Of a DNA stretch of 45,326 bases, positions 1-45,326 are shown in pieces (the stretch's first letter is position 1; every line of letters begins with the position of its first letter). The stretch comes from a virus, in the IMG/VR virus record IMGVR_UViG_3300017917_000647, positions 1 to 45,326 of that record; one strand, given 5' to 3'. Position numbers and translations under genes: made by a program. The notes under the pieces are model-generated. The model saw nothing but the letters and a program-made list of their open reading frames with translations, ran no database searches and was not told the origin of the DNA.

Positions 1-93
1 TTCGCTCCTATGTTGTTTGAAGATGTTATCAAGCGCATTGAAGCAGAAGGCGGTAGTGTTGGTTTTAAGAACGGCAACGGACCTACGATGTAA
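1..93 (+). CDS. C-terminal end of an unidentified protein (partial)
   Basis: The reading frame is open from the first base and ends in TAA at 91-93, giving 30 residues that start FAPMLFEDVIKRIEAEGG and end NGNGPTM. Its stop is 10 bases before the next start codon, so it is the upstream neighbour in the same operon. The fragment is too short for me to recognise a family, and the 5' part lies outside the window. Confidence 0.6.
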   Translation, partial: FAPMLFEDVIKRIEAEGGSVGFKNGNGPTM

Positions 94-103
94 GGAAAAT
101 GCA

Positions 104-295
104 ATGTATATTACAAAACAAGAAGTTGAAAAGATACTAACAGTAATGGAGGAATTCGAAGACGCTAGAAGTTATAAGCTAGAAGCAGATAACTCTAGCG
201 GAATCGGTAGTATTTTAAGTCTAACTATGGACTTAGATATAAACAACAGGCCTGTTACAGTTAAGGTTGATATTTCGGGTGTGGAGAATTGGTAA
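104..295 (+). CDS. Small hypothetical protein, 63 aa
   Basis: I place the start at ATG 104 because it follows an AAGGA ribosome-binding site and the upstream gene's stop; a longer in-frame extension would overlap that gene out of frame. The product begins MYITKQEVEKILTVMEEFEDA, a likely helix, followed by alternating hydrophobic residues suggesting a small beta-sheet (LTMDLDI, VTVKVDIS). There are no cysteines and no signal peptide. The stop overlaps the start of the kinase-like gene (TAATG), so the two are translationally coupled. I do not recognise a family. Confidence 0.6.
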   Translation: MYITKQEVEKILTVMEEFEDARSYKLEADNSSGIGSILSLTMDLDINNRPVTVKVDISGVENW

Positions 296-756
296 TGACA
301 AAATGCTATCAATTAATTGGGGTTCCAGGATCAGGCAAGAGCACTTGGATCAAGAATCAAGTATGGGCTTTAGGTCTAACTGTAGTTTCTACAGATGCGT
401 TTGTAGAAGATTATGCTCGTAGTCAAGGTAAAACATATTCAGAGGTTTTTACTGATTACATGCCTACGGCTGTTAACCTAATGGCTGATCAGGTCATTCG
501 TGCTAGAGAATTAGGACATACTATCATCTGGGATCAAACTAGTACAACCATTGCGAGTCGTAAGCGTAAGTTTAATATGTTACCGGATTATGAGCATATT
601 GCTGTGGTGTTTAAAACACCCGAGCATGAGGAACTCGTTCGTAGACTACGGAGCCGTCCAGGCAAAGAGATTCCGGAACATGTGATTGCCAGTATGATAG
701 CTGGTTTTGAAATGCCAACTGAAGAAGAAGGCTTCAAAGAAATTTGGTACACTTAA
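295..756 (+). CDS. P-loop kinase, polynucleotide-kinase-like (AAA_33 type)
   Basis: 153 residues with a Walker A motif GVPGSGKST near residues 9-17, a strand ending in STDAF (the usual acidic residue after strand 2) and WDQTSTTIASRKRK, matching the NxxxxxxxRk/lid region of small kinases related to T4 PseT and zeta-toxin-like kinases. Length fits the kinase domain alone, so the phosphatase half found in T4 PseT is absent. The likely role is phosphorylating a nucleic acid 5' end or a small substrate; the substrate cannot be read from sequence. ATG 295 overlaps the previous stop. A sigma-70 promoter for the next gene starts 9 bases after its stop. Confidence 0.8.
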   Translation: MTKCYQLIGVPGSGKSTWIKNQVWALGLTVVSTDAFVEDYARSQGKTYSEVFTDYMPTAVNLMADQVIRARELGHTIIWDQTSTTIASRKRKFNMLPDYEHIAVVFKTPEHEELVRRLRSRPGKEIPEHVIASMIAGFEMPTEEEGFKEIWYT

Positions 757-765
757 CCAAAGACG

Positions 766-794
766 TTGACTGTATGCGTCTAAACACATATAAT
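766..794 (+). promoter_or_regulatory. Sigma-70 promoter upstream of the AAA+ ATPase gene
   Basis: TTGACT at 766-771, a 17-bp spacer, and TATAAT at 789-794. This is one base from the host consensus in the -35 box and exact in the -10 box. The predicted start near 801 leaves a leader of about 36 nt before ATG 837. It probably drives the ATPase early with unmodified host RNA polymerase. Confidence 0.88.
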
Positions 795-836
795 AGACAC
801 ATACAGTTTTTATTCCCTCATTGAAAGAATTATACA

Positions 837-1916
837 ATGACTTATTTTTTAAAAATGGGTAACACTTACAAAGTTTCTAAAAAAGAAGCTCTCGACCTTA
901 AAGAGCGTCTTCCAGCAGGAAACTATGTCATTAAGAAAAATGAAATGACTGGTGAGATGTACCTTGATCAAATTGATAAATTTGAATTTACTGGTAAGAT
1001 TTATGGTGACACTAACAAACGTGCCGACCGTATTCTTCATGCGTTTGGAGACAGACCTGCTACTACCGGTGTAATGCTTACTGGTGAAAAAGGTTCAGGC
1101 AAAACTTTGCTTGCTAAAATGCTTTCTATCAAAGGTTACGAGCAAGATATTCCTACAATCGTAATTAATCAACCTTGGTGTGGCGAAGCCTTTAATGCTT
1201 TTATCCAAAGCATTGAACAACCTGTTATTGTTGTATTTGACGAGTTTGAGAAAGTATACGACGAAGGCGAACAAGAAATGATGCTTACACTCCTTGACGG
1301 TGTGTACCCAACTAAAAAGTTGTTTGTTCTTACTTGTAACGACAAGTGGCGTGTTAACCAACACATGCGGAATCGTCCAGGTCGTATTTTCTACTCACTA
1401 GAGTACAAAGGCCTCGAAGCAGAATTTATTCGTGAATACTGCGAAGATAATCTCAAGGCTAAAGAACACATCGATAAGATCATCGGTATTGCTGGTACAT
1501 TTGGTCAATTCAACTTTGACATGCTGAAAGCACTGGTTGAAGAAATGAACCGATTTGGCGAAACACCACAAGAAGCTATGGTTATGCTTAACGCTAAACC
1601 TGAGTACTCAGAGGAATCACGTTACAAGGTTAAACTTCTTGTTAACGGCGAAGAAATGGCTGAAACCAACTTTGAAGAAAAGGAATGGCAAGGTAACCCG
1701 CTGAACAAGCGTGTCCATATCAACTTCAAGTCTTACGAAAAGGACGAAGAAACTGGCGACATGGATTGGGATTGGGACAGCAAAGTTTTTGAACCTGCCC
1801 ATCTTAAGAAAATTGATGACAACGGCAACAAGTATGTATTCGTTGCTAGCGATGGAACTACCCTTGTGCTCACCAAAGTCAAGGAACAAGGCTACCGTTA
1901 CTGGGACGCTTTTTAA
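837..1916 (+). CDS. AAA+ family ATPase, 359 aa
   Basis: Walker A GEKGSGKT at residues 83-90, Walker B VIVVFDE at 130-136, a sensor-1-type Asn in LTCNDKW (168) and arginine-finger candidates in RNRPGRIF (178-183) define a complete AAA+ core at about residues 55-230. An N-terminal segment of about 50 residues precedes it, and a C-terminal region of about 100 residues rich in acidic and aromatic residues follows, including MDWDWDSKVF. Single-domain AAA+ proteins of this kind are common in marine T4-like phages, but their target is mostly unknown; remodelling of a protein or nucleoprotein complex is the general role. It has its own sigma-70 promoter and its own terminator, so it is a single-gene unit. 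Confidence 0.85.
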   Translation: MTYFLKMGNTYKVSKKEALDLKERLPAGNYVIKKNEMTGEMYLDQIDKFEFTGKIYGDTNKRADRILHAFGDRPATTGVMLTGEKGSGKTLLAKMLSIKGYEQDIPTIVINQPWCGEAFNAFIQSIEQPVIVVFDEFEKVYDEGEQEMMLTLLDGVYPTKKLFVLTCNDKWRVNQHMRNRPGRIFYSLEYKGLEAEFIREYCEDNLKAKEHIDKIIGIAGTFGQFNFDMLKALVEEMNRFGETPQEAMVMLNAKPEYSEESRYKVKLLVNGEEMAETNFEEKEWQGNPLNKRVHINFKSYEKDEETGDMDWDWDSKVFEPAHLKKIDDNGNKYVFVASDGTTLVLTKVKEQGYRYWDAF

Positions 1917-1953
1917 CACATAGCCGTTCAATTAGTCACTGGCAACTATGTGG

Positions 1954-1985
1954 AAGGTGTTGTAGAAATACAACACCTTTTTTTT
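1954..1985 (+). terminator. Intrinsic terminator after the AAA+ gene
   Basis: An 11-bp perfect stem (AAGGTGTTGTA at 1954-1964 with TACAACACCTT at 1969-1979), a GAAA tetraloop and a run of T up to 1985. The next promoter begins at 1988, so termination and re-initiation are directly adjacent. Confidence 0.92.
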
Positions 1986-1987
1986 GG

Positions 1988-2015
1988 TTGACTTTTCTGA
2001 TATAGATGTTATACT
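1988..2015 (+). promoter_or_regulatory. Sigma-70 promoter for the small gene at 2054
   Basis: TTGACT at 1988-1993, a 16-bp spacer and TATACT at 2010-2015. The expected start near 2022 gives a leader of about 32 nt containing the strong ribosome-binding site AAAGGAG. Confidence 0.8.
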
Positions 2016-2053
2016 AAAACTGTAGTAAGTAGTAACCCAGAAAGGAGCTCAAA

Positions 2054-2248
2054 ATGGCAGAAGTTAAATTAAATGGTCTGTTCAAAGTAACTGTCACTGA
2101 ATATGAGCGTGGTTGGGGACAACGTGTTGACCCTAACGATACTAAGTTTTTTACTACCCGTGAAGAAGCTGAAAAGTATGCGGCACATTGGGAAGAAGGC
2201 GGTAGCCCCGACTACTTTTGGAGAGCTCGCATAGAACGAGTAGACTAA
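2054..2248 (+). CDS. Small hypothetical protein, 64 aa
   Basis: A compact single-gene unit with its own promoter, a strong AAAGGAG site before ATG 2054 and its own terminator. The product begins MAEVKLNGLFKVTVTEYERG and has many aromatic residues (HWEEGG, DYFWRARIERVD). It looks like a small soluble alpha/beta protein; FTTREEAEKYAAHWEE is a likely amphipathic helix. There is no signal peptide, membrane segment or metal-binding motif. The strong expression signals suggest abundant early production. I do not recognise a family. Confidence 0.75.
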   Translation: MAEVKLNGLFKVTVTEYERGWGQRVDPNDTKFFTTREEAEKYAAHWEEGGSPDYFWRARIERVD

Positions 2249-2250
2249 GC

Positions 2251-2277
2251 AAAATGGGCTTACGGCCCATTTTATTT
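2251..2277 (+). terminator. Intrinsic terminator after the 64-aa gene
   Basis: Stem AAAATGGGC (2251-2259) with GCCCATTTT (2265-2273), a 5-nt loop TTACG, then ATTTT. The A-rich 5' arm means it could also work in the reverse direction. Confidence 0.85.
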
Positions 2278-2324
2278 TGGTTAAAATGCTGTCAGTGACT
2301 CCAAAAATTGGACACATCGATAGG

Positions 2325-2353
2325 TTGACAGCCTGGCTATCATTTGCTATAAT
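2325..2353 (+). promoter_or_regulatory. Consensus sigma-70 promoter for rIIA
   Basis: TTGACA at 2325-2330, a 17-bp spacer and TATAAT at 2348-2353: an exact consensus match at both boxes and optimal spacing. The predicted start near 2360 leaves a leader of about 31 nt with GAAAGG before ATG 2391. Confidence 0.93.
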
Positions 2354-2390
2354 ATACACATACACAAACAAACACTGAAAGGTTTTTACA

Positions 2391-4547
2391 ATGGCAATTA
2401 TCAATAGCGCACCGCAAAACGAAGCTATCATGAGCAACGTTGGTGAGATTGGTGAGTTCCGTATTCGCAACTCTGCTAAAGCATTTAACATTTTGAGTTC
2501 GGGCTTGTATGCTAACAAGGTTCGAGCTATTATCCGTGAACTATCTTGTAATGCTGTAGACTCGCATATTGCCGCCGGCAAACAAGATACACCGTTTGAT
2601 GTTCACCTTCCTAATCAATTGGAGCCTTGGTTTGCTATTCGTGACTATGGTACTGGACTGACCCACGAGCAAGTTACTAATATCTACACCACTTACTTTG
2701 AGTCTACTAAAACTAACTCTAACGAGTTTATTGGTGCTTTGGGTCTGGGTAGTAAGTCTCCTTTTTCTTATACTGATAATTTTACTGTAACTGCTATCAA
2801 GGACGGCGTTAAAGGTATCTACACCGCGTTCATTAATGAGCAAGGTGTGCCTAGTATTGCATTGATGATGTCAGAAGAAACTACAGAACCTAGTGGAGTC
2901 GAAGTTAAGTTTAGTGTCAACGACCACTACGACTTCAGCAAATTCTTCGACGAAGCCCGTCAAGTTTATACTTACTTTAAATTGCGCCCTGTTGTAAGCG
3001 GTAAGAGTAATTTTGAATTTCGTGATGTAAGTTACGAAACTGAAAACATTATTCCCGGTGTGCATTCCTACAAAGATGGCCGCAATAGTGTTGCCATCAT
3101 GGGTAATATTGCTTACCCCATTCAAGTTCCTAATACTGAACAGTCATTGGGAGAATTGCGTGGCCTACTAGGCTGTGGTTTGGAAATGCACTTTGCTATT
3201 GGCGAGTTGGACTTCCAAGCGTCACGTGAAGGGTTGAGTTACATTCCTTCTACTGTTGAAGCAATTAAAAACAAACTTGAATCTGTTAACTCTGCGCTGA
3301 CTACGGTACTGGCTAAAGAAGCTAATGCCATTGGTAACTTGTGGGAACGTGCTATCTTCCTTAGCAAGAAGTCTCATTCTCAACTTTGGCAAGCCGCTGT
3401 TAAGAAGTATGTTGCTGACACCAAGTTGTCTACATACGATGATAGTCGCTACGGTGGTACTAAAGATTTTAGATTGACTGCTGACGAGCTTGTTAAAAAA
3501 TATAATATTGTTGTTCGTGGTTTTGACTACAGCAAGCATTCTAAAGGTTTTCCTAACTTGAAACAAGAAACGGATCACGTTAAGCAGGCTGATGGTACTT
3601 ATGTGTATATCTATAACTGGAAATTTACTGTAAGTTCTGATGTTCGTTTTATTATTAACGATACTAACATTGGTGCTGTTGAACGTGCTAAGTTCCACTA
3701 TCGTACAAACAAGCCTAGCGAACGTGCTCGTGTCTTTGTCTTAGATAAAGCTGATAAGAACAAGGACATGAACTTAAAGGCGTTCTTCCGTGCAATTTGC
3801 AATCCTCCTGCAGAATATGCTTCTGTAGCTAGCGATTTGGACAAAAAAGAACGTCAAGCAGGTGTTGCTAAGAACGTTACTATTTTGAGTTTGCAAGAAC
3901 GTGGCAGTGGTGGCTACTACCGTGAACGTGAAATGGTTTGGCGTGATGCAGGTAAGGCTGATACCTTTGATGCTAACACTACTTACTATTATTTGCCTTT
4001 GAGTGGCTTTGTCATTGAAAGCAAATATGGTACTCTTGATGCCAAACAGTTTTACAACGATTTGAAGGACTGCGGTATTGATGGATTGAAGACAACCATT
4101 TATGGTGTTCGTAAGGGCGATATTGAGTTCATTAAAACCCAAAAGAACTGGGTCAATATTGAAACACACATTGCCACAGTATTGTCTAAGCCAATTGACA
4201 ATAAACTTATTATGAGTTTGGTGTTACAGGCTATTGACAATCATCACAATGTATCTTATAATTATAATGTAACGAGCCGTGTTACTAACGCAAACAGTCC
4301 GTTTGTTGCGTTTGTTACTAAGCTCAAAGGATTTGATAAGATTCGTTATAACGAACAGAGCTTGAAGCGTTTGTGCCAAAGATATGCTAACGGTGTATCG
4401 TTTAGCCCAGAAGCACAAGTTCAAAAGTACGTAGAAGAATGTGCTCAGGTTAATGCTCGCTATCCGCTGTTGCAATATCTGCGTAGTGTTCCAAGCGATG
4501 AGTTGGCAAATTATATTAATGTGATTGACACACAGAAAGGTGTTTAA
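2391..4547 (+). CDS. rIIA: RIIA-like membrane-integrity protector (GHKL ATPase fold)
   Basis: 718 residues, close to the length of T4 RIIA. The N-terminus carries GHKL-type ATP-binding motifs: an N box ELSCNAVDSH (50-59), DYGTGL (85-90) and GALGLGSKSPF (115-125). The remainder is a long region without motifs I can name. In T4, RIIA and RIIB associate with the inner membrane and affect lysis timing and resistance to the lambda Rex exclusion system; the biochemical activity is still unclear. The gene is followed at a 1-base gap by the rIIB-like gene, the same order as in T4. It has a perfect sigma-70 promoter, which suggests early, strong expression. Confidence 0.92.
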   Translation: MAIINSAPQNEAIMSNVGEIGEFRIRNSAKAFNILSSGLYANKVRAIIRELSCNAVDSHIAAGKQDTPFDVHLPNQLEPWFAIRDYGTGLTHEQVTNIYTTYFESTKTNSNEFIGALGLGSKSPFSYTDNFTVTAIKDGVKGIYTAFINEQGVPSIALMMSEETTEPSGVEVKFSVNDHYDFSKFFDEARQVYTYFKLRPVVSGKSNFEFRDVSYETENIIPGVHSYKDGRNSVAIMGNIAYPIQVPNTEQSLGELRGLLGCGLEMHFAIGELDFQASREGLSYIPSTVEAIKNKLESVNSALTTVLAKEANAIGNLWERAIFLSKKSHSQLWQAAVKKYVADTKLSTYDDSRYGGTKDFRLTADELVKKYNIVVRGFDYSKHSKGFPNLKQETDHVKQADGTYVYIYNWKFTVSSDVRFIINDTNIGAVERAKFHYRTNKPSERARVFVLDKADKNKDMNLKAFFRAICNPPAEYASVASDLDKKERQAGVAKNVTILSLQERGSGGYYREREMVWRDAGKADTFDANTTYYYLPLSGFVIESKYGTLDAKQFYNDLKDCGIDGLKTTIYGVRKGDIEFIKTQKNWVNIETHIATVLSKPIDNKLIMSLVLQAIDNHHNVSYNYNVTSRVTNANSPFVAFVTKLKGFDKIRYNEQSLKRLCQRYANGVSFSPEAQVQKYVEECAQVNARYPLLQYLRSVPSDELANYINVIDTQKGV

Positions 4548-4548
4548 A

Positions 4549-5505
4549 ATGAGTTATCCATTTTTGATTCAAGGTGATAATGTTGTTGTTGTTATTGATA
4601 ACAAACCACACACTATCAATAAAACGCACATCACTTACCAAAAGGTAGTTGATGCTATTAAGGCAGGCGACTGGGACGCCGTTAAAGATGCAATCGAACC
4701 TAAGAAGATTGTTCTTAACTACGGCAAGGGCAATGTTTCTATTCAAGGCGAAACCTTGTTCTGGAAGGGCACCGAGCTTCATACTACATTGGCAGTTAAA
4801 ATGATTGATATGTTGCGTGAAGGCTTTCCTATTGAGCCAATGGTTATGTTCATGGACAATCTGTACCAAAACCCAAGCAAGCGAGCAGTCGATGAACTGT
4901 ACGGCTTCTTGGAAAAGGGCAACTTGCCTATTACTCCGGACGGTCACTTCTTGGCTTACAAGAAAGTTCGTGCTAACTATTTGGACGTTCACTCTGGTAC
5001 TATGGACAATAGCGTTGGTAAGATTGTTGAAATGGAACGCTACAATGTTGACGACAACAAGGACAATACTTGTTCTGCAGGACTCCATTTTTGTAGCAAA
5101 GAGTATTTGAATAACTTTGGTGGCGAACGTACAGTTATCGTCAAGATTAACCCTCGCGATGTAGTTTCTATTCCTAGCGACTATAATGCTACAAAGGGTC
5201 GTGCTTGCCGCTACGAAGTTATTGGTGAAATTGATCAGGACAAAGCAGACCAAGCGTTTACTCGTCCTGTTCAATCAAACGCTACTCGTAATGTACCCGA
5301 AGGTGATACTCCTTTTAAGAAAGGCTATCATGATGGGTTCTATAACAAAGAGTTTGATCCTAACCGTAGTTATACACTAAAACAAGACGACGATTACCGC
5401 GAGGGATACGACAAGGGTGAAATGGATCGCCAAGACGGTTATCCAGAACGTTATCGTTATGTACCTAACAGCCAATTTGGTTCTTGGCCAAACCCAAAGA
5501 TATAA
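4549..5505 (+). CDS. rIIB: RIIB-like protein, 318 aa
   Basis: I chose ATG 4549 because AGAAAGG lies 10 bases upstream and it follows the rIIA stop directly. The product has the RIIB-type arrangement: an N-terminal domain of about 100 residues, a central segment (AVDELYGFLEKGNLPITPDGHF) and the conserved AGLHFCS stretch near residues 177-183. The last about 65 residues are polar, aromatic and charged (GYHDGFYNKEFD, YREGYDKGEMDRQDGY), possibly a tandem of two GY-x-D-G units. In T4 it works with RIIA. Together with the adjacent rIIA this is a firm T4-like marker. Confidence 0.9.
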   Translation: MSYPFLIQGDNVVVVIDNKPHTINKTHITYQKVVDAIKAGDWDAVKDAIEPKKIVLNYGKGNVSIQGETLFWKGTELHTTLAVKMIDMLREGFPIEPMVMFMDNLYQNPSKRAVDELYGFLEKGNLPITPDGHFLAYKKVRANYLDVHSGTMDNSVGKIVEMERYNVDDNKDNTCSAGLHFCSKEYLNNFGGERTVIVKINPRDVVSIPSDYNATKGRACRYEVIGEIDQDKADQAFTRPVQSNATRNVPEGDTPFKKGYHDGFYNKEFDPNRSYTLKQDDDYREGYDKGEMDRQDGYPERYRYVPNSQFGSWPNPKI

Positions 5506-5508
5506 TAT

Positions 5509-5685
5509 ATGATTAGACTTTGGTTAACATTTATTGTATTTGCTATCCTTATCCACTTTTCGATTGTCTCGTGGCAGTCGTTAAGTGGAAAGGAAAAGTG
5601 GTCATTGACAAAGACCGCAGGCTACAGTATAATTGTTTCACTGTTAGCAGTTTTGCTAATGTCTTTAATCGTAATTGTTTTTTAA
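5509..5685 (+). CDS. Small membrane protein, 58 aa
   Basis: The frame runs from ATG 5509 to TAA 5683-5685 and starts 3 bases after the rIIB stop. It encodes two hydrophobic segments, LWLTFIVFAILIHFSIV near residues 4-20 and YSIIVSLLAVLLMSLIVIVF near residues 39-58, joined by a basic loop KEKWSLTKTAG. This predicts a two-span hairpin inner-membrane protein. It sits between rIIB and another tiny membrane protein, so it may act with them at the host inner membrane. No family recognised. Confidence 0.65.
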   Translation: MIRLWLTFIVFAILIHFSIVSWQSLSGKEKWSLTKTAGYSIIVSLLAVLLMSLIVIVF

Positions 5686-5693
5686 GGATTTAT

Positions 5694-5780
5694 ATGATTA
5701 ACGATTTTTGGTTGCGTCCGTTGTACTTTGTACTCGGATTTGTTGTTTGTTTCTTTCTCATGGTTAAAGGATTTATCTAA
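5694..5780 (+). CDS. Single-span membrane micropeptide, 28 aa
   Basis: ATG 5694 is preceded by AAGGA at optimal spacing and the frame ends at 5780, one base before the next gene. The product begins MINDFWLRPLYFVLGFVV, continues with a hydrophobic stretch and ends KGFI, which predicts one transmembrane helix. The good ribosome-binding site and the tight fit between neighbours favour a real gene despite its size. Function unknown; small phage membrane proteins often modulate lysis or membrane proteins. Confidence 0.6.
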   Translation: MINDFWLRPLYFVLGFVVCFFLMVKGFI

Positions 5781-5781
5781 A

Positions 5782-6594
5782 ATGAAACGTTTTTTCACTC
5801 TTGGTATTTTGGCTGGTGCTGTTTTAATGACTGGTTGTACTCGTATTGAAACTGGTGAAGTTGGCTTGCGAGTTGGTTTTGACAAGCAGGTTAAGAATGA
5901 GGAATTGCTCCCTGGTTCGTTTAACCAAGTTATCGTTGGTGATGTGCTAACATTTCCAGTTAAGGATGTTAATGTTAAACTTGACGACATGACTCCTATT
6001 GCCAAAGACAATAGCACTATGAAAGATTTTGATGCTATTGTTATCTATAGTTTGAATCAAAGCCAGGTTGCTGAACTGTATAACACTAAATCTAAAGCAT
6101 TCCACATTAGACATGACGGCGATACTTATTTGATGTATAACTATATTTTTAATGCCGCTCGCAATGCTATCTACAAAGAAGCACGTAAGTACGAAGCATT
6201 GGACATGGCTGACAATCGACAAGCGATGGAAATTGCTATTAAGGAACAAATTCAACGCACACTTGTAGAAGAAAAACTTGATGGATCTATTACTATTAGT
6301 CAGGTTCTTGTGCGTAATGTTGTTCCAGCAGATACAGTTGTTCAAAGTGCTAACGATCTAGTTCGTGCTAAGAATGAATACAAGCAAAAGGAAGTCGAAG
6401 TTAAAACTGCCGAAGCTGAAGCTCGTCGTATGCAAGCACTAGCCGCACAAGGTAGTCAATCTATTGCTTATATGGATGCACAAGCTCGTATGAAGCAAGC
6501 AGATGCTCAACTTAAGATGGCTGAAGCTATTTCATCCTTCAAAGGCCAGACACTTGTAATTGGTGCTGGTGCTAATGTAAACGTCGGCAAGTAA
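5782..6594 (+). CDS. SPFH/prohibitin-like lipoprotein, 270 aa
   Basis: ATG 5782 gives an N-terminus MKRFFTLGILAGAVLMTGC with a clear lipobox (LMTGC, Cys19); an upstream start would hide it. Residues about 22-190 resemble an SPFH/prohibitin domain (TGEVGLRVGFDKQV, then alternating strands, then IAIKEQIQRTLVEEKLDG). The C-terminal 75 residues are a charged Ala-rich helix (KNEYKQKEVEVKTAEAEARRMQALAAQ) typical of the SPFH coiled coil. The family forms membrane-bound rings or scaffolds, for example HflK/HflC, which regulate FtsH. Here membrane attachment is by lipid rather than a transmembrane helix. Possible roles are membrane protection or control of host proteolysis, in keeping with adjacent rIIA/rIIB. 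Confidence 0.82.
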   Translation: MKRFFTLGILAGAVLMTGCTRIETGEVGLRVGFDKQVKNEELLPGSFNQVIVGDVLTFPVKDVNVKLDDMTPIAKDNSTMKDFDAIVIYSLNQSQVAELYNTKSKAFHIRHDGDTYLMYNYIFNAARNAIYKEARKYEALDMADNRQAMEIAIKEQIQRTLVEEKLDGSITISQVLVRNVVPADTVVQSANDLVRAKNEYKQKEVEVKTAEAEARRMQALAAQGSQSIAYMDAQARMKQADAQLKMAEAISSFKGQTLVIGAGANVNVGK

Positions 6595-6595
6595 T

Positions 6596-7132
6596 ATGTT
6601 GAAGCGCATCCTATTTGGACGCACAGGCGGACACTGGATATTTTATATCAGTGTCGCCTACTTTGTAATAGGAATGATCAGTATCTATAACGGTGCAGAC
6701 CTTGTATGGGCAGGGCCGTTGTATGTATTTTTCTTAGCAATGCCCTTTTGGTTCCCACCACTAGGTCGTGCTATTAATATGGACGTGAGGTGGGATATGA
6801 GCTTTTTAAGTTTTCTAGGATGGCAAAAAATGGCAGAAGATGCGTCAAAAGTTGTAGACTTTCCAAAGCCAAAAGCAGTTCCGCAGGTAGCTCCTCCTGC
6901 CCCTAAAGAAGAACCTGCTAAGATTTTTTACCGTTTGGGTTTAACTGACAATAACCGTGTTGCTTTTAGTATGGGCTACAGCGAAATTACAATGAATCAC
7001 GAAGGCTGTCAACAGATGATTGATCAGCTCAAGTTCTTCCAAAGCCAACTTCAAGACGAAAGTGGCCCAACTGATGACCCAGACGGCGGGTTGCCGGTGC
7101 CCGAAGAAGCTGAAAATAAAAAGGCCGCATAA
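6596..7132 (+). CDS. Membrane-anchored hypothetical protein, 178 aa
   Basis: ATG 6596 follows the SPFH stop by one base. Two hydrophobic segments at about residues 14-31 and 37-55 form an N-terminal hairpin anchor. A linker rich in Pro, Lys and Ala follows at about 87-106 (FPKPKAVPQVAPPAPKEEP), then a compact domain FYRLGLTDNNRVAFSMGYSEITMNHEGCQQMIDQLKFFQSQL and an acidic tail. The domain resembles small phage proteins that end in a helix after a beta-hairpin, but I cannot assign a family. Its coupling to the SPFH lipoprotein suggests a shared membrane role. Confidence 0.7.
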   Translation: MLKRILFGRTGGHWIFYISVAYFVIGMISIYNGADLVWAGPLYVFFLAMPFWFPPLGRAINMDVRWDMSFLSFLGWQKMAEDASKVVDFPKPKAVPQVAPPAPKEEPAKIFYRLGLTDNNRVAFSMGYSEITMNHEGCQQMIDQLKFFQSQLQDESGPTDDPDGGLPVPEEAENKKAA

Positions 7133-7389
7133 TGCCAACACAAAGAGAGCTCGAAGAAATGGAGCAAGATTACTTACAAATGGATCGTGATCGTGTTAGA
7201 GAAATTTGCCACGAAATTATGAAAGACGAACTGTTTGAAGGAATGGTTGCTAAAGAGGAATTGCGTTTGCTTAAAGAAGGCCATACAATGCTAATACCGC
7301 ATGATGTAGAACATGCTCGTGCTATGTTTAAAATGGCTTGTTTTTACCTAAGTCAATATGATAAAGACTTTAAATTCGAAATGAAATGA
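7132..7389 (+). CDS. Small acidic helical protein, 85 aa
   Basis: ATG 7132 overlaps the previous stop (TAATG). The product is rich in Glu, Asp, Lys and Met and is predicted to be mostly helical (MPTQRELEEMEQDYLQMDRD, VREICHEIMKDELF, AEELRLLKEG-like). HDVEHARAMFKMACFYLSQYD may be a second helix pair. There is no signal peptide or metal motif. The stop overlaps the next start, so it is translationally coupled within the operon. Function unknown. Confidence 0.65.
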   Translation: MPTQRELEEMEQDYLQMDRDRVREICHEIMKDELFEGMVAKEELRLLKEGHTMLIPHDVEHARAMFKMACFYLSQYDKDFKFEMK

Positions 7390-7832
7390 TAAAAGAATTT
7401 ATAAACATTGTTGAATCTATGGAAGGTATTACTGACAAATGGTTTGACGGAGGGTTTGTAACATATAAGCACCCTACTCCAATTCATTATAAAACTGCTA
7501 TATCCGCGGGTACTGTTGATACACTAGAAGGCCCAGTTGATTATCATGCCGGGCATAAAATTATTACAGGCCCAAAAGGTGAACAGTATCCAGTTAGCCC
7601 AGAAAAGTTTAAAGAATACTATGACGACAACGGTGACGGTACAGCAACACCTAAAAAGATTTTTAAAGTAGCTAAACTTGCCGATCACGACGGTATTGTT
7701 AAAGCAAGTTGGGGGGACCTACACTATAAAGCAGGCGAAGATTATATTGTACGTCACGGCTCTGGGGATTACGGTGTTGTAAAGAAAGACATTTTTGCCA
7801 AGACATACCACTTACCAAAGGCATCAAAATGA
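7386..7832 (+). CDS. PGDYG-domain-like protein, 148 aa
   Basis: The C-terminal half has the pattern GEDYIVRHGSGDYGVVKKDIFAKTY, closely matching the PGDYG small-domain signature, and an earlier segment KIITGPKGEQYPVSPEKFKEYY looks like a second, weaker copy of the same fold. It begins MIKEFINIVESMEG, a short helix. This domain occurs in phages and bacteria without a firmly known activity. It overlaps both neighbours by four bases. The repeat of the fold within one protein is my inference from the two GP-x-G / GSGDYG turns. Confidence 0.65.
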   Translation: MIKEFINIVESMEGITDKWFDGGFVTYKHPTPIHYKTAISAGTVDTLEGPVDYHAGHKIITGPKGEQYPVSPEKFKEYYDDNGDGTATPKKIFKVAKLADHDGIVKASWGDLHYKAGEDYIVRHGSGDYGVVKKDIFAKTYHLPKASK

Positions 7833-8008
7833 GCGGACGTGGATTTATTGCACAGCAGGAAGACGAAATGTGCGAAATGTGTGGCAAAATAGACGAGTGC
7901 AGACCTTACGGTCCTAACAACGAAAATATTTGTTTTGATTGTGCTATGAAAGATGAGGAAACTACACGTAAGAAGATGGCTTCTTACATCTTTGGCGAAG
8001 AAGAATAA
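7829..8008 (+). CDS. Small zinc-ribbon protein, 59 aa
   Basis: The frame from ATG 7829 to TAA 8006-8008 overlaps the previous stop (ATGA). Two CxxC pairs, CEMC near residues 15-18 and CFDC near residues 35-38, would bind one zinc in a ribbon or finger. The ends are acidic (QQEDE and FGEEE). Such small treble-clef or ribbon proteins are often nucleic-acid or protein adaptors in phages. It is the last gene before a strong terminator. Confidence 0.7.
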   Translation: MSGRGFIAQQEDEMCEMCGKIDECRPYGPNNENICFDCAMKDEETTRKKMASYIFGEEE

Positions 8009-8038
8009 CAAAAGAATCCGTCTTTAAGTGCATATATA

Positions 8039-8062
8039 ATAGGGCTTTAAAGCCCTATTTTT
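8039..8062 (+). terminator. Intrinsic terminator ending the rII-to-zinc-ribbon operon
   Basis: ATAGGGC (8039-8045) pairs with GCCCTAT (8052-8058) around TTTAAA, followed by TTTT. It separates the sigma-70-driven operon from the late-promoter-driven tail-fibre gene. Confidence 0.88.
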
Positions 8063-8085
8063 ACGAGTGCGGTTTTCTCCGTTTG

Positions 8086-8093
8086 AATAAATA
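8086..8093 (+). promoter_or_regulatory. T4-type late promoter for the tail-fibre-like gene
   Basis: AATAAATA matches the T4 late consensus TATAAATA at 7 of 8 positions and lies 47 bases before ATG 8141. The leader contains GGAG (8131 region) at normal spacing, so this late gene has a conventional leader, unlike several island genes. Confidence 0.7.
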
Positions 8094-8140
8094 CTGTGTA
8101 TTGGTCTAACCAGACTTAAAAGAACTACGGAGATAGCACA

Positions 8141-9589
8141 ATGTCGCTACGCATTAGAAGAGGAACAGAAGCCCAACGTACAGGTGTAATCCTTGAAACA
8201 GGGGAAATTGCTTGGACTACAGACTATCGTCAACTATGGGTTGGCGACGGCCTACAACCCGGTGGATATCCGGTTGTTGGCGCAAATGTAGCCGGGTATG
8301 GATTAAGTTATAATAACACATCGCATAAGCTAGAAGTAGCTGGATTAACTACAGATGACGTAGTTCAAGGTGTGAATAACAAATATTTTAGTGCAGAATT
8401 AGCACAAGATGCAGCGGCTGCATTGTTTAATAACGGTTCACATACAGGTATTACATTCCAGTATGATGACACTCAGGCAGCAATCAATGCTGTTGTTACT
8501 TTAGATACAAGTACATCCGATAATATTCGAGAGCTAGCACAAGATTCAGTTTGGACTATGTTGCGTGATGGATCTCATTCAAATATTTCGTTTACATATA
8601 ACGATAACGGTACTAGCACAGGAACTATCAATGCAACTGTAACATTAGACGGTGTTGGTATTGCGTCTGTTCAAGCTGATACTAGCCCACTACTTGGCGG
8701 TAACTTAGGATTAAATTCAAGAAATATTGTAGGTTCAGGTGACATTAATATTACAGGCGACGTAATTGTTACTGGTAAACTAGACAACGGTGTTATTAGT
8801 ATAGACAATGGTGTTATTACATCTACATCTGACACATTTACATTTGGTACAAATACTGCTCAAAGCACTATAACAGTTCTTACAAATAACAAATTTACAC
8901 CGTCGGCGGTGTTAACTGGTTTAACTGATGGCCCACAAGCAGGTACTTCTTTAGAATTTAAAGCATCTAGAGGAACAATTTCTGCACCAGCAGCTGTACA
9001 ACCTGCAGACGGAACAGGACTAATAACATCATTTGCTTACGATGCATCTGGATATCAATTAACAACACTTATAGGATCATTTATTGATCCTAACGGATCC
9101 GTTGGTGTAGGAACTACTACTGGTATGATTGCACTAGTTACATTTAGTGATACCACTCCAACTAATGCTAAAGGTGTTTATATTAATAGAAACGGTTGGG
9201 TAACTATTGGACGTACTTTAGTTGACGATGCAACAGCTGAGTTAGATGTAAACGGAACGGTTAAGTCATCGTTATTTAAAGCAGGGCAGCAAGATACTGG
9301 AGTTGACTTTAATAATGGTTATTCGTTCAGCGGTTCTGAAGGTGGTCACGATACAGGTATGTTTAGTTCTGGTGATGGTATCATCAAACTAATCAGCAAT
9401 ACTAATACTGTTATAACAGTTAATACAAACAAAACTATTTCATTACCAGTATTAACATCTGCACCGGCAGGTCCTACAAACGGTTCGTTTGCTGTTGCTG
9501 ACAGAGTAACATGGGATCCAGCAGGCAAAGGTTCTGGCGGAAGCTATCCAGTGTACTATGACGGTACTAGCTGGAACGCTTTATTCTAA
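8141..9589 (+). CDS. Tail-fibre-like structural protein with tropism-determinant-type N-terminus, 482 aa
   Basis: Residues 1-40 (MSLRIRRGTEAQRTGVILET, then GEIAWTTDYRQLWVGDG) match the short N-terminal module seen in phage tail fibres and in major tropism determinants. Residues about 70-165 hold two repeats of the type NNKYFSAELAQDAAAALFNNGSH / IRELAQDSVWTMLRDGSHSN, each followed by beta-strand sequence. The rest is Gly/Ser/Thr/Asn-rich beta-structure, ending PVYYDGTSWNALF, as in trimeric fibres. It probably forms part of the host-recognition apparatus. The 3' end overlaps the convergent gene by 9 bases. No chaperone is visible beside it. Confidence 0.78.
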   Translation: MSLRIRRGTEAQRTGVILETGEIAWTTDYRQLWVGDGLQPGGYPVVGANVAGYGLSYNNTSHKLEVAGLTTDDVVQGVNNKYFSAELAQDAAAALFNNGSHTGITFQYDDTQAAINAVVTLDTSTSDNIRELAQDSVWTMLRDGSHSNISFTYNDNGTSTGTINATVTLDGVGIASVQADTSPLLGGNLGLNSRNIVGSGDINITGDVIVTGKLDNGVISIDNGVITSTSDTFTFGTNTAQSTITVLTNNKFTPSAVLTGLTDGPQAGTSLEFKASRGTISAPAAVQPADGTGLITSFAYDASGYQLTTLIGSFIDPNGSVGVGTTTGMIALVTFSDTTPTNAKGVYINRNGWVTIGRTLVDDATAELDVNGTVKSSLFKAGQQDTGVDFNNGYSFSGSEGGHDTGMFSSGDGIIKLISNTNTVITVNTNKTISLPVLTSAPAGPTNGSFAVADRVTWDPAGKGSGGSYPVYYDGTSWNALF

Positions 9590-10270
9590 AATAGATAGTA
9601 CTCGATTAATAAACTCTGCGGGATAGTTAGTTCTAAAACTATTCCAGCAGAGTTTTTCCATGAGTGGCAACGGATGTTTATCGTCCCAACTAATCCCTAA
9701 ATCTACAATATATTTTTTCATTTCTTCTTGTCTAGTGCTGTAAATATGACTAGCATGATCAGCAATACTAATAGGGCCTTCGTTATTGCTGTATGTAAAA
9801 AAATAGTTGATACTTTTTAGTTTTCCGTCTACAATAAAGTAACTGCTAGGATGCATACTATATTTGTACCAGCCCCTTTCACGATGAGCTTTAATTATAG
9901 ACAACATTTGTTCTTGCCAATCGGGCAACACTTTATCAAAGTTTTTTTGATCGCATTTGGCTTGTTCCCAAAAATCAGGACCGTCTACTTTTAAATATAT
10001 CTTTTGTTCTGGAATGTTTACTTCTAGTATTTCTGGAACCATATCAGGATTATGGTGTGCCATATTATGTAAGAAATGCAATTCTCTTTGAAATTTTTCT
10101 TTCATTAATTTAGGATCTACTACTTGATTTTGCCCTTTATGATAGTCAGAATCATTATGGTACCACTGGACAAACACTTTTTTATCAGTGCTCATTAAAC
10201 TAGTGTAAATAAGATTGTTACGGCATTGACCGTGATCTGGGACATTGTTGTAGTAATAATTGTATTCCAT
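9581..10270 (-). CDS. Kinase-like-fold protein, 229 aa (paralogue of the protein at 15213)
   Basis: I use ATG 10270 rather than a TTG 15 bases further upstream. The product has a small N-terminal lobe with a conserved Gln-Arg-Glu helix (FQRELHFLHNMAHHNP) and a C-terminal segment HRERGWYKYSMHPSSYFIVDGKLKSINYFF. This resembles the catalytic-loop region of aminoglycoside-phosphotransferase/lipopolysaccharide-kinase-like folds, where HxDxxxxN and D(F/Y) are expected. The catalytic Asp of HxD is replaced (HRE or HPS) so activity is uncertain. The gene at 15213 has the same order of segments (LPxxW-x-EQ, then KxHKEKLYK, then FYVDNKETIHAFVFY). It is a one-gene unit convergent with the tail fibre. 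Function inferred only at fold level. Confidence 0.5.
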   Translation of the reverse strand: MEYNYYYNNVPDHGQCRNNLIYTSLMSTDKKVFVQWYHNDSDYHKGQNQVVDPKLMKEKFQRELHFLHNMAHHNPDMVPEILEVNIPEQKIYLKVDGPDFWEQAKCDQKNFDKVLPDWQEQMLSIIKAHRERGWYKYSMHPSSYFIVDGKLKSINYFFTYSNNEGPISIADHASHIYSTRQEEMKKYIVDLGISWDDKHPLPLMEKLCWNSFRTNYPAEFINRVLSILE

Positions 10271-10293
10271 AATATTAGTTATCAAAGGAAAAA

Positions 10294-11094
10294 ATGATTA
10301 AAGGTATAAACGGCATTCCGTATTATAACATGGAAGAGTATTTGGACATGGAAATGTTTGACAAACTCCAGCCGGAAATTATAACCGGTTTTGCAGAAGC
10401 AAGAATGTATGCAAAAGAGGGAACGTGGATGAAGCCAGGATTTACCTTTGAACAAATGAGCTATATTCCTAATTGGAAACCAATGTACAAGGCTCTAGAA
10501 GAATTTATGGCCTTAGATAATAATGATCCTATTAAGTTAGCTGGTAGTCAATTTTGTAAAGACTTTAGTGATTATAAAATGAGAAACAAGCTAACACGAT
10601 TTCTTAAAATGTCAATGGGTGCGTATGACCCTTACATTTATTATTTTCTTTGGGAAGAAGGTTCATGGGATGATCGAACAGCACCCCGTAAACTTACAGA
10701 AGAAGCTGCTTACTTTCCTAATGTCGTTAAATGGGTTGAATCGATGGTGGGAACTATTTTTGAAGACATAGGTCGTGTTATATTTTTTCATTGCGATGCA
10801 GACGGAATTCCGTTTGAACATAGAGACTTAGATGCTAAAAATGGTATCAATGTTGTTATGCCACACCGTAACGAGTTTATACATATTCGTCCTAACACAA
10901 AGAAAGCATTTTACTTGTGGGACCCAGAAAAGAAAAATAAGATTTATTTAAACACAAGAGCCGCATGGTGGAATGACACAGACTGGCACGGTGGCGAACG
11001 TATTATGGAACAAAGTTATAGCTTACGCATCGACGGGAAGTTCACAGAAGAGTTCCGCAAAAAATTAGGAATAGATCACATTGAAACCTATTGA
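10294..11094 (+). CDS. 2-oxoglutarate/Fe(II) oxygenase-like protein, 266 aa
   Basis: The C-terminal half contains the facial-triad pattern of the aspartyl/asparaginyl beta-hydroxylase group: H176-R-D178 (FEHRDLD), H232 (DTDWHGGE) and R245 (SYSLRIDG) for 2-oxoglutarate. An N-terminal helical extension of about 150 residues lacks motifs I know. The expected chemistry is hydroxylation using oxygen, Fe(II) and 2-oxoglutarate. It is the first gene of a three-oxygenase + strand unit, with AAAGGA 7 bases before ATG 10294, divergent from the kinase-like gene over 23 bp. Confidence 0.75.
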   Translation: MIKGINGIPYYNMEEYLDMEMFDKLQPEIITGFAEARMYAKEGTWMKPGFTFEQMSYIPNWKPMYKALEEFMALDNNDPIKLAGSQFCKDFSDYKMRNKLTRFLKMSMGAYDPYIYYFLWEEGSWDDRTAPRKLTEEAAYFPNVVKWVESMVGTIFEDIGRVIFFHCDADGIPFEHRDLDAKNGINVVMPHRNEFIHIRPNTKKAFYLWDPEKKNKIYLNTRAAWWNDTDWHGGERIMEQSYSLRIDGKFTEEFRKKLGIDHIETY

Positions 11095-11707
11095 AGAATT
11101 ACGACACAAGTTACAAGTATATGCAGATCTTGACGAAGCTCGAGAGTACTATAATATAATCAAAACTCAGTTTGCAGATCAACGCTGGAGTGTTTATAAA
11201 CACTCAGAACGCCTTACTAAAGAAGCGTGGTACGGGTTTGAAGATTTAGACTATGCTGTTGCTCCTGGAGGCTGGGCTTTACAAACACATTTAGAAACTG
11301 ACGATGTGTGTGCTCCGTGGATCGTTGATACTTACAATCCTGTTCAAAGAGATCATAATCCAATGATATTTGGATTCGCAGAAAAGCTATTACAAAAGAT
11401 TCCTATGGCTAAATGGTTAAGTATTAGTGAGACGCCAGGCGGTGGCGGAATTGTATCACATCAAGATAGTCACTGGCATATACATTTACCTTTGTACAGT
11501 CCAGAGCAAAGTTTCCTTACATGGGATGACGAAAATAAACAACCAGTATATTGGGAACATTTTCCAGCAGACGGAAGTATCTATGCTTGGAATACTACCG
11601 AGCAACATACGGTTTTTAACAAAAGCAATGAGCTTAGGGTACACCTATTCTTTAAAGTGGAAATAGAAGATGTTCCAGAATTATTAAAAATTACAGGTAA
11701 GATATGA
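11081..11707 (+). CDS. 2-oxoglutarate/Fe(II) oxygenase, Asp/Asn hydroxylase-like, 208 aa
   Basis: The start is TTG 11081, overlapping the upstream stop by 14 bases with TTAGGA about 9 bases before it; no in-frame ATG fits before the conserved part. The triad is H127-Q-D129 (SHQDSHWH), H176 (TEQHTVFN) and R186 (ELRVHLFF). The double-stranded beta-helix strands are clear (HIHLPLYS, SIYAWNTTEQHTVFN). This is the best match in the window to the aspartyl/asparaginyl beta-hydroxylase family. The substrate could be a protein side chain or a small molecule. It is coupled to oxygenases on both sides. Confidence 0.8.
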   Translation: MKPIEELRHKLQVYADLDEAREYYNIIKTQFADQRWSVYKHSERLTKEAWYGFEDLDYAVAPGGWALQTHLETDDVCAPWIVDTYNPVQRDHNPMIFGFAEKLLQKIPMAKWLSISETPGGGGIVSHQDSHWHIHLPLYSPEQSFLTWDDENKQPVYWEHFPADGSIYAWNTTEQHTVFNKSNELRVHLFFKVEIEDVPELLKITGKI

Positions 11708-12483
11708 GTGATGCACCACCAGTAATGTATAAAGACAACCCAGGTTTTGATTACTGCTTAGAAGTATTCACAGCATGGAAGGAGCATCAATTAGTTGATT
11801 TTGATCCAACACGGATTGATATGATGCGTAATAGTAGGCATTCTAGCAAAGTAGAAGACTTCCTTACTCAAGAAGAGTTTGCAGAGCTTACTAACTTAAT
11901 TGTAGACAATCCTACTTGGCATTTATTTTGGGAAGGCGGTAGTGCATTAGCAAATATCAATCCAGAATATCCTAACTACGACAGGATTATGGCACTGACT
12001 GTAGATAAGATTAAAGCAGTTCGCGGCGATTTTAAAATAGATAATATGTTTGTTCGCCGTGCAGTAAATAGTTTGCCTTTACATACAGACCATGTATATA
12101 ACTGGCCAGATCGTTTACCGTCGTTTACTTATGTGTTTCCATTAGCTGCAGAACGCAATGGACAATTTACTACCAATTGGAGCGGTATTAGTACTGTAAT
12201 GTTTGAGCAGTATCAGTATCGTCGCGCTTACGGTGCAGAGATATTTGATGTAGAATTAAAAACAAATAAACCTTTTCCTGCTCAAGATTACGAACATGTT
12301 AGTCAACATACACCTGAACAGCTAGAGGGTCTTAGTTTAGAAACTGTGTTTCCTTGGAAACAAGGAAGTATGATTACTATGGATGCTTATAGATTGCATT
12401 GTAGTAATGATTGGCGCAAGCACGGCTTTGATGCTAAGTGGGGACTGATTATACAGTCGGCAATCGATATCCCCAGTAATTAA
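11704..12483 (+). CDS. 2-oxoglutarate/Fe(II) oxygenase-like protein, 259 aa
   Basis: ATG 11704 overlaps the previous stop (ATGA). The triad reads H127-T-D129 (LPLHTDHVYN), H232 (AYRLHCSNDW) with K245 (DAKWGLII) as the likely 2-oxoglutarate contact. Between them lies a beta-rich insert (ERNGQFTTNWSGISTVMF). It is the third oxygenase of the unit. Its 3' end overlaps the convergent oxygenase gene by 35 bases. Confidence 0.72.
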   Translation: MSDAPPVMYKDNPGFDYCLEVFTAWKEHQLVDFDPTRIDMMRNSRHSSKVEDFLTQEEFAELTNLIVDNPTWHLFWEGGSALANINPEYPNYDRIMALTVDKIKAVRGDFKIDNMFVRRAVNSLPLHTDHVYNWPDRLPSFTYVFPLAAERNGQFTTNWSGISTVMFEQYQYRRAYGAEIFDVELKTNKPFPAQDYEHVSQHTPEQLEGLSLETVFPWKQGSMITMDAYRLHCSNDWRKHGFDAKWGLIIQSAIDIPSN

Positions 12484-13000
12484 ACATATACTTGTCTGTT
12501 AATCCGCCATTCATTCCGCAATGCCATGCATTGTAATCTGGCCACTGATATATGTCCCCTTTGTTTGGTCGATATACAGCACTTTCTCCAACAATACTAA
12601 TATGCCCGTGTTGTGGTTCTTGTATGTAACAAGTATAACGCACTAGCTCGCCTTTTTTCTTAAACTCTTCTATATTCTGATGGGCATCGTAATGCCACGG
12701 CGCCATTTTGCCAGGGCGTATTTTACTAATCCAAACCATTAATGGTTCTACATTGACAATGCTTTTAAATTGATCAACAACCTCTTCTCCAAAATCTTCT
12801 TTAAAGTAGTTGATCCATTCTACACTATGATCTTTATATAAGTAACCTGCTTGTTGCCAAAGTTTATCTAGTTGTCTAAAGTCTTCAGTGTCAGGAAAGC
12901 AACGATGATTGTACCACATGGTACTACCATTTGATGTTTTGCATCGTTCAATAACTGTATCCCAGTCAATAATTAAACTAGTATTACCTATTAATTTCAT
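12449..13000 (-). CDS. 2-oxoglutarate/Fe(II) oxygenase-like protein, 183 aa
   Basis: I chose ATG 13000, which overlaps the last codons of the upstream gene by 17 bases; a longer start at 13033 would overlap by 50. The triad is H103-Y-D105 (APWHYDAHQ), H160 (YNAWHCGMN) and a basic residue near 170 (LTDKYMFNYWGYR). The core strands VRYTCYIQEPQHGH and KGDIYQWPDYNAWH fit a double-stranded beta-helix. It is the last gene of a four-gene - strand unit that starts with another oxygenase. Confidence 0.72.
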   Translation of the reverse strand: MKLIGNTSLIIDWDTVIERCKTSNGSTMWYNHRCFPDTEDFRQLDKLWQQAGYLYKDHSVEWINYFKEDFGEEVVDQFKSIVNVEPLMVWISKIRPGKMAPWHYDAHQNIEEFKKKGELVRYTCYIQEPQHGHISIVGESAVYRPNKGDIYQWPDYNAWHCGMNGGLTDKYMFNYWGYRLPTV

Positions 13001-13487
13001 AATCAAACCTTTTTGTGTTACGCATAATACCATTAAAGACTAGTACAGGTAATTTTTTTTCAAGCGCAATACTTAAAATATTCCAGCCGTGGGCTTTATG
13101 TTCGTAATCTCGTTTTTTTGATCCTGGTTGAATCCACCAAGGAGTATAGTCATCGTGAAAGTTTTCATCACTCCGCAAAGGTGATACCTGTGTATGTGGA
13201 CTGTGAAATCGTTGTTGTCCTATACTAGGGCATCCTAATTCTTTATATGTAGGTAAGTGTATTACATAGCATTGACAATGTAATTCGTAATAACCACTTA
13301 TTGGTTCTCTATCTAAGATATGCCCAATAATAAAAAAATTTTTATCTTTTAACTCTTTTAAAAATAATTCTTTGTCTATAAATGAATGTCCTACACGAGT
13401 TACTATAGCATAGTCATACTCGTTTGCTATTGATTGAAGATATGTATCCTCATTTAAATCGTCTACAATTATTTCAGTTATCTTCAT
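12984..13487 (-). CDS. Hypothetical island protein, 167 aa
   Basis: I do not recognise the family. It has an alternating beta/alpha layout: NEYDYAIVTRVGHSFIDKELFLKEL, then NFFIIGHILDRE, then YYELHCQCYVIHLPTYKELG, then a loop with HDDYTPWWIQPGS and a final LPVLVFNG strand. The FIIGHILDRE and CQCYVIHL strands with DDYTPWWI give it the look of a catalytic domain related to glycosyl- or nucleotidyl-transfer folds, but this is a guess. It overlaps its neighbours on both sides (14 bases upstream, 17 downstream), so it is made with the larger unknown protein at 13474. Confidence 0.6.
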   Translation of the reverse strand: MKITEIIVDDLNEDTYLQSIANEYDYAIVTRVGHSFIDKELFLKELKDKNFFIIGHILDREPISGYYELHCQCYVIHLPTYKELGCPSIGQQRFHSPHTQVSPLRSDENFHDDYTPWWIQPGSKKRDYEHKAHGWNILSIALEKKLPVLVFNGIMRNTKRFDYEINR

Positions 13488-14550
13488 ACCAAGTAGGCAA
13501 TCTTAATTCTTCTTGAGTAAATGTGCTTATATGCCCTGCTAGTTGCGGACTATCACAATATACATCGCCAGCACGGGTTATAAACCCTACATGACAATCG
13601 TAGTCTTTTAAACTATTCAGCATACGGCTTTCAGCATTAATTCTAGTTTGTAAACTATAAAATGCACTAGTTAGATAATAACTAAAGATGTTGCTAAAAT
13701 TAATAAAGGTGTTAGGCTTCTTTTCAACAAGATAAGAAATATCTATATTCTCAAGCAAATTAATATGTACAAAATCAAACTTAACTGTATTAACAATATG
13801 TAACCAATTCTCTGGTTCGTCTTCATTGTACATACTAGCAAAACCGTAGTCCCAATCTCTGTTTATAAATTTAAATTTACTGCGGCCTAATTTCATAATG
13901 AAGTCTTTATAAGACCCGCCGTTGTATCGTAATACAATCTCTTTCATACATTCTAAAGCTAGGTAACTATAATCATAAAATCTAACAGTAGTATTTTCAT
14001 CGTAACCATATTTGTTAAGATAGTTAACCCAATTTAGGCCAGCCGCTGGGGTTACTAGTTGTTGTATTTTAGATATATTTAAATTATGTGTTGGTTCGTT
14101 GTTTACTGGATAAAAAAATGCACCGTGCCCTAGACTGAATTTTTTATTTTGCCATTCAAGACTTTTTTCAAAAGCGTCTTCACTAAATCCATCTACGTAA
14201 AAAATATTCTTAGCAAGATCTATTTTGTCTGCTGTGTGTAATGTAATATCTTTGACTTGGTCTTTTAAATTAATGATCTTAAACTCATCATCTAATTCTA
14301 TGTTAACAACACTAGAATCTAATATATCAATACCTGTTGGTACAATAATTGCTGCTTTAAAGAACGCTTTAGCAAACATTATCATTTCATTTAAGTCTTT
14401 ACTTACAACTACAAAAAAACGTTCGCGTAGTTTAAACAGCGTTTGATCGCTTACATTTTTAAGCAACTGTTGAGAAATAGGAATGCATTGATCTATTTGA
14501 TCAAGGATACATACAACTACATCTCTATCCTCTATGCCGTATCTTATCAA
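13474..14550 (-). CDS. Hypothetical island protein, 358 aa
   Basis: No family recognised. Residues 1-110 (MIRYGIEDRDVVVCILDQID, FFVVVSKDLNEMIMFAKAFFKA) look like a small alpha/beta domain. The second half has TVRFYDYSYLALECMKEIVLRYNGGSYKDFI and, later, NTFINFSNIFSYYLTSAFYS, a layout reminiscent of Rossmann-like methyltransferase-type folds, although the glycine-rich SAM motif is not evident. The C-terminus CHVGFITRAGDVYCDSPQLAG may be a closing beta-hairpin. Its stop overlaps the following gene's start by 14 bases and its start overlaps the upstream oxygenase by 4 bases. Confidence 0.6.
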   Translation of the reverse strand: MIRYGIEDRDVVVCILDQIDQCIPISQQLLKNVSDQTLFKLRERFFVVVSKDLNEMIMFAKAFFKAAIIVPTGIDILDSSVVNIELDDEFKIINLKDQVKDITLHTADKIDLAKNIFYVDGFSEDAFEKSLEWQNKKFSLGHGAFFYPVNNEPTHNLNISKIQQLVTPAAGLNWVNYLNKYGYDENTTVRFYDYSYLALECMKEIVLRYNGGSYKDFIMKLGRSKFKFINRDWDYGFASMYNEDEPENWLHIVNTVKFDFVHINLLENIDISYLVEKKPNTFINFSNIFSYYLTSAFYSLQTRINAESRMLNSLKDYDCHVGFITRAGDVYCDSPQLAGHISTFTQEELRLPTWYEDN

Positions 14551-15185
14551 CTTCTGCTCCTACTAAGCAAGTTACAAAATTCTTCTTTACGATTGCCAAC
14601 TTTAAAATGTGCAATCATGTGTATTCTATCTTGATTACTATTATTAATAACTTCGTGATCCTTGCTTACATTTAGCAAAATGCTCATTCCTGTTTTCCAA
14701 GGAACTGTTTTGCCATCAACAGTCATTATACATTCTTTAGGATGCACGATGGCAAGGTTTAGAGCAAAGTCGTGCTCAAAAGGATCAAATCCTTTTAAAT
14801 CTTCTGGTTCGCAATCTCTATGTAAATTAATTCGACCACCTGCAGATAGTTTCATAAATCGTATTCGCTTATACGATTCTGCAGGAAATGATTTCCAAAA
14901 TTTTGTAATTGTTGGTGCAAGTTCTGTAAGCTCAGTCCAATCATAACCGTCATCGGTATCTTGATAAAATTCGTATCCGTTTGTTTTATCAACACCAAGG
15001 CCATGCAGGCAACAACTAGTCCACCCATCATGTTCTTCAGCACCTCTATGTTCTACATAGTAAGGTTCAATTCTTTGAGCTTCTTCAGCCCAAGCGCTAG
15101 TGTCAAAGGGTACTTTGATTTCTAACCAATTGATTCGTTCTGGTTTCGCAAACAACCAACGCACTAGTGCTTCATTATTATTCAT
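14547..15185 (-). CDS. 2-oxoglutarate/Fe(II) oxygenase, Asp/Asn hydroxylase-like, 212 aa
   Basis: The triad H122-R-D124 (INLHRDCEPED), H177 (SKDHEVINNS) and R187 (QDRIHMIAHF) is complete, with a conserved FALNLAIVHP strand between. Length and motif order fit the aspartyl/asparaginyl hydroxylase-like group. It leads a four-gene - strand unit. A perfect TATAAATA lies at 15190-15197 on the same strand, only 4 bases before the ATG, and there is no room for a ribosome-binding site, so a leaderless late mRNA is predicted. Confidence 0.78.
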   Translation of the reverse strand: MNNNEALVRWLFAKPERINWLEIKVPFDTSAWAEEAQRIEPYYVEHRGAEEHDGWTSCCLHGLGVDKTNGYEFYQDTDDGYDWTELTELAPTITKFWKSFPAESYKRIRFMKLSAGGRINLHRDCEPEDLKGFDPFEHDFALNLAIVHPKECIMTVDGKTVPWKTGMSILLNVSKDHEVINNSNQDRIHMIAHFKVGNRKEEFCNLLSRSRS

Positions 15186-15189
15186 GAGA

Positions 15190-15197
15190 TATTTATA
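15190..15197 (-). promoter_or_regulatory. Exact T4-type late promoter, 4 nt before ATG 15185
   Basis: The - strand reads TATAAATA, identical to the T4 late consensus, then TCTC, then ATG. T4 late transcription normally starts about 5-7 nt after this octamer, which places the mRNA 5' end at or inside the start codon. A second late-like box for the divergent gene begins 3 bp away. Confidence 0.8.
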
Positions 15198-15200
15198 GCG

Positions 15201-15208
15201 AGTAAATA
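15201..15208 (+). promoter_or_regulatory. Late-promoter-like box, 4 nt before ATG 15213
   Basis: AGTAAATA (TAAATA core exact) followed by CTTG and ATG. It has the same core-to-ATG spacing as the divergent box at 15190. The identical octamer recurs before ATG 34740. Confidence 0.62.
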
Positions 15209-15212
15209 CTTG

Positions 15213-15785
15213 ATGAAAATTATTGACCAGGGTATATTTACGTTAGAAATTAACGATAGCATTGCTACAATGAACTTTGATACAAAGAAATCAAAGTACC
15301 CGGAATCTCTTGTAGAGTCTAGTTTTAACAGAGAACGTAAAAACCTTCTTCAAATAATTGGTTATTCGTGGGCCCCAGAGTTGGTTGAAATCAACCCTTA
15401 CAAAAAACATATATCGTTTAAATGGTATAACAATACTTGTGAAGAAAAATTACCCACTAATTGGAAAGAACAGTTAGAACAAATTACTAAGGACCTACAT
15501 AAAGAAAAGTTATATAAACCTAACTTTTATCCAAAATGTTTTTATGTAGATAATAAAGAAACTATCCACGCATTTGTATTTTACAGTACAAGTGATTATA
15601 AAGAGCAACCAATTAGCATGGACTTTTATAAACCTATACTAAATGATGATAGGCTTGAATTAGTTAATCAACTAGCCACTGATGGTAAATTAGATATGGG
15701 AATACTAATCAAACATGCTTTTAATGATTATATAGCATGGCCCGATTCAGCACTTAGAGATATTTACAAGAACGTATATGAGTAA
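15213..15785 (+). CDS. Kinase-like-fold protein, 190 aa (paralogue of the protein at 9581)
   Basis: ATG 15213 is preferred to the TTG just before it because it places the late box at the standard 4-nt spacing. The product shows an N-lobe beta-sheet (FTLEINDSIATMNFD), an ExxxL helix (FNRERKNLLQIIGYS) and a C-lobe region LPTNWKEQLEQITKDLHKEKLY followed by KCFYVDNKETIHAFVFYST. The order of these blocks matches the protein at 9581-10270. The HxD catalytic motif of true kinases is not present, so it may be a pseudokinase or a binding protein. It is coupled to a twitch-type radical SAM gene by an 8-base overlap. Confidence 0.5.
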   Translation: MKIIDQGIFTLEINDSIATMNFDTKKSKYPESLVESSFNRERKNLLQIIGYSWAPELVEINPYKKHISFKWYNNTCEEKLPTNWKEQLEQITKDLHKEKLYKPNFYPKCFYVDNKETIHAFVFYSTSDYKEQPISMDFYKPILNDDRLELVNQLATDGKLDMGILIKHAFNDYIAWPDSALRDIYKNVYE

Positions 15786-17028
15786 GTATTGTCCGTTACC
15801 TTTTATCCACATCAGCTCAACTAATGATGGAAACTATAGAGTTTGTTGTTATAGTGAAGAAACAGCAATACCTAAAGCCGATGGTACACCATATAACATG
15901 CGGAGAGATAGCATTATAGATGTATGGCAAAGTGACTTTTATAAACAACTACGATCTGATTTATCAAATGGGGTAGAAAATCCTGCATGTTCCACTTGTT
16001 GGAAACACGAAGCAAGCGGTGTTTATAGCAAACGTCAACAAACTTTAGAGGAACTTAAAGGTTTTTATACAGAAGGAGTTACTGAAGAATTACCAACTAT
16101 GTTAGATATTAAAGTTGGGTCTCTATGTAATTTAAAATGTATTACATGCTATCCAGGAGCAAGTAGTCAACACCAAGCAGAAGTGGATAAGTGGAAAAGC
16201 AATGGAGAAGAAGTTCCAGGATTAATAAAACTGTTTGATGCTCGACTGCAAAAGTTAGACATAGACTTAAAAGAATATAATCCAAAAAATGTTGATGTTC
16301 CTGCTCTAATTAAAAATTTAGATCCTAGTTTACGTACAGCAAAAGAACTTAGTTTAGTTGGAGGAGAACCTCTTGTTAATCCTCTAGCTCTTGAAATTAT
16401 AAATCATTGTGTTACTAACGGTTACGCTAAAAACATGATGCTTACTATTATAACAAACTTGTCTTCTTTGAATGCTAAATTTATAGATCAGCTTTACCAA
16501 TTTAAACATCCGATGGTTATGGTTAGTTACGATCATATAGATTTTAAAAAGTTTGGATACATCCGTTATCCGGCAGATTACAAGCAATTCTATCTTAACT
16601 TAAAGGTATTAATGCAACATCCTCGCATAGAGCTTAAATTAAGTACAACCTTAAGCATATTCAATGTATTTGATCTCCCGGAGATATTTAATCATTTTGA
16701 ACATTTAAGTCAACGATACCCTAAAAGATTTATTGTTAATATACAATATGTAATGTATCCAAACTACTTTAGTATCAAGTATCTAACACAAGAACAAAAA
16801 GATAAAATTACAGACGGGATTAATAACTTTATAGAGAAGTTTAAAAATTACAAATTATTCTACGACAATCCTGATATGCTACAACTTGTTCAGTCTATCG
16901 GCAATTACATGAATTCAGATGTTGATGATTATGATGCTGTAGTAGCTGAAAGAGATCGTGTGTTAAATTTGTACGACAGGACTAGACAAACTCATTTCAG
17001 CGAACTGTTTCCTCAACTCGTTAAGTAA
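15778..17028 (+). CDS. Twitch/SPASM-like radical SAM protein, 416 aa
   Basis: The radical SAM signature CNLKCITC gives C117, C121 and C124 for the [4Fe-4S] cluster, with LSLVGGEPL as the GGE motif that contacts SAM. An N-terminal Cys-rich part (CPLPFIHI, YRVCCYSEE, CSTCWKHEA: Cys 5, 23, 24, 71, 74) could bind an auxiliary cluster, as in twitch/SPASM proteins. The C-terminal part completes a partial TIM barrel. Relatives with the same layout are at 25760 and 28623 in this window. SPASM/twitch members modify peptides or sugars; no peptide precursor is visible here. The 3' end overlaps a convergent gene by 66 bases. Confidence 0.85.
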   Translation: MSKYCPLPFIHISSTNDGNYRVCCYSEETAIPKADGTPYNMRRDSIIDVWQSDFYKQLRSDLSNGVENPACSTCWKHEASGVYSKRQQTLEELKGFYTEGVTEELPTMLDIKVGSLCNLKCITCYPGASSQHQAEVDKWKSNGEEVPGLIKLFDARLQKLDIDLKEYNPKNVDVPALIKNLDPSLRTAKELSLVGGEPLVNPLALEIINHCVTNGYAKNMMLTIITNLSSLNAKFIDQLYQFKHPMVMVSYDHIDFKKFGYIRYPADYKQFYLNLKVLMQHPRIELKLSTTLSIFNVFDLPEIFNHFEHLSQRYPKRFIVNIQYVMYPNYFSIKYLTQEQKDKITDGINNFIEKFKNYKLFYDNPDMLQLVQSIGNYMNSDVDDYDAVVAERDRVLNLYDRTRQTHFSELFPQLVK

Positions 17029-18534
17029 TTGAGGATAATAGTGATTAGTTATAAAATTGTAAACTACTTCAGTCCGTGAGTCAGCAGGCCATAAGTTTTC
17101 AAATGCACTATAATCCCAAGTAACTCTTTTAATAGTCCAGAGCTTGCCTAACTCTTCGTTATACTTAAACATAAGAGCATCTGCTTGTTCTTTACTATTG
17201 ATATTTCCGTTACTTCGTGTCCAAGTTAAATCATTAGGTACAGTATAACCGTACTTTTCTAAGTTATCCTCAATATCACTAGTAAACACATACTGATTAA
17301 TAGGATTTTCTGCTCGGATTGACAGCGGCCAGAATGTTAATAAGTGTATTAAATCTTTGCCTTCCTCTTTATACCATTCAGCAACTGCATCTAAACTTTC
17401 AGTAGTATCGTATGGCAGACCAATGACAATACCGGCAGTTACATAAACATCATCCCCCCACACTTGTCTAGCATGTCGAAGGCCTCTTAACTTAGTCTTA
17501 AGTGATCCACCTTTCTTGATTGCCTTAGCAGTTTCGTCACACCAAGTTTCTAAACCCCAGTATAGTTCTACTAATCCAATGTCTTTTAAAAGCTGTGCTT
17601 GTTCAGGATGTGCTCCAATCAAGTCCATACGTATGTATGCCCAGAACTGAGGCTTAAATGGTAGTGTTTGTATAACTTCGTTAATTAAAATTAACTTTTG
17701 AGTATAATCGTTAAATGTATCATCAGTGATTAGATATTTGTATGTGCCCCACTTTTCCCAGTTATCCATTAACTCTTTGCGAAGTGTTTCTTTATATTTT
17801 ACATACTGTCTTGTATCTTGATTTCTATGCGGGTAACTACAGAAACTACAGTTAAAAATACATCCTCTGCTCATTTCAATTGTTAGGACTTCTTCTTTAT
17901 GAATATTGTCAATGGGCATATAACTTGTAACAGCGTTGTTAAAGTCAAAGTTTCCAACTTGTCCTTTAACATCATAATTAACAATCTTATTAAAGATTCT
18001 GCGAGGTCCTTTTTTGCTTATACTATCAACCCACTCAATTAACTGATTTTCGCTGTATCCAATAAAGACATTGTCAAATGCTTTTTCATAAACATATTCA
18101 TAGCTTTTTCCACCACCACAAATAACTTTTACATTAGGATTCTTTTGTTTAATATAATCAACATACTCGCTTATGTAATCGCCACTGAATCGATATGACA
18201 GTCCTTCTCTATACCAATCATGATACTTAGTACTAAAGTCATCCCACGGGTCTGGTTCCTTAAGTGTACGTGTCCCAACAGAGTATCTTCCGTTAGGTCT
18301 TGCTTCGTGTCTGTAAGGAAACCATGTAACACTAAATCCAACAAAAATAGTATTATCGCCAACAGTTAAATCTATAATTTCTTTGTACATATCCATTTGC
18401 ATTGCACATGTGAAATCTACAACAAGAGCTGTATATCCTTTATTACGTAATTCACTAGCAATACGGTAAGCACCGTAGCCTCGACTAAACCAATCTACTC
18501 CAGCACAATCTGAAAATATGATTGCGTTATACAT
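16963..18534 (-). CDS. Radical SAM protein with B12-binding-like N-terminal domain, 523 aa
   Basis: I start it at ATG 18534, overlapping the upstream stop, rather than TTG 18540. Residues 1-165 are a Rossmann-like domain (GAYRIASELRNKGYTALVVDF, then NTIFVGFSVTW, then VKVICGGGKSYEYV) of the B12-binding type, but the cobalt-ligating DxHxxG motif is not visible, so cobalamin binding is doubtful. The radical SAM core begins at C225-IFN-C229-SF-C232. Then come YLITDDTFND and LYWGLETW, typical of the B12-rSAM class. It is paralogous to the protein at 20384. Typical reactions of the class are methylation, ring contraction or oxidative cyclisation. Confidence 0.82.
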   Translation of the reverse strand: MYNAIIFSDCAGVDWFSRGYGAYRIASELRNKGYTALVVDFTCAMQMDMYKEIIDLTVGDNTIFVGFSVTWFPYRHEARPNGRYSVGTRTLKEPDPWDDFSTKYHDWYREGLSYRFSGDYISEYVDYIKQKNPNVKVICGGGKSYEYVYEKAFDNVFIGYSENQLIEWVDSISKKGPRRIFNKIVNYDVKGQVGNFDFNNAVTSYMPIDNIHKEEVLTIEMSRGCIFNCSFCSYPHRNQDTRQYVKYKETLRKELMDNWEKWGTYKYLITDDTFNDYTQKLILINEVIQTLPFKPQFWAYIRMDLIGAHPEQAQLLKDIGLVELYWGLETWCDETAKAIKKGGSLKTKLRGLRHARQVWGDDVYVTAGIVIGLPYDTTESLDAVAEWYKEEGKDLIHLLTFWPLSIRAENPINQYVFTSDIEDNLEKYGYTVPNDLTWTRSNGNINSKEQADALMFKYNEELGKLWTIKRVTWDYSAFENLWPADSRTEVVYNFITNHYYPQLLNELRKQFAEMSLSSPVVQI

Positions 18535-19597
18535 TTTCAATTTCCTTTACTACACACGGATCAAAAATTCTAGCACTAGATTTACTACAAAATAATCCAC
18601 AGGCAGCAATGCGCCCATCCTTGTATGTCTTAGTCCATCCTTCAGACATTTTATTTAAGAAATCGCTGTTAAGTATATCGTTCCACTCAGTTTTTAACAA
18701 GTTAACTTTATCACCACCATAGTTGTTCCATAATTCTAAGAAACTATCAGGTAATGGTTTAAATCTATATAAGTGTACACTAGTTGCAGTATAAACACAA
18801 GGAAAGAAATATCCTTCAGCACTTACATAACATGCCTTTCGTTGTTGTGCTTCACAACTAATTGGACTAGGCTCTGTAATTTTCAATGCTTCGTTTACAC
18901 GGCTAACACGATCCCTTTGAAATATTAAAGGATGCACATATTCTTCTTGTGTAGGATGTTCTATTTTCATGCCGTTACTACCTTGATTAGTAAGCTCAAA
19001 TAGATCATCAACTAAAAACTTGTTACTACGTTTAAAAATAAAATGTTCAAAGCCTAAACTCTTAGCAAATGCTTCTGCTTCTTTTACCTGATGTTCATTA
19101 TGTTTAAACACAATATACTGCCAATCTGCTTTCCCACCGGCTTCTCTGTATGCTTTAACATTGGCCATTACCTTGTCCCATTTTACGTTAACACGGTAAA
19201 TGTGGTTTGTGTCTTCTAGTCCGTCTATGGCAAATTTAACAGTACCTCTGTCTCCAAAAATACTAGCAAGCTCTGCCCAAAAGCTAGGAGGCTTCATCCC
19301 CCCATTTGTACTTACAGTAATATAAACGTGAGGCGCTTTTCGCCTAATAGTTCTACACACATCTAAAAAATTAGGTGCTGTACATGGGTCGCCTACCATG
19401 CCGCTAAAATAAATGTTTTTTAAATTGTTATAAACTTCCTGCGGAATACGATCTTCATAGAACTCAATTGGTAGCCATGTTTGAGCGAACCAAGAATAAT
19501 CACCTGGTGTAAATTCTCTAGTGCATTGTGGGCAGGCTGCATTGCATATAGAGCTATGTTCGATATCAATTTCGTCAACCAGGTTATAGAATGTCAT
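18527..19597 (-). CDS. SPASM-type radical SAM protein, 356 aa
   Basis: C18-NAA-C22-PQ-C25 is the radical SAM motif, followed by YFSGMVGDP and TVKFAIDGLED. The C-terminal 120 residues contain a SPASM-like set of cysteines (SCEAQQRKACYVSAEGYFF, then CVYTA, then CGLFCSKS and FDPC) for one or two auxiliary Fe-S clusters. Relatives act on ribosomal peptides or on carbohydrate-like substrates. A close relative in this window is at 31486. The start ATG 19597 has a TAAATA core 5 nt upstream, so it heads a two-gene - strand unit with the B12-type radical SAM gene. Confidence 0.85.
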   Translation of the reverse strand: MTFYNLVDEIDIEHSSICNAACPQCTREFTPGDYSWFAQTWLPIEFYEDRIPQEVYNNLKNIYFSGMVGDPCTAPNFLDVCRTIRRKAPHVYITVSTNGGMKPPSFWAELASIFGDRGTVKFAIDGLEDTNHIYRVNVKWDKVMANVKAYREAGGKADWQYIVFKHNEHQVKEAEAFAKSLGFEHFIFKRSNKFLVDDLFELTNQGSNGMKIEHPTQEEYVHPLIFQRDRVSRVNEALKITEPSPISCEAQQRKACYVSAEGYFFPCVYTATSVHLYRFKPLPDSFLELWNNYGGDKVNLLKTEWNDILNSDFLNKMSEGWTKTYKDGRIAACGLFCSKSSARIFDPCVVKEIENV

Positions 19598-19602
19598 GCG
19601 AG

Positions 19603-19610
19603 TATTTAAC
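19603..19610 (-). promoter_or_regulatory. Late-promoter-like box before ATG 19597
   Basis: The - strand reads GTTAAATA, then CTCGC, then ATG. The TAAATA core is exact and spaced 5 nt from the start codon, in line with the other island units. Confidence 0.6.
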
Positions 19611-19636
19611 TAAGTAATTACCAAGAGATAATATTT

Positions 19637-20407
19637 ATGGGGCAACATCTAATTAAGCTATACCAAAATAAAATTTATGGCTCTAGTTACACAGATCCAG
19701 AGTTTAGTCTTATCGGTGCTGATAGTAAAAACCATTTTGAAGAACATCTTAAAACTCAACCGGCAGACTGGGAGTATAGAACTAAACGTGTATTGTACAA
19801 CAGAAATAGCCTAGGTCATCGTTGTAAAGAATTAGATGAGCTAAGTGATAATTTTATATTGTTTATTGGATGCAGTTTAACCGAGGGTGTAGGAGTAGCG
19901 TTAGAAGATACCTTTACATACAAGTTAGCACATGATCTAGGAATGGATTACTATAACTTAGGATTAGCAGGCAGTGGAGCTGATCTACTCAGCGAAAATC
20001 TTAGCAAATGGTTTGCTAATATTAAAAAGATTCCTAAACTTGTGGTAATACAATGGCCAGCACCTAATAGACATTACCAATGGTTTGCAGATGGACTAAC
20101 TCCTGTTGGTGCATGGATTGCTGTAAGAAACGGGATTGTCAGTGACGAAGTAAAAAAAGCAACTAAGTACGATTTTGTAAATGAGGAAGTAATTCAAAAT
20201 TTTGTTAATGCTAGCGATGCAGGATATTTTGAACACTTTTCAAATGTATTAAGAACAACTACATTAAACTTTTTAGATTGTTTAGGTATAAAGTATATTG
20301 AATTTACTGACGATGAGTTTCCTAAACTAGATGTTGGTCGAGACCTAATCCATCCGGGAACACAAAGTAATGCTCAACTAGCATTATTTCTTAGGTCTAT
20401 AATTTAA
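19637..20407 (+). CDS. SGNH/GDSL-like hydrolase, 256 aa
   Basis: Block I reads FIGCSLTEGVGV (Ser nucleophile in GCSxT, near residue 79), block II/III has NLGLAGSGADLL, and the catalytic Asp-His pair appears as DLIHPG near the C-terminus. This fits the SGNH fold, which acts as esterase or acyl/acetyl-hydrolase on lipids and glycans. An N-terminal extension of about 70 residues precedes block I. There is no signal peptide, so it acts in the cytoplasm. It is a single-gene unit; its leader is short (GATAATATTT before ATG) and the 3' end overlaps a convergent gene by 24 bases. Confidence 0.75.
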   Translation: MGQHLIKLYQNKIYGSSYTDPEFSLIGADSKNHFEEHLKTQPADWEYRTKRVLYNRNSLGHRCKELDELSDNFILFIGCSLTEGVGVALEDTFTYKLAHDLGMDYYNLGLAGSGADLLSENLSKWFANIKKIPKLVVIQWPAPNRHYQWFADGLTPVGAWIAVRNGIVSDEVKKATKYDFVNEEVIQNFVNASDAGYFEHFSNVLRTTTLNFLDCLGIKYIEFTDDEFPKLDVGRDLIHPGTQSNAQLALFLRSII

Positions 20408-21874
20408 CTTCTTTTCAAAATAATTTGCAAAATAAGCTGCTCTATTAGCATCAGCTTCTGGAGTGTAATTATTAACAGCAGGTATATCTAATAGTTTTTC
20501 TATAGGAAGTTTAAAATCTCTATGTAGGTTTCCAAAGTTCCACATGATTTCTTTAAACTTGTGATAATGATTTTGATAGATATCACCTACATGATCATAC
20601 GCATCAAATATATCCATGTGTTCGTTCTTCCACTTGAGAGGAGGCATGCTGGCATGCAGGGATTGTCTCTTAAGTTCATCCGACAGCTCTACTTCTCTAT
20701 CGGTTATTGTATAACCTCTTGTATGCCAATCTTTTGATAGCGTTGATAAGTTTTCAGTTTCTTCGCTAGGGATAGTTAATGGGTAATAGATAAGACTTTC
20801 TTCAGTCCAGTTGTTCAACAACCATTGTTTTGTATTTTCTAATGTTGCTAGTGTTTCGTGCGGTAACCCTGCAATAAATGATGCACTTGCTCTAAACGGC
20901 CCTCTAGCTTTAAAATACTCTTTTGCTTTTAGAATACCTGTTAATAGTTTTTTAGTTTCCATGCCCTTACCAATGCTTTTAGCACTAGCATGGTTTAAAC
21001 TTTCAAGACCATAGTGATGTCCAAACACTCTCATGCGAGCAATATGTTCCCAATCTTGAGGTCTACTAACTAATAAGTCAGCTCGTATAAAAGCTGCAAA
21101 CCATGGACTAAATTCTAGCTTATCAACAACGTCAGCAAACTTAATAATTTTTTCTGTTCGATCATTGAAGGTTTCGTCTGCTAAGTAGTAATTTTTAATT
21201 CCCCACTTGTCATAGTTGCGCTTCATATCTATTTCAAAATCTAAAGCATCACGTGTATAATCGCCCTTAACACCTAAGATAGGAAAATTACAAAAGTCAC
21301 ATTTAAACTTACACCCCCTACCAATTTCAATAGTAAGCATTTCAAATTCATCGATAAAATCTCTGTCTTCGTAATCTTGTGTAAGGCTTTTCATAGGGAA
21401 CGCTGGGTAAGCTGTATTAGATTTAATAAGACGTTTGCCACTACGTGCTTGTTCATCTAAATCTGTTCTAGGCCTTGAACCGTTTCCAGTAATGTATTTT
21501 GTTACTTCTAAAATAGCATTATCACCAAAACTATCAATATACCAGTCAATATACCGTTTATCTACATTAGTGCGTAATACTTCTTGGCTTCCTAATATAA
21601 TTGTGACTTCAGGCCATTGTTCTTTAAGCCATTTGGTTAATTCGTCAACATTAGGATTCCATGCGTTTGCAAAACAACTAAAGCCAAAAAATTTAGTTTC
21701 TTTTGTTACTCGAGATTTAATTAACTCTTGTAATTCTTCATATTTCCAAAATAATGTAAAATCAACTACTTCAACGTCCCAATCATGTTCTCGAAGGACT
21801 TGTGCAATACGGTGGGCACCTGTTCCCCTAAAGTTATTAGAATCATTAATAGAAAAGATCAAACTATGAAACAT
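20384..21874 (-). CDS. Radical SAM protein with B12-binding-like N-terminal domain, 496 aa
   Basis: ATG 21874 gives MFHSLIFSINDSNNFRGTGA, which aligns with the start of the paralogue at 16963; a longer frame continues upstream but has no such match. Residues 1-130 form the B12-binding-like domain, again without DxHxxG. The cluster motif is C188-KFK-C192-DF-C195, followed by YYLADETFND and HHYGLESL. Both paralogues share the D(D/E)TFND block and the GAHRIA/GAYRIA N-terminus. It is a single-gene - strand unit. Reaction and substrate are unknown. Confidence 0.82.
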   Translation of the reverse strand: MFHSLIFSINDSNNFRGTGAHRIAQVLREHDWDVEVVDFTLFWKYEELQELIKSRVTKETKFFGFSCFANAWNPNVDELTKWLKEQWPEVTIILGSQEVLRTNVDKRYIDWYIDSFGDNAILEVTKYITGNGSRPRTDLDEQARSGKRLIKSNTAYPAFPMKSLTQDYEDRDFIDEFEMLTIEIGRGCKFKCDFCNFPILGVKGDYTRDALDFEIDMKRNYDKWGIKNYYLADETFNDRTEKIIKFADVVDKLEFSPWFAAFIRADLLVSRPQDWEHIARMRVFGHHYGLESLNHASAKSIGKGMETKKLLTGILKAKEYFKARGPFRASASFIAGLPHETLATLENTKQWLLNNWTEESLIYYPLTIPSEETENLSTLSKDWHTRGYTITDREVELSDELKRQSLHASMPPLKWKNEHMDIFDAYDHVGDIYQNHYHKFKEIMWNFGNLHRDFKLPIEKLLDIPAVNNYTPEADANRAAYFANYFEKKLNYRPKK

Positions 21875-21898
21875 TATTTTTGGGCTTCTTTTTAAACA

Positions 21899-21906
21899 AT
21901 TAAATA
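21899..21906 (+). promoter_or_regulatory. Late-promoter-like box for the SDR-to-radical-SAM unit
   Basis: ATTAAATA with an exact TAAATA core, 19 bases before ATG 21926. GAGG at 21914-21917 gives a normal ribosome-binding site, so this unit has a short conventional leader. Confidence 0.55.
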
Positions 21907-21925
21907 CTCCACTGAGGACTTTATC

Positions 21926-22528
21926 ATGAAATGTATAATAACAGGACACACTACTGGAGTTGCAAAAGTTATTTATGAGCACCTAAAAGGGCTTGGATGG
22001 GAAGTGGTTGGTATATCAAGAGGAACTGGTTACGATTTAAACGTAGATATAGATCAAGTTGTAGATCTATCTATAGGTACTGACTTGTTTATTAACTGTG
22101 CTAATGTAGGTAAAGCCCAAATCGAATTGTTAGAAAAGCTCCATGATAAAGTCAAACGGATGATTGTTTTTGGTAGTGTTGCAGGAGATTTCCACCAGCA
22201 GTTACAATCGGAATATAGCGAAAATAAACGAGACCTGGCCGCTAGGTGTTTTGATTTAAGCCTAAAACCTGAGGTTAATATATTGCATCTTAATGTCTCC
22301 ATGTTGGAAGACGCAGTTACTGGAGATGTGTTAATATCATACAAAGAAGTTATAGATACTATAGACTTTTGGTTATCTAATCCTCGCATTAGAAGTATAG
22401 CATATGAATTTAAACTAACACCCTTTACATTACAAAACGCCAAAGACAAATTTAATATATCACAAGAATCTTTAGATCGAATTGTAGGCAGTATGTGTAG
22501 TAATACTAAGGCAATGATTAATGAATAG
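21926..22528 (+). CDS. Short-chain dehydrogenase/reductase-like protein, 200 aa
   Basis: The Rossmann N-terminus reads MKCIITGHTTGVAKVIYEHL, with TGHTTGVA (6-13) in place of TGxxxGxG. LFINCAN (54-60) resembles the NAG/NNA motif, SVAGD provides the catalytic Ser near 84, and YSENK (Y97, K101) is an intact YxxxK active site. It is shorter than the usual 250-residue SDR and the C-terminal substrate part is reduced. It probably reduces or epimerises a small molecule with NAD(P)H. It heads a four-gene unit with a desaturase and a radical SAM protein. Confidence 0.72.
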   Translation: MKCIITGHTTGVAKVIYEHLKGLGWEVVGISRGTGYDLNVDIDQVVDLSIGTDLFINCANVGKAQIELLEKLHDKVKRMIVFGSVAGDFHQQLQSEYSENKRDLAARCFDLSLKPEVNILHLNVSMLEDAVTGDVLISYKEVIDTIDFWLSNPRIRSIAYEFKLTPFTLQNAKDKFNISQESLDRIVGSMCSNTKAMINE

Positions 22529-23141
22529 ATACGACTTAACAAACACACACATTAAAATTTACTACGAGTCTTGCCCAGAGTTTGAAGAAGTACGCAACAT
22601 TGTACTTGCAGAGGGAAATTGGTTGGGTGCAAACTATACTAAAGAAAGACTTGTTATAGAAAAGCACAAAGGCTTTGGAGTTGTATACCAAACTAGTACA
22701 GGCAAGCCTATGGTAATGGGTGGTGTATATCATGATGAAAGATATCCGCATAATGTCGCAAACATTGTTCATAGAGGATTTACATTTCCAGAATTTAGAA
22801 TGACGCCGCGTGATATGACTGACGGTTTTAGAGTTACTTACAGTTTAATGAAAGCATTAGAAGCAGTAAATAACTTTGACGGTTACATTCTTACAATGCA
22901 AAATAGAGATAAAAAAGACAGCAAAGGTTGGTGGGATAGAGTATTTGTTAAACACATGCTAATTGCTAGTGAAGGCAATTATGTTAACGGCGGCGGCTAT
23001 ATACAAACTGCCCCATGGAATGTGCAAAAATGTTGGCAAAATTTTGTATACCATGAAAAGGTTCCAGGTGCTATTACTAACCAATGGAATCCTAAATTAA
23101 TTACACACAAGGAGTGGTTACAGTTGGAACCAGGACTATGA
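22521..23141 (+). CDS. Hypothetical protein, possibly acyltransferase-like, 206 aa
   Basis: It overlaps the SDR gene by 8 bases and the desaturase gene by 4. The sequence shows a beta-strand GFGVVYQTSTGKPMVMGGVYHDE, then HRGFTFPEFRMTP, a helix VTYSLMKALEAVNNFDGYILTMQNRDKKDSKGWW and HMLIASEGNYVNGGGYIQT. The strand-turn-helix order recalls GNAT acyltransferases, but the acetyl-CoA RxxGxG/A loop is not clear. Its place between an SDR and a desaturase would fit acyl chemistry. I leave the function open. Confidence 0.55.
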   Translation: MNRYDLTNTHIKIYYESCPEFEEVRNIVLAEGNWLGANYTKERLVIEKHKGFGVVYQTSTGKPMVMGGVYHDERYPHNVANIVHRGFTFPEFRMTPRDMTDGFRVTYSLMKALEAVNNFDGYILTMQNRDKKDSKGWWDRVFVKHMLIASEGNYVNGGGYIQTAPWNVQKCWQNFVYHEKVPGAITNQWNPKLITHKEWLQLEPGL

Positions 23142-23920
23142 ACTTAAATTTAAAAATTAGAATTTTTCAAGCTATAGGACACTTGCTAAGTTTACTTGGA
23201 TTTGCATTTATTATGCAAAATGGACAATATCATCTGCTACTAATTTCTTTAGTAGTATGGTTCTTTATTGGACCAATTAGCCAAGTACTTACATTACATA
23301 GATTACTAACACATAGAAGTTTTAAAGTTAGCAAAACAACGGAAACATTACTATCACTGATAAGTGTTATATCGACTGTCGGCCCTACTATGTCTTGGGT
23401 AAGCACACACAGGATACATCATGCTAAAACAGATACAATCGATGATCCACATAGTCCAAATGTAAATGGAAAATTTTCTGTACTACGAGGACTCCAAGTT
23501 TGGATAGGTTACGGTTGGAAGATGCATAAACTAACACCGGTGCTTGTAAAAGACTTGTTACGAAATCCTGTACATAAATTTATCTTTGACAACTACTTTA
23601 AACTTCTAATAGGTTACATACTTATATTGTTCCTAGTCGATCCTATATTAGTTTTATTTGCTTATGCCATACCTATGAGTGCAACTATCTTACTTGTTGG
23701 CATAGTTAACGTTCTTGGTCATGTACACGGATATAGAAGTTACGAAACTAGAGACCTAAGTACTAATAGCTGGATAGCAAATATTTTTAGCATGGGCGAC
23801 GGTTGGCACAATAATCACCATGCAAATCCACAAAACTACAGAGCTGGCGAGAAATGGTGGGAATGGGATTTAATGGGAAGAATTATAGATGTCATACGAA
23901 CTGACAGAAAAACCAATTGA
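23138..23920 (+). CDS. Membrane fatty-acid desaturase-like protein, 260 aa
   Basis: ATG 23138 overlaps the upstream stop (ATGA). The three histidine boxes of the acyl-CoA/acyl-lipid delta-9-type family are present: HRLLTH (54-59), HRIHH (91-95) and HNNHH (224-228). Hydrophobic segments at about 12-30, 33-52, 66-85, 155-172 and 175-195 give four or five membrane spans. These di-iron enzymes introduce a double bond into an acyl chain in the membrane using oxygen. It is short but complete around the histidine boxes. A second desaturase at 30714 is only distantly similar. Confidence 0.85.
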   Translation: MNLNLKIRIFQAIGHLLSLLGFAFIMQNGQYHLLLISLVVWFFIGPISQVLTLHRLLTHRSFKVSKTTETLLSLISVISTVGPTMSWVSTHRIHHAKTDTIDDPHSPNVNGKFSVLRGLQVWIGYGWKMHKLTPVLVKDLLRNPVHKFIFDNYFKLLIGYILILFLVDPILVLFAYAIPMSATILLVGIVNVLGHVHGYRSYETRDLSTNSWIANIFSMGDGWHNNHHANPQNYRAGEKWWEWDLMGRIIDVIRTDRKTN

Positions 23921-24899
23921 ACTCATAACAAACTATAAAGACATACTACGTGTATGTTATATGGTGTCAAATGTTTGTAACTATACCTGTAACTATTGTT
24001 TTGATGGATCGCACGAAGGCACTTACAAGTTTCGCAAAGATTGGCAAGTAGTTGCTAAAAACTTTAATCATCTATTTGACTATTATGTAGATCATACAAA
24101 TAAAAGAAAATTTGATATACAACTAATTGGAGGTGAACCTACTATGTGGTCTAACCTTCCAGAATTTTGTTCTGCTATTAGAGAAAAACATAATGTATCT
24201 ATAATGATTGTAAGCAATGGTTCTAGGACGCTAAGGTGGTGGAAAGACAATGGCCACTTATTTGATCATGTTCAATTGAGTTGTCATCATAAAGAAGTAG
24301 ATGTAGATCATTTTATAGAAGTTGCTGATACACTTTATGATTTAAATGTTGTTGTTACAGCATTAGTTTTAATGGATCCTTACGAATGGGATAAGTGCGT
24401 TAATCTAGTTGAGAAATTAAAAACAAGTAAAAGGCGATGGGCTATTAATTTACAAGCTCTTGAAAGTAATAGTTCATACAAGATATCTTATACTAAAGAA
24501 CAAGCTGATTGGTTAGAAAAAAATACTCGGGTTAGATACGGAAATCCGTTTTATCTAATGAGAAACATGTTTAAAGCATACATGTATCAAAAAGAACCAA
24601 AAGCAGTATTTCCAAACGGAACAAAGAAACGTTTAACTAATCATGCTATAACGTTAAACGGATGGAATCATTTTAACGGGTGGGAATGTAATTTAGGTGT
24701 TGATAGTATTTTTATTCCCCTAGACGGGTCTATCACTGGAACTTGTTTACAAAAATTATATAATAAAGATTTCTACTATAATATATACGACGAAGATTTT
24801 GCAAAGAATTTTACACCAGAAATTAAACCAGTTATTTGCAGACAGCTAGGATGTTATTGTGTTTCGGAAATTAATCTTCAGAAGAAGAAGATTTTGTAA
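23889..24899 (+). CDS. Radical SAM protein, 336 aa
   Basis: C30-NYT-C34-NY-C37 is the cluster motif, followed by IQLIGGEPTMW (GGE) and IMIVSNGS. The C-terminus has WECNLGVDSIFIPLDGSITGTCLQK and CRQLGCYC, matching the tails WTCNAGLESL...C...CTC at 24871 and WTCNAGFQSV...C...C at 33766, so these three form one subfamily with a SPASM-like end. It overlaps the desaturase gene by 32 bases and converges with the 24871 gene over 29 bases. Confidence 0.85.
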   Translation: MSYELTEKPIELITNYKDILRVCYMVSNVCNYTCNYCFDGSHEGTYKFRKDWQVVAKNFNHLFDYYVDHTNKRKFDIQLIGGEPTMWSNLPEFCSAIREKHNVSIMIVSNGSRTLRWWKDNGHLFDHVQLSCHHKEVDVDHFIEVADTLYDLNVVVTALVLMDPYEWDKCVNLVEKLKTSKRRWAINLQALESNSSYKISYTKEQADWLEKNTRVRYGNPFYLMRNMFKAYMYQKEPKAVFPNGTKKRLTNHAITLNGWNHFNGWECNLGVDSIFIPLDGSITGTCLQKLYNKDFYYNIYDEDFAKNFTPEIKPVICRQLGCYCVSEINLQKKKIL

Positions 24900-25767
24900 T
24901 CGGTATATCCGATGAACATGTACACCAGTCTCTAGTACATATAACTGGATCGCTAGGAGCAACGAAGGTATCTTCATATATGTTGCCTAGACTACCACCA
25001 ACTCTACAAGTTGCGCGATGTACTTCCCCATCCCAATTGATCATGAGGCTTTCGAGACCAGCATTACATGTCCAGTCTTTGTATTTGTTCAAATGTAATT
25101 TGATAACGTCGTTGCTGTGAATAATTTCTTTATCATCGATAACACAGTTTCCTTGAACTGTTGCATCCTGTTCTTTAATCCAATGTAAGTCATCTGGATG
25201 GTAACGCATGTCGTCAAACAAATCATGATCACCTTCTGTCCAACGTATACGTCTAACAGTACTTGGAATACTGTCATGTAACAATACTCCTCTTACAAAC
25301 TTAACTTGACGCATATAATCATGATGCGCCATTATCTGTCCAATTAGTTTTTTATTAGACTTTTCTGCTAATAGTTGTAGTGTTTTAAGAACACGCCGCC
25401 AATTAAATTCAAAATGTATGCTAAACACAAATTGATCTACAGGCAATGACTGATAGAACTCAAACGGTAACGTTCCATTAGTTGTTACACTAATCCAGCT
25501 AACACCTTTGTACTTTGCATATTTTACAATGTCATAAAACTCAGGGTGTACACAAGGTTCACCACCCGTAAAACTTAAACGTATAGGCTTACCTAAGGAT
25601 GATAATTTATCAATTGCTTTTTTCAGTATTTCTATATCGGTGTGCGGGCTTGTGTTGTCATGTATTGAACTAGGGCAATAAGAACAATTATAGTTACAAC
25701 GTTTACCGAGATTCCACTCAATTTTAATACTTGTTTGATGCGGCCATCTGCTTGTGACTTTATACAT
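24871..25767 (-). CDS. Radical SAM protein, 298 aa
   Basis: I start at ATG 25767, which overlaps the upstream stop by 8 bases; a longer frame starts at 25818. The motif is C24-NYN-C28-SY-C31 and LSFTGGEPCVHPEF is the GGE motif. The tail (WTCNAGLESLMINWDGEV, then TCRVGGSLG and CTRDWCTC) gives a SPASM-like cluster of cysteines, shared with the proteins at 23889 and 33766. It is the last gene of a four-gene - strand unit after an aminotransferase-like, a QueC-like and a twitch radical SAM gene. Confidence 0.85.
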   Translation of the reverse strand: MYKVTSRWPHQTSIKIEWNLGKRCNYNCSYCPSSIHDNTSPHTDIEILKKAIDKLSSLGKPIRLSFTGGEPCVHPEFYDIVKYAKYKGVSWISVTTNGTLPFEFYQSLPVDQFVFSIHFEFNWRRVLKTLQLLAEKSNKKLIGQIMAHHDYMRQVKFVRGVLLHDSIPSTVRRIRWTEGDHDLFDDMRYHPDDLHWIKEQDATVQGNCVIDDKEIIHSNDVIKLHLNKYKDWTCNAGLESLMINWDGEVHRATCRVGGSLGNIYEDTFVAPSDPVICTRDWCTCSSDIPITKSSSSED

Positions 25768-27028
25768 ACGTTTTAAACTCTGGGGTGACATCAGTAAAAC
25801 TTTGATTGCGTGTTGCATCTAGTCTGCGATTAAATTCTACGCAGTCTTGCCATTTTTCACTTTGATCTCGAGCATTTAGATAATTGATATTATCCTGTAT
25901 TTGTTCCAATGTGTATTGTAACAACTGCGGATGTTGTTTTACTAGTGCAAAGTCTTTAACACGATAACTAACTTCTTGTAATCTTTGTATTGCTAACGCT
26001 TTCAATTTGGGAGGTAGTACCTGTGCTGATAAAACTTTAGGATACTCAACTCGATGTGTGTGAAATACAATTCCTAAATTATCTAAAAAGTATTCAATCA
26101 TTTTATCAAGCATTAGTACGTTACTTGCTTGTACAGTTACAGCACCAACTATTCTGCTAATGTTTGAGATCTTTTGGATTTCTTGTACGTTCTGTACAAG
26201 AGTGCTCCAGTCGCCGTTACCGCGTATGTAATTATAAACATCTCCAATGCCATCAATAGAGACGTTAACGGCAACACTTCTAAACTTAGGCCAATATTCG
26301 TGAACACTACGTCCTCCTTTAATTCCTAATGTTGATAAATTTGTAGCATACTTAATTTCAATTTGATCTCCATAAGGAGTAAGCATATCTAATATCTTAT
26401 AATGTTGAGGATCCATTAAAGGTTCTCCGCCTGCAAATTCTACTCGTCTAAAATGTGGTAAGTTCTTTTCTAAACTTGCCCACCAAGTTGGATTGTCTTG
26501 GAACTTGTCTAGGAATGGTTTGCGTTCTAAATTATGATCTTCTACAATAGCATACATTATATTACCCTCTGCTTTGTAGAAATCTTTAATTTCTCCCCAA
26601 TCATTCCAACTTGTACTATCCATTGGGTGACACATACGACATTTTAAATTGCACAAGTTATTAAGTTTAAGTTCCATAGTAGGAATCTCAAACGGCATTT
26701 CAAACTCACTGTTCATTTTGCTTACAGCATTAGGATACAATTTGATACGTGCTTCTGGTATCTTACCTAATACATGTCGTAACCGTAAACTTTCTACACC
26801 CTGGTCTTCTAAACTAAAACAGGGTTCGCATTCTGGAGGACGAACACCACCGAGCACCTGCTTACGAATGCGCTTCATATTGTCATTGTTCCAGATTTCT
26901 TCTAATGTCTGTTCTTGTATGTTACCGATAGGATGGCTACGACAGCACACACATACAGCACCGTCTTCTCTAGTTGCTAATCCTGTAAAAGGATGCATAC
27001 AAAATGTTGGAGGATTAAGATTGGCCAA
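25760..27028 (-). CDS. Twitch/SPASM-like radical SAM protein, 422 aa
   Basis: I prefer TTG 27028 as the start because GGGAG lies 7 bases upstream and the overlap with the QueC-like gene is then only 14 bases; a GTG at 27064 would overlap it by 50. The N-terminus FCMHPFTGLATREDGAVCVCC with CEPC at 67-70 is the same Cys-rich module as in the proteins at 15778 and 28623. The radical SAM motif is C126-NLK-C130-RM-C133, and VEFAGGEPL is the GGE motif. It probably modifies the same kind of substrate as the other two twitch proteins. Confidence 0.85.
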   Translation of the reverse strand: MANLNPPTFCMHPFTGLATREDGAVCVCCRSHPIGNIQEQTLEEIWNNDNMKRIRKQVLGGVRPPECEPCFSLEDQGVESLRLRHVLGKIPEARIKLYPNAVSKMNSEFEMPFEIPTMELKLNNLCNLKCRMCHPMDSTSWNDWGEIKDFYKAEGNIMYAIVEDHNLERKPFLDKFQDNPTWWASLEKNLPHFRRVEFAGGEPLMDPQHYKILDMLTPYGDQIEIKYATNLSTLGIKGGRSVHEYWPKFRSVAVNVSIDGIGDVYNYIRGNGDWSTLVQNVQEIQKISNISRIVGAVTVQASNVLMLDKMIEYFLDNLGIVFHTHRVEYPKVLSAQVLPPKLKALAIQRLQEVSYRVKDFALVKQHPQLLQYTLEQIQDNINYLNARDQSEKWQDCVEFNRRLDATRNQSFTDVTPEFKTYV

Positions 27029-27746
27029 GTGCCCACTCCCTTTCTTTACACCAGAAACATTCACCGCACATTGGAACTTCTTGTCCGTTAGTGTAAGTTT
27101 TGTAAGTTATATTTTCAAACGTTCCTTCACAACTACGTGTGATATTAAACAGATCCATAATTTCTAATCTTTTGTATTGTTTCAATACCCAAGACTTATC
27201 AACAAATCTAAACGGGTGACTAGCAACACGACCCATATGTATCATATACTCTAAGTGTTTGTTCTCTTCTGTGGGTTCTATATCTCTTTCTAACATTCCG
27301 TTTAACTGTGCTAGTCTAGGATTGCGTGTTACTGCGTTATAATACGCATCAATGTTATACTTGTTACAAATAAACTCAGCATAAGCTCTTTGTTGTATAT
27401 TATCACCACTAACTTTCTTACCGTACTCATCTGTTAAGTTTGGTCCAATATTTCCATATTCTAATTCAGGTGCTATAAAGTTAGTATGTCGTTTAAAAGT
27501 TGTGTGGTAAAATTTTTGAAATAACCACCTAAACACATGATCAGCATCGTACTGTTGCCAGGGTTTTGTTTTCCAACATCGTACATGATTGATGATATGT
27601 ACAGTAGTGTCATGTTCCTTTGACAGTTCACATAACAAGTAAGCTAGTAAGGCAGAATCAGCACCTCCACTTACACTTATAGCAATGTTCTTCCAATCTC
27701 TGTTATATGGAATTTGTACGCCATCAATATTATGAAAGACTTGCAT
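27015..27746 (-). CDS. QueC-like PP-loop ATP pyrophosphatase, 243 aa
   Basis: The PP-loop SVSGGADSALLAYLL (SGGADS at 26-31) marks an adenylating enzyme. The C-terminus carries four cysteines, C206, C227, C230 and C233 (RSCEG and CGECFWCKERE), a zinc site as in QueC. QueC makes 7-cyano-7-deazaguanine, and phages use that pathway to modify DNA or tRNA, but other pathway genes (QueD, QueE, FolE) are not seen here. An alternative is adenylation of a carboxylate for amide formation in the island pathway. It overlaps its neighbours on both sides by 14-17 bases. Confidence 0.72.
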   Translation of the reverse strand: MQVFHNIDGVQIPYNRDWKNIAISVSGGADSALLAYLLCELSKEHDTTVHIINHVRCWKTKPWQQYDADHVFRWLFQKFYHTTFKRHTNFIAPELEYGNIGPNLTDEYGKKVSGDNIQQRAYAEFICNKYNIDAYYNAVTRNPRLAQLNGMLERDIEPTEENKHLEYMIHMGRVASHPFRFVDKSWVLKQYKRLEIMDLFNITRSCEGTFENITYKTYTNGQEVPMCGECFWCKEREWALGQS

Positions 27747-28584
27747 TTTCTAAATACCTTATTAAAGGACTAATACCTACGGGCTGGTTATTCCTTAGTG
27801 CTAGATATATACTTTTTGTTGGTGTTAAATTAAAATCATCACACACTTTATAATATCTATCACCGTGTTTTTTCCAAAGATAGTCGCTGTTAAATGTTCT
27901 AACAAAATGCAACCCAATCATAACTAATGCACGATTGTTCATTTGGAAGTCATTCATTATTGTAACACTATCGGCCTTATTTTGTCTAGTCCATCGCAAG
28001 CCTATTCTATTCCACCCTAAACCAAGACCTTTGCTAAGGCTGATGCCAACGGATCTAATAACTTCATTACTAAAGTCAAAATTAATATCCCTACAACAAC
28101 TGACCCAAGCACCATCAATATGAACTTCAATATTTTTAATTTTGCATTCATGCAAAATTTCCTCCATGTCTTGATGTGGAGCACCAATGCTAGGAAAAGG
28201 CATTGCTACAATTAAAGGAATATCAGGTATTAACGACCCCACATCTTTGATGTACGCTAGACCCAATCTATTATGATATCGGTAATCGCCTCTAAGAACT
28301 TGTACAGGACCTTGCATATAAAGGTTATCTATAAATTGTGTACAGCCATTAATAATATCAACACGGCCGGTTAGTCCTTGCAAGTTGTTTAATGTTGAAT
28401 TAACAATCCAATCTTCTGCTTCTTTTTTAAAATTAGTATAAACACTATCAGTAATATCCTTATCTAGATTGCCGGATAAGACATCCTGTATAGTTTGCTC
28501 AATTTGGTTGTCGCTTAACGGACTTGGACGTTCTACTTCCAAATGCTGGTCAGAGTACTCTAAAGCGACTTTAAACTTTTTCAT
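27730..28584 (-). CDS. PLP aminotransferase-like protein (fold type I), short, 284 aa
   Basis: ATG 28584 is 4 nt after a TAAATA core; an upstream frame start at 28611 would lie outside that box. VHIDGAW contains the Asp (157) that pairs with the PLP ring nitrogen, and SLSKGLGLGWNRIG contains the Schiff-base Lys (185) and the Arg (193) of the class I/II pattern. INGCTQFIDNL (79-89) matches the N-terminal PLP-phosphate loop. Normal family members are 350-420 residues, so both small-domain ends are reduced. It may be a transaminase or lyase acting on an amino sugar or amino acid. It heads a four-gene unit with a QueC-like and two radical SAM proteins. Confidence 0.7.
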   Translation of the reverse strand: MKKFKVALEYSDQHLEVERPSPLSDNQIEQTIQDVLSGNLDKDITDSVYTNFKKEAEDWIVNSTLNNLQGLTGRVDIINGCTQFIDNLYMQGPVQVLRGDYRYHNRLGLAYIKDVGSLIPDIPLIVAMPFPSIGAPHQDMEEILHECKIKNIEVHIDGAWVSCCRDINFDFSNEVIRSVGISLSKGLGLGWNRIGLRWTRQNKADSVTIMNDFQMNNRALVMIGLHFVRTFNSDYLWKKHGDRYYKVCDDFNLTPTKSIYLALRNNQPVGISPLIRYLENASLS

Positions 28585-28588
28585 GAAA

Positions 28589-28596
28589 TATTTACC
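28589..28596 (-). promoter_or_regulatory. Late-promoter-like box before ATG 28584
   Basis: The - strand reads GGTAAATA, then TTTC, then ATG 28584. TAAATA core exact; 4-nt spacing to the start codon; no ribosome-binding site fits. Confidence 0.65.
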
Positions 28597-28610
28597 TAGT
28601 AATAGTAGCA

Positions 28611-28618
28611 TATAAATA
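28611..28618 (+). promoter_or_regulatory. Exact T4-type late promoter before ATG 28623
   Basis: TATAAATA, then TTTC, then ATG 28623. This is a full match to the T4 late consensus, with the same 4-nt spacing as the exact box at 15190 on the other strand. Confidence 0.8.
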
Positions 28619-28622
28619 TTTC

Positions 28623-30050
28623 ATGGAACAAACACAAAAAGTATTTTGGTTACAATCAGAAGATACACAGCTAGGTAAATGGCAAAAACAAATCAAAGAA
28701 GTAACAGGTAGTAATAGTTTTTGTGTCTTGCCTTGGATACATTTGGCTACAAGGCCAAATGGGGACATGCGTATCTGTTGCGTTGCTAATGCATCTGGTG
28801 CAGACAGCGGCGACTATACTGTAGGACTAGTTAAAATGGAGGATGGTAAGCCTGCTAATTTTGGGCATAACTTACCAACAGAGGCGTTTAACAATGATTA
28901 TATGAAGTCTGTTCGCAAGACAATGCTTGCTGGAGAAGTTCCTGCTAGTTGTTTAAAATGCTATGAAGAAGAACAACAGGGCATTGCTAGTAAACGTATA
29001 TGGGAAACTGGTACTTGGTACTTAGAAGAAAAGATAGATATCCAAGAACTTATACGAGAAACAGAAGAAGACGGTACCGTTCCTTACAAACTACAATACT
29101 TAGACTTACGATTAGGACATACTTGCAATTTAAAATGTATAATGTGTAGTCCCCACGATAGCAGTATGTGGGTACCTGAACATAAAAAAATCTATCCATT
29201 AATACAAAGTCCGTTAATCCGTAAACAAATGGATTGGACTGCTGGCGACTTTAATAACTACTGGCATGAAAATCCTGCCTTCTGGGATCAGATATATGAT
29301 CAGATTCCCAACATTAAACAACTTTACTTTGCCGGCGGCGAGCCATTGTTAATTAAAGAACACAAGATGTTCCTACAAGAAATTATTAAGCGTGGCTATG
29401 CTGACAAGATTAGTTTACGTTACAACACTAACGGAATACTAATCAACGATGAAATTATCGAAATATGGGAACAGTTTAAAAAAGTTAAAGTTGGCATTAG
29501 CCTTGACGGTCTCCATGAGCGTGTTGGGTATATACGATACCCTACTGAGTTTGATATTGTAGAAAAGAACATTTGGCGATTAGAACAAACTAGCGATAAG
29601 ATTAAAACAAATATAGCGTTAGCTGTGCAAATTTTAAATATCAAACATATCCCAGATTTTATCAAATGGAAAGTTAAAAGCGGGTTTAAAAAACTAAACT
29701 TTGATACAAATGCTGCTGGACAAGTTGCTGGCGGCGGCCTGTGCGGAGTGCATCTACTTTGGATACCTACCTGGTTAAGTTTACGTGTACTACCCAAAGA
29801 AGACAAAGAAGAAGTAAGACGTTTGTTTGCCGAATTACAGGACTGGTTGTGGGACCACTATACACAAGATAAAGAGTTTTGGGAAACTAACCCGTATGGT
29901 TGGAAGCGATGGGAAGGAATACTAGATTGGATGGATGCTGAGGATCACACTAACTTACTTCCAGACTTTAGAGAATATATCAACACTATGGACAGACAGC
30001 GCGGCACAAATTTTAAAAAAGTATTTCCTGAATTGTCACATTTACTATAA
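28623..30050 (+). CDS. Twitch/SPASM-like radical SAM protein, 475 aa
   Basis: The N-terminal Cys module (FCVLPWIHLATRPNGDMRICC, then CLKCYEEE at 110-113) matches the proteins at 15778 and 25760. The radical SAM motif is C168-NLK-C172-IM-C175, and LYFAGGEPL is the GGE motif. The last 120 residues are an extra C-terminal region rich in Trp, Glu and Lys, not seen in the shorter relatives. It leads a + strand unit that continues with an oxygenase and a desaturase. Substrate unknown. Confidence 0.85.
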   Translation: MEQTQKVFWLQSEDTQLGKWQKQIKEVTGSNSFCVLPWIHLATRPNGDMRICCVANASGADSGDYTVGLVKMEDGKPANFGHNLPTEAFNNDYMKSVRKTMLAGEVPASCLKCYEEEQQGIASKRIWETGTWYLEEKIDIQELIRETEEDGTVPYKLQYLDLRLGHTCNLKCIMCSPHDSSMWVPEHKKIYPLIQSPLIRKQMDWTAGDFNNYWHENPAFWDQIYDQIPNIKQLYFAGGEPLLIKEHKMFLQEIIKRGYADKISLRYNTNGILINDEIIEIWEQFKKVKVGISLDGLHERVGYIRYPTEFDIVEKNIWRLEQTSDKIKTNIALAVQILNIKHIPDFIKWKVKSGFKKLNFDTNAAGQVAGGGLCGVHLLWIPTWLSLRVLPKEDKEEVRRLFAELQDWLWDHYTQDKEFWETNPYGWKRWEGILDWMDAEDHTNLLPDFREYINTMDRQRGTNFKKVFPELSHLL

Positions 30051-30724
30051 TGATTACACCTCTAAACTACGTAACAAACTTTTCTGATATAGTTGACCAA
30101 GTTGTTGGGTTAGGCTACTTTGGAAAACGTTTAGAACTTAATGTGCCAACAGGAGAATTTTTTAATGATCCCTGGAGTCTTAAAAATGAATTTATAGACA
30201 CACCATTAGGCAACGTTTTAAACAATTTAGGAAACATTGGCCAAGCAAGATTGTTATGTTTAGATTCTGGAGAAACTTATACAGCCCATTGCGACCCTGA
30301 CGATAGAATACACCTGGCAATATTGACCAACCCATACAGTTATCTAGTTAACATCGAAGATCAACAGTTGCACCATATACCTGCTAACGGTCAGCTATGG
30401 CACATGGATACTAGTAAAATACATATTGCAGTAAACTGGGGTTCTAGAACTAGAATACATCTAAATGTAAGAGTTTTACTTCCAAAATACAATTCAGCTA
30501 ATCCTAGTTTAAAAATTAAAATACTCGACGGCGACTACGATTGGAAGCAAGTAGCATACATGCCAATTATGCAACTGGTAAATAGACACGTCAAGGACGG
30601 TTTGGTAACAGGATTCAAGGGTATTAGCGATAAGGAAATTATTATTAATACATTAAAACCAGACTTGTTTAATAGTGCGTTTGAAGAAATTAAAAAAGCA
30701 GGAGTTATTTTAGATGTTGCTTGA
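30050..30724 (+). CDS. 2-oxoglutarate/Fe(II) oxygenase-like protein, 224 aa
   Basis: H80-C-D82 (TAHCDPDD), H125 (SKIHIAVN) and R135 (RTRIHLNV) make the triad and the 2-oxoglutarate contact, with IHLAILTNPYSYLVNI as core strands. A C-terminal tail of about 80 residues follows the fold. It starts with a TAATG overlap and overlaps the desaturase by 11 bases. Association with a desaturase suggests a lipid or lipid-linked substrate, as inference only. Confidence 0.74.
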   Translation: MITPLNYVTNFSDIVDQVVGLGYFGKRLELNVPTGEFFNDPWSLKNEFIDTPLGNVLNNLGNIGQARLLCLDSGETYTAHCDPDDRIHLAILTNPYSYLVNIEDQQLHHIPANGQLWHMDTSKIHIAVNWGSRTRIHLNVRVLLPKYNSANPSLKIKILDGDYDWKQVAYMPIMQLVNRHVKDGLVTGFKGISDKEIIINTLKPDLFNSAFEEIKKAGVILDVA

Positions 30725-31529
30725 GATCTCGTTGATGATGTTTATACATTTCCATATCATGGCAACTGTATATGTAGTGTGGATGCATAGAGGTTTCCAG
30801 CATCACTTATTTGAATTTCATCCTGTTATTAATAATATATGTCGATTACTGATGTGGACCATAGGTTGGGGTTCTCATCCGTCGTGGATGAAGGTTGCCG
30901 CAGGAACACACCGGCATCATCATTCTCATCCAGACTGTGATCAAGATCCTCATAGCCCGCACATTATTCCTTTTTTGGGCCTTTATTATTCTGACTCATA
31001 TAATCCATTTTATAAGCATACTTCAAACGAAGACTTAATGAAACTAGCACCAGATATTCCTTTATTTGATGATTGGATGCAACATAACTTTTATAAACGA
31101 TTCACAGGGATTCCGTTTAAGTTATTTGGTGAAATGTTTGAGTTCCCTGTCGGTGCGTTAGTATTTGGATTATTTTATGCGTTCTTCTTTGGGTGGATTG
31201 GATTTATTGTAGGCTTTTGCTGGATGTTTGTTCTTAGGGTTGCTGTACTAGGAGTTGCAGTATCAATGTCACATCTGTGGGGATACAAACATCCTGAAAG
31301 AAACAATGTAGATCCAAACGACAAATCTGTTAATATGATCCCTTTAGGAATCTTATTAGCAGGAGGAGAGCTACATTCTAATCACCATGTTAACACAATG
31401 GCCATTAACGATAGAATCAGATGGTTTGAATTTGATCTAGGTTACTACTATATTAAGATACTTGAATTTTTTGGACTTGTTAAGATTAGGTATGATATAG
31501 TTGTCCAGCACAGTTCTTTACGCAAGTAA
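30714..31529 (+). CDS. Membrane fatty-acid desaturase-like protein, 271 aa
   Basis: The histidine boxes are HRGFQH (25-30), HRHHH (66-70) and HSNHH (in LAGGELHSNHHVNT, about 221-225). Hydrophobic stretches at about 4-22, 40-56, 140-165 and 168-190 give about four membrane spans. It differs from the desaturase at 23138 in that its first box lies near residue 25, so the N-terminal span is short, and its loop HPDCDQDPHSPHIIPF carries extra histidines. Two desaturases in one phage island may act at different positions or on different chain lengths. The 3' end overlaps the convergent radical SAM gene by 44 bases. Confidence 0.82.
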   Translation: MLLEISLMMFIHFHIMATVYVVWMHRGFQHHLFEFHPVINNICRLLMWTIGWGSHPSWMKVAAGTHRHHHSHPDCDQDPHSPHIIPFLGLYYSDSYNPFYKHTSNEDLMKLAPDIPLFDDWMQHNFYKRFTGIPFKLFGEMFEFPVGALVFGLFYAFFFGWIGFIVGFCWMFVLRVAVLGVAVSMSHLWGYKHPERNNVDPNDKSVNMIPLGILLAGGELHSNHHVNTMAINDRIRWFEFDLGYYYIKILEFFGLVKIRYDIVVQHSSLRK

Positions 31530-32532
31530 GACACTTGTTGTCACCTACCCAGTAATCTTTAAGACGTACCCAAGTATCTGAAGTTAAAAGAGATAGTATA
31601 TCTCCGTTGTGCAAGTTTGGTACTCCTATATCGTTCATCATTTCTTTAGTATTGTTAACTGTTAGATTTCTCAATGTGTGAAGAATAATTTTTTCTTCTA
31701 ACGGTTCCTCTAAGTAATCAGAACCAATATAACAACAAGGAAATATATTTCCGTGCGGATCAACATAAATTTCTTGTTTGTTTACACACATCGGTGTAAT
31801 GATTGCTTCAGATACAACTTTTTCTGTAAATGATTTGTCTAAGAATTTTTCTAAGGGAATCTTTACTTCTTGTTTGAATTTTAAATCTGTAGCAGGATAA
31901 AGAGCATATTCAAACTCATCTTGTTTATTAAACACACTAAAGGCTTCCATATTGTAAAATCTCTTTGTACTTTTAAAGTTTACACTATGTACTCCGATAC
32001 TTAATAAAAACTTTTCTAATTCTTCAACTTCGTCTTGATTGTGTTTAAAAACTAAACTATCAACTTTAGCAACCCCGCCGGCTGATACGTATGCTTTTAT
32101 ATTTTCTATAATTTTATCAAAGTCAGTATTGCGTCTATAAAGTTCGTGTTTGCCTTTGAAACCATCTACTGCAAAAATTACTTCGCCGTTAATGCCCATT
32201 ACTTTTGCAAGATCTTTCCACCAGTCAGTCTTACGTAGACTGCCATTAGTGTGTATAGCTAATCTAGCGTCTGGACTGGCACTACGAACATATTCGTAAA
32301 TTTCAAAACAGTCTTTAGCAAATACAGGATCTCCATAATTGCCACAGCTATAAAAATTATTTACGTTCCTTAAAAATTCAACAGGAAACCATTTTTTAAA
32401 ATCATCAAAGGTTATTTCTTTATTTTTAATAAAGGGCCTTTCACTGCCGCCGCTATGATTGCGGGCACACATAGGACAAGCGGCTTGGCACTTGTCTGTT
32501 AGCTCTATGTGTATAGCTGTTATTGGGTACAT
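31486..32532 (-). CDS. SPASM-type radical SAM protein, 348 aa
   Basis: C15-QAA-C19-PM-C22 is the cluster motif; VIFAVDGFKG follows as in the family. The C-terminus has CVNKQEIYVDPHGNIFPCCYIG and CLTCVKNCAG, a SPASM-like auxiliary cluster set. It is closest to the protein at 18527 (CNAACPQC, and KFAIDGLED). It is the last gene of a four-gene - strand unit: radical SAM, methyltransferase, SGNH hydrolase, radical SAM. Confidence 0.86.
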   Translation of the reverse strand: MYPITAIHIELTDKCQAACPMCARNHSGGSERPFIKNKEITFDDFKKWFPVEFLRNVNNFYSCGNYGDPVFAKDCFEIYEYVRSASPDARLAIHTNGSLRKTDWWKDLAKVMGINGEVIFAVDGFKGKHELYRRNTDFDKIIENIKAYVSAGGVAKVDSLVFKHNQDEVEELEKFLLSIGVHSVNFKSTKRFYNMEAFSVFNKQDEFEYALYPATDLKFKQEVKIPLEKFLDKSFTEKVVSEAIITPMCVNKQEIYVDPHGNIFPCCYIGSDYLEEPLEEKIILHTLRNLTVNNTKEMMNDIGVPNLHNGDILSLLTSDTWVRLKDYWVGDNKCLTCVKNCAGQLYHT

Positions 32533-33185
32533 AACTTTCTTCTATTAATTTGCGTAACTAAAAAGTCTGAAATTATTTTATGTCCTTCAGGCCCTGGATG
32601 ATCCTTGATCCAGTCGATATCATTAAAAGAATTTAAATATGATCTAAGACTAAAGTCGTGCATAAAATATTTTAGGTCGACGCCCTTACTAAGGTTCTCC
32701 ATTAAGTGTTTTGGTAACACTTCAAATTCTATTCTAAACGTTGGAACAAACAAGTATGGTATTTGTTTTTCTTTTAGGAACGCCTGCATCAATAGTAATT
32801 GAGTTCCAAAAACTTCCATATTACCTATGTCACTGTTGTATCTACTAGTAATTAAATCTGCTATTTCTGCGTCATCATCGTGGCCAGTTCCAGAAAAGAT
32901 TGCCCACTCATTATTATCTAGCCTACACAATTCGTAACGATGTGGAAAAGTCCAAGAAATTAAAACTAAAGGTTTCCTACCGTTATTGATTAGCTCTTGT
33001 ATATCTTGCACACTTGTTCTAACTATTCTGTGATTACTGGAGCCGCCTTTAGCTTTAAGGATTAATTCCAAACCAATATCATGTGCAACTAAACTAGGCC
33101 AACATTGGCTTAGTCTACGACTCTCGTCTAAGCCAGCACCGTATGCCCAGCTATCACCGTTAACATATAAACAATCTACTTTCAT
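32520..33185 (-). CDS. SGNH/GDSL-like hydrolase, 221 aa
   Basis: Block I is VNGDSWAYGAGL (Ser12 in GDS), block II/III is AKGGSSNHRIV, including the Gly and Asn of the oxyanion hole, and block V is DHPGPEGHKIIS with the Asp-x-x-His-like pair. There is no signal peptide. SGNH enzymes remove or transfer acyl groups on sugars and lipids. It overlaps both neighbours, so it is translated with the methyltransferase upstream and the radical SAM protein downstream. It is not close to the SGNH protein at 19637. Confidence 0.78.
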   Translation of the reverse strand: MKVDCLYVNGDSWAYGAGLDESRRLSQCWPSLVAHDIGLELILKAKGGSSNHRIVRTSVQDIQELINNGRKPLVLISWTFPHRYELCRLDNNEWAIFSGTGHDDDAEIADLITSRYNSDIGNMEVFGTQLLLMQAFLKEKQIPYLFVPTFRIEFEVLPKHLMENLSKGVDLKYFMHDFSLRSYLNSFNDIDWIKDHPGPEGHKIISDFLVTQINRRKLCTQ

Positions 33186-33775
33186 CTTTTACCAATAATC
33201 ATAAATCTTTTATACAACGGTAAATCCAACTCACCTGCGTATAAAATTTTGTTTAGATTAGATTGTTGCTTAAATTCATCTAAGTTTTTAGCAATGCGAA
33301 CATGTTCTGGAATGTTATAATTGTTACTTTGTAAAACTAATAGGCTGTTATGTGGATGCCCACTTAACCACAAGTCATATTGATCTTGTGTAATATGTTC
33401 ACAGCTGGTGTTGATAATAACATCAGCGTCGCTACGAACTTCACACATATCTGCCGTAACAGCACGAAACTTCCCAACCATCTCTTCTATCTTATTCATA
33501 TTAGTAGCAATTGATTCACACATTGGATCAATATCAATACTTTTAATTTTTGATACTGGAATGTTACTTTGAAATAGCATACTGGCCAATACACCTACCC
33601 ATCCACCGTGAATGTCTATGCTAACAAATTTATTAACATGATTACGTAAATTTTTAATCAACCACTCTTTACTGTTAAGTTGTCCAGACCAAAATGCATC
33701 CATGGTTCGCATAGGATCCGGACTTTGACGAATGGCTTGCATCCAGTGATGTAAGTGTTCTGTATCTATTTGCAT
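33182..33775 (-). CDS. Class I SAM-dependent methyltransferase-like protein, 197 aa
   Basis: VSIDIHGGWVGVLASML (51-67) is motif I of the Rossmann methyltransferase fold with a Gly-rich turn, and IKSIDIDPMCESIATNM (77-93) is motif II with the acidic residue that binds the SAM ribose. ADVIINTSCEHI is motif IV. Length is minimal, with no obvious substrate-binding extra domain, so the acceptor is unknown. It sits between two radical SAM genes and an SGNH hydrolase. Confidence 0.75.
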   Translation of the reverse strand: MQIDTEHLHHWMQAIRQSPDPMRTMDAFWSGQLNSKEWLIKNLRNHVNKFVSIDIHGGWVGVLASMLFQSNIPVSKIKSIDIDPMCESIATNMNKIEEMVGKFRAVTADMCEVRSDADVIINTSCEHITQDQYDLWLSGHPHNSLLVLQSNNYNIPEHVRIAKNLDEFKQQSNLNKILYAGELDLPLYKRFMIIGKR

Positions 33776-34740
33776 TTTGGTATTTTGCTATCTGCTGAAC
33801 TAACACATGTAGGTGTAATACAGCGTTGCGGTTCCTTAAATAATTCAAAGCCATCTAATGTACCAAGTGGAACATCATGACAACTATAACTTCTTTTAAC
33901 TTCGTTTCCTCTTATTATAACACTTTGAAACCCTGCATTGCAAGTCCAATCTTTAAACTTGTTAAAATTAAATGCATTAAATCTTTCTGCTTGATCAAAT
34001 AGATACTCGTTGCTATCTTGATCGTACAATGCTATTTGATAAACATCTTCACCATCAGCATGTTGCGGAAACCCAGTTTGCATTTTATTGATCATGTCTT
34101 CAGTGTAGCCGTCAACAATACCACTAGCAGTCGGGTCGCTCATTGGTTTAAGCGTTACATTTATACCTCTAGATGCAAGTCGTTGCATACGATCATATAG
34201 TTCATAAAACTTTTCTGGAACCATAACTTGATTAACTGTTACATAAACATTCTCGTACATTAACTGTAGACACTTATCACCAAACTCTTGTTCTCGAGCA
34301 AATTCTGCATGATAACTTGCTGTGATACTTCTGCGTTGCAAGGTTGATGTAATACTACACCAATTCTTCCACCAATTACTGCCAGGACTTAAATTAGTGG
34401 TCATATGTACACTTTGATAAGGACTACTTGTATCTTTCTCAAGGTGTTTAAACAACTCAGGAAGTTGTTTATATGCTGTTGGTTCGCCACCACTAAATGA
34501 CCAATGAAACTCTGTGAATCCGTTTAATCTTGCTTGTCGTTTAATTTCATCGATTGTATTTTTATATACTTCTAACGACTGATGGTCTATTTTATCGCTT
34601 CTAGCGTACGGCCAGCAGTAGCTACATTTATAATTACAGAATCTACCCAAAATCCAACTAACGGAAAATAATGGTTTGGACAACATTGTCCGTTGCCCAA
34701 ACTTTACAATATTTTGGAAAGGAATGGTAGTAAATTGCAT
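33766..34740 (-). CDS. Radical SAM protein, 324 aa
   Basis: C35-NYK-C39-SY-C42 is the cluster motif; FHWSFSGGEPTAY is the GGE motif. The C-terminal part WTCNAGFQSVIIRG and the following Cys-rich segment SCHDVPLG and CITPTC match the tails of the proteins at 23889 and 24871. A TAAATA core lies 6 nt before ATG 34740, and the opposite strand carries the promoter for the tRNA-like gene, so this junction marks the right end of the island. Confidence 0.85.
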   Translation of the reverse strand: MQFTTIPFQNIVKFGQRTMLSKPLFSVSWILGRFCNYKCSYCWPYARSDKIDHQSLEVYKNTIDEIKRQARLNGFTEFHWSFSGGEPTAYKQLPELFKHLEKDTSSPYQSVHMTTNLSPGSNWWKNWCSITSTLQRRSITASYHAEFAREQEFGDKCLQLMYENVYVTVNQVMVPEKFYELYDRMQRLASRGINVTLKPMSDPTASGIVDGYTEDMINKMQTGFPQHADGEDVYQIALYDQDSNEYLFDQAERFNAFNFNKFKDWTCNAGFQSVIIRGNEVKRSYSCHDVPLGTLDGFELFKEPQRCITPTCVSSADSKIPKCK

Positions 34741-34768
34741 TGACTTTATTTACTTTAGGCTATATAAT
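34740..34768 (+). promoter_or_regulatory. Sigma-70 promoter aimed at the tRNA-like gene
   Basis: TTGACT at 34740-34745, a 17-bp spacer and TATAAT at 34763-34768. Seven bases after the -10 box is G34775, the first base of the tRNA-like acceptor stem, so transcription should start at its mature 5' end. Confidence 0.85.
34747..34754 (-). promoter_or_regulatory. Late-promoter-like box before ATG 34740
   Basis: The - strand reads AGTAAATA, then 6 nt, then ATG 34740. The same octamer occurs before ATG 15213. It lies inside the spacer of the + strand sigma-70 promoter, so the two promoters probably exclude each other. Confidence 0.58.
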
Positions 34769-34774
34769 TATGAT

Positions 34775-34893
34775 GTAGACGTGAGTGGAACTTGGTATAC
34801 CTCCCCCGGCAGTAAGTACCAAACTACTGTTGGGGGGTCAGGGCCCAGCCCATAGTGGCGGCTTTGCAGGTTCGAATCCTGCCGTCTACACCA
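34775..34893 (+). tRNA. Atypical tRNA-like gene, 119 nt, class II shape, isotype not assignable
   Basis: The acceptor GTAGACG (34775-34781) pairs with CGTCTAC (34883-34889), followed by A and an encoded CCA (34891-34893). The T arm GCAGG-TTCGAAT-CCTGC (34866-34882) is perfect, and GTG/TAC with GAACTTGGTA makes a leucine-like D arm (34785-34800). Where a 5-bp anticodon stem with 7-nt loop should be, there is a 13-bp helix, TCCCCCGGCAGTA (34802-34814) with TACTGTTGGGGGG (34825-34837), closed by a 10-nt loop AGTACCAAAC. A 28-nt variable region follows. U33 and a clear anticodon are missing. It may be a decayed or intron-bearing tRNA, or a functional tRNA mimic. Confidence 0.65.
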
Positions 34894-34919
34894 AATTTAA
34901 CAGGCACAGTGAGGCAGAT

Positions 34920-35237
34920 ATGAAAAAGGCACTTGTAATATTTTTAATGTTATCTACATCAGCATACGCCGATTGGCGAGATCCTCTTGAAAAGTTTGAT
35001 GCTACTCAAAAAATTACATCAAGCGATACTATTTCACTAACTGTTAAACAAGTTGATAATGTTCAGCAAGCGTGTGACGCCGAAAATATTCGTAGAGGAT
35101 ATAAACGATTTGGATATTCGTTAACGGCATGTGCATTTTGGGATACAAACCAATGTACTATTATTACAAGCAAACGTCCTACAACTGTTGATTACGGACA
35201 CGAACTGCGTCACTGTCTACACGGGAATTTCCATTGA
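34920..35237 (+). CDS. Small secreted HExxH metallopeptidase-like protein, 105 aa
   Basis: ATG 34920 gives a clear signal peptide, MKKALVIFLMLSTSAYA, with cleavage before DWR. The C-terminus reads DYGHELRHCLHGNFH, an HExxH zinc-binding motif (HELRH, 94-98) with further histidines at 101 and 105. Four cysteines (51, 71, 79, 99) could form disulfides in the periplasm. The family is unknown to me; a cell-envelope peptidase or a zinc-binding inhibitor would both fit. It starts 27 bases after the tRNA-like gene and may be read through from its promoter. Confidence 0.68.
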   Translation: MKKALVIFLMLSTSAYADWRDPLEKFDATQKITSSDTISLTVKQVDNVQQACDAENIRRGYKRFGYSLTACAFWDTNQCTIITSKRPTTVDYGHELRHCLHGNFH

Positions 35238-35635
35238 AGTACGACTTAGTTGAAGACATCCGCAACTGCCCTGAAATAATGGCAAAGATTCGTGCGGAAG
35301 ATAGGCGTTATGCCCAAAACTTATATGCGGCATGGTGCAATATGCAATGGTGCAAACGAACCACTTGGCCTATCATAGCCGAAGAATACTGGACTGCTAG
35401 TTGGCGTAGATCGGGTGGCATTGTGGCGGATTTGCGAAATAAAGGCGAAGACTACATGGATTATTACTGTAGCGGTATGCGTGGTGGTTTGAGCTATGAC
35501 GGCAAGGAAGATGACGAGTACTTTGAACGCACAGGATTCCAATCTGAAAGCGTAGTGACTGAAGAAATAGCCAAAGACCTTGACAGTATAGGATGGTTTC
35601 CAGTACCATACAAGGACGAAGATTTAGCACCATAA
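35234..35635 (+). CDS. Conserved-looking hypothetical protein, 133 aa
   Basis: TTG 35234 overlaps the previous stop (TTGA), which makes it the natural start. The sequence is rich in Trp, Tyr and charged residues: RYAQNLYAAWCNMQWCKRTTW, then EEYWTASWRRSGGIVADLR, then EDYMDYYCSGMRGGL, and an acidic end. No signal peptide. It looks like a soluble helical protein. The family is not recognised. Its stop is inside the late box that precedes the AbrB-like gene. Confidence 0.65.
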   Translation: MKYDLVEDIRNCPEIMAKIRAEDRRYAQNLYAAWCNMQWCKRTTWPIIAEEYWTASWRRSGGIVADLRNKGEDYMDYYCSGMRGGLSYDGKEDDEYFERTGFQSESVVTEEIAKDLDSIGWFPVPYKDEDLAP

Positions 35636-35638
35636 ATA
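35631..35638 (+). promoter_or_regulatory. T4-type late promoter for the AbrB-like and IF-1 genes
   Basis: CATAAATA (7 of 8 to consensus), then TACT, then ATG 35643: the same 4-nt arrangement as the exact boxes at 15190 and 28611. Confidence 0.7.
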
Positions 35639-35642
35639 TACT

Positions 35643-35825
35643 ATGACTGAACAAACCGAAAAATTTATCTTTACAGCAGAAGACATTTTTCAGGAAATCC
35701 CCGGAGACCCTGAAAATGTTATGATGAAATTTCCAGAAGAAGTGTTAGCACTTACTGGCTGGAAAGAAGGAGACACATTGGACATTAAAGTAGAAGACGG
35801 GAAAATCGTCGTTACTAAAGCATAA
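35643..35825 (+). CDS. AbrB/MazE-like swapped-hairpin protein, 60 aa
   Basis: The C-terminal half MMKFPEEVLALTGWKEGDTLDIKVEDGKIVVTKA has the typical pattern of the SpoVT-AbrB fold (a GW-x-GD turn followed by two strands and a KI-V-T end). It can bind DNA as a dimer and could regulate phage genes or act as an antitoxin, but no toxin gene is adjacent. The stop overlaps the IF-1 start (TAATG), so both are co-translated. Confidence 0.7.
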   Translation: MTEQTEKFIFTAEDIFQEIPGDPENVMMKFPEEVLALTGWKEGDTLDIKVEDGKIVVTKA

Positions 35826-36043
35826 TGGCAAAAGACGATATTATTGAATTAACAGGTACAGTTGACGAAGTATTACCCGGTAACATGTTTAGGGTTAAGG
35901 TAGACAATATGCCTAACACACTTTTGTGTTATATGGGCGGGAAACTAAAGCAACATAAAATTAGAATTATTTTGGGCGACAATGTTAAAATAGAAGTTAG
36001 CCCTTATGATCTAACAAAAGGTAGAGTAACTTATAGGTTATAA
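35825..36043 (+). CDS. infA: Translation initiation factor IF-1, full length (72 aa)
   Basis: The 72 residues have the OB-fold signature of bacterial IF-1 along the whole length: MAKDDIIELTGTVDEVLPGN, MFRV, then a GGKLKQHKIRI stretch with GDNVKIEVSPYDLTKGRV. The positions of the GTV, MFRV, RI-GD-V and PYDL-KGR blocks match E. coli IF-1 with the same length. IF-1 binds the 30S A site and helps select the initiator tRNA and start codon. The phage copy could change initiation preference, perhaps towards mRNAs with short or no leaders. It is coupled to the AbrB-like gene upstream and follows a late promoter. Confidence 0.93.
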   Translation: MAKDDIIELTGTVDEVLPGNMFRVKVDNMPNTLLCYMGGKLKQHKIRIILGDNVKIEVSPYDLTKGRVTYRL

Positions 36044-36045
36044 AA

Positions 36046-36720
36046 ATGAACTCAGTAATGGAAACGGTTTGCTCAGTCTGTAATAAAGTGCAGGCAAACA
36101 ACAAAAGCAATTCAACGTTTCCAGAAATCCTAAAGTCACTACGCAAAGAATTTAAAATACACGACATAGAATTAAAAATAAGAAGCAAAAAAGAAAAACA
36201 CTTAGATGTATCTGAGTTTTACGTTCATGCTTTTTATGATTCATTTGATGATAAAAATTTAGATGTACCAATTGAAGTGTTTGTTCATAACAACTTTGAT
36301 AAAGACCAAGTGTGGGATCATGTTCAAGTTAAGGATTTTTTAATTCAAGTCTACGATGCGGTTGTACACGAAAAGAAGCATCAACGACAAAGTAGAAAAA
36401 GAAATTACGAACTGTATTGGGACCATCCGGACGCTGGGTATCATTATAAAGAGTACTTGCAAGATCCCGACGAACTAGATGCTTATGCATTTAGTATTGC
36501 CATTGAGTTGTGCAGAACTTTGGGTAAACATCGTGCCCTGAGATACTTGCCCAAACTCACAACACTCGCTAGGATGAAGATTAATGAGCAGTATGTTAGT
36601 CCAAATTTAAATGCGTATGTTGCCCATTTTGAAAAACCTGTTAGCCCAGTTCTAAGAAGACTAGCCAAAAAAATATATGTTCGCCTAAAAAAGATTGACA
36701 CTGACTACATTTTCCAGTAA
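36046..36720 (+). CDS. HExxH metallopeptidase-like protein, 224 aa
   Basis: VVHEKKHQRQSRKRN (HEKKH at 108-112) and PDELDAYAFS with Glu143 have the spacing of a zinc HExxH...E site. The protein at 42508 has the same blocks (LHEIIHTRQFRARN and DRDEMGAHSF), so both belong to one family. An N-terminal CSVC pair could bind a metal. No signal peptide, so it is cytoplasmic. It starts 3 bases after IF-1. The substrate is unknown; phage protease or structural roles are both open. Confidence 0.65.
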   Translation: MNSVMETVCSVCNKVQANNKSNSTFPEILKSLRKEFKIHDIELKIRSKKEKHLDVSEFYVHAFYDSFDDKNLDVPIEVFVHNNFDKDQVWDHVQVKDFLIQVYDAVVHEKKHQRQSRKRNYELYWDHPDAGYHYKEYLQDPDELDAYAFSIAIELCRTLGKHRALRYLPKLTTLARMKINEQYVSPNLNAYVAHFEKPVSPVLRRLAKKIYVRLKKIDTDYIFQ

Positions 36721-36723
36721 AAT
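36695..36723 (+). promoter_or_regulatory. Sigma-70 promoter overlapping the end of the HExxH gene
   Basis: TTGACA at 36695-36700, a 17-bp spacer and TAAAAT at 36718-36723. The -35 box is inside the upstream coding sequence. It serves the unit starting at 36755. Confidence 0.72.
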
Positions 36724-36754
36724 ATAAACAGTTAACACTCACACAGAGAGCGAA

Positions 36755-37441
36755 ATGAAATATCCACTTCAAACAGTTTTGGAACTAGCATGTGCCGCAC
36801 AACGGGCCAATGGCGACTACATTAAGTCCACCCAACCCGTATATTCGGACGATAATAAACTCATGTCCTACAAATGGGACAATAAATTATTGATGTTTAT
36901 TACTCTTGACCCTAGTAAGTTTAAACCAGCCGATGATGGGCTGAAGCCTATTCTGCTATGCACAAATAACGATGATACAGAATTAGCCAACGAAATTCAA
37001 AAATATTATCGGAGACTTATGTTTACTGCCGTTGATGGTACTAATGAGTTTCTAACTGAAGTTAATAGTTTACTCAACTCAGAAGACGTTCCTGAAAATA
37101 AATTTGGATTTATCGCATGTTTGCCCAGTGTTTTCAAAAGAGACTACGGTAGATACATTCTTGACAAACGAATTAAATCAGCTGAAGATACATACCTAGC
37201 TCTAGTCGGTGATAATATTGCAGATTTGGACTGTGAGGTACTAACATGCCAACGCTCAAAAAACTTTGATGCTTTTAATATTGATGCTATAATTGATAAT
37301 AAAATTGTCAGTTGGATGAGTAAAAATGAGCTTAAACTTGGCCCTACTGTGATTGTAAAAGCCAAAGTTAAAGATCATACAAATCATTGGAAACATGGCA
37401 TTTCAGTAACTAGATTAAATTATGTAAAGGCGGCCCAATGA
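36755..37441 (+). CDS. Hypothetical protein, 228 aa
   Basis: The sequence begins MKYPLQTVLELACAAQRANG. The middle has a mixed alpha/beta pattern (KLLMFITLDPSKF, then PILLCTNNDD, then FGFIACLPSVF), and the end NHWKHGISVTRLNYVK is a strand-loop-strand. FMVKAKVKDHTNHW resembles the oligonucleotide-binding rims of some OB folds, so a DNA-binding role is possible but not shown. It is preceded by its own sigma-70 promoter and overlaps the next gene by 4 bases. No family recognised. Confidence 0.65.
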   Translation: MKYPLQTVLELACAAQRANGDYIKSTQPVYSDDNKLMSYKWDNKLLMFITLDPSKFKPADDGLKPILLCTNNDDTELANEIQKYYRRLMFTAVDGTNEFLTEVNSLLNSEDVPENKFGFIACLPSVFKRDYGRYILDKRIKSAEDTYLALVGDNIADLDCEVLTCQRSKNFDAFNIDAIIDNKIVSWMSKNELKLGPTVIVKAKVKDHTNHWKHGISVTRLNYVKAAQ

Positions 37442-37878
37442 ACGAAGAAGATCAAGAATTTGTAGAATACGAAAAATTTGCCAAACGGATGGAGAAAGCC
37501 TATCCTAAAATGTACGGCGGTAAGTATGGTGGATTTGCTGTAGGCAAGGGTTGGTATCCGATCATTGAACGACTAAGCTCAAGCATACAGCAACACATTG
37601 AATTCGTAAACAAAAAAGAAGAAGTTTGCCCGCAAGTTATAGTAATGCAAGTTAAAGAAAAATTTGGTGGATTACGTTTTTATTACGAAGGTGGTGATGA
37701 TTATATCCACGGTCTTGTTAGTATGGCAGAGTCTTGGGCAGACGTTGCTTGCGAAGAATGCGGCGGTATTGGTAAACGCCGTGGGGGTGGTTGGGTTAGA
37801 ACATTGTGCGATTTGCACGAAACTGAGCGTAATGCTCGTATTGAAGAACAAGCAAAGAAGGATGGTTTAGAACTATGA
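37438..37878 (+). CDS. Phage hypothetical with zinc-ribbon-like end, 146 aa
   Basis: The central block VKEKFGGLRFYYEGGDDYI and the C-terminal CEECGGIGKRRGGGWVRTLCDLH form a compact CxxC...C-x2-H site, which is usual for a zinc ribbon in phage proteins of this type. The N-terminus is acidic and helical. This type of protein is common in T4-like and other phages but its role is not established. It is coupled to both neighbours by 4-base overlaps. Confidence 0.72.
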   Translation: MNEEDQEFVEYEKFAKRMEKAYPKMYGGKYGGFAVGKGWYPIIERLSSSIQQHIEFVNKKEEVCPQVIVMQVKEKFGGLRFYYEGGDDYIHGLVSMAESWADVACEECGGIGKRRGGGWVRTLCDLHETERNARIEEQAKKDGLEL

Positions 37879-38405
37879 TCACTCTAAAAGATTATCTAGA
37901 AGCAATTGAATACAGAATTACTGGTGGTAGTGATTACCACTGGGATTGTTTTGGTCCTAATGCTCGATATCTTGATTGCGATACACACGAGTCAGGCGAA
38001 AATACTTATAGTATTAATGCTTGCTTTGACAGCATTGATCAAACAGTTTATGCTCTCGAGTTTTGGGATTATGTAAATGATAGAGAATATCGTTGGATTA
38101 ATCCTGATTTTAAGTCCAAATACAAAAAAGAATCTGTTGCTAAAGAAATTGATTTTGAAGAATCAATGGACGGGCGTAAATGGATTGATTTGGACTTAGC
38201 CGAAGACATCCTCGAAAAGATGAATGCAATGGTTAATGGAAATGAGTACGATACTCGAGTCAAAGTACCGGTTGACTTTTCGGATGAAGATCTGCTACAA
38301 TACATGAAACTAGCACACGAACTAGACATTACATTTAATGAACTAGTAGAACGTGCTATTAAAGAAGCAATAGAACAACATGAATTCCACAAGGATTGGA
38401 AATGA
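37875..38405 (+). CDS. Hypothetical protein, 176 aa
   Basis: Residues 1-90 (GSDYHWDCFGPNARYLD, YSINACFDSIDQTVYALEFWDY) look like a small beta-rich domain with WN/NPDF turns. The C-terminal third, VDFSDEDLLQYMKLAHELDITFNELVERAIKEAIEQHE, resembles a short helical segment of ribbon-helix-helix or small DNA-binding dimers. No metal motif. The stop overlaps the metallophosphoesterase start. Function unknown. Confidence 0.62.
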   Translation: MITLKDYLEAIEYRITGGSDYHWDCFGPNARYLDCDTHESGENTYSINACFDSIDQTVYALEFWDYVNDREYRWINPDFKSKYKKESVAKEIDFEESMDGRKWIDLDLAEDILEKMNAMVNGNEYDTRVKVPVDFSDEDLLQYMKLAHELDITFNELVERAIKEAIEQHEFHKDWK

Positions 38406-39256
38406 AAATTACAGTAGTGTCTGACCTCCATTTGGAGTTTTCGGACTGCTTTGATATTAAGAACGAGAACAATGCTGACGTGTTGATTCTGTCTGGCGAC
38501 ATTATGATTGCCGAGGATCTACACGACCACCCTGTCGTTCCTAGTATCTACGAATACGGTTCATTTGCTGAACTAGGTCGTAAGCAAAAGCGTGTACAAA
38601 CATTCCGCGACTTCCTAAAGCGTATGAGTAACTTGTTCCCAAATGTTATCTACGTGGCAGGTAATCACGAATTCTATCACGGCAAGTGGAATAGAACGTT
38701 AACGGTACTTTCCAACGAATGTGCCAAGTATCCTAATGTCTACTTCTTAGAAGCAGGCAGTAAGAAGATCGATGATGTTACATTTATCGGTGGCACTTTG
38801 TGGACTGACATGAACAAGGGCGATCCGCTTACACTTCATGCTATCCGCGATATGATGAACGACTTCCGTATCATTAAGAAAGAGGAAGAAGGTTACACTA
38901 ATCTTAAGCCGCATGATACTGTTATTCGCCATAAGCACATGCTAGGCTACATTAAAAATGTAGTGGCAGAACGCCCTGATGAAAAGTTTGTTGTTTGCGG
39001 ACATCATAGTCCAAGTTTCCAAAGTGTACACGAAACGTACAAACACGAAACTTTAATGAATGGTGCTTACCACAGCGACTTGAGTGAGTTCATTTTAGAT
39101 CGGCCACAGATTAAACTGTGGACACATGGACACACTCATCATTGCTTTGATTACATGATCGGTGAAACCCGTGTTGTATGTAACCCACGTGGGTATCAAA
39201 GTGACGGGTACGGCGAGGATACTGGTTGGAATCCTAATATTATTTTGGAGATTTAA
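38402..39256 (+). CDS. Calcineurin-like metallophosphoesterase, 284 aa
   Basis: ATG 38402 overlaps the previous stop; the TTG two codons upstream is less likely. The five metal motifs are seen in order: D8-x-H10 (VVSDLH), G32-D33 (SGDI), GNHEF, GHHSPS and GHTHH near the C-terminus. The fold binds two metals and hydrolyses phosphodiesters or phosphomonoesters. Candidate substrates are nucleotides, nucleic acids or cyclic-nucleotide signals. It is followed at once by a small coiled-coil gene. Confidence 0.86.
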   Translation: MKITVVSDLHLEFSDCFDIKNENNADVLILSGDIMIAEDLHDHPVVPSIYEYGSFAELGRKQKRVQTFRDFLKRMSNLFPNVIYVAGNHEFYHGKWNRTLTVLSNECAKYPNVYFLEAGSKKIDDVTFIGGTLWTDMNKGDPLTLHAIRDMMNDFRIIKKEEEGYTNLKPHDTVIRHKHMLGYIKNVVAERPDEKFVVCGHHSPSFQSVHETYKHETLMNGAYHSDLSEFILDRPQIKLWTHGHTHHCFDYMIGETRVVCNPRGYQSDGYGEDTGWNPNIILEI

Positions 39257-39430
39257 ATGACAAATGAAAACTTACAACCAACAGTTGGGCAAATGCTTAG
39301 AATGACTGGAGTTAATAACTCTGCGTTCTTAGAACAAGTTGCTATTCATGTTGAAAAACTCGAAACAGAAGTAGCTCGTTTGCAAGAACGGGTAGCTGAG
39401 TTAGAAGGTAGTCAAAATGAAACTAAATGA
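39257..39430 (+). CDS. Small coiled-coil protein, 57 aa
   Basis: The frame runs from ATG 39257, immediately after the metallophosphoesterase stop, to TGA 39428-39430, and overlaps the next gene by 14 bases. The second half (VEKLETEVARLQERVAELEG) has clean leucine/valine heptads, so a short dimeric or trimeric coiled coil is predicted. The first half, MTNENLQPTVGQMLRMTGVN, is polar. It may be an oligomerisation or adaptor peptide. Confidence 0.65.
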   Translation: MTNENLQPTVGQMLRMTGVNNSAFLEQVAIHVEKLETEVARLQERVAELEGSQNETK

Positions 39431-39737
39431 AAAGGAATTGAAACTTTTCAAAAAATGGCTTAAAGGCCATTTAGCACTTGGTCCTGTAAAAGTTACTTTT
39501 ACAAAAAAGGACGGTACTGAGCGTGTGATGGAGTGTACAACCGCTCCATCACTTGTTCCAGTTGACTTAACTGAAGAAAAACATTATACTAACACTGACA
39601 ATCCAATAGATTTTCCTAAACCAAAAAAGGAAAAGAAAGTAAATGAGGATGTTTGCCCAGTGTATGATTTAGAATCAAATCATTGGAAAAGTTTTCGGTG
39701 GGATTCAATTAAACAAATAAGATTGGAAATAAAGTGA
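39417..39737 (+). CDS. SH3-barrel-like phage protein, 106 aa
   Basis: The core ALGPVKVTFTKKDGTERVMECT and the tail CPVYDLESNHWKSFRWDSIKQIRLE are typical of the SH3 beta-barrel proteins of T4-like phages, in which KDGTER forms a turn and the tail makes the last strand. A Pro/Lys-rich linker separates the two parts. No enzyme motif. Such proteins are usually conserved and of unknown role. It starts inside the coiled-coil gene. Confidence 0.72.
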   Translation: MKLNEKELKLFKKWLKGHLALGPVKVTFTKKDGTERVMECTTAPSLVPVDLTEEKHYTNTDNPIDFPKPKKEKKVNEDVCPVYDLESNHWKSFRWDSIKQIRLEIK

Positions 39738-40165
39738 AAATTGGACTTAGTTATAGCCGATGCGTTCGTGATATTGTCGACGGCGTTGTAGATATCAACG
39801 ACGTGTTGATTTTGATTACAAGAACCGACTTTGATCCTAATGTTGACGAAGAATGGACTAGCATTTGGCGCGGCTATGGCGGCGGCCAAACTGAGGGAAG
39901 TCCTTGGTCAATGCCTGAGTGGGGAAAATACGGTCCAGAGATGGAACAAAAGTTTCGAGATGTTAGCATTCAACTTTGGCAAGAAGGCAAGTTCCACCAG
40001 CCTCGAAAATTTGGCGCACATCCAAGACGTCGTTCAGAAATTTGGCTCGAAGCAGTCTTGCCAGATTCAGAACTACAAAAGAACCCTGCTGTTAAAAAAG
40101 CATGGGATAAATTTCAAACCCTTGCTAGTTTGTCTAGCGTAGAATTGAATGACAAGTATCAATGA
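39734..40165 (+). CDS. Conserved-looking phage hypothetical, 143 aa
   Basis: GTG 39734 overlaps the previous stop (GTGA). The protein begins MKIGLSYSRCVRDIVDGVVD, with a regular strand-helix-strand layout, and contains DEEWTSIWRGYGGG, which may be a glycine-rich turn. KFHQPRKFGAHPRRRSEIWLEAVLP is basic. Nothing identifies an activity. It is coupled to the upstream SH3-like gene and to the lipoprotein gene downstream. Confidence 0.66.
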   Translation: MKIGLSYSRCVRDIVDGVVDINDVLILITRTDFDPNVDEEWTSIWRGYGGGQTEGSPWSMPEWGKYGPEMEQKFRDVSIQLWQEGKFHQPRKFGAHPRRRSEIWLEAVLPDSELQKNPAVKKAWDKFQTLASLSSVELNDKYQ

Positions 40166-40419
40166 AATATTTGCTACTGTTAGTAGTCTTTTTATTCACA
40201 GGATGCGGACAAGACTGGTCTCCGCCTAGTCTTGCTGTTATAAAAGACTACACAGTTTCTTGCGAAACATCAACAAAGCAAATAGCATACCTAAACAGAA
40301 TTGTAGCATACAAAAATTTTGGAAGTGATCCAGATTTGCTTAATGAGCAAGATCGAGAATACAACCGATACTTAAAAACTAAACTCTGGTGGTTTTATCA
40401 AAACTGCGATATACAATGA
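40162..40419 (+). CDS. Small lipoprotein, 85 aa
   Basis: MKYLLLLVVFLFTGC is a signal peptide with a lipobox ending at Cys15 (FTGC). The mature part is 70 residues with two further cysteines (SCETS and NCDIQ), possibly a disulfide. It is probably attached to the inner or outer membrane of the host. It overlaps the next gene by 4 bases and begins a run of exported proteins. Family not recognised. Confidence 0.74.
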   Translation: MKYLLLLVVFLFTGCGQDWSPPSLAVIKDYTVSCETSTKQIAYLNRIVAYKNFGSDPDLLNEQDREYNRYLKTKLWWFYQNCDIQ

Positions 40420-40946
40420 AACACTTAGCGTTTATCCTTGCTTTGATTAGTCCGTTGTCCTTTGCAGATAACTGTAGTGTTCAGCGAGCTAGTCAAAGTA
40501 CTAACAAACATCAAGTCGGTGAAGTGACTGATTTGGTTAAAACAATTACTGAAAACAAGTGTAATGTCAAATACCAAATTAATATCAACGGAGAATGGCA
40601 CAAAGTAAATTGGACAACCAGCGGCCCAGAGCAGGGAGAATTTTTGTGTAATTTGGCTATCCAGCATGGGCGCAACCAACTATTAACTATGATTCCCGGA
40701 AAATTTGAATCTGAAGAAGTTGTAGTATGCAAAGAAGGTCAAGCCAAGCGTCCAAAAACATTTAAGATCGGTTATGAAGGTTTGGAGACAGAGTTTGGAC
40801 GATTAGAAAACCAAAAGTACTTTAAGTACAAAGGTGCTACTTGCCGTAAATTTAGAGAGCGTTATACAGACACGGTGTTTAGACACAACATTGGAGTCAT
40901 TTGCCAAAACGATAATGAACTTTGGACAGTTGTGGACAAATGGTAG
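40416..40946 (+). CDS. Secreted protein with signal peptide, 176 aa
   Basis: ATG 40416 gives the signal peptide MKHLAFILALISPLSFA with cleavage before DNCSV. The mature part has six cysteines and a beta-rich pattern (VKYQININGEWHKVNW, then FKIGYEGLETEFGR), so it probably folds in the periplasm. No catalytic motif recognised. It is coupled to the small lipoprotein upstream. A sigma-70 promoter begins just after its stop. Confidence 0.68.
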   Translation: MKHLAFILALISPLSFADNCSVQRASQSTNKHQVGEVTDLVKTITENKCNVKYQININGEWHKVNWTTSGPEQGEFLCNLAIQHGRNQLLTMIPGKFESEEVVVCKEGQAKRPKTFKIGYEGLETEFGRLENQKYFKYKGATCRKFRERYTDTVFRHNIGVICQNDNELWTVVDKW

Positions 40947-40947
40947 G

Positions 40948-40976
40948 TTGACATCGGACACCGTTTGTAATATAAT
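40948..40976 (+). promoter_or_regulatory. Exact sigma-70 promoter for the lipoprotein-clpP unit
   Basis: TTGACA at 40948-40953, a 17-bp spacer and TATAAT at 40971-40976. It is a consensus match at both boxes. It reads into the tiny membrane protein at 41009, the two lipoproteins and clpP. Confidence 0.93.
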
Positions 40977-41008
40977 TTAAACATGTTAAACAACATAAGA
41001 GGCACAAT

Positions 41009-41137
41009 ATGAAAGGCATTTTAATAGGCTTTGTTTTGGGACTTGTAGTTGCCACGGTTGGTTTTAGTGGCGTTGCTCGAATCCTTGATAGAGGAATTGA
41101 AACAGTTAAAACTCAATCACAGGAGATGGCAAAATGA
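41009..41137 (+). CDS. Single-span membrane protein, 42 aa
   Basis: ATG 41009 follows AAGAGG and ends at TGA 41135-41137, overlapping the next start. MKGILIGFVLGLVVATVGFSG is one transmembrane helix, followed by a short amphipathic tail (ARILDRGIETVKTQSQEM). This layout, an N-terminal anchor and a soluble helix, is common among small T4-like phage membrane proteins. Role unknown. Confidence 0.72.
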   Translation: MKGILIGFVLGLVVATVGFSGVARILDRGIETVKTQSQEMAK

Positions 41138-41259
41138 AAATTTTTGTAGCACTTATTTTGGCAAGTTTGCTTGCTGCATGTTCAACCGTGTCAGGTGTAG
41201 GCAAGGACATTTCGTCAGCCGCTGACTGGACTAAAGAAAAGATGGGAGGCTCTAAATGA
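41134..41259 (+). CDS. Entericidin-like lipoprotein, 41 aa
   Basis: ATG 41134 to TGA 41257-41259. MKIFVALILASLLAAC has a lipobox ending in Cys16, and the mature part STVSGVGKDISSAADWTKEK follows the entericidin pattern (C-x-T-V-x-GxGKDI). Entericidins are small lipoproteins that promote or counter bacterial lysis; whether this one does so is unknown. It overlaps both neighbours, so it is made with the LPP20-like lipoprotein and clpP. The mature peptide is shorter than usual and ends in a polar tail. Confidence 0.75.
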   Translation: MKIFVALILASLLAACSTVSGVGKDISSAADWTKEKMGGSK

Positions 41260-41819
41260 AAAAGGCCCTAATGGTTGTGCCGTTGGTTGCACTTTTATCA
41301 GCTTGTGGTACAACTGATCGTTTCGCAAAAATTGCCGATATGGAGAATGAGCGTCGTGTAAGCTCTCAAGAAAAGATTCTTGACAAAACCCCTGACTGGT
41401 TTAATAAACTTCCTGCAAGTACTAGCGCAGTTTATGAAGCTGGTTTTGGTAGTTCGTTCAACATGTCTGATGCAGATGCTTATGCAAAAACTGATGCATA
41501 TGGTAAACTATGTATGACTGCTGGTGGTAAAACTAGTCAGCAAACTAAAATTTATTCTTCCGAAGGTGAGAATAGCAGAACTCAACTTAATGAACGAGTT
41601 ACTAAGAGTTTCTGTCCAAACGTTGATTTGACCGGTGTACAGCAAGATCAAATTAAACGAATTGTAACACCAAACGGTAAAATCAATACGTATGTTCTGA
41701 TTGTACTACCAACCGGCGATGCTAATATTTTGAAGCGAGCTAAGGAAGCACATGCCGAACGAGAAATTGCTATGAAACGTGCTCCAGAAGCATTTAAAGA
41801 ATTAGAAAAGAATAATTAA
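41256..41819 (+). CDS. LPP20-like lipoprotein, 187 aa
   Basis: MKKALMVVPLVALLSAC has a lipobox ending in Cys17. The mature part contains PDWFNKLPASTSAVYEAGFGSSF and DADAYAKTDAYGKLC, the two blocks that mark LPP20-type proteins, followed by a second alpha/beta part that includes INTYVLIVLPTG. The C-terminus is a charged helix. It is the third lipoprotein in this cluster and precedes clpP by 9 bases. A structural or host-envelope role is likely; not shown. Confidence 0.72.
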   Translation: MKKALMVVPLVALLSACGTTDRFAKIADMENERRVSSQEKILDKTPDWFNKLPASTSAVYEAGFGSSFNMSDADAYAKTDAYGKLCMTAGGKTSQQTKIYSSEGENSRTQLNERVTKSFCPNVDLTGVQQDQIKRIVTPNGKINTYVLIVLPTGDANILKRAKEAHAEREIAMKRAPEAFKELEKNN

Positions 41820-41828
41820 GGATTAAGA

Positions 41829-42449
41829 ATGCCAAATTTGGTACCAATGGTCATCGAGACTGAACCAAAGGGCGAACGTGCTTACGATATCTACAGCCGT
41901 TTGCTCAAAGACCGTATTGTAATGCTAGATACTGATGTAAATGAGCATACTGCAAGTTTGCTAGTTGCCCAACTACTTTTCCTTGAAAGTCAAGGAAATG
42001 AGGACATTAATTTCTTTATTAATAGTCCCGGCGGTAGCGTCACAGCAGGTCTAGCCATTTATGATACTATGCAATTTATTAAGCCCGATGTTGCTACTTA
42101 TGTTATTGGGCAAGCCGCAAGTATGGGTTCATTTTTAGCACAAGCAGGTACTCCTGGTAAGCGATTTGTATTGCCAGAAAGCCGTACTATGATCCATCGT
42201 GTTAGCTCAGGTACTCCTGGTACTCGCGGATCAGTACATGTTCAAGAACTTGAATTTGAAGACGCAAAACGAGCTTTTGAGGAATCAAAACGAATTAACA
42301 AACGTCTAACTGAACTGTATGTTAAGCATAATACCGCTGGTAAGACGTTTGACGAGCTGTTTAGTGACATGAAATTTGATACGTTTTTAAGCGCATCAGA
42401 AGCTGTACAGTACGGGCTAGCCGATAAAGTTATCGAAAAACGCCCATAA
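41829..42449 (+). CDS. clpP: ClpP-like serine protease, 206 aa
   Basis: The catalytic triad positions match E. coli ClpP: Ser98 in GQAASMGSF, His123 in TMIHRVSS (25 residues later, as in ClpP) and Asp184 in [19 protein letters not shown]. The N-terminus [17 protein letters not shown] and the axial-loop region are also ClpP-like. Tetradecameric ClpP needs a Clp ATPase partner; none is seen here, so it may pair with a host ClpX/ClpA or act alone as a virion-maturation protease. Confidence 0.92.
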
Positions 42450-42470
42450 AGTGCGTACTTAATTGTAGGG

Positions 42471-42510
42471 CATAGCACATCTAAATAGTGTTGTATCGGA
42501 GTGTGCTATG
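42471..42510 (+). promoter_or_regulatory. Start-codon-sequestering hairpin around a late promoter
   Basis: CATAGCACA (42471-42479) pairs perfectly with TGTGCTATG (42502-42510), whose last three bases are the start codon of the HExxH gene; a further U-G pair can form inside. The loop holds the late box and the GGAG site (42498-42501). RNA read through from clpP should fold and hide the ATG, while RNA from the internal late promoter would lack the left arm. This is the arrangement known from T4 gene e. Confidence 0.7.
42480..42487 (+). promoter_or_regulatory. T4-type late promoter inside the hairpin loop
   Basis: TCTAAATA, 7 of 8 matches to TATAAATA. A start about 6 nt later leaves a leader of about 15 nt with GGAG 6 bases before ATG 42508. 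Confidence 0.65.
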
Positions 42511-43236
42511 GCCCGCAAAGCATTCAATTGGTCATTACTAGACCGCGAAACGCTGTACTCTATGCTCTACAAGCTCGGAAAAGAGATAGTAGGCAAACGG
42601 CTAGCTATTGACGAAATTTCCAGCGCAATAAGCAAACACATCAAACAACACCTTCCGGTTCGTGTTACTAGCGAGCGATTTAAAGAAGCTAAAAAGAACG
42701 AAATTTGGATTGGGGGTATGTACCATTCAGATTACGATCAAAAGGGTTATACTCGTTTTATTGAAGTTCAACTAGCATTTCCGCCCGAAGCTGAAACTAT
42801 GAAAATTAGCCTTTATCGCTGGCGCAGAATTTGCGTAGTATTTTCCGATATCATCCTACACGAAATCATACACACTAGACAGTTCCGTGCTAGAAACTTT
42901 AAACCAATTCCAATGTACCAAAGCACAGCCCAATATGCTAAGGATCGCAAGCAACAAGAGTATTACGGAGATAGAGATGAGATGGGTGCTCACTCTTTCA
43001 ATATGGCTTGTGATATGATAGATATGTTTGGATGGGATACTAAAGCCATTGCAGAATATTTAGATAAAAAGCAACCAAATAGGCAGCGTAAATCAATGTG
43101 GCAACGTTTCTTAGCCGCTTTTGATAATAATCACGATCATCCAAAAGTTCGCCAGATGAAGCAAAAAATAATGAGACAATTAGAGTATGCGTTCATTGGT
43201 AAGCCATTTCGCACTAATAACCACTTGACATACTGA
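42508..43236 (+). CDS. HExxH metallopeptidase-like protein, 242 aa
   Basis: LHEIIHTRQFRARN (HEIIH at 118-122) and DRDEMGAHSFNMA (Glu158) form a zinc site with the same layout as in the protein at 36046. The N-terminal 100 residues and the C-terminal 50 residues (basic, RKSMWQRFLAAF) flank it. No signal peptide. Expression is probably delayed by the hairpin and late promoter upstream. As in the other HExxH proteins of the window, the substrate is unknown. Confidence 0.66.
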   Translation: MARKAFNWSLLDRETLYSMLYKLGKEIVGKRLAIDEISSAISKHIKQHLPVRVTSERFKEAKKNEIWIGGMYHSDYDQKGYTRFIEVQLAFPPEAETMKISLYRWRRICVVFSDIILHEIIHTRQFRARNFKPIPMYQSTAQYAKDRKQQEYYGDRDEMGAHSFNMACDMIDMFGWDTKAIAEYLDKKQPNRQRKSMWQRFLAAFDNNHDHPKVRQMKQKIMRQLEYAFIGKPFRTNNHLTY

Positions 43237-43253
43237 TAATTAGACTGTACAAT
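43225..43253 (+). promoter_or_regulatory. Sigma-70 promoter for the DNA ligase gene
   Basis: TTGACA at 43225-43230, a 17-bp spacer and TACAAT at 43248-43253. The -35 box lies in the last codons of the HExxH gene. The leader to ATG 43284 is about 24 nt. Confidence 0.85.
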
Positions 43254-43283
43254 AGTTACATTAATAACTAGTGAAAGTCTAAA

Positions 43284-44606
43284 ATGAGCGACCCTTGCCA
43301 GTATGTAATTTCTTCACTCGAAGATCATCCTAGCCGTTTGAATAAAGAAGCAATTATCCTAGCTCAAGCTGAAGCAGGTAATGATGAATTCTTTGAAGGT
43401 TGTCGTTTGGCTTTAGACCCAATGATAACTTTTGGTCTTAAACAAATTCCGGAGAAAAAAGATGAAGATGGTCCTGGCCTGGATTGGGATAGTTTTACTC
43501 TCGCTCTTACTGGTTTCGTTTCTCGCAACGTCACCGGTAATACAGCGAGGGATATGATTCAAGCAATGATGAAATCCGCCACTAAGAGTCAGTGGAACGG
43601 ATGGTATCGACGCATCCTTATTAAAGATTTGCGTTGCGGCGTTAGTGAAAAAACCGTTAATAAAGTTGTAGAAAAGAAATGGCCCGACTATGCAGTACCT
43701 ATTTTTAGTTGCCAGCTTGCTCATGATAGTGCTAATCATGAAAGCAAGGTTACAGGGAAGAAATATATTGAAGTCAAACTCGATGGGGTTCGGGTTATTA
43801 CTATTGTTCGTACAGATGGGCGTGTTGATCAATTTAGTCGCAATGGTAAAGAATTGGTAAACTTTGAACACATTAAGCAACAAATTAGTGAAGTAGTAAA
43901 AAAGGATCCACCTAAGTATGATCTTGTACTAGACGGCGAAGTTATGTCTAGTTCATTCCAGGATCTTATGAAGCAAGTGCATCGTAAAAGCGATGTAGAA
44001 GCCAATGATGCTGTTCTTCATTTGTTTGACATGTGTCCGTTAGATAAGTTTCAAGAAGGTAAGTGGGATAAAGATCAAGAAACTAGAAGCTTGTATGTGT
44101 ATGAATGGCATAAAAAACACAAGGCAGACATGCCTAATGTTCGTGTTGTTGGTCACGAACTTGTTGACTTAGACACAGATGAAGGTAAGAAACGTTTTAA
44201 AGAAATTAATCAAATTGCAATCAATGGCGGATATGAAGGTATTATGATTAAGGATCCTAAGGCTCCTTATGAAACTAAACGTACAGCAAGTTGGCTTAAA
44301 CTCAAACCATTTATTGAAGTATCCCTAAGTGTTACGGCTGTAGAAGAAGGCACTGGTCGTAATGTTGGTAAGTTAGGTGCCTTAGTTTGTGAAGGTGTTG
44401 ATGATGGAAAGACCATTCGAGTCAATGTCGGTTCTGGTTTTACTGATTCCGACCGTGATACTTTTTGGAATGCTCGTGAGGCCCTTAATGGTCAAATTGT
44501 GGAAGTCCGTGCTGACGCTGTCACACAAAACCAGGATGGAAGTTACTCTTTACGCTTTCCGCGCTTCCTACATTTTAGAGGGTTTGACAATGGCGAGAAA
44601 ATTTGA
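43284..44606 (+). CDS. ATP-dependent DNA ligase, 440 aa
   Basis: Adenylation motif I is EVKLDGVR with the nucleophilic Lys165; motif III is LVLDGEVM near 215; motif IV is EGIMIKDP near 316; motif V is WLKLKP near 333. An OB-fold domain follows. An N-terminal helical domain of about 150 residues precedes the core, as in T4 gp30, whose length (487) is similar. It seals nicks during replication and repair. It has its own sigma-70 promoter, which fits early expression. It corresponds in role to T4 gene 30, but I do not assign that number. Confidence 0.93.
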   Translation: MSDPCQYVISSLEDHPSRLNKEAIILAQAEAGNDEFFEGCRLALDPMITFGLKQIPEKKDEDGPGLDWDSFTLALTGFVSRNVTGNTARDMIQAMMKSATKSQWNGWYRRILIKDLRCGVSEKTVNKVVEKKWPDYAVPIFSCQLAHDSANHESKVTGKKYIEVKLDGVRVITIVRTDGRVDQFSRNGKELVNFEHIKQQISEVVKKDPPKYDLVLDGEVMSSSFQDLMKQVHRKSDVEANDAVLHLFDMCPLDKFQEGKWDKDQETRSLYVYEWHKKHKADMPNVRVVGHELVDLDTDEGKKRFKEINQIAINGGYEGIMIKDPKAPYETKRTASWLKLKPFIEVSLSVTAVEEGTGRNVGKLGALVCEGVDDGKTIRVNVGSGFTDSDRDTFWNAREALNGQIVEVRADAVTQNQDGSYSLRFPRFLHFRGFDNGEKI

Positions 44607-44838
44607 TATACGCCGTTCCATGCATAAAGATATGTTGTATGGCTCGTTGCTTGAGCTAAGTAAAAATCAGCGTGTTTGGCACGAAAGTTCTGTAAGTCCT
44701 GAGTACAGCCACTTGACAGATGACGGCAAGGCCGCTATTATACATGTTGTTGAAGAATTGTTTCGCGGACTTCAAACAATCCACAAGCAAGAAGTTAAAG
44801 AAGAAGCAAAAAGGCAAACATTGGAATCACTAAAGTGA
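44590..44838 (+). CDS. Small basic hypothetical protein, 82 aa
   Basis: I use ATG 44590, which overlaps the ligase end by 17 bases; a longer frame in the ligase gene is an artefact. The product begins MARKFDIRRSMHKDMLYGSL and has charged helices (LTDDGKAAIIHVVEELFRGL, HKQEVKEEAKRQTLESL). No signal peptide or metal motif. It could interact with the ligase, with which it is translationally coupled, but I do not recognise it. Confidence 0.64.
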   Translation: MARKFDIRRSMHKDMLYGSLLELSKNQRVWHESSVSPEYSHLTDDGKAAIIHVVEELFRGLQTIHKQEVKEEAKRQTLESLK

Positions 44839-45074
44839 AAATATTAAGGTTAGCGTTACTAATATGGTCGGCGTGTGCTACGCTGGTTATATTGTTAGCT
44901 GTCTTTAATTTAAGGTCTTCAAGAACAGAAACACATGTATTCTGTGCATACGGAAGGGTGTTTGTTGAGTTTGATGACAATGGTAAAGTATGGGGAGCCA
45001 TAATGCTAGATTATAGTGGCCGACCGATACCTTGCCAAGAAGATGATGACGTTAGAATTCAAAATACAATTTAA
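44835..45074 (+). CDS. Small membrane-anchored protein, 79 aa
   Basis: GTG 44835 overlaps the previous stop (GTGA). Residues 3-23 (ILRLALLIWSACATLVILLA) form one transmembrane helix or a long signal anchor, followed by a small domain with VFCAYGRVFVEFDDNGKVWG and a late PCQEDDD. Two cysteines in the domain could pair in the periplasm. Function unknown. Confidence 0.64.
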   Translation: MKILRLALLIWSACATLVILLAVFNLRSSRTETHVFCAYGRVFVEFDDNGKVWGAIMLDYSGRPIPCQEDDDVRIQNTI

Positions 45075-45083
45075 GGAAAATTA

Positions 45084-45326
45084 ATGACCAATCCGTTTCG
45101 AGATCAAGAAAAATTTATGCGGGCCTGTGATCAAACTACAGACACTTTCAATCAGGACCAATTTAAATTATATTTGGAATTAATGAAAGAAGAGTGGAAG
45201 GAATTGCAAGTTGCAATTGACAACAGTGATCAAGTAGAAACTCTTGATGCACTACTAGATTTTATTGTTGTAACTGTGGGTGCTATTCACTCAGCTGGCT
45301 TTGACGGCGAGGGTGGCTGGAAAGAA
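45084..45326 (+). CDS. MazG-like / phosphoribosyl-ATP pyrophosphohydrolase-like protein (partial)
   Basis: ATG 45084 follows AAGGA. The frame is open to the end of the window, so the C-terminus is missing. KLYLELMKEEWKELQVAIDN contains an EExxE metal-binding helix and VETLDALLDFIVVTVGAIHS supplies the second pair of acidic residues (ExxD-type) of the all-alpha NTP pyrophosphohydrolase fold. Phage MazG-like enzymes hydrolyse nucleotides or alarmones. Eighty-one residues are visible. Confidence 0.75.
   Translation, partial: MTNPFRDQEKFMRACDQTTDTFNQDQFKLYLELMKEEWKELQVAIDNSDQVETLDALLDFIVVTVGAIHSAGFDGEGGWKE

Follow-up and report, generated by a model that had tools for sequence, protein, structure and literature searches.

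An island of 29 ORFs containing ten radical SAM (rSAM) proteins has been characterized in a 45,326-nucleotide stretch of viral DNA (IMG/VR record IMGVR_UViG_3300017917_000647; the window), a fragment of a relative of T4-like jumbo phages, in whose relatives the T4-type terminase and gp23 are found. Judging from its sequence, the island very probably encodes one dedicated biosynthetic or modification pathway. Clusters with the same conserved core and interchangeable extras are present in hundreds of uncultured giant phages. Such clusters, with 7-19 rSAMs in single phage genomes, appear to be undescribed so far: no description of this island was found in the papers searched, and radical SAM goes unmentioned in the main text of a survey covering 224 jumbo phages.

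Enzymes of the island

As the earlier note had reported, the island lies between a tail-fibre gene (8141-9589, + strand) and a tRNA-like RNA; the fibre carries an Mtd_N domain (PF18454, E 3.5e-7). Most of the island has a G+C content of 33-37%, lower than the roughly 38-41% of the flanking DNA. The coordinates given earlier for the enzymes are correct; proteins are named here after the start coordinate of their ORF in the window, and frequencies out of 45 refer to non-redundant viral loci, each with at least 12 kb beyond w33766 (family F4).

The ten rSAMs first read from the letters hold, since CX3CX2C is present in ten proteins that all match Pfam PF04055 at E<1e-4, far beyond chance. Three are N-twitch rSAMs, exceeding the curated cut-off of 170 for the whole-protein score of NF033640 (N_Twi_rSAM): the accessory w15778 (15778-17028, +; 282 bits) and the core proteins w25760 (25760-27064, -; 333 bits; 40/45 loci) and w28623 (28623-30050, +; 403 bits; 44/45 loci and 105 viral stretches). 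That family is named by its domain alone and its model gives no function; in the island its members come in sets of at least two, together with other rSAMs. With HMMER, w15778 and w25760 score just under the curated PF04055 cut-off, having nevertheless CX3CX2C and passing NF033640, and both contain PF13186 (SPASM/twitch), as RiPP-type rSAMs do. The accessory w16963 (16963-18540, -; PF04055 E 1e-17) and w20384 (20384-21982, -; PF04055 47 bits) resemble B12-dependent rSAMs, neither reaching the cut-off of the equivalogs TIGR04072, HpnJ or PhpK (61 and 50 bits, respectively, for TIGR04072, whose cut-off is 360). Two rSAMs have about 350 aa, w18527 (18527-19597, -; PF04055 37.6 bits) and w31486 (31486-32532, -; 41 bits), the latter from an often multicopy family found in 38/45 loci. 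Additional C-terminal cysteines characterize three proteins of about 320 aa: the frequent w23889 (about 335 aa; 23889-24899, +; 39.6 bits; 30/45 loci) and the core proteins w24871 (about 315 aa; 24871-25818, -; 51 bits; 44/45 loci) and w33766 (33766-34740, -; 45.6 bits), which is 65-81% identical across loci.

Half of the six 2-oxoglutarate (2OG) oxygenase-like proteins proposed earlier pass the PF05118 gathering cut-off (22.6 bits), namely the Asp/Asn hydroxylase-like w11081 (11081-11707, +; 31.8 bits), w14547 (14547-15185, -; 62 bits) and the core-like w30050 (30050-30724, +; 27.8 bits; 34/45 loci). The other three do not, and are assigned by motif only: the accessory w10294 (10294-11094, +), in no Pfam family and with HRD...H...R invariant in 20 relatives, w11704 (11704-12483, +; HTD...H) and w12449 (12449-13033, -; HYD...H; relatives in 52 loci). 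One of the two desaturases, w23114, is a strong match (23114-23920, +; PF00487 E 2e-17), and the second, w30714 (30714-31529, +), is just under the cut-off (29.0 against 29.7 bits) yet has three His boxes. Among the SGNH-like pair, w32520 (32520-33185, -) exceeds the DUF6071 cut-off with 43.8 bits and w19637 (19637-20407, +) is sub-threshold for DUF6473. The putative SDR, w21926 (21926-22528, +), carries the sequence motif with no Pfam match. As for the two kinase-like proteins, the family of w9581 (9581-10285, -) has the kinase fold (profile A4 versus TTK kinase, E 2e-6), but w9581 is a pseudokinase because S, S and N stand in place of the catalytic Asp, the metal Asn and the DFG Asp; w15210 (15210-15785, +; relatives in 23 loci) is kinase-like by eye only, with no Pfam or PHROG match.

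The QueC-like PP-loop ATPase w27015 (27015-27746, -; 22/45 loci) largely keeps its SGGxDS motif and C-terminal CxxCxxC in relatives, although its PP-loop and QueC family scores lie below the cut-offs. Deazaguanine DNA modification was discarded, with 15.9 bits for QueC versus a cut-off of 22 and no QueD, QueE or FolE partner identified in the island by Pfam and family scans. The PLP-enzyme assignment of w27730 (27730-28611, -; 30/45 loci) is borne out by its PLP fold-type-I fold (Z about 18), in which Asp166 and Lys194 are invariant. That of w33182 (33182-33775, -; 40/45 loci) as a methyltransferase agrees with its predicted fold (AlphaFold pLDDT 92), which superimposes on class-I SAM methyltransferases with Z about 17 and rmsd 2.6-3.1 over 172-176 residues. 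Nicotianamine synthases came first in Foldseek, so SAM chemistry other than methyl transfer might be possible for w33182; identity with those synthases is not supported, as they are absent from the best 50 matches of a second aligner.

The region of the ORF at 12984-13487 (-) belongs in relatives to a single, longer protein of family F28 (mostly 410-463 aa); its partner, the next ORF (13474-14550, -), is 77% identical in the relative L089, with dN/dS of 0.065. An accessory ORF (22521-23141, +) is 93% identical there (dN/dS 0.062).

Conserved core, accessories and late-type boxes

The core is composed of two N-twitch rSAMs, further rSAMs, the methyltransferase-fold protein, the AspH-like oxygenase, the PLP enzyme and the QueC-like enzyme. 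It recurs in nearly all loci with a median identity of 60-75%; the PLP and QueC-like genes are absent from a third to half of the 12-kb stretches, and some of them may lie beyond the stretch. Around this core, desaturases and B12-type rSAMs vary between loci, the rare accessories (both desaturases and w32520 among them) being present in at most 10 of 45. The 7-19 rSAMs of each record (61-353 kb) lie mostly inside one 25-30 kb stretch.

In L089, 22 island genes are collinear with the window. Values of omega or pN/pS are mostly 0.03-0.3, with synonymous sites near saturation, indicating strong purifying selection. The genes hence stay together as a block in relatives, which the earlier note had expected if they form a dedicated pathway and are not scattered auxiliary genes. 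Between the window and L089, tail-fibre identity is just 39%, against 70-90% for most island proteins; what the island contains therefore does not follow the fibre.

The T4-late-type promoter box TATAAATA is located upstream of the w28623 start (28611-28618, +) and again directly upstream of w14547 (15190-15197). Of its 78 occurrences in relatives, 40 precede a gene start by no more than 60 nt; permuted octamers do so in 6% of cases. The boxes thus mark gene starts, and the late expression suggested earlier for the island genes is probable on this promoter evidence.

At least 591 relatives of w33182 were found in IMG/VR and none among 50,697 deposited phages; the core proteins w33766 and w27015 likewise have no match in any deposited phage. 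Core relatives are also present in Halobacteriovoraceae and other Bdellovibrio-like genomes. Common in uncultured viral contigs and absent from deposited phages, the core thus represents an extensive chemistry that has gone unseen although it is clearly defined genetically; its genes, now separated from the accessories, are testable.

The anticodon-less tRNA-like RNA

The RNA at the right border (34774-34893, +) has an acceptor stem with CCA and a T-arm, both maintained by strong covariation. It shares these elements with tRNA-Leu and the tRNA-like domain of tmRNA, together with a tRNA-Leu-like D-loop, A73 and a long variable arm, but differs from them in that a 5-bp/7-nt anticodon arm occurs in 0 of 28 copies. 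ARAGORN at default settings and Rfam missed it, with no tmRNA match either. Its length is 98-121 nt, and a sigma-70 promoter, TTGACT-17-TATAAT (34740-34768, +; 11/12 matches), is present in 43 of 45 copies. The RNA apparently forms a new family; in the bacterial and MAG loci that were scanned, scores stayed at the level of ordinary tRNAs. Its recognition as a separate anticodon-less family, like the split between core and accessories, goes beyond the earlier note.

The RNA is divergent from w33766 in 46 of 72 loci, a position fixed in two phage backbones, and is not at that position in the other 26 core islands. Where it is absent, w33766 adjoins family F19, which resembles a GT-A enzyme by eye but matches nothing convincingly in PDB or Pfam. 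A DNA-pattern scan shows the RNA with no w33766 nearby in about 11 of 78 loci, and in L270, L295, L301, L310, L315 and L336 it accompanies other cargo or lies beside a tail fibre, with no core. It looks like a backbone element and, given that it is also present without the island, its functional link to the island is unproven.

Target and product of the pathway

The best explanation overall, which we hold tentatively, is a late, modular pathway of T4-like jumbo phages that decorates the virion or the host envelope. The reactions, their order and what they act on are our inference. In the model, the core, in which two N-twitch rSAMs are joined by two to four others and by the methyltransferase-fold, PLP, QueC-like ATP-dependent and Asp/Asn-hydroxylase-like enzymes, would activate and reshape an amino-acid- or sugar-derived scaffold. 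Diversity would then come from methylation, hydroxylation, desaturation and the transfer or removal of acyl groups, carried out by the B12-type rSAMs, the additional oxygenases, the desaturases and the SGNH enzymes. The product would most likely serve to decorate the tail of the virion or the envelope of the host, for host recognition or superinfection exclusion; the chances that the target is virion or envelope at all are about even. This remodelling, already suggested in the earlier note, finds indirect support in: (i) the adjacent tail fibre of a T4-like phage and the hypervariable gene content, both features of host-recognition clusters; (ii) the late-type boxes, and (iii) the glycosyltransferases around homologous or related rSAM sets elsewhere, in Vibrio phage K566 and a Halobacteriovoraceae genome. 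The rSAM cassettes of pelagimyophages and the rSAMs near a giant virion gene in the cultured phages Atu_ph07 and Phosso, both described below, also speak for it. It is weakened by the diverging tail fibre, by the stretches that lack the PLP and QueC-like genes, and by the lack in the window of any recognised glycosyltransferase, sugar-nucleotide enzyme or transporter; since Pfam detects no glycosyltransferase in the island, a classical O-antigen cluster was discarded for this window.

Among known systems, the cultured Vibrio phage K566 has six rSAM matches, four of them clustered, with roughly 20-27% identity to the N-twitch rSAMs. Its set is interleaved with GT8/GT4-type glycosyltransferases, unlike the island, and, as in all deposited phages, w33766, w33182 and w27015 have no match. 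The host recognition cluster of pelagimyophages, which are T4-like too, is likewise large and hypervariable, contains tail fibres and carries rSAM cassettes. Apart from the fibres, however, its most striking genes encode glycosyltransferases, and the passages on it describe neither a conserved multi-rSAM core nor a tRNA-like RNA (PMC7029224). The LPS or 'secondary metabolite' clusters of cyanophages P-SSM2 and S-SSM6a, jumbo-phage clusters proposed to serve capsule decoration or to make a metabolite, combine 2OG oxygenases, as in the island, with methylases; they are halogenase- and carbamoyltransferase-based, and the main text does not mention radical SAM (PMC7824862).

Modification of a phage structural protein such as the tail fibre, or of a RiPP-like peptide whose precursor is encoded elsewhere, is an unlikely but serious alternative. 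SPASM/twitch rSAMs and PF05118 enzymes, both present in the island, are often protein modifiers. A small-molecule polymerase is absent, the tail fibre adjoins, and the cultured phages Atu_ph07 and Phosso have 4 rSAMs near a giant virion gene; moreover, N-terminal protein methyltransferases are among the closest folds to w33182, tied with many other methyltransferases. However, the island is too tight for a precursor, its largest intergenic gap being 39 nt, in agreement with the absence noted earlier; Pfam scans detected no precursor-recognition domain, the core is not accompanied by any conserved family of small ORFs, and the enzymes are conserved while the fibre diverges.

Somewhat less probable is a diffusible secondary metabolite (antibiotic, metallophore or signal) that the phage would produce late in infection to shape competition. 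In its variety of enzymes the island resembles natural-product clusters, something related has been proposed for the cyanophage cluster with 2OG oxygenases (PMC7824862), and the core has its relatives in Bdellovibrio-like bacteria. Against it, assembly-line enzymes, exporters and resistance genes are all absent, and the late-type boxes favour assembly or lysis functions.

It is very improbable that the tRNA-like RNA, charged with an amino acid, is the carrier on which the island enzymes work. Leucyl- and seryl-type synthetases do not require the anticodon, and the PLP, PP-loop and rSAM enzymes near the RNA are reminiscent of tRNA-dependent chemistry. A host synthetase of either type would charge the RNA, whose acceptor and CCA are intact, and these enzymes would remodel the amino acid into a unit for virion or envelope; this would be a ribosome-free, RNA-carried chemistry instead of a peptide precursor. 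The fixed divergent position beside w33766 is in its favour, but not the copies kept without w33766 nor the core islands without the RNA at that position. Finally, unrelated, individually mobile cargo gathered at a hypervariable site, to which the varying accessories and the lower G+C content might point, is made extremely unlikely by the one core that recurs in nearly all loci, by the purifying selection and by the collinearity with L089.

Recurrent core and exchangeable shell

The window is a viral fragment of 45,326 bases from IMG/VR. Its ORFs that flank the island gave matches to rIIA, rIIB, a head-maturation protease, a phage ATPase and DNA ligase, and the closest relative over the whole region is a 191 kb record (locus L089, record G005) that carries a T4-type terminase; among deposited phages, this terminase is closest to those of the jumbo phages PA5oct, Phosso and Atu_ph07. 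Four further island-bearing records of 270-353 kb contain T4-type gp23 capsid genes. Judged from these terminase and capsid sequences, the window is a relative of T4-like jumbo phages.

The ten radical SAM (rSAM) proteins that the earlier note recognized in the island are all real, and its remaining enzyme assignments stand, with a strength that differs from protein to protein, save for the kinase proposed at w9581 (ORFs are named by their start coordinate). The profile of this family (A4) does match kinase, but the catalytic Asp, the metal Asn and the DFG Asp are all substituted, and the protein encoded at 9581-10285, on the island's tail-fibre side, is with its relatives a kinase-fold pseudokinase. 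The 29 ORFs of the island abut or overlap, the widest gap being 39 nt, and therefore no space is left for a separate precursor-peptide gene, whose absence had been noticed before. Two overlapping ORFs occupy positions 12984-14550, where relatives mostly encode one protein of 410-463 amino acids.

A scan of IMG/VR yielded 105 relatives of the N-twitch rSAM w28623 and at least 591 of the methyltransferase-fold family of w33182. Among 45 non-redundant loci that extend 12 kb or more past the rSAM gene w33766, the rSAMs w24871 (44/45), w25760 (40) and w31486-type (38), the Asp/Asn hydroxylase-like 2OG oxygenase w30050 (34) and the PLP enzyme w27730 (30) recur; w28623 (44) and w33182 (40) were themselves the baits. 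The desaturases, second SGNH protein and B12-type rSAMs are each confined to at most 10 of the 45. Seventeen large records hold 7-19 rSAMs each, mostly gathered in one stretch. This comparison of the locus among relatives, which the earlier note had proposed as a check, also finds 22 island genes in the same order in L089; their synonymous sites are nearly saturated and their non-synonymous divergence is low. Most island enzymes are 70-90% identical between the window and L089, against only 39% for the tail fibre (8141-9589). Among 50,697 deposited phages no match was obtained for w33182, w33766, the B12-type rSAM w16963 or the QueC-like w27015, and only distant ones for w28623. A recurrent core under purifying selection, surrounded by an exchangeable shell, is the trace expected from a single pathway with diversifying tailoring.

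Candidate target and contexts of relatives

Of the 78 occurrences over all loci of the octamer TATAAATA, the T4 late promoter box, 40 fall in the 60 nt preceding a called gene start; 25 permuted octamers average 6% at the same placement. It occurs twice in the window, each time directly upstream of a start codon at a divergent junction. The placement supports a predicted late transcription of the island.

In the cultured Vibrio phage K566 there are six rSAM matches, four of them clustered with GT8/GT4-type glycosyltransferases. This cluster (L265, 159112-176239), which has a gene with the annotation lipid A acyltransferase PagP nearby, is a practical handle for experiments. Phosso and Atu_ph07 have four rSAM matches each, in clusters that a few genes separate from a virion gene of 13 kb. 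Genes like w33766 (51%), w28623 (47%) and w33182 (34-35%) co-occur in the genome assemblies of a Halobacteriovoraceae (L143), where a GT2 glycosyltransferase adjoins them, and of a bacterium (L150); gp23 was not found in either genome. It is present in the genome of L165, which is therefore probably phage DNA. Relatives of w33182 in L107, L096 and other Alphaproteobacteria loci are chromosomal and, by eye, near glycosyltransferases and a peptide-ABC-transporter permease. Another variable island, in a related giant phage (L390, G028 215000-234900), has two rSAM proteins and genes that by eye resemble those for acyl-CoA synthetases, SDRs, sulfotransferases and methyltransferases.

The candidate target is the virion or the host surface, to which the adjoining tail fibre, the late-type promoters and the hypervariability point, as do the settings of relatives, rich in glycosyltransferases. 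A protein-modification system and the production of a diffusible metabolite are both real alternatives. Published analogues are the host recognition cluster of pelagimyophages, in which passages of PMC7029224 note rSAM cassettes, and the cyanophage capsule/metabolite clusters (PMC7824862). The island is a variant of phage surface/secondary-metabolite islands, unusual in its rSAM density and conserved core. Since the paper search covered open-licence texts only, an earlier description is possible.

The tRNA-like RNA at the island flank

The RNA at 34774-34893 (+ strand), first hinted at by ARAGORN in intron mode, was judged on 28 non-redundant copies. A cloverleaf-like structure fits them, with 96.8% of cells paired (at most 54% in slid controls), double changes at 15 pairs and 101 covarying cells versus 29 in shuffles. 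What had been called a tRNA-like gene is no tRNA: a canonical anticodon arm is present in none of the 28 copies, its place being taken by UUCG, CUUG or larger hairpins. The D-loop is tRNA-Leu-like, the variable arm is long and CCA is present (window, L010, L018, L191, L228 and others). By eye, several copies show an AGUA/GAA sarcin-ricin-like internal loop at the anticodon-arm position. Full-length copies in island loci score at least 65 bits in the covariance search, and ordinary phage tRNAs at most about 42; two divergent candidates in giant-phage records, far from the rSAM island, reach 52-53 bits (L388, G001 151360-151469; L389, G002 5416-5518). A sigma-70-type promoter accompanies 43 of 45 copies and nearly always ends 5 nt upstream. 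The Rfam search gave no match, and this anticodon-less RNA appears to be a new family.

In two different phage backbones the RNA is divergent from w33766, usually 33 or 71-75 nt upstream. Upstream of w33766, the 72 core loci with room contain the RNA (46), the gene family F19 (19) or neither (7), and never both; F19, a conserved family with a DGD motif (L051 757-1530; L143 8868-9812; L150 5111-5905), occupies the 5' side of w33766 solely where the RNA is absent. A second count, scanning by RNA pattern with no protein involved, placed w33766 divergently within 400 nt in 65 of 78 copies with room. Some copies from that scan adjoin other cargo, or a tail fibre without the island; therefore the RNA borders this variable site; it may or may not take part in the island pathway. 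Loci L270, L295, L301, L310, L315 and L336, with the same site and RNA and either other cargo or a tail fibre directly beside the RNA, represent other forms of the site or nearly empty ones. By eye, the other cargo comprises TRAP/TctC-like binding proteins, PP-loop proteins, GNATs, a desaturase and 2OG proteins.
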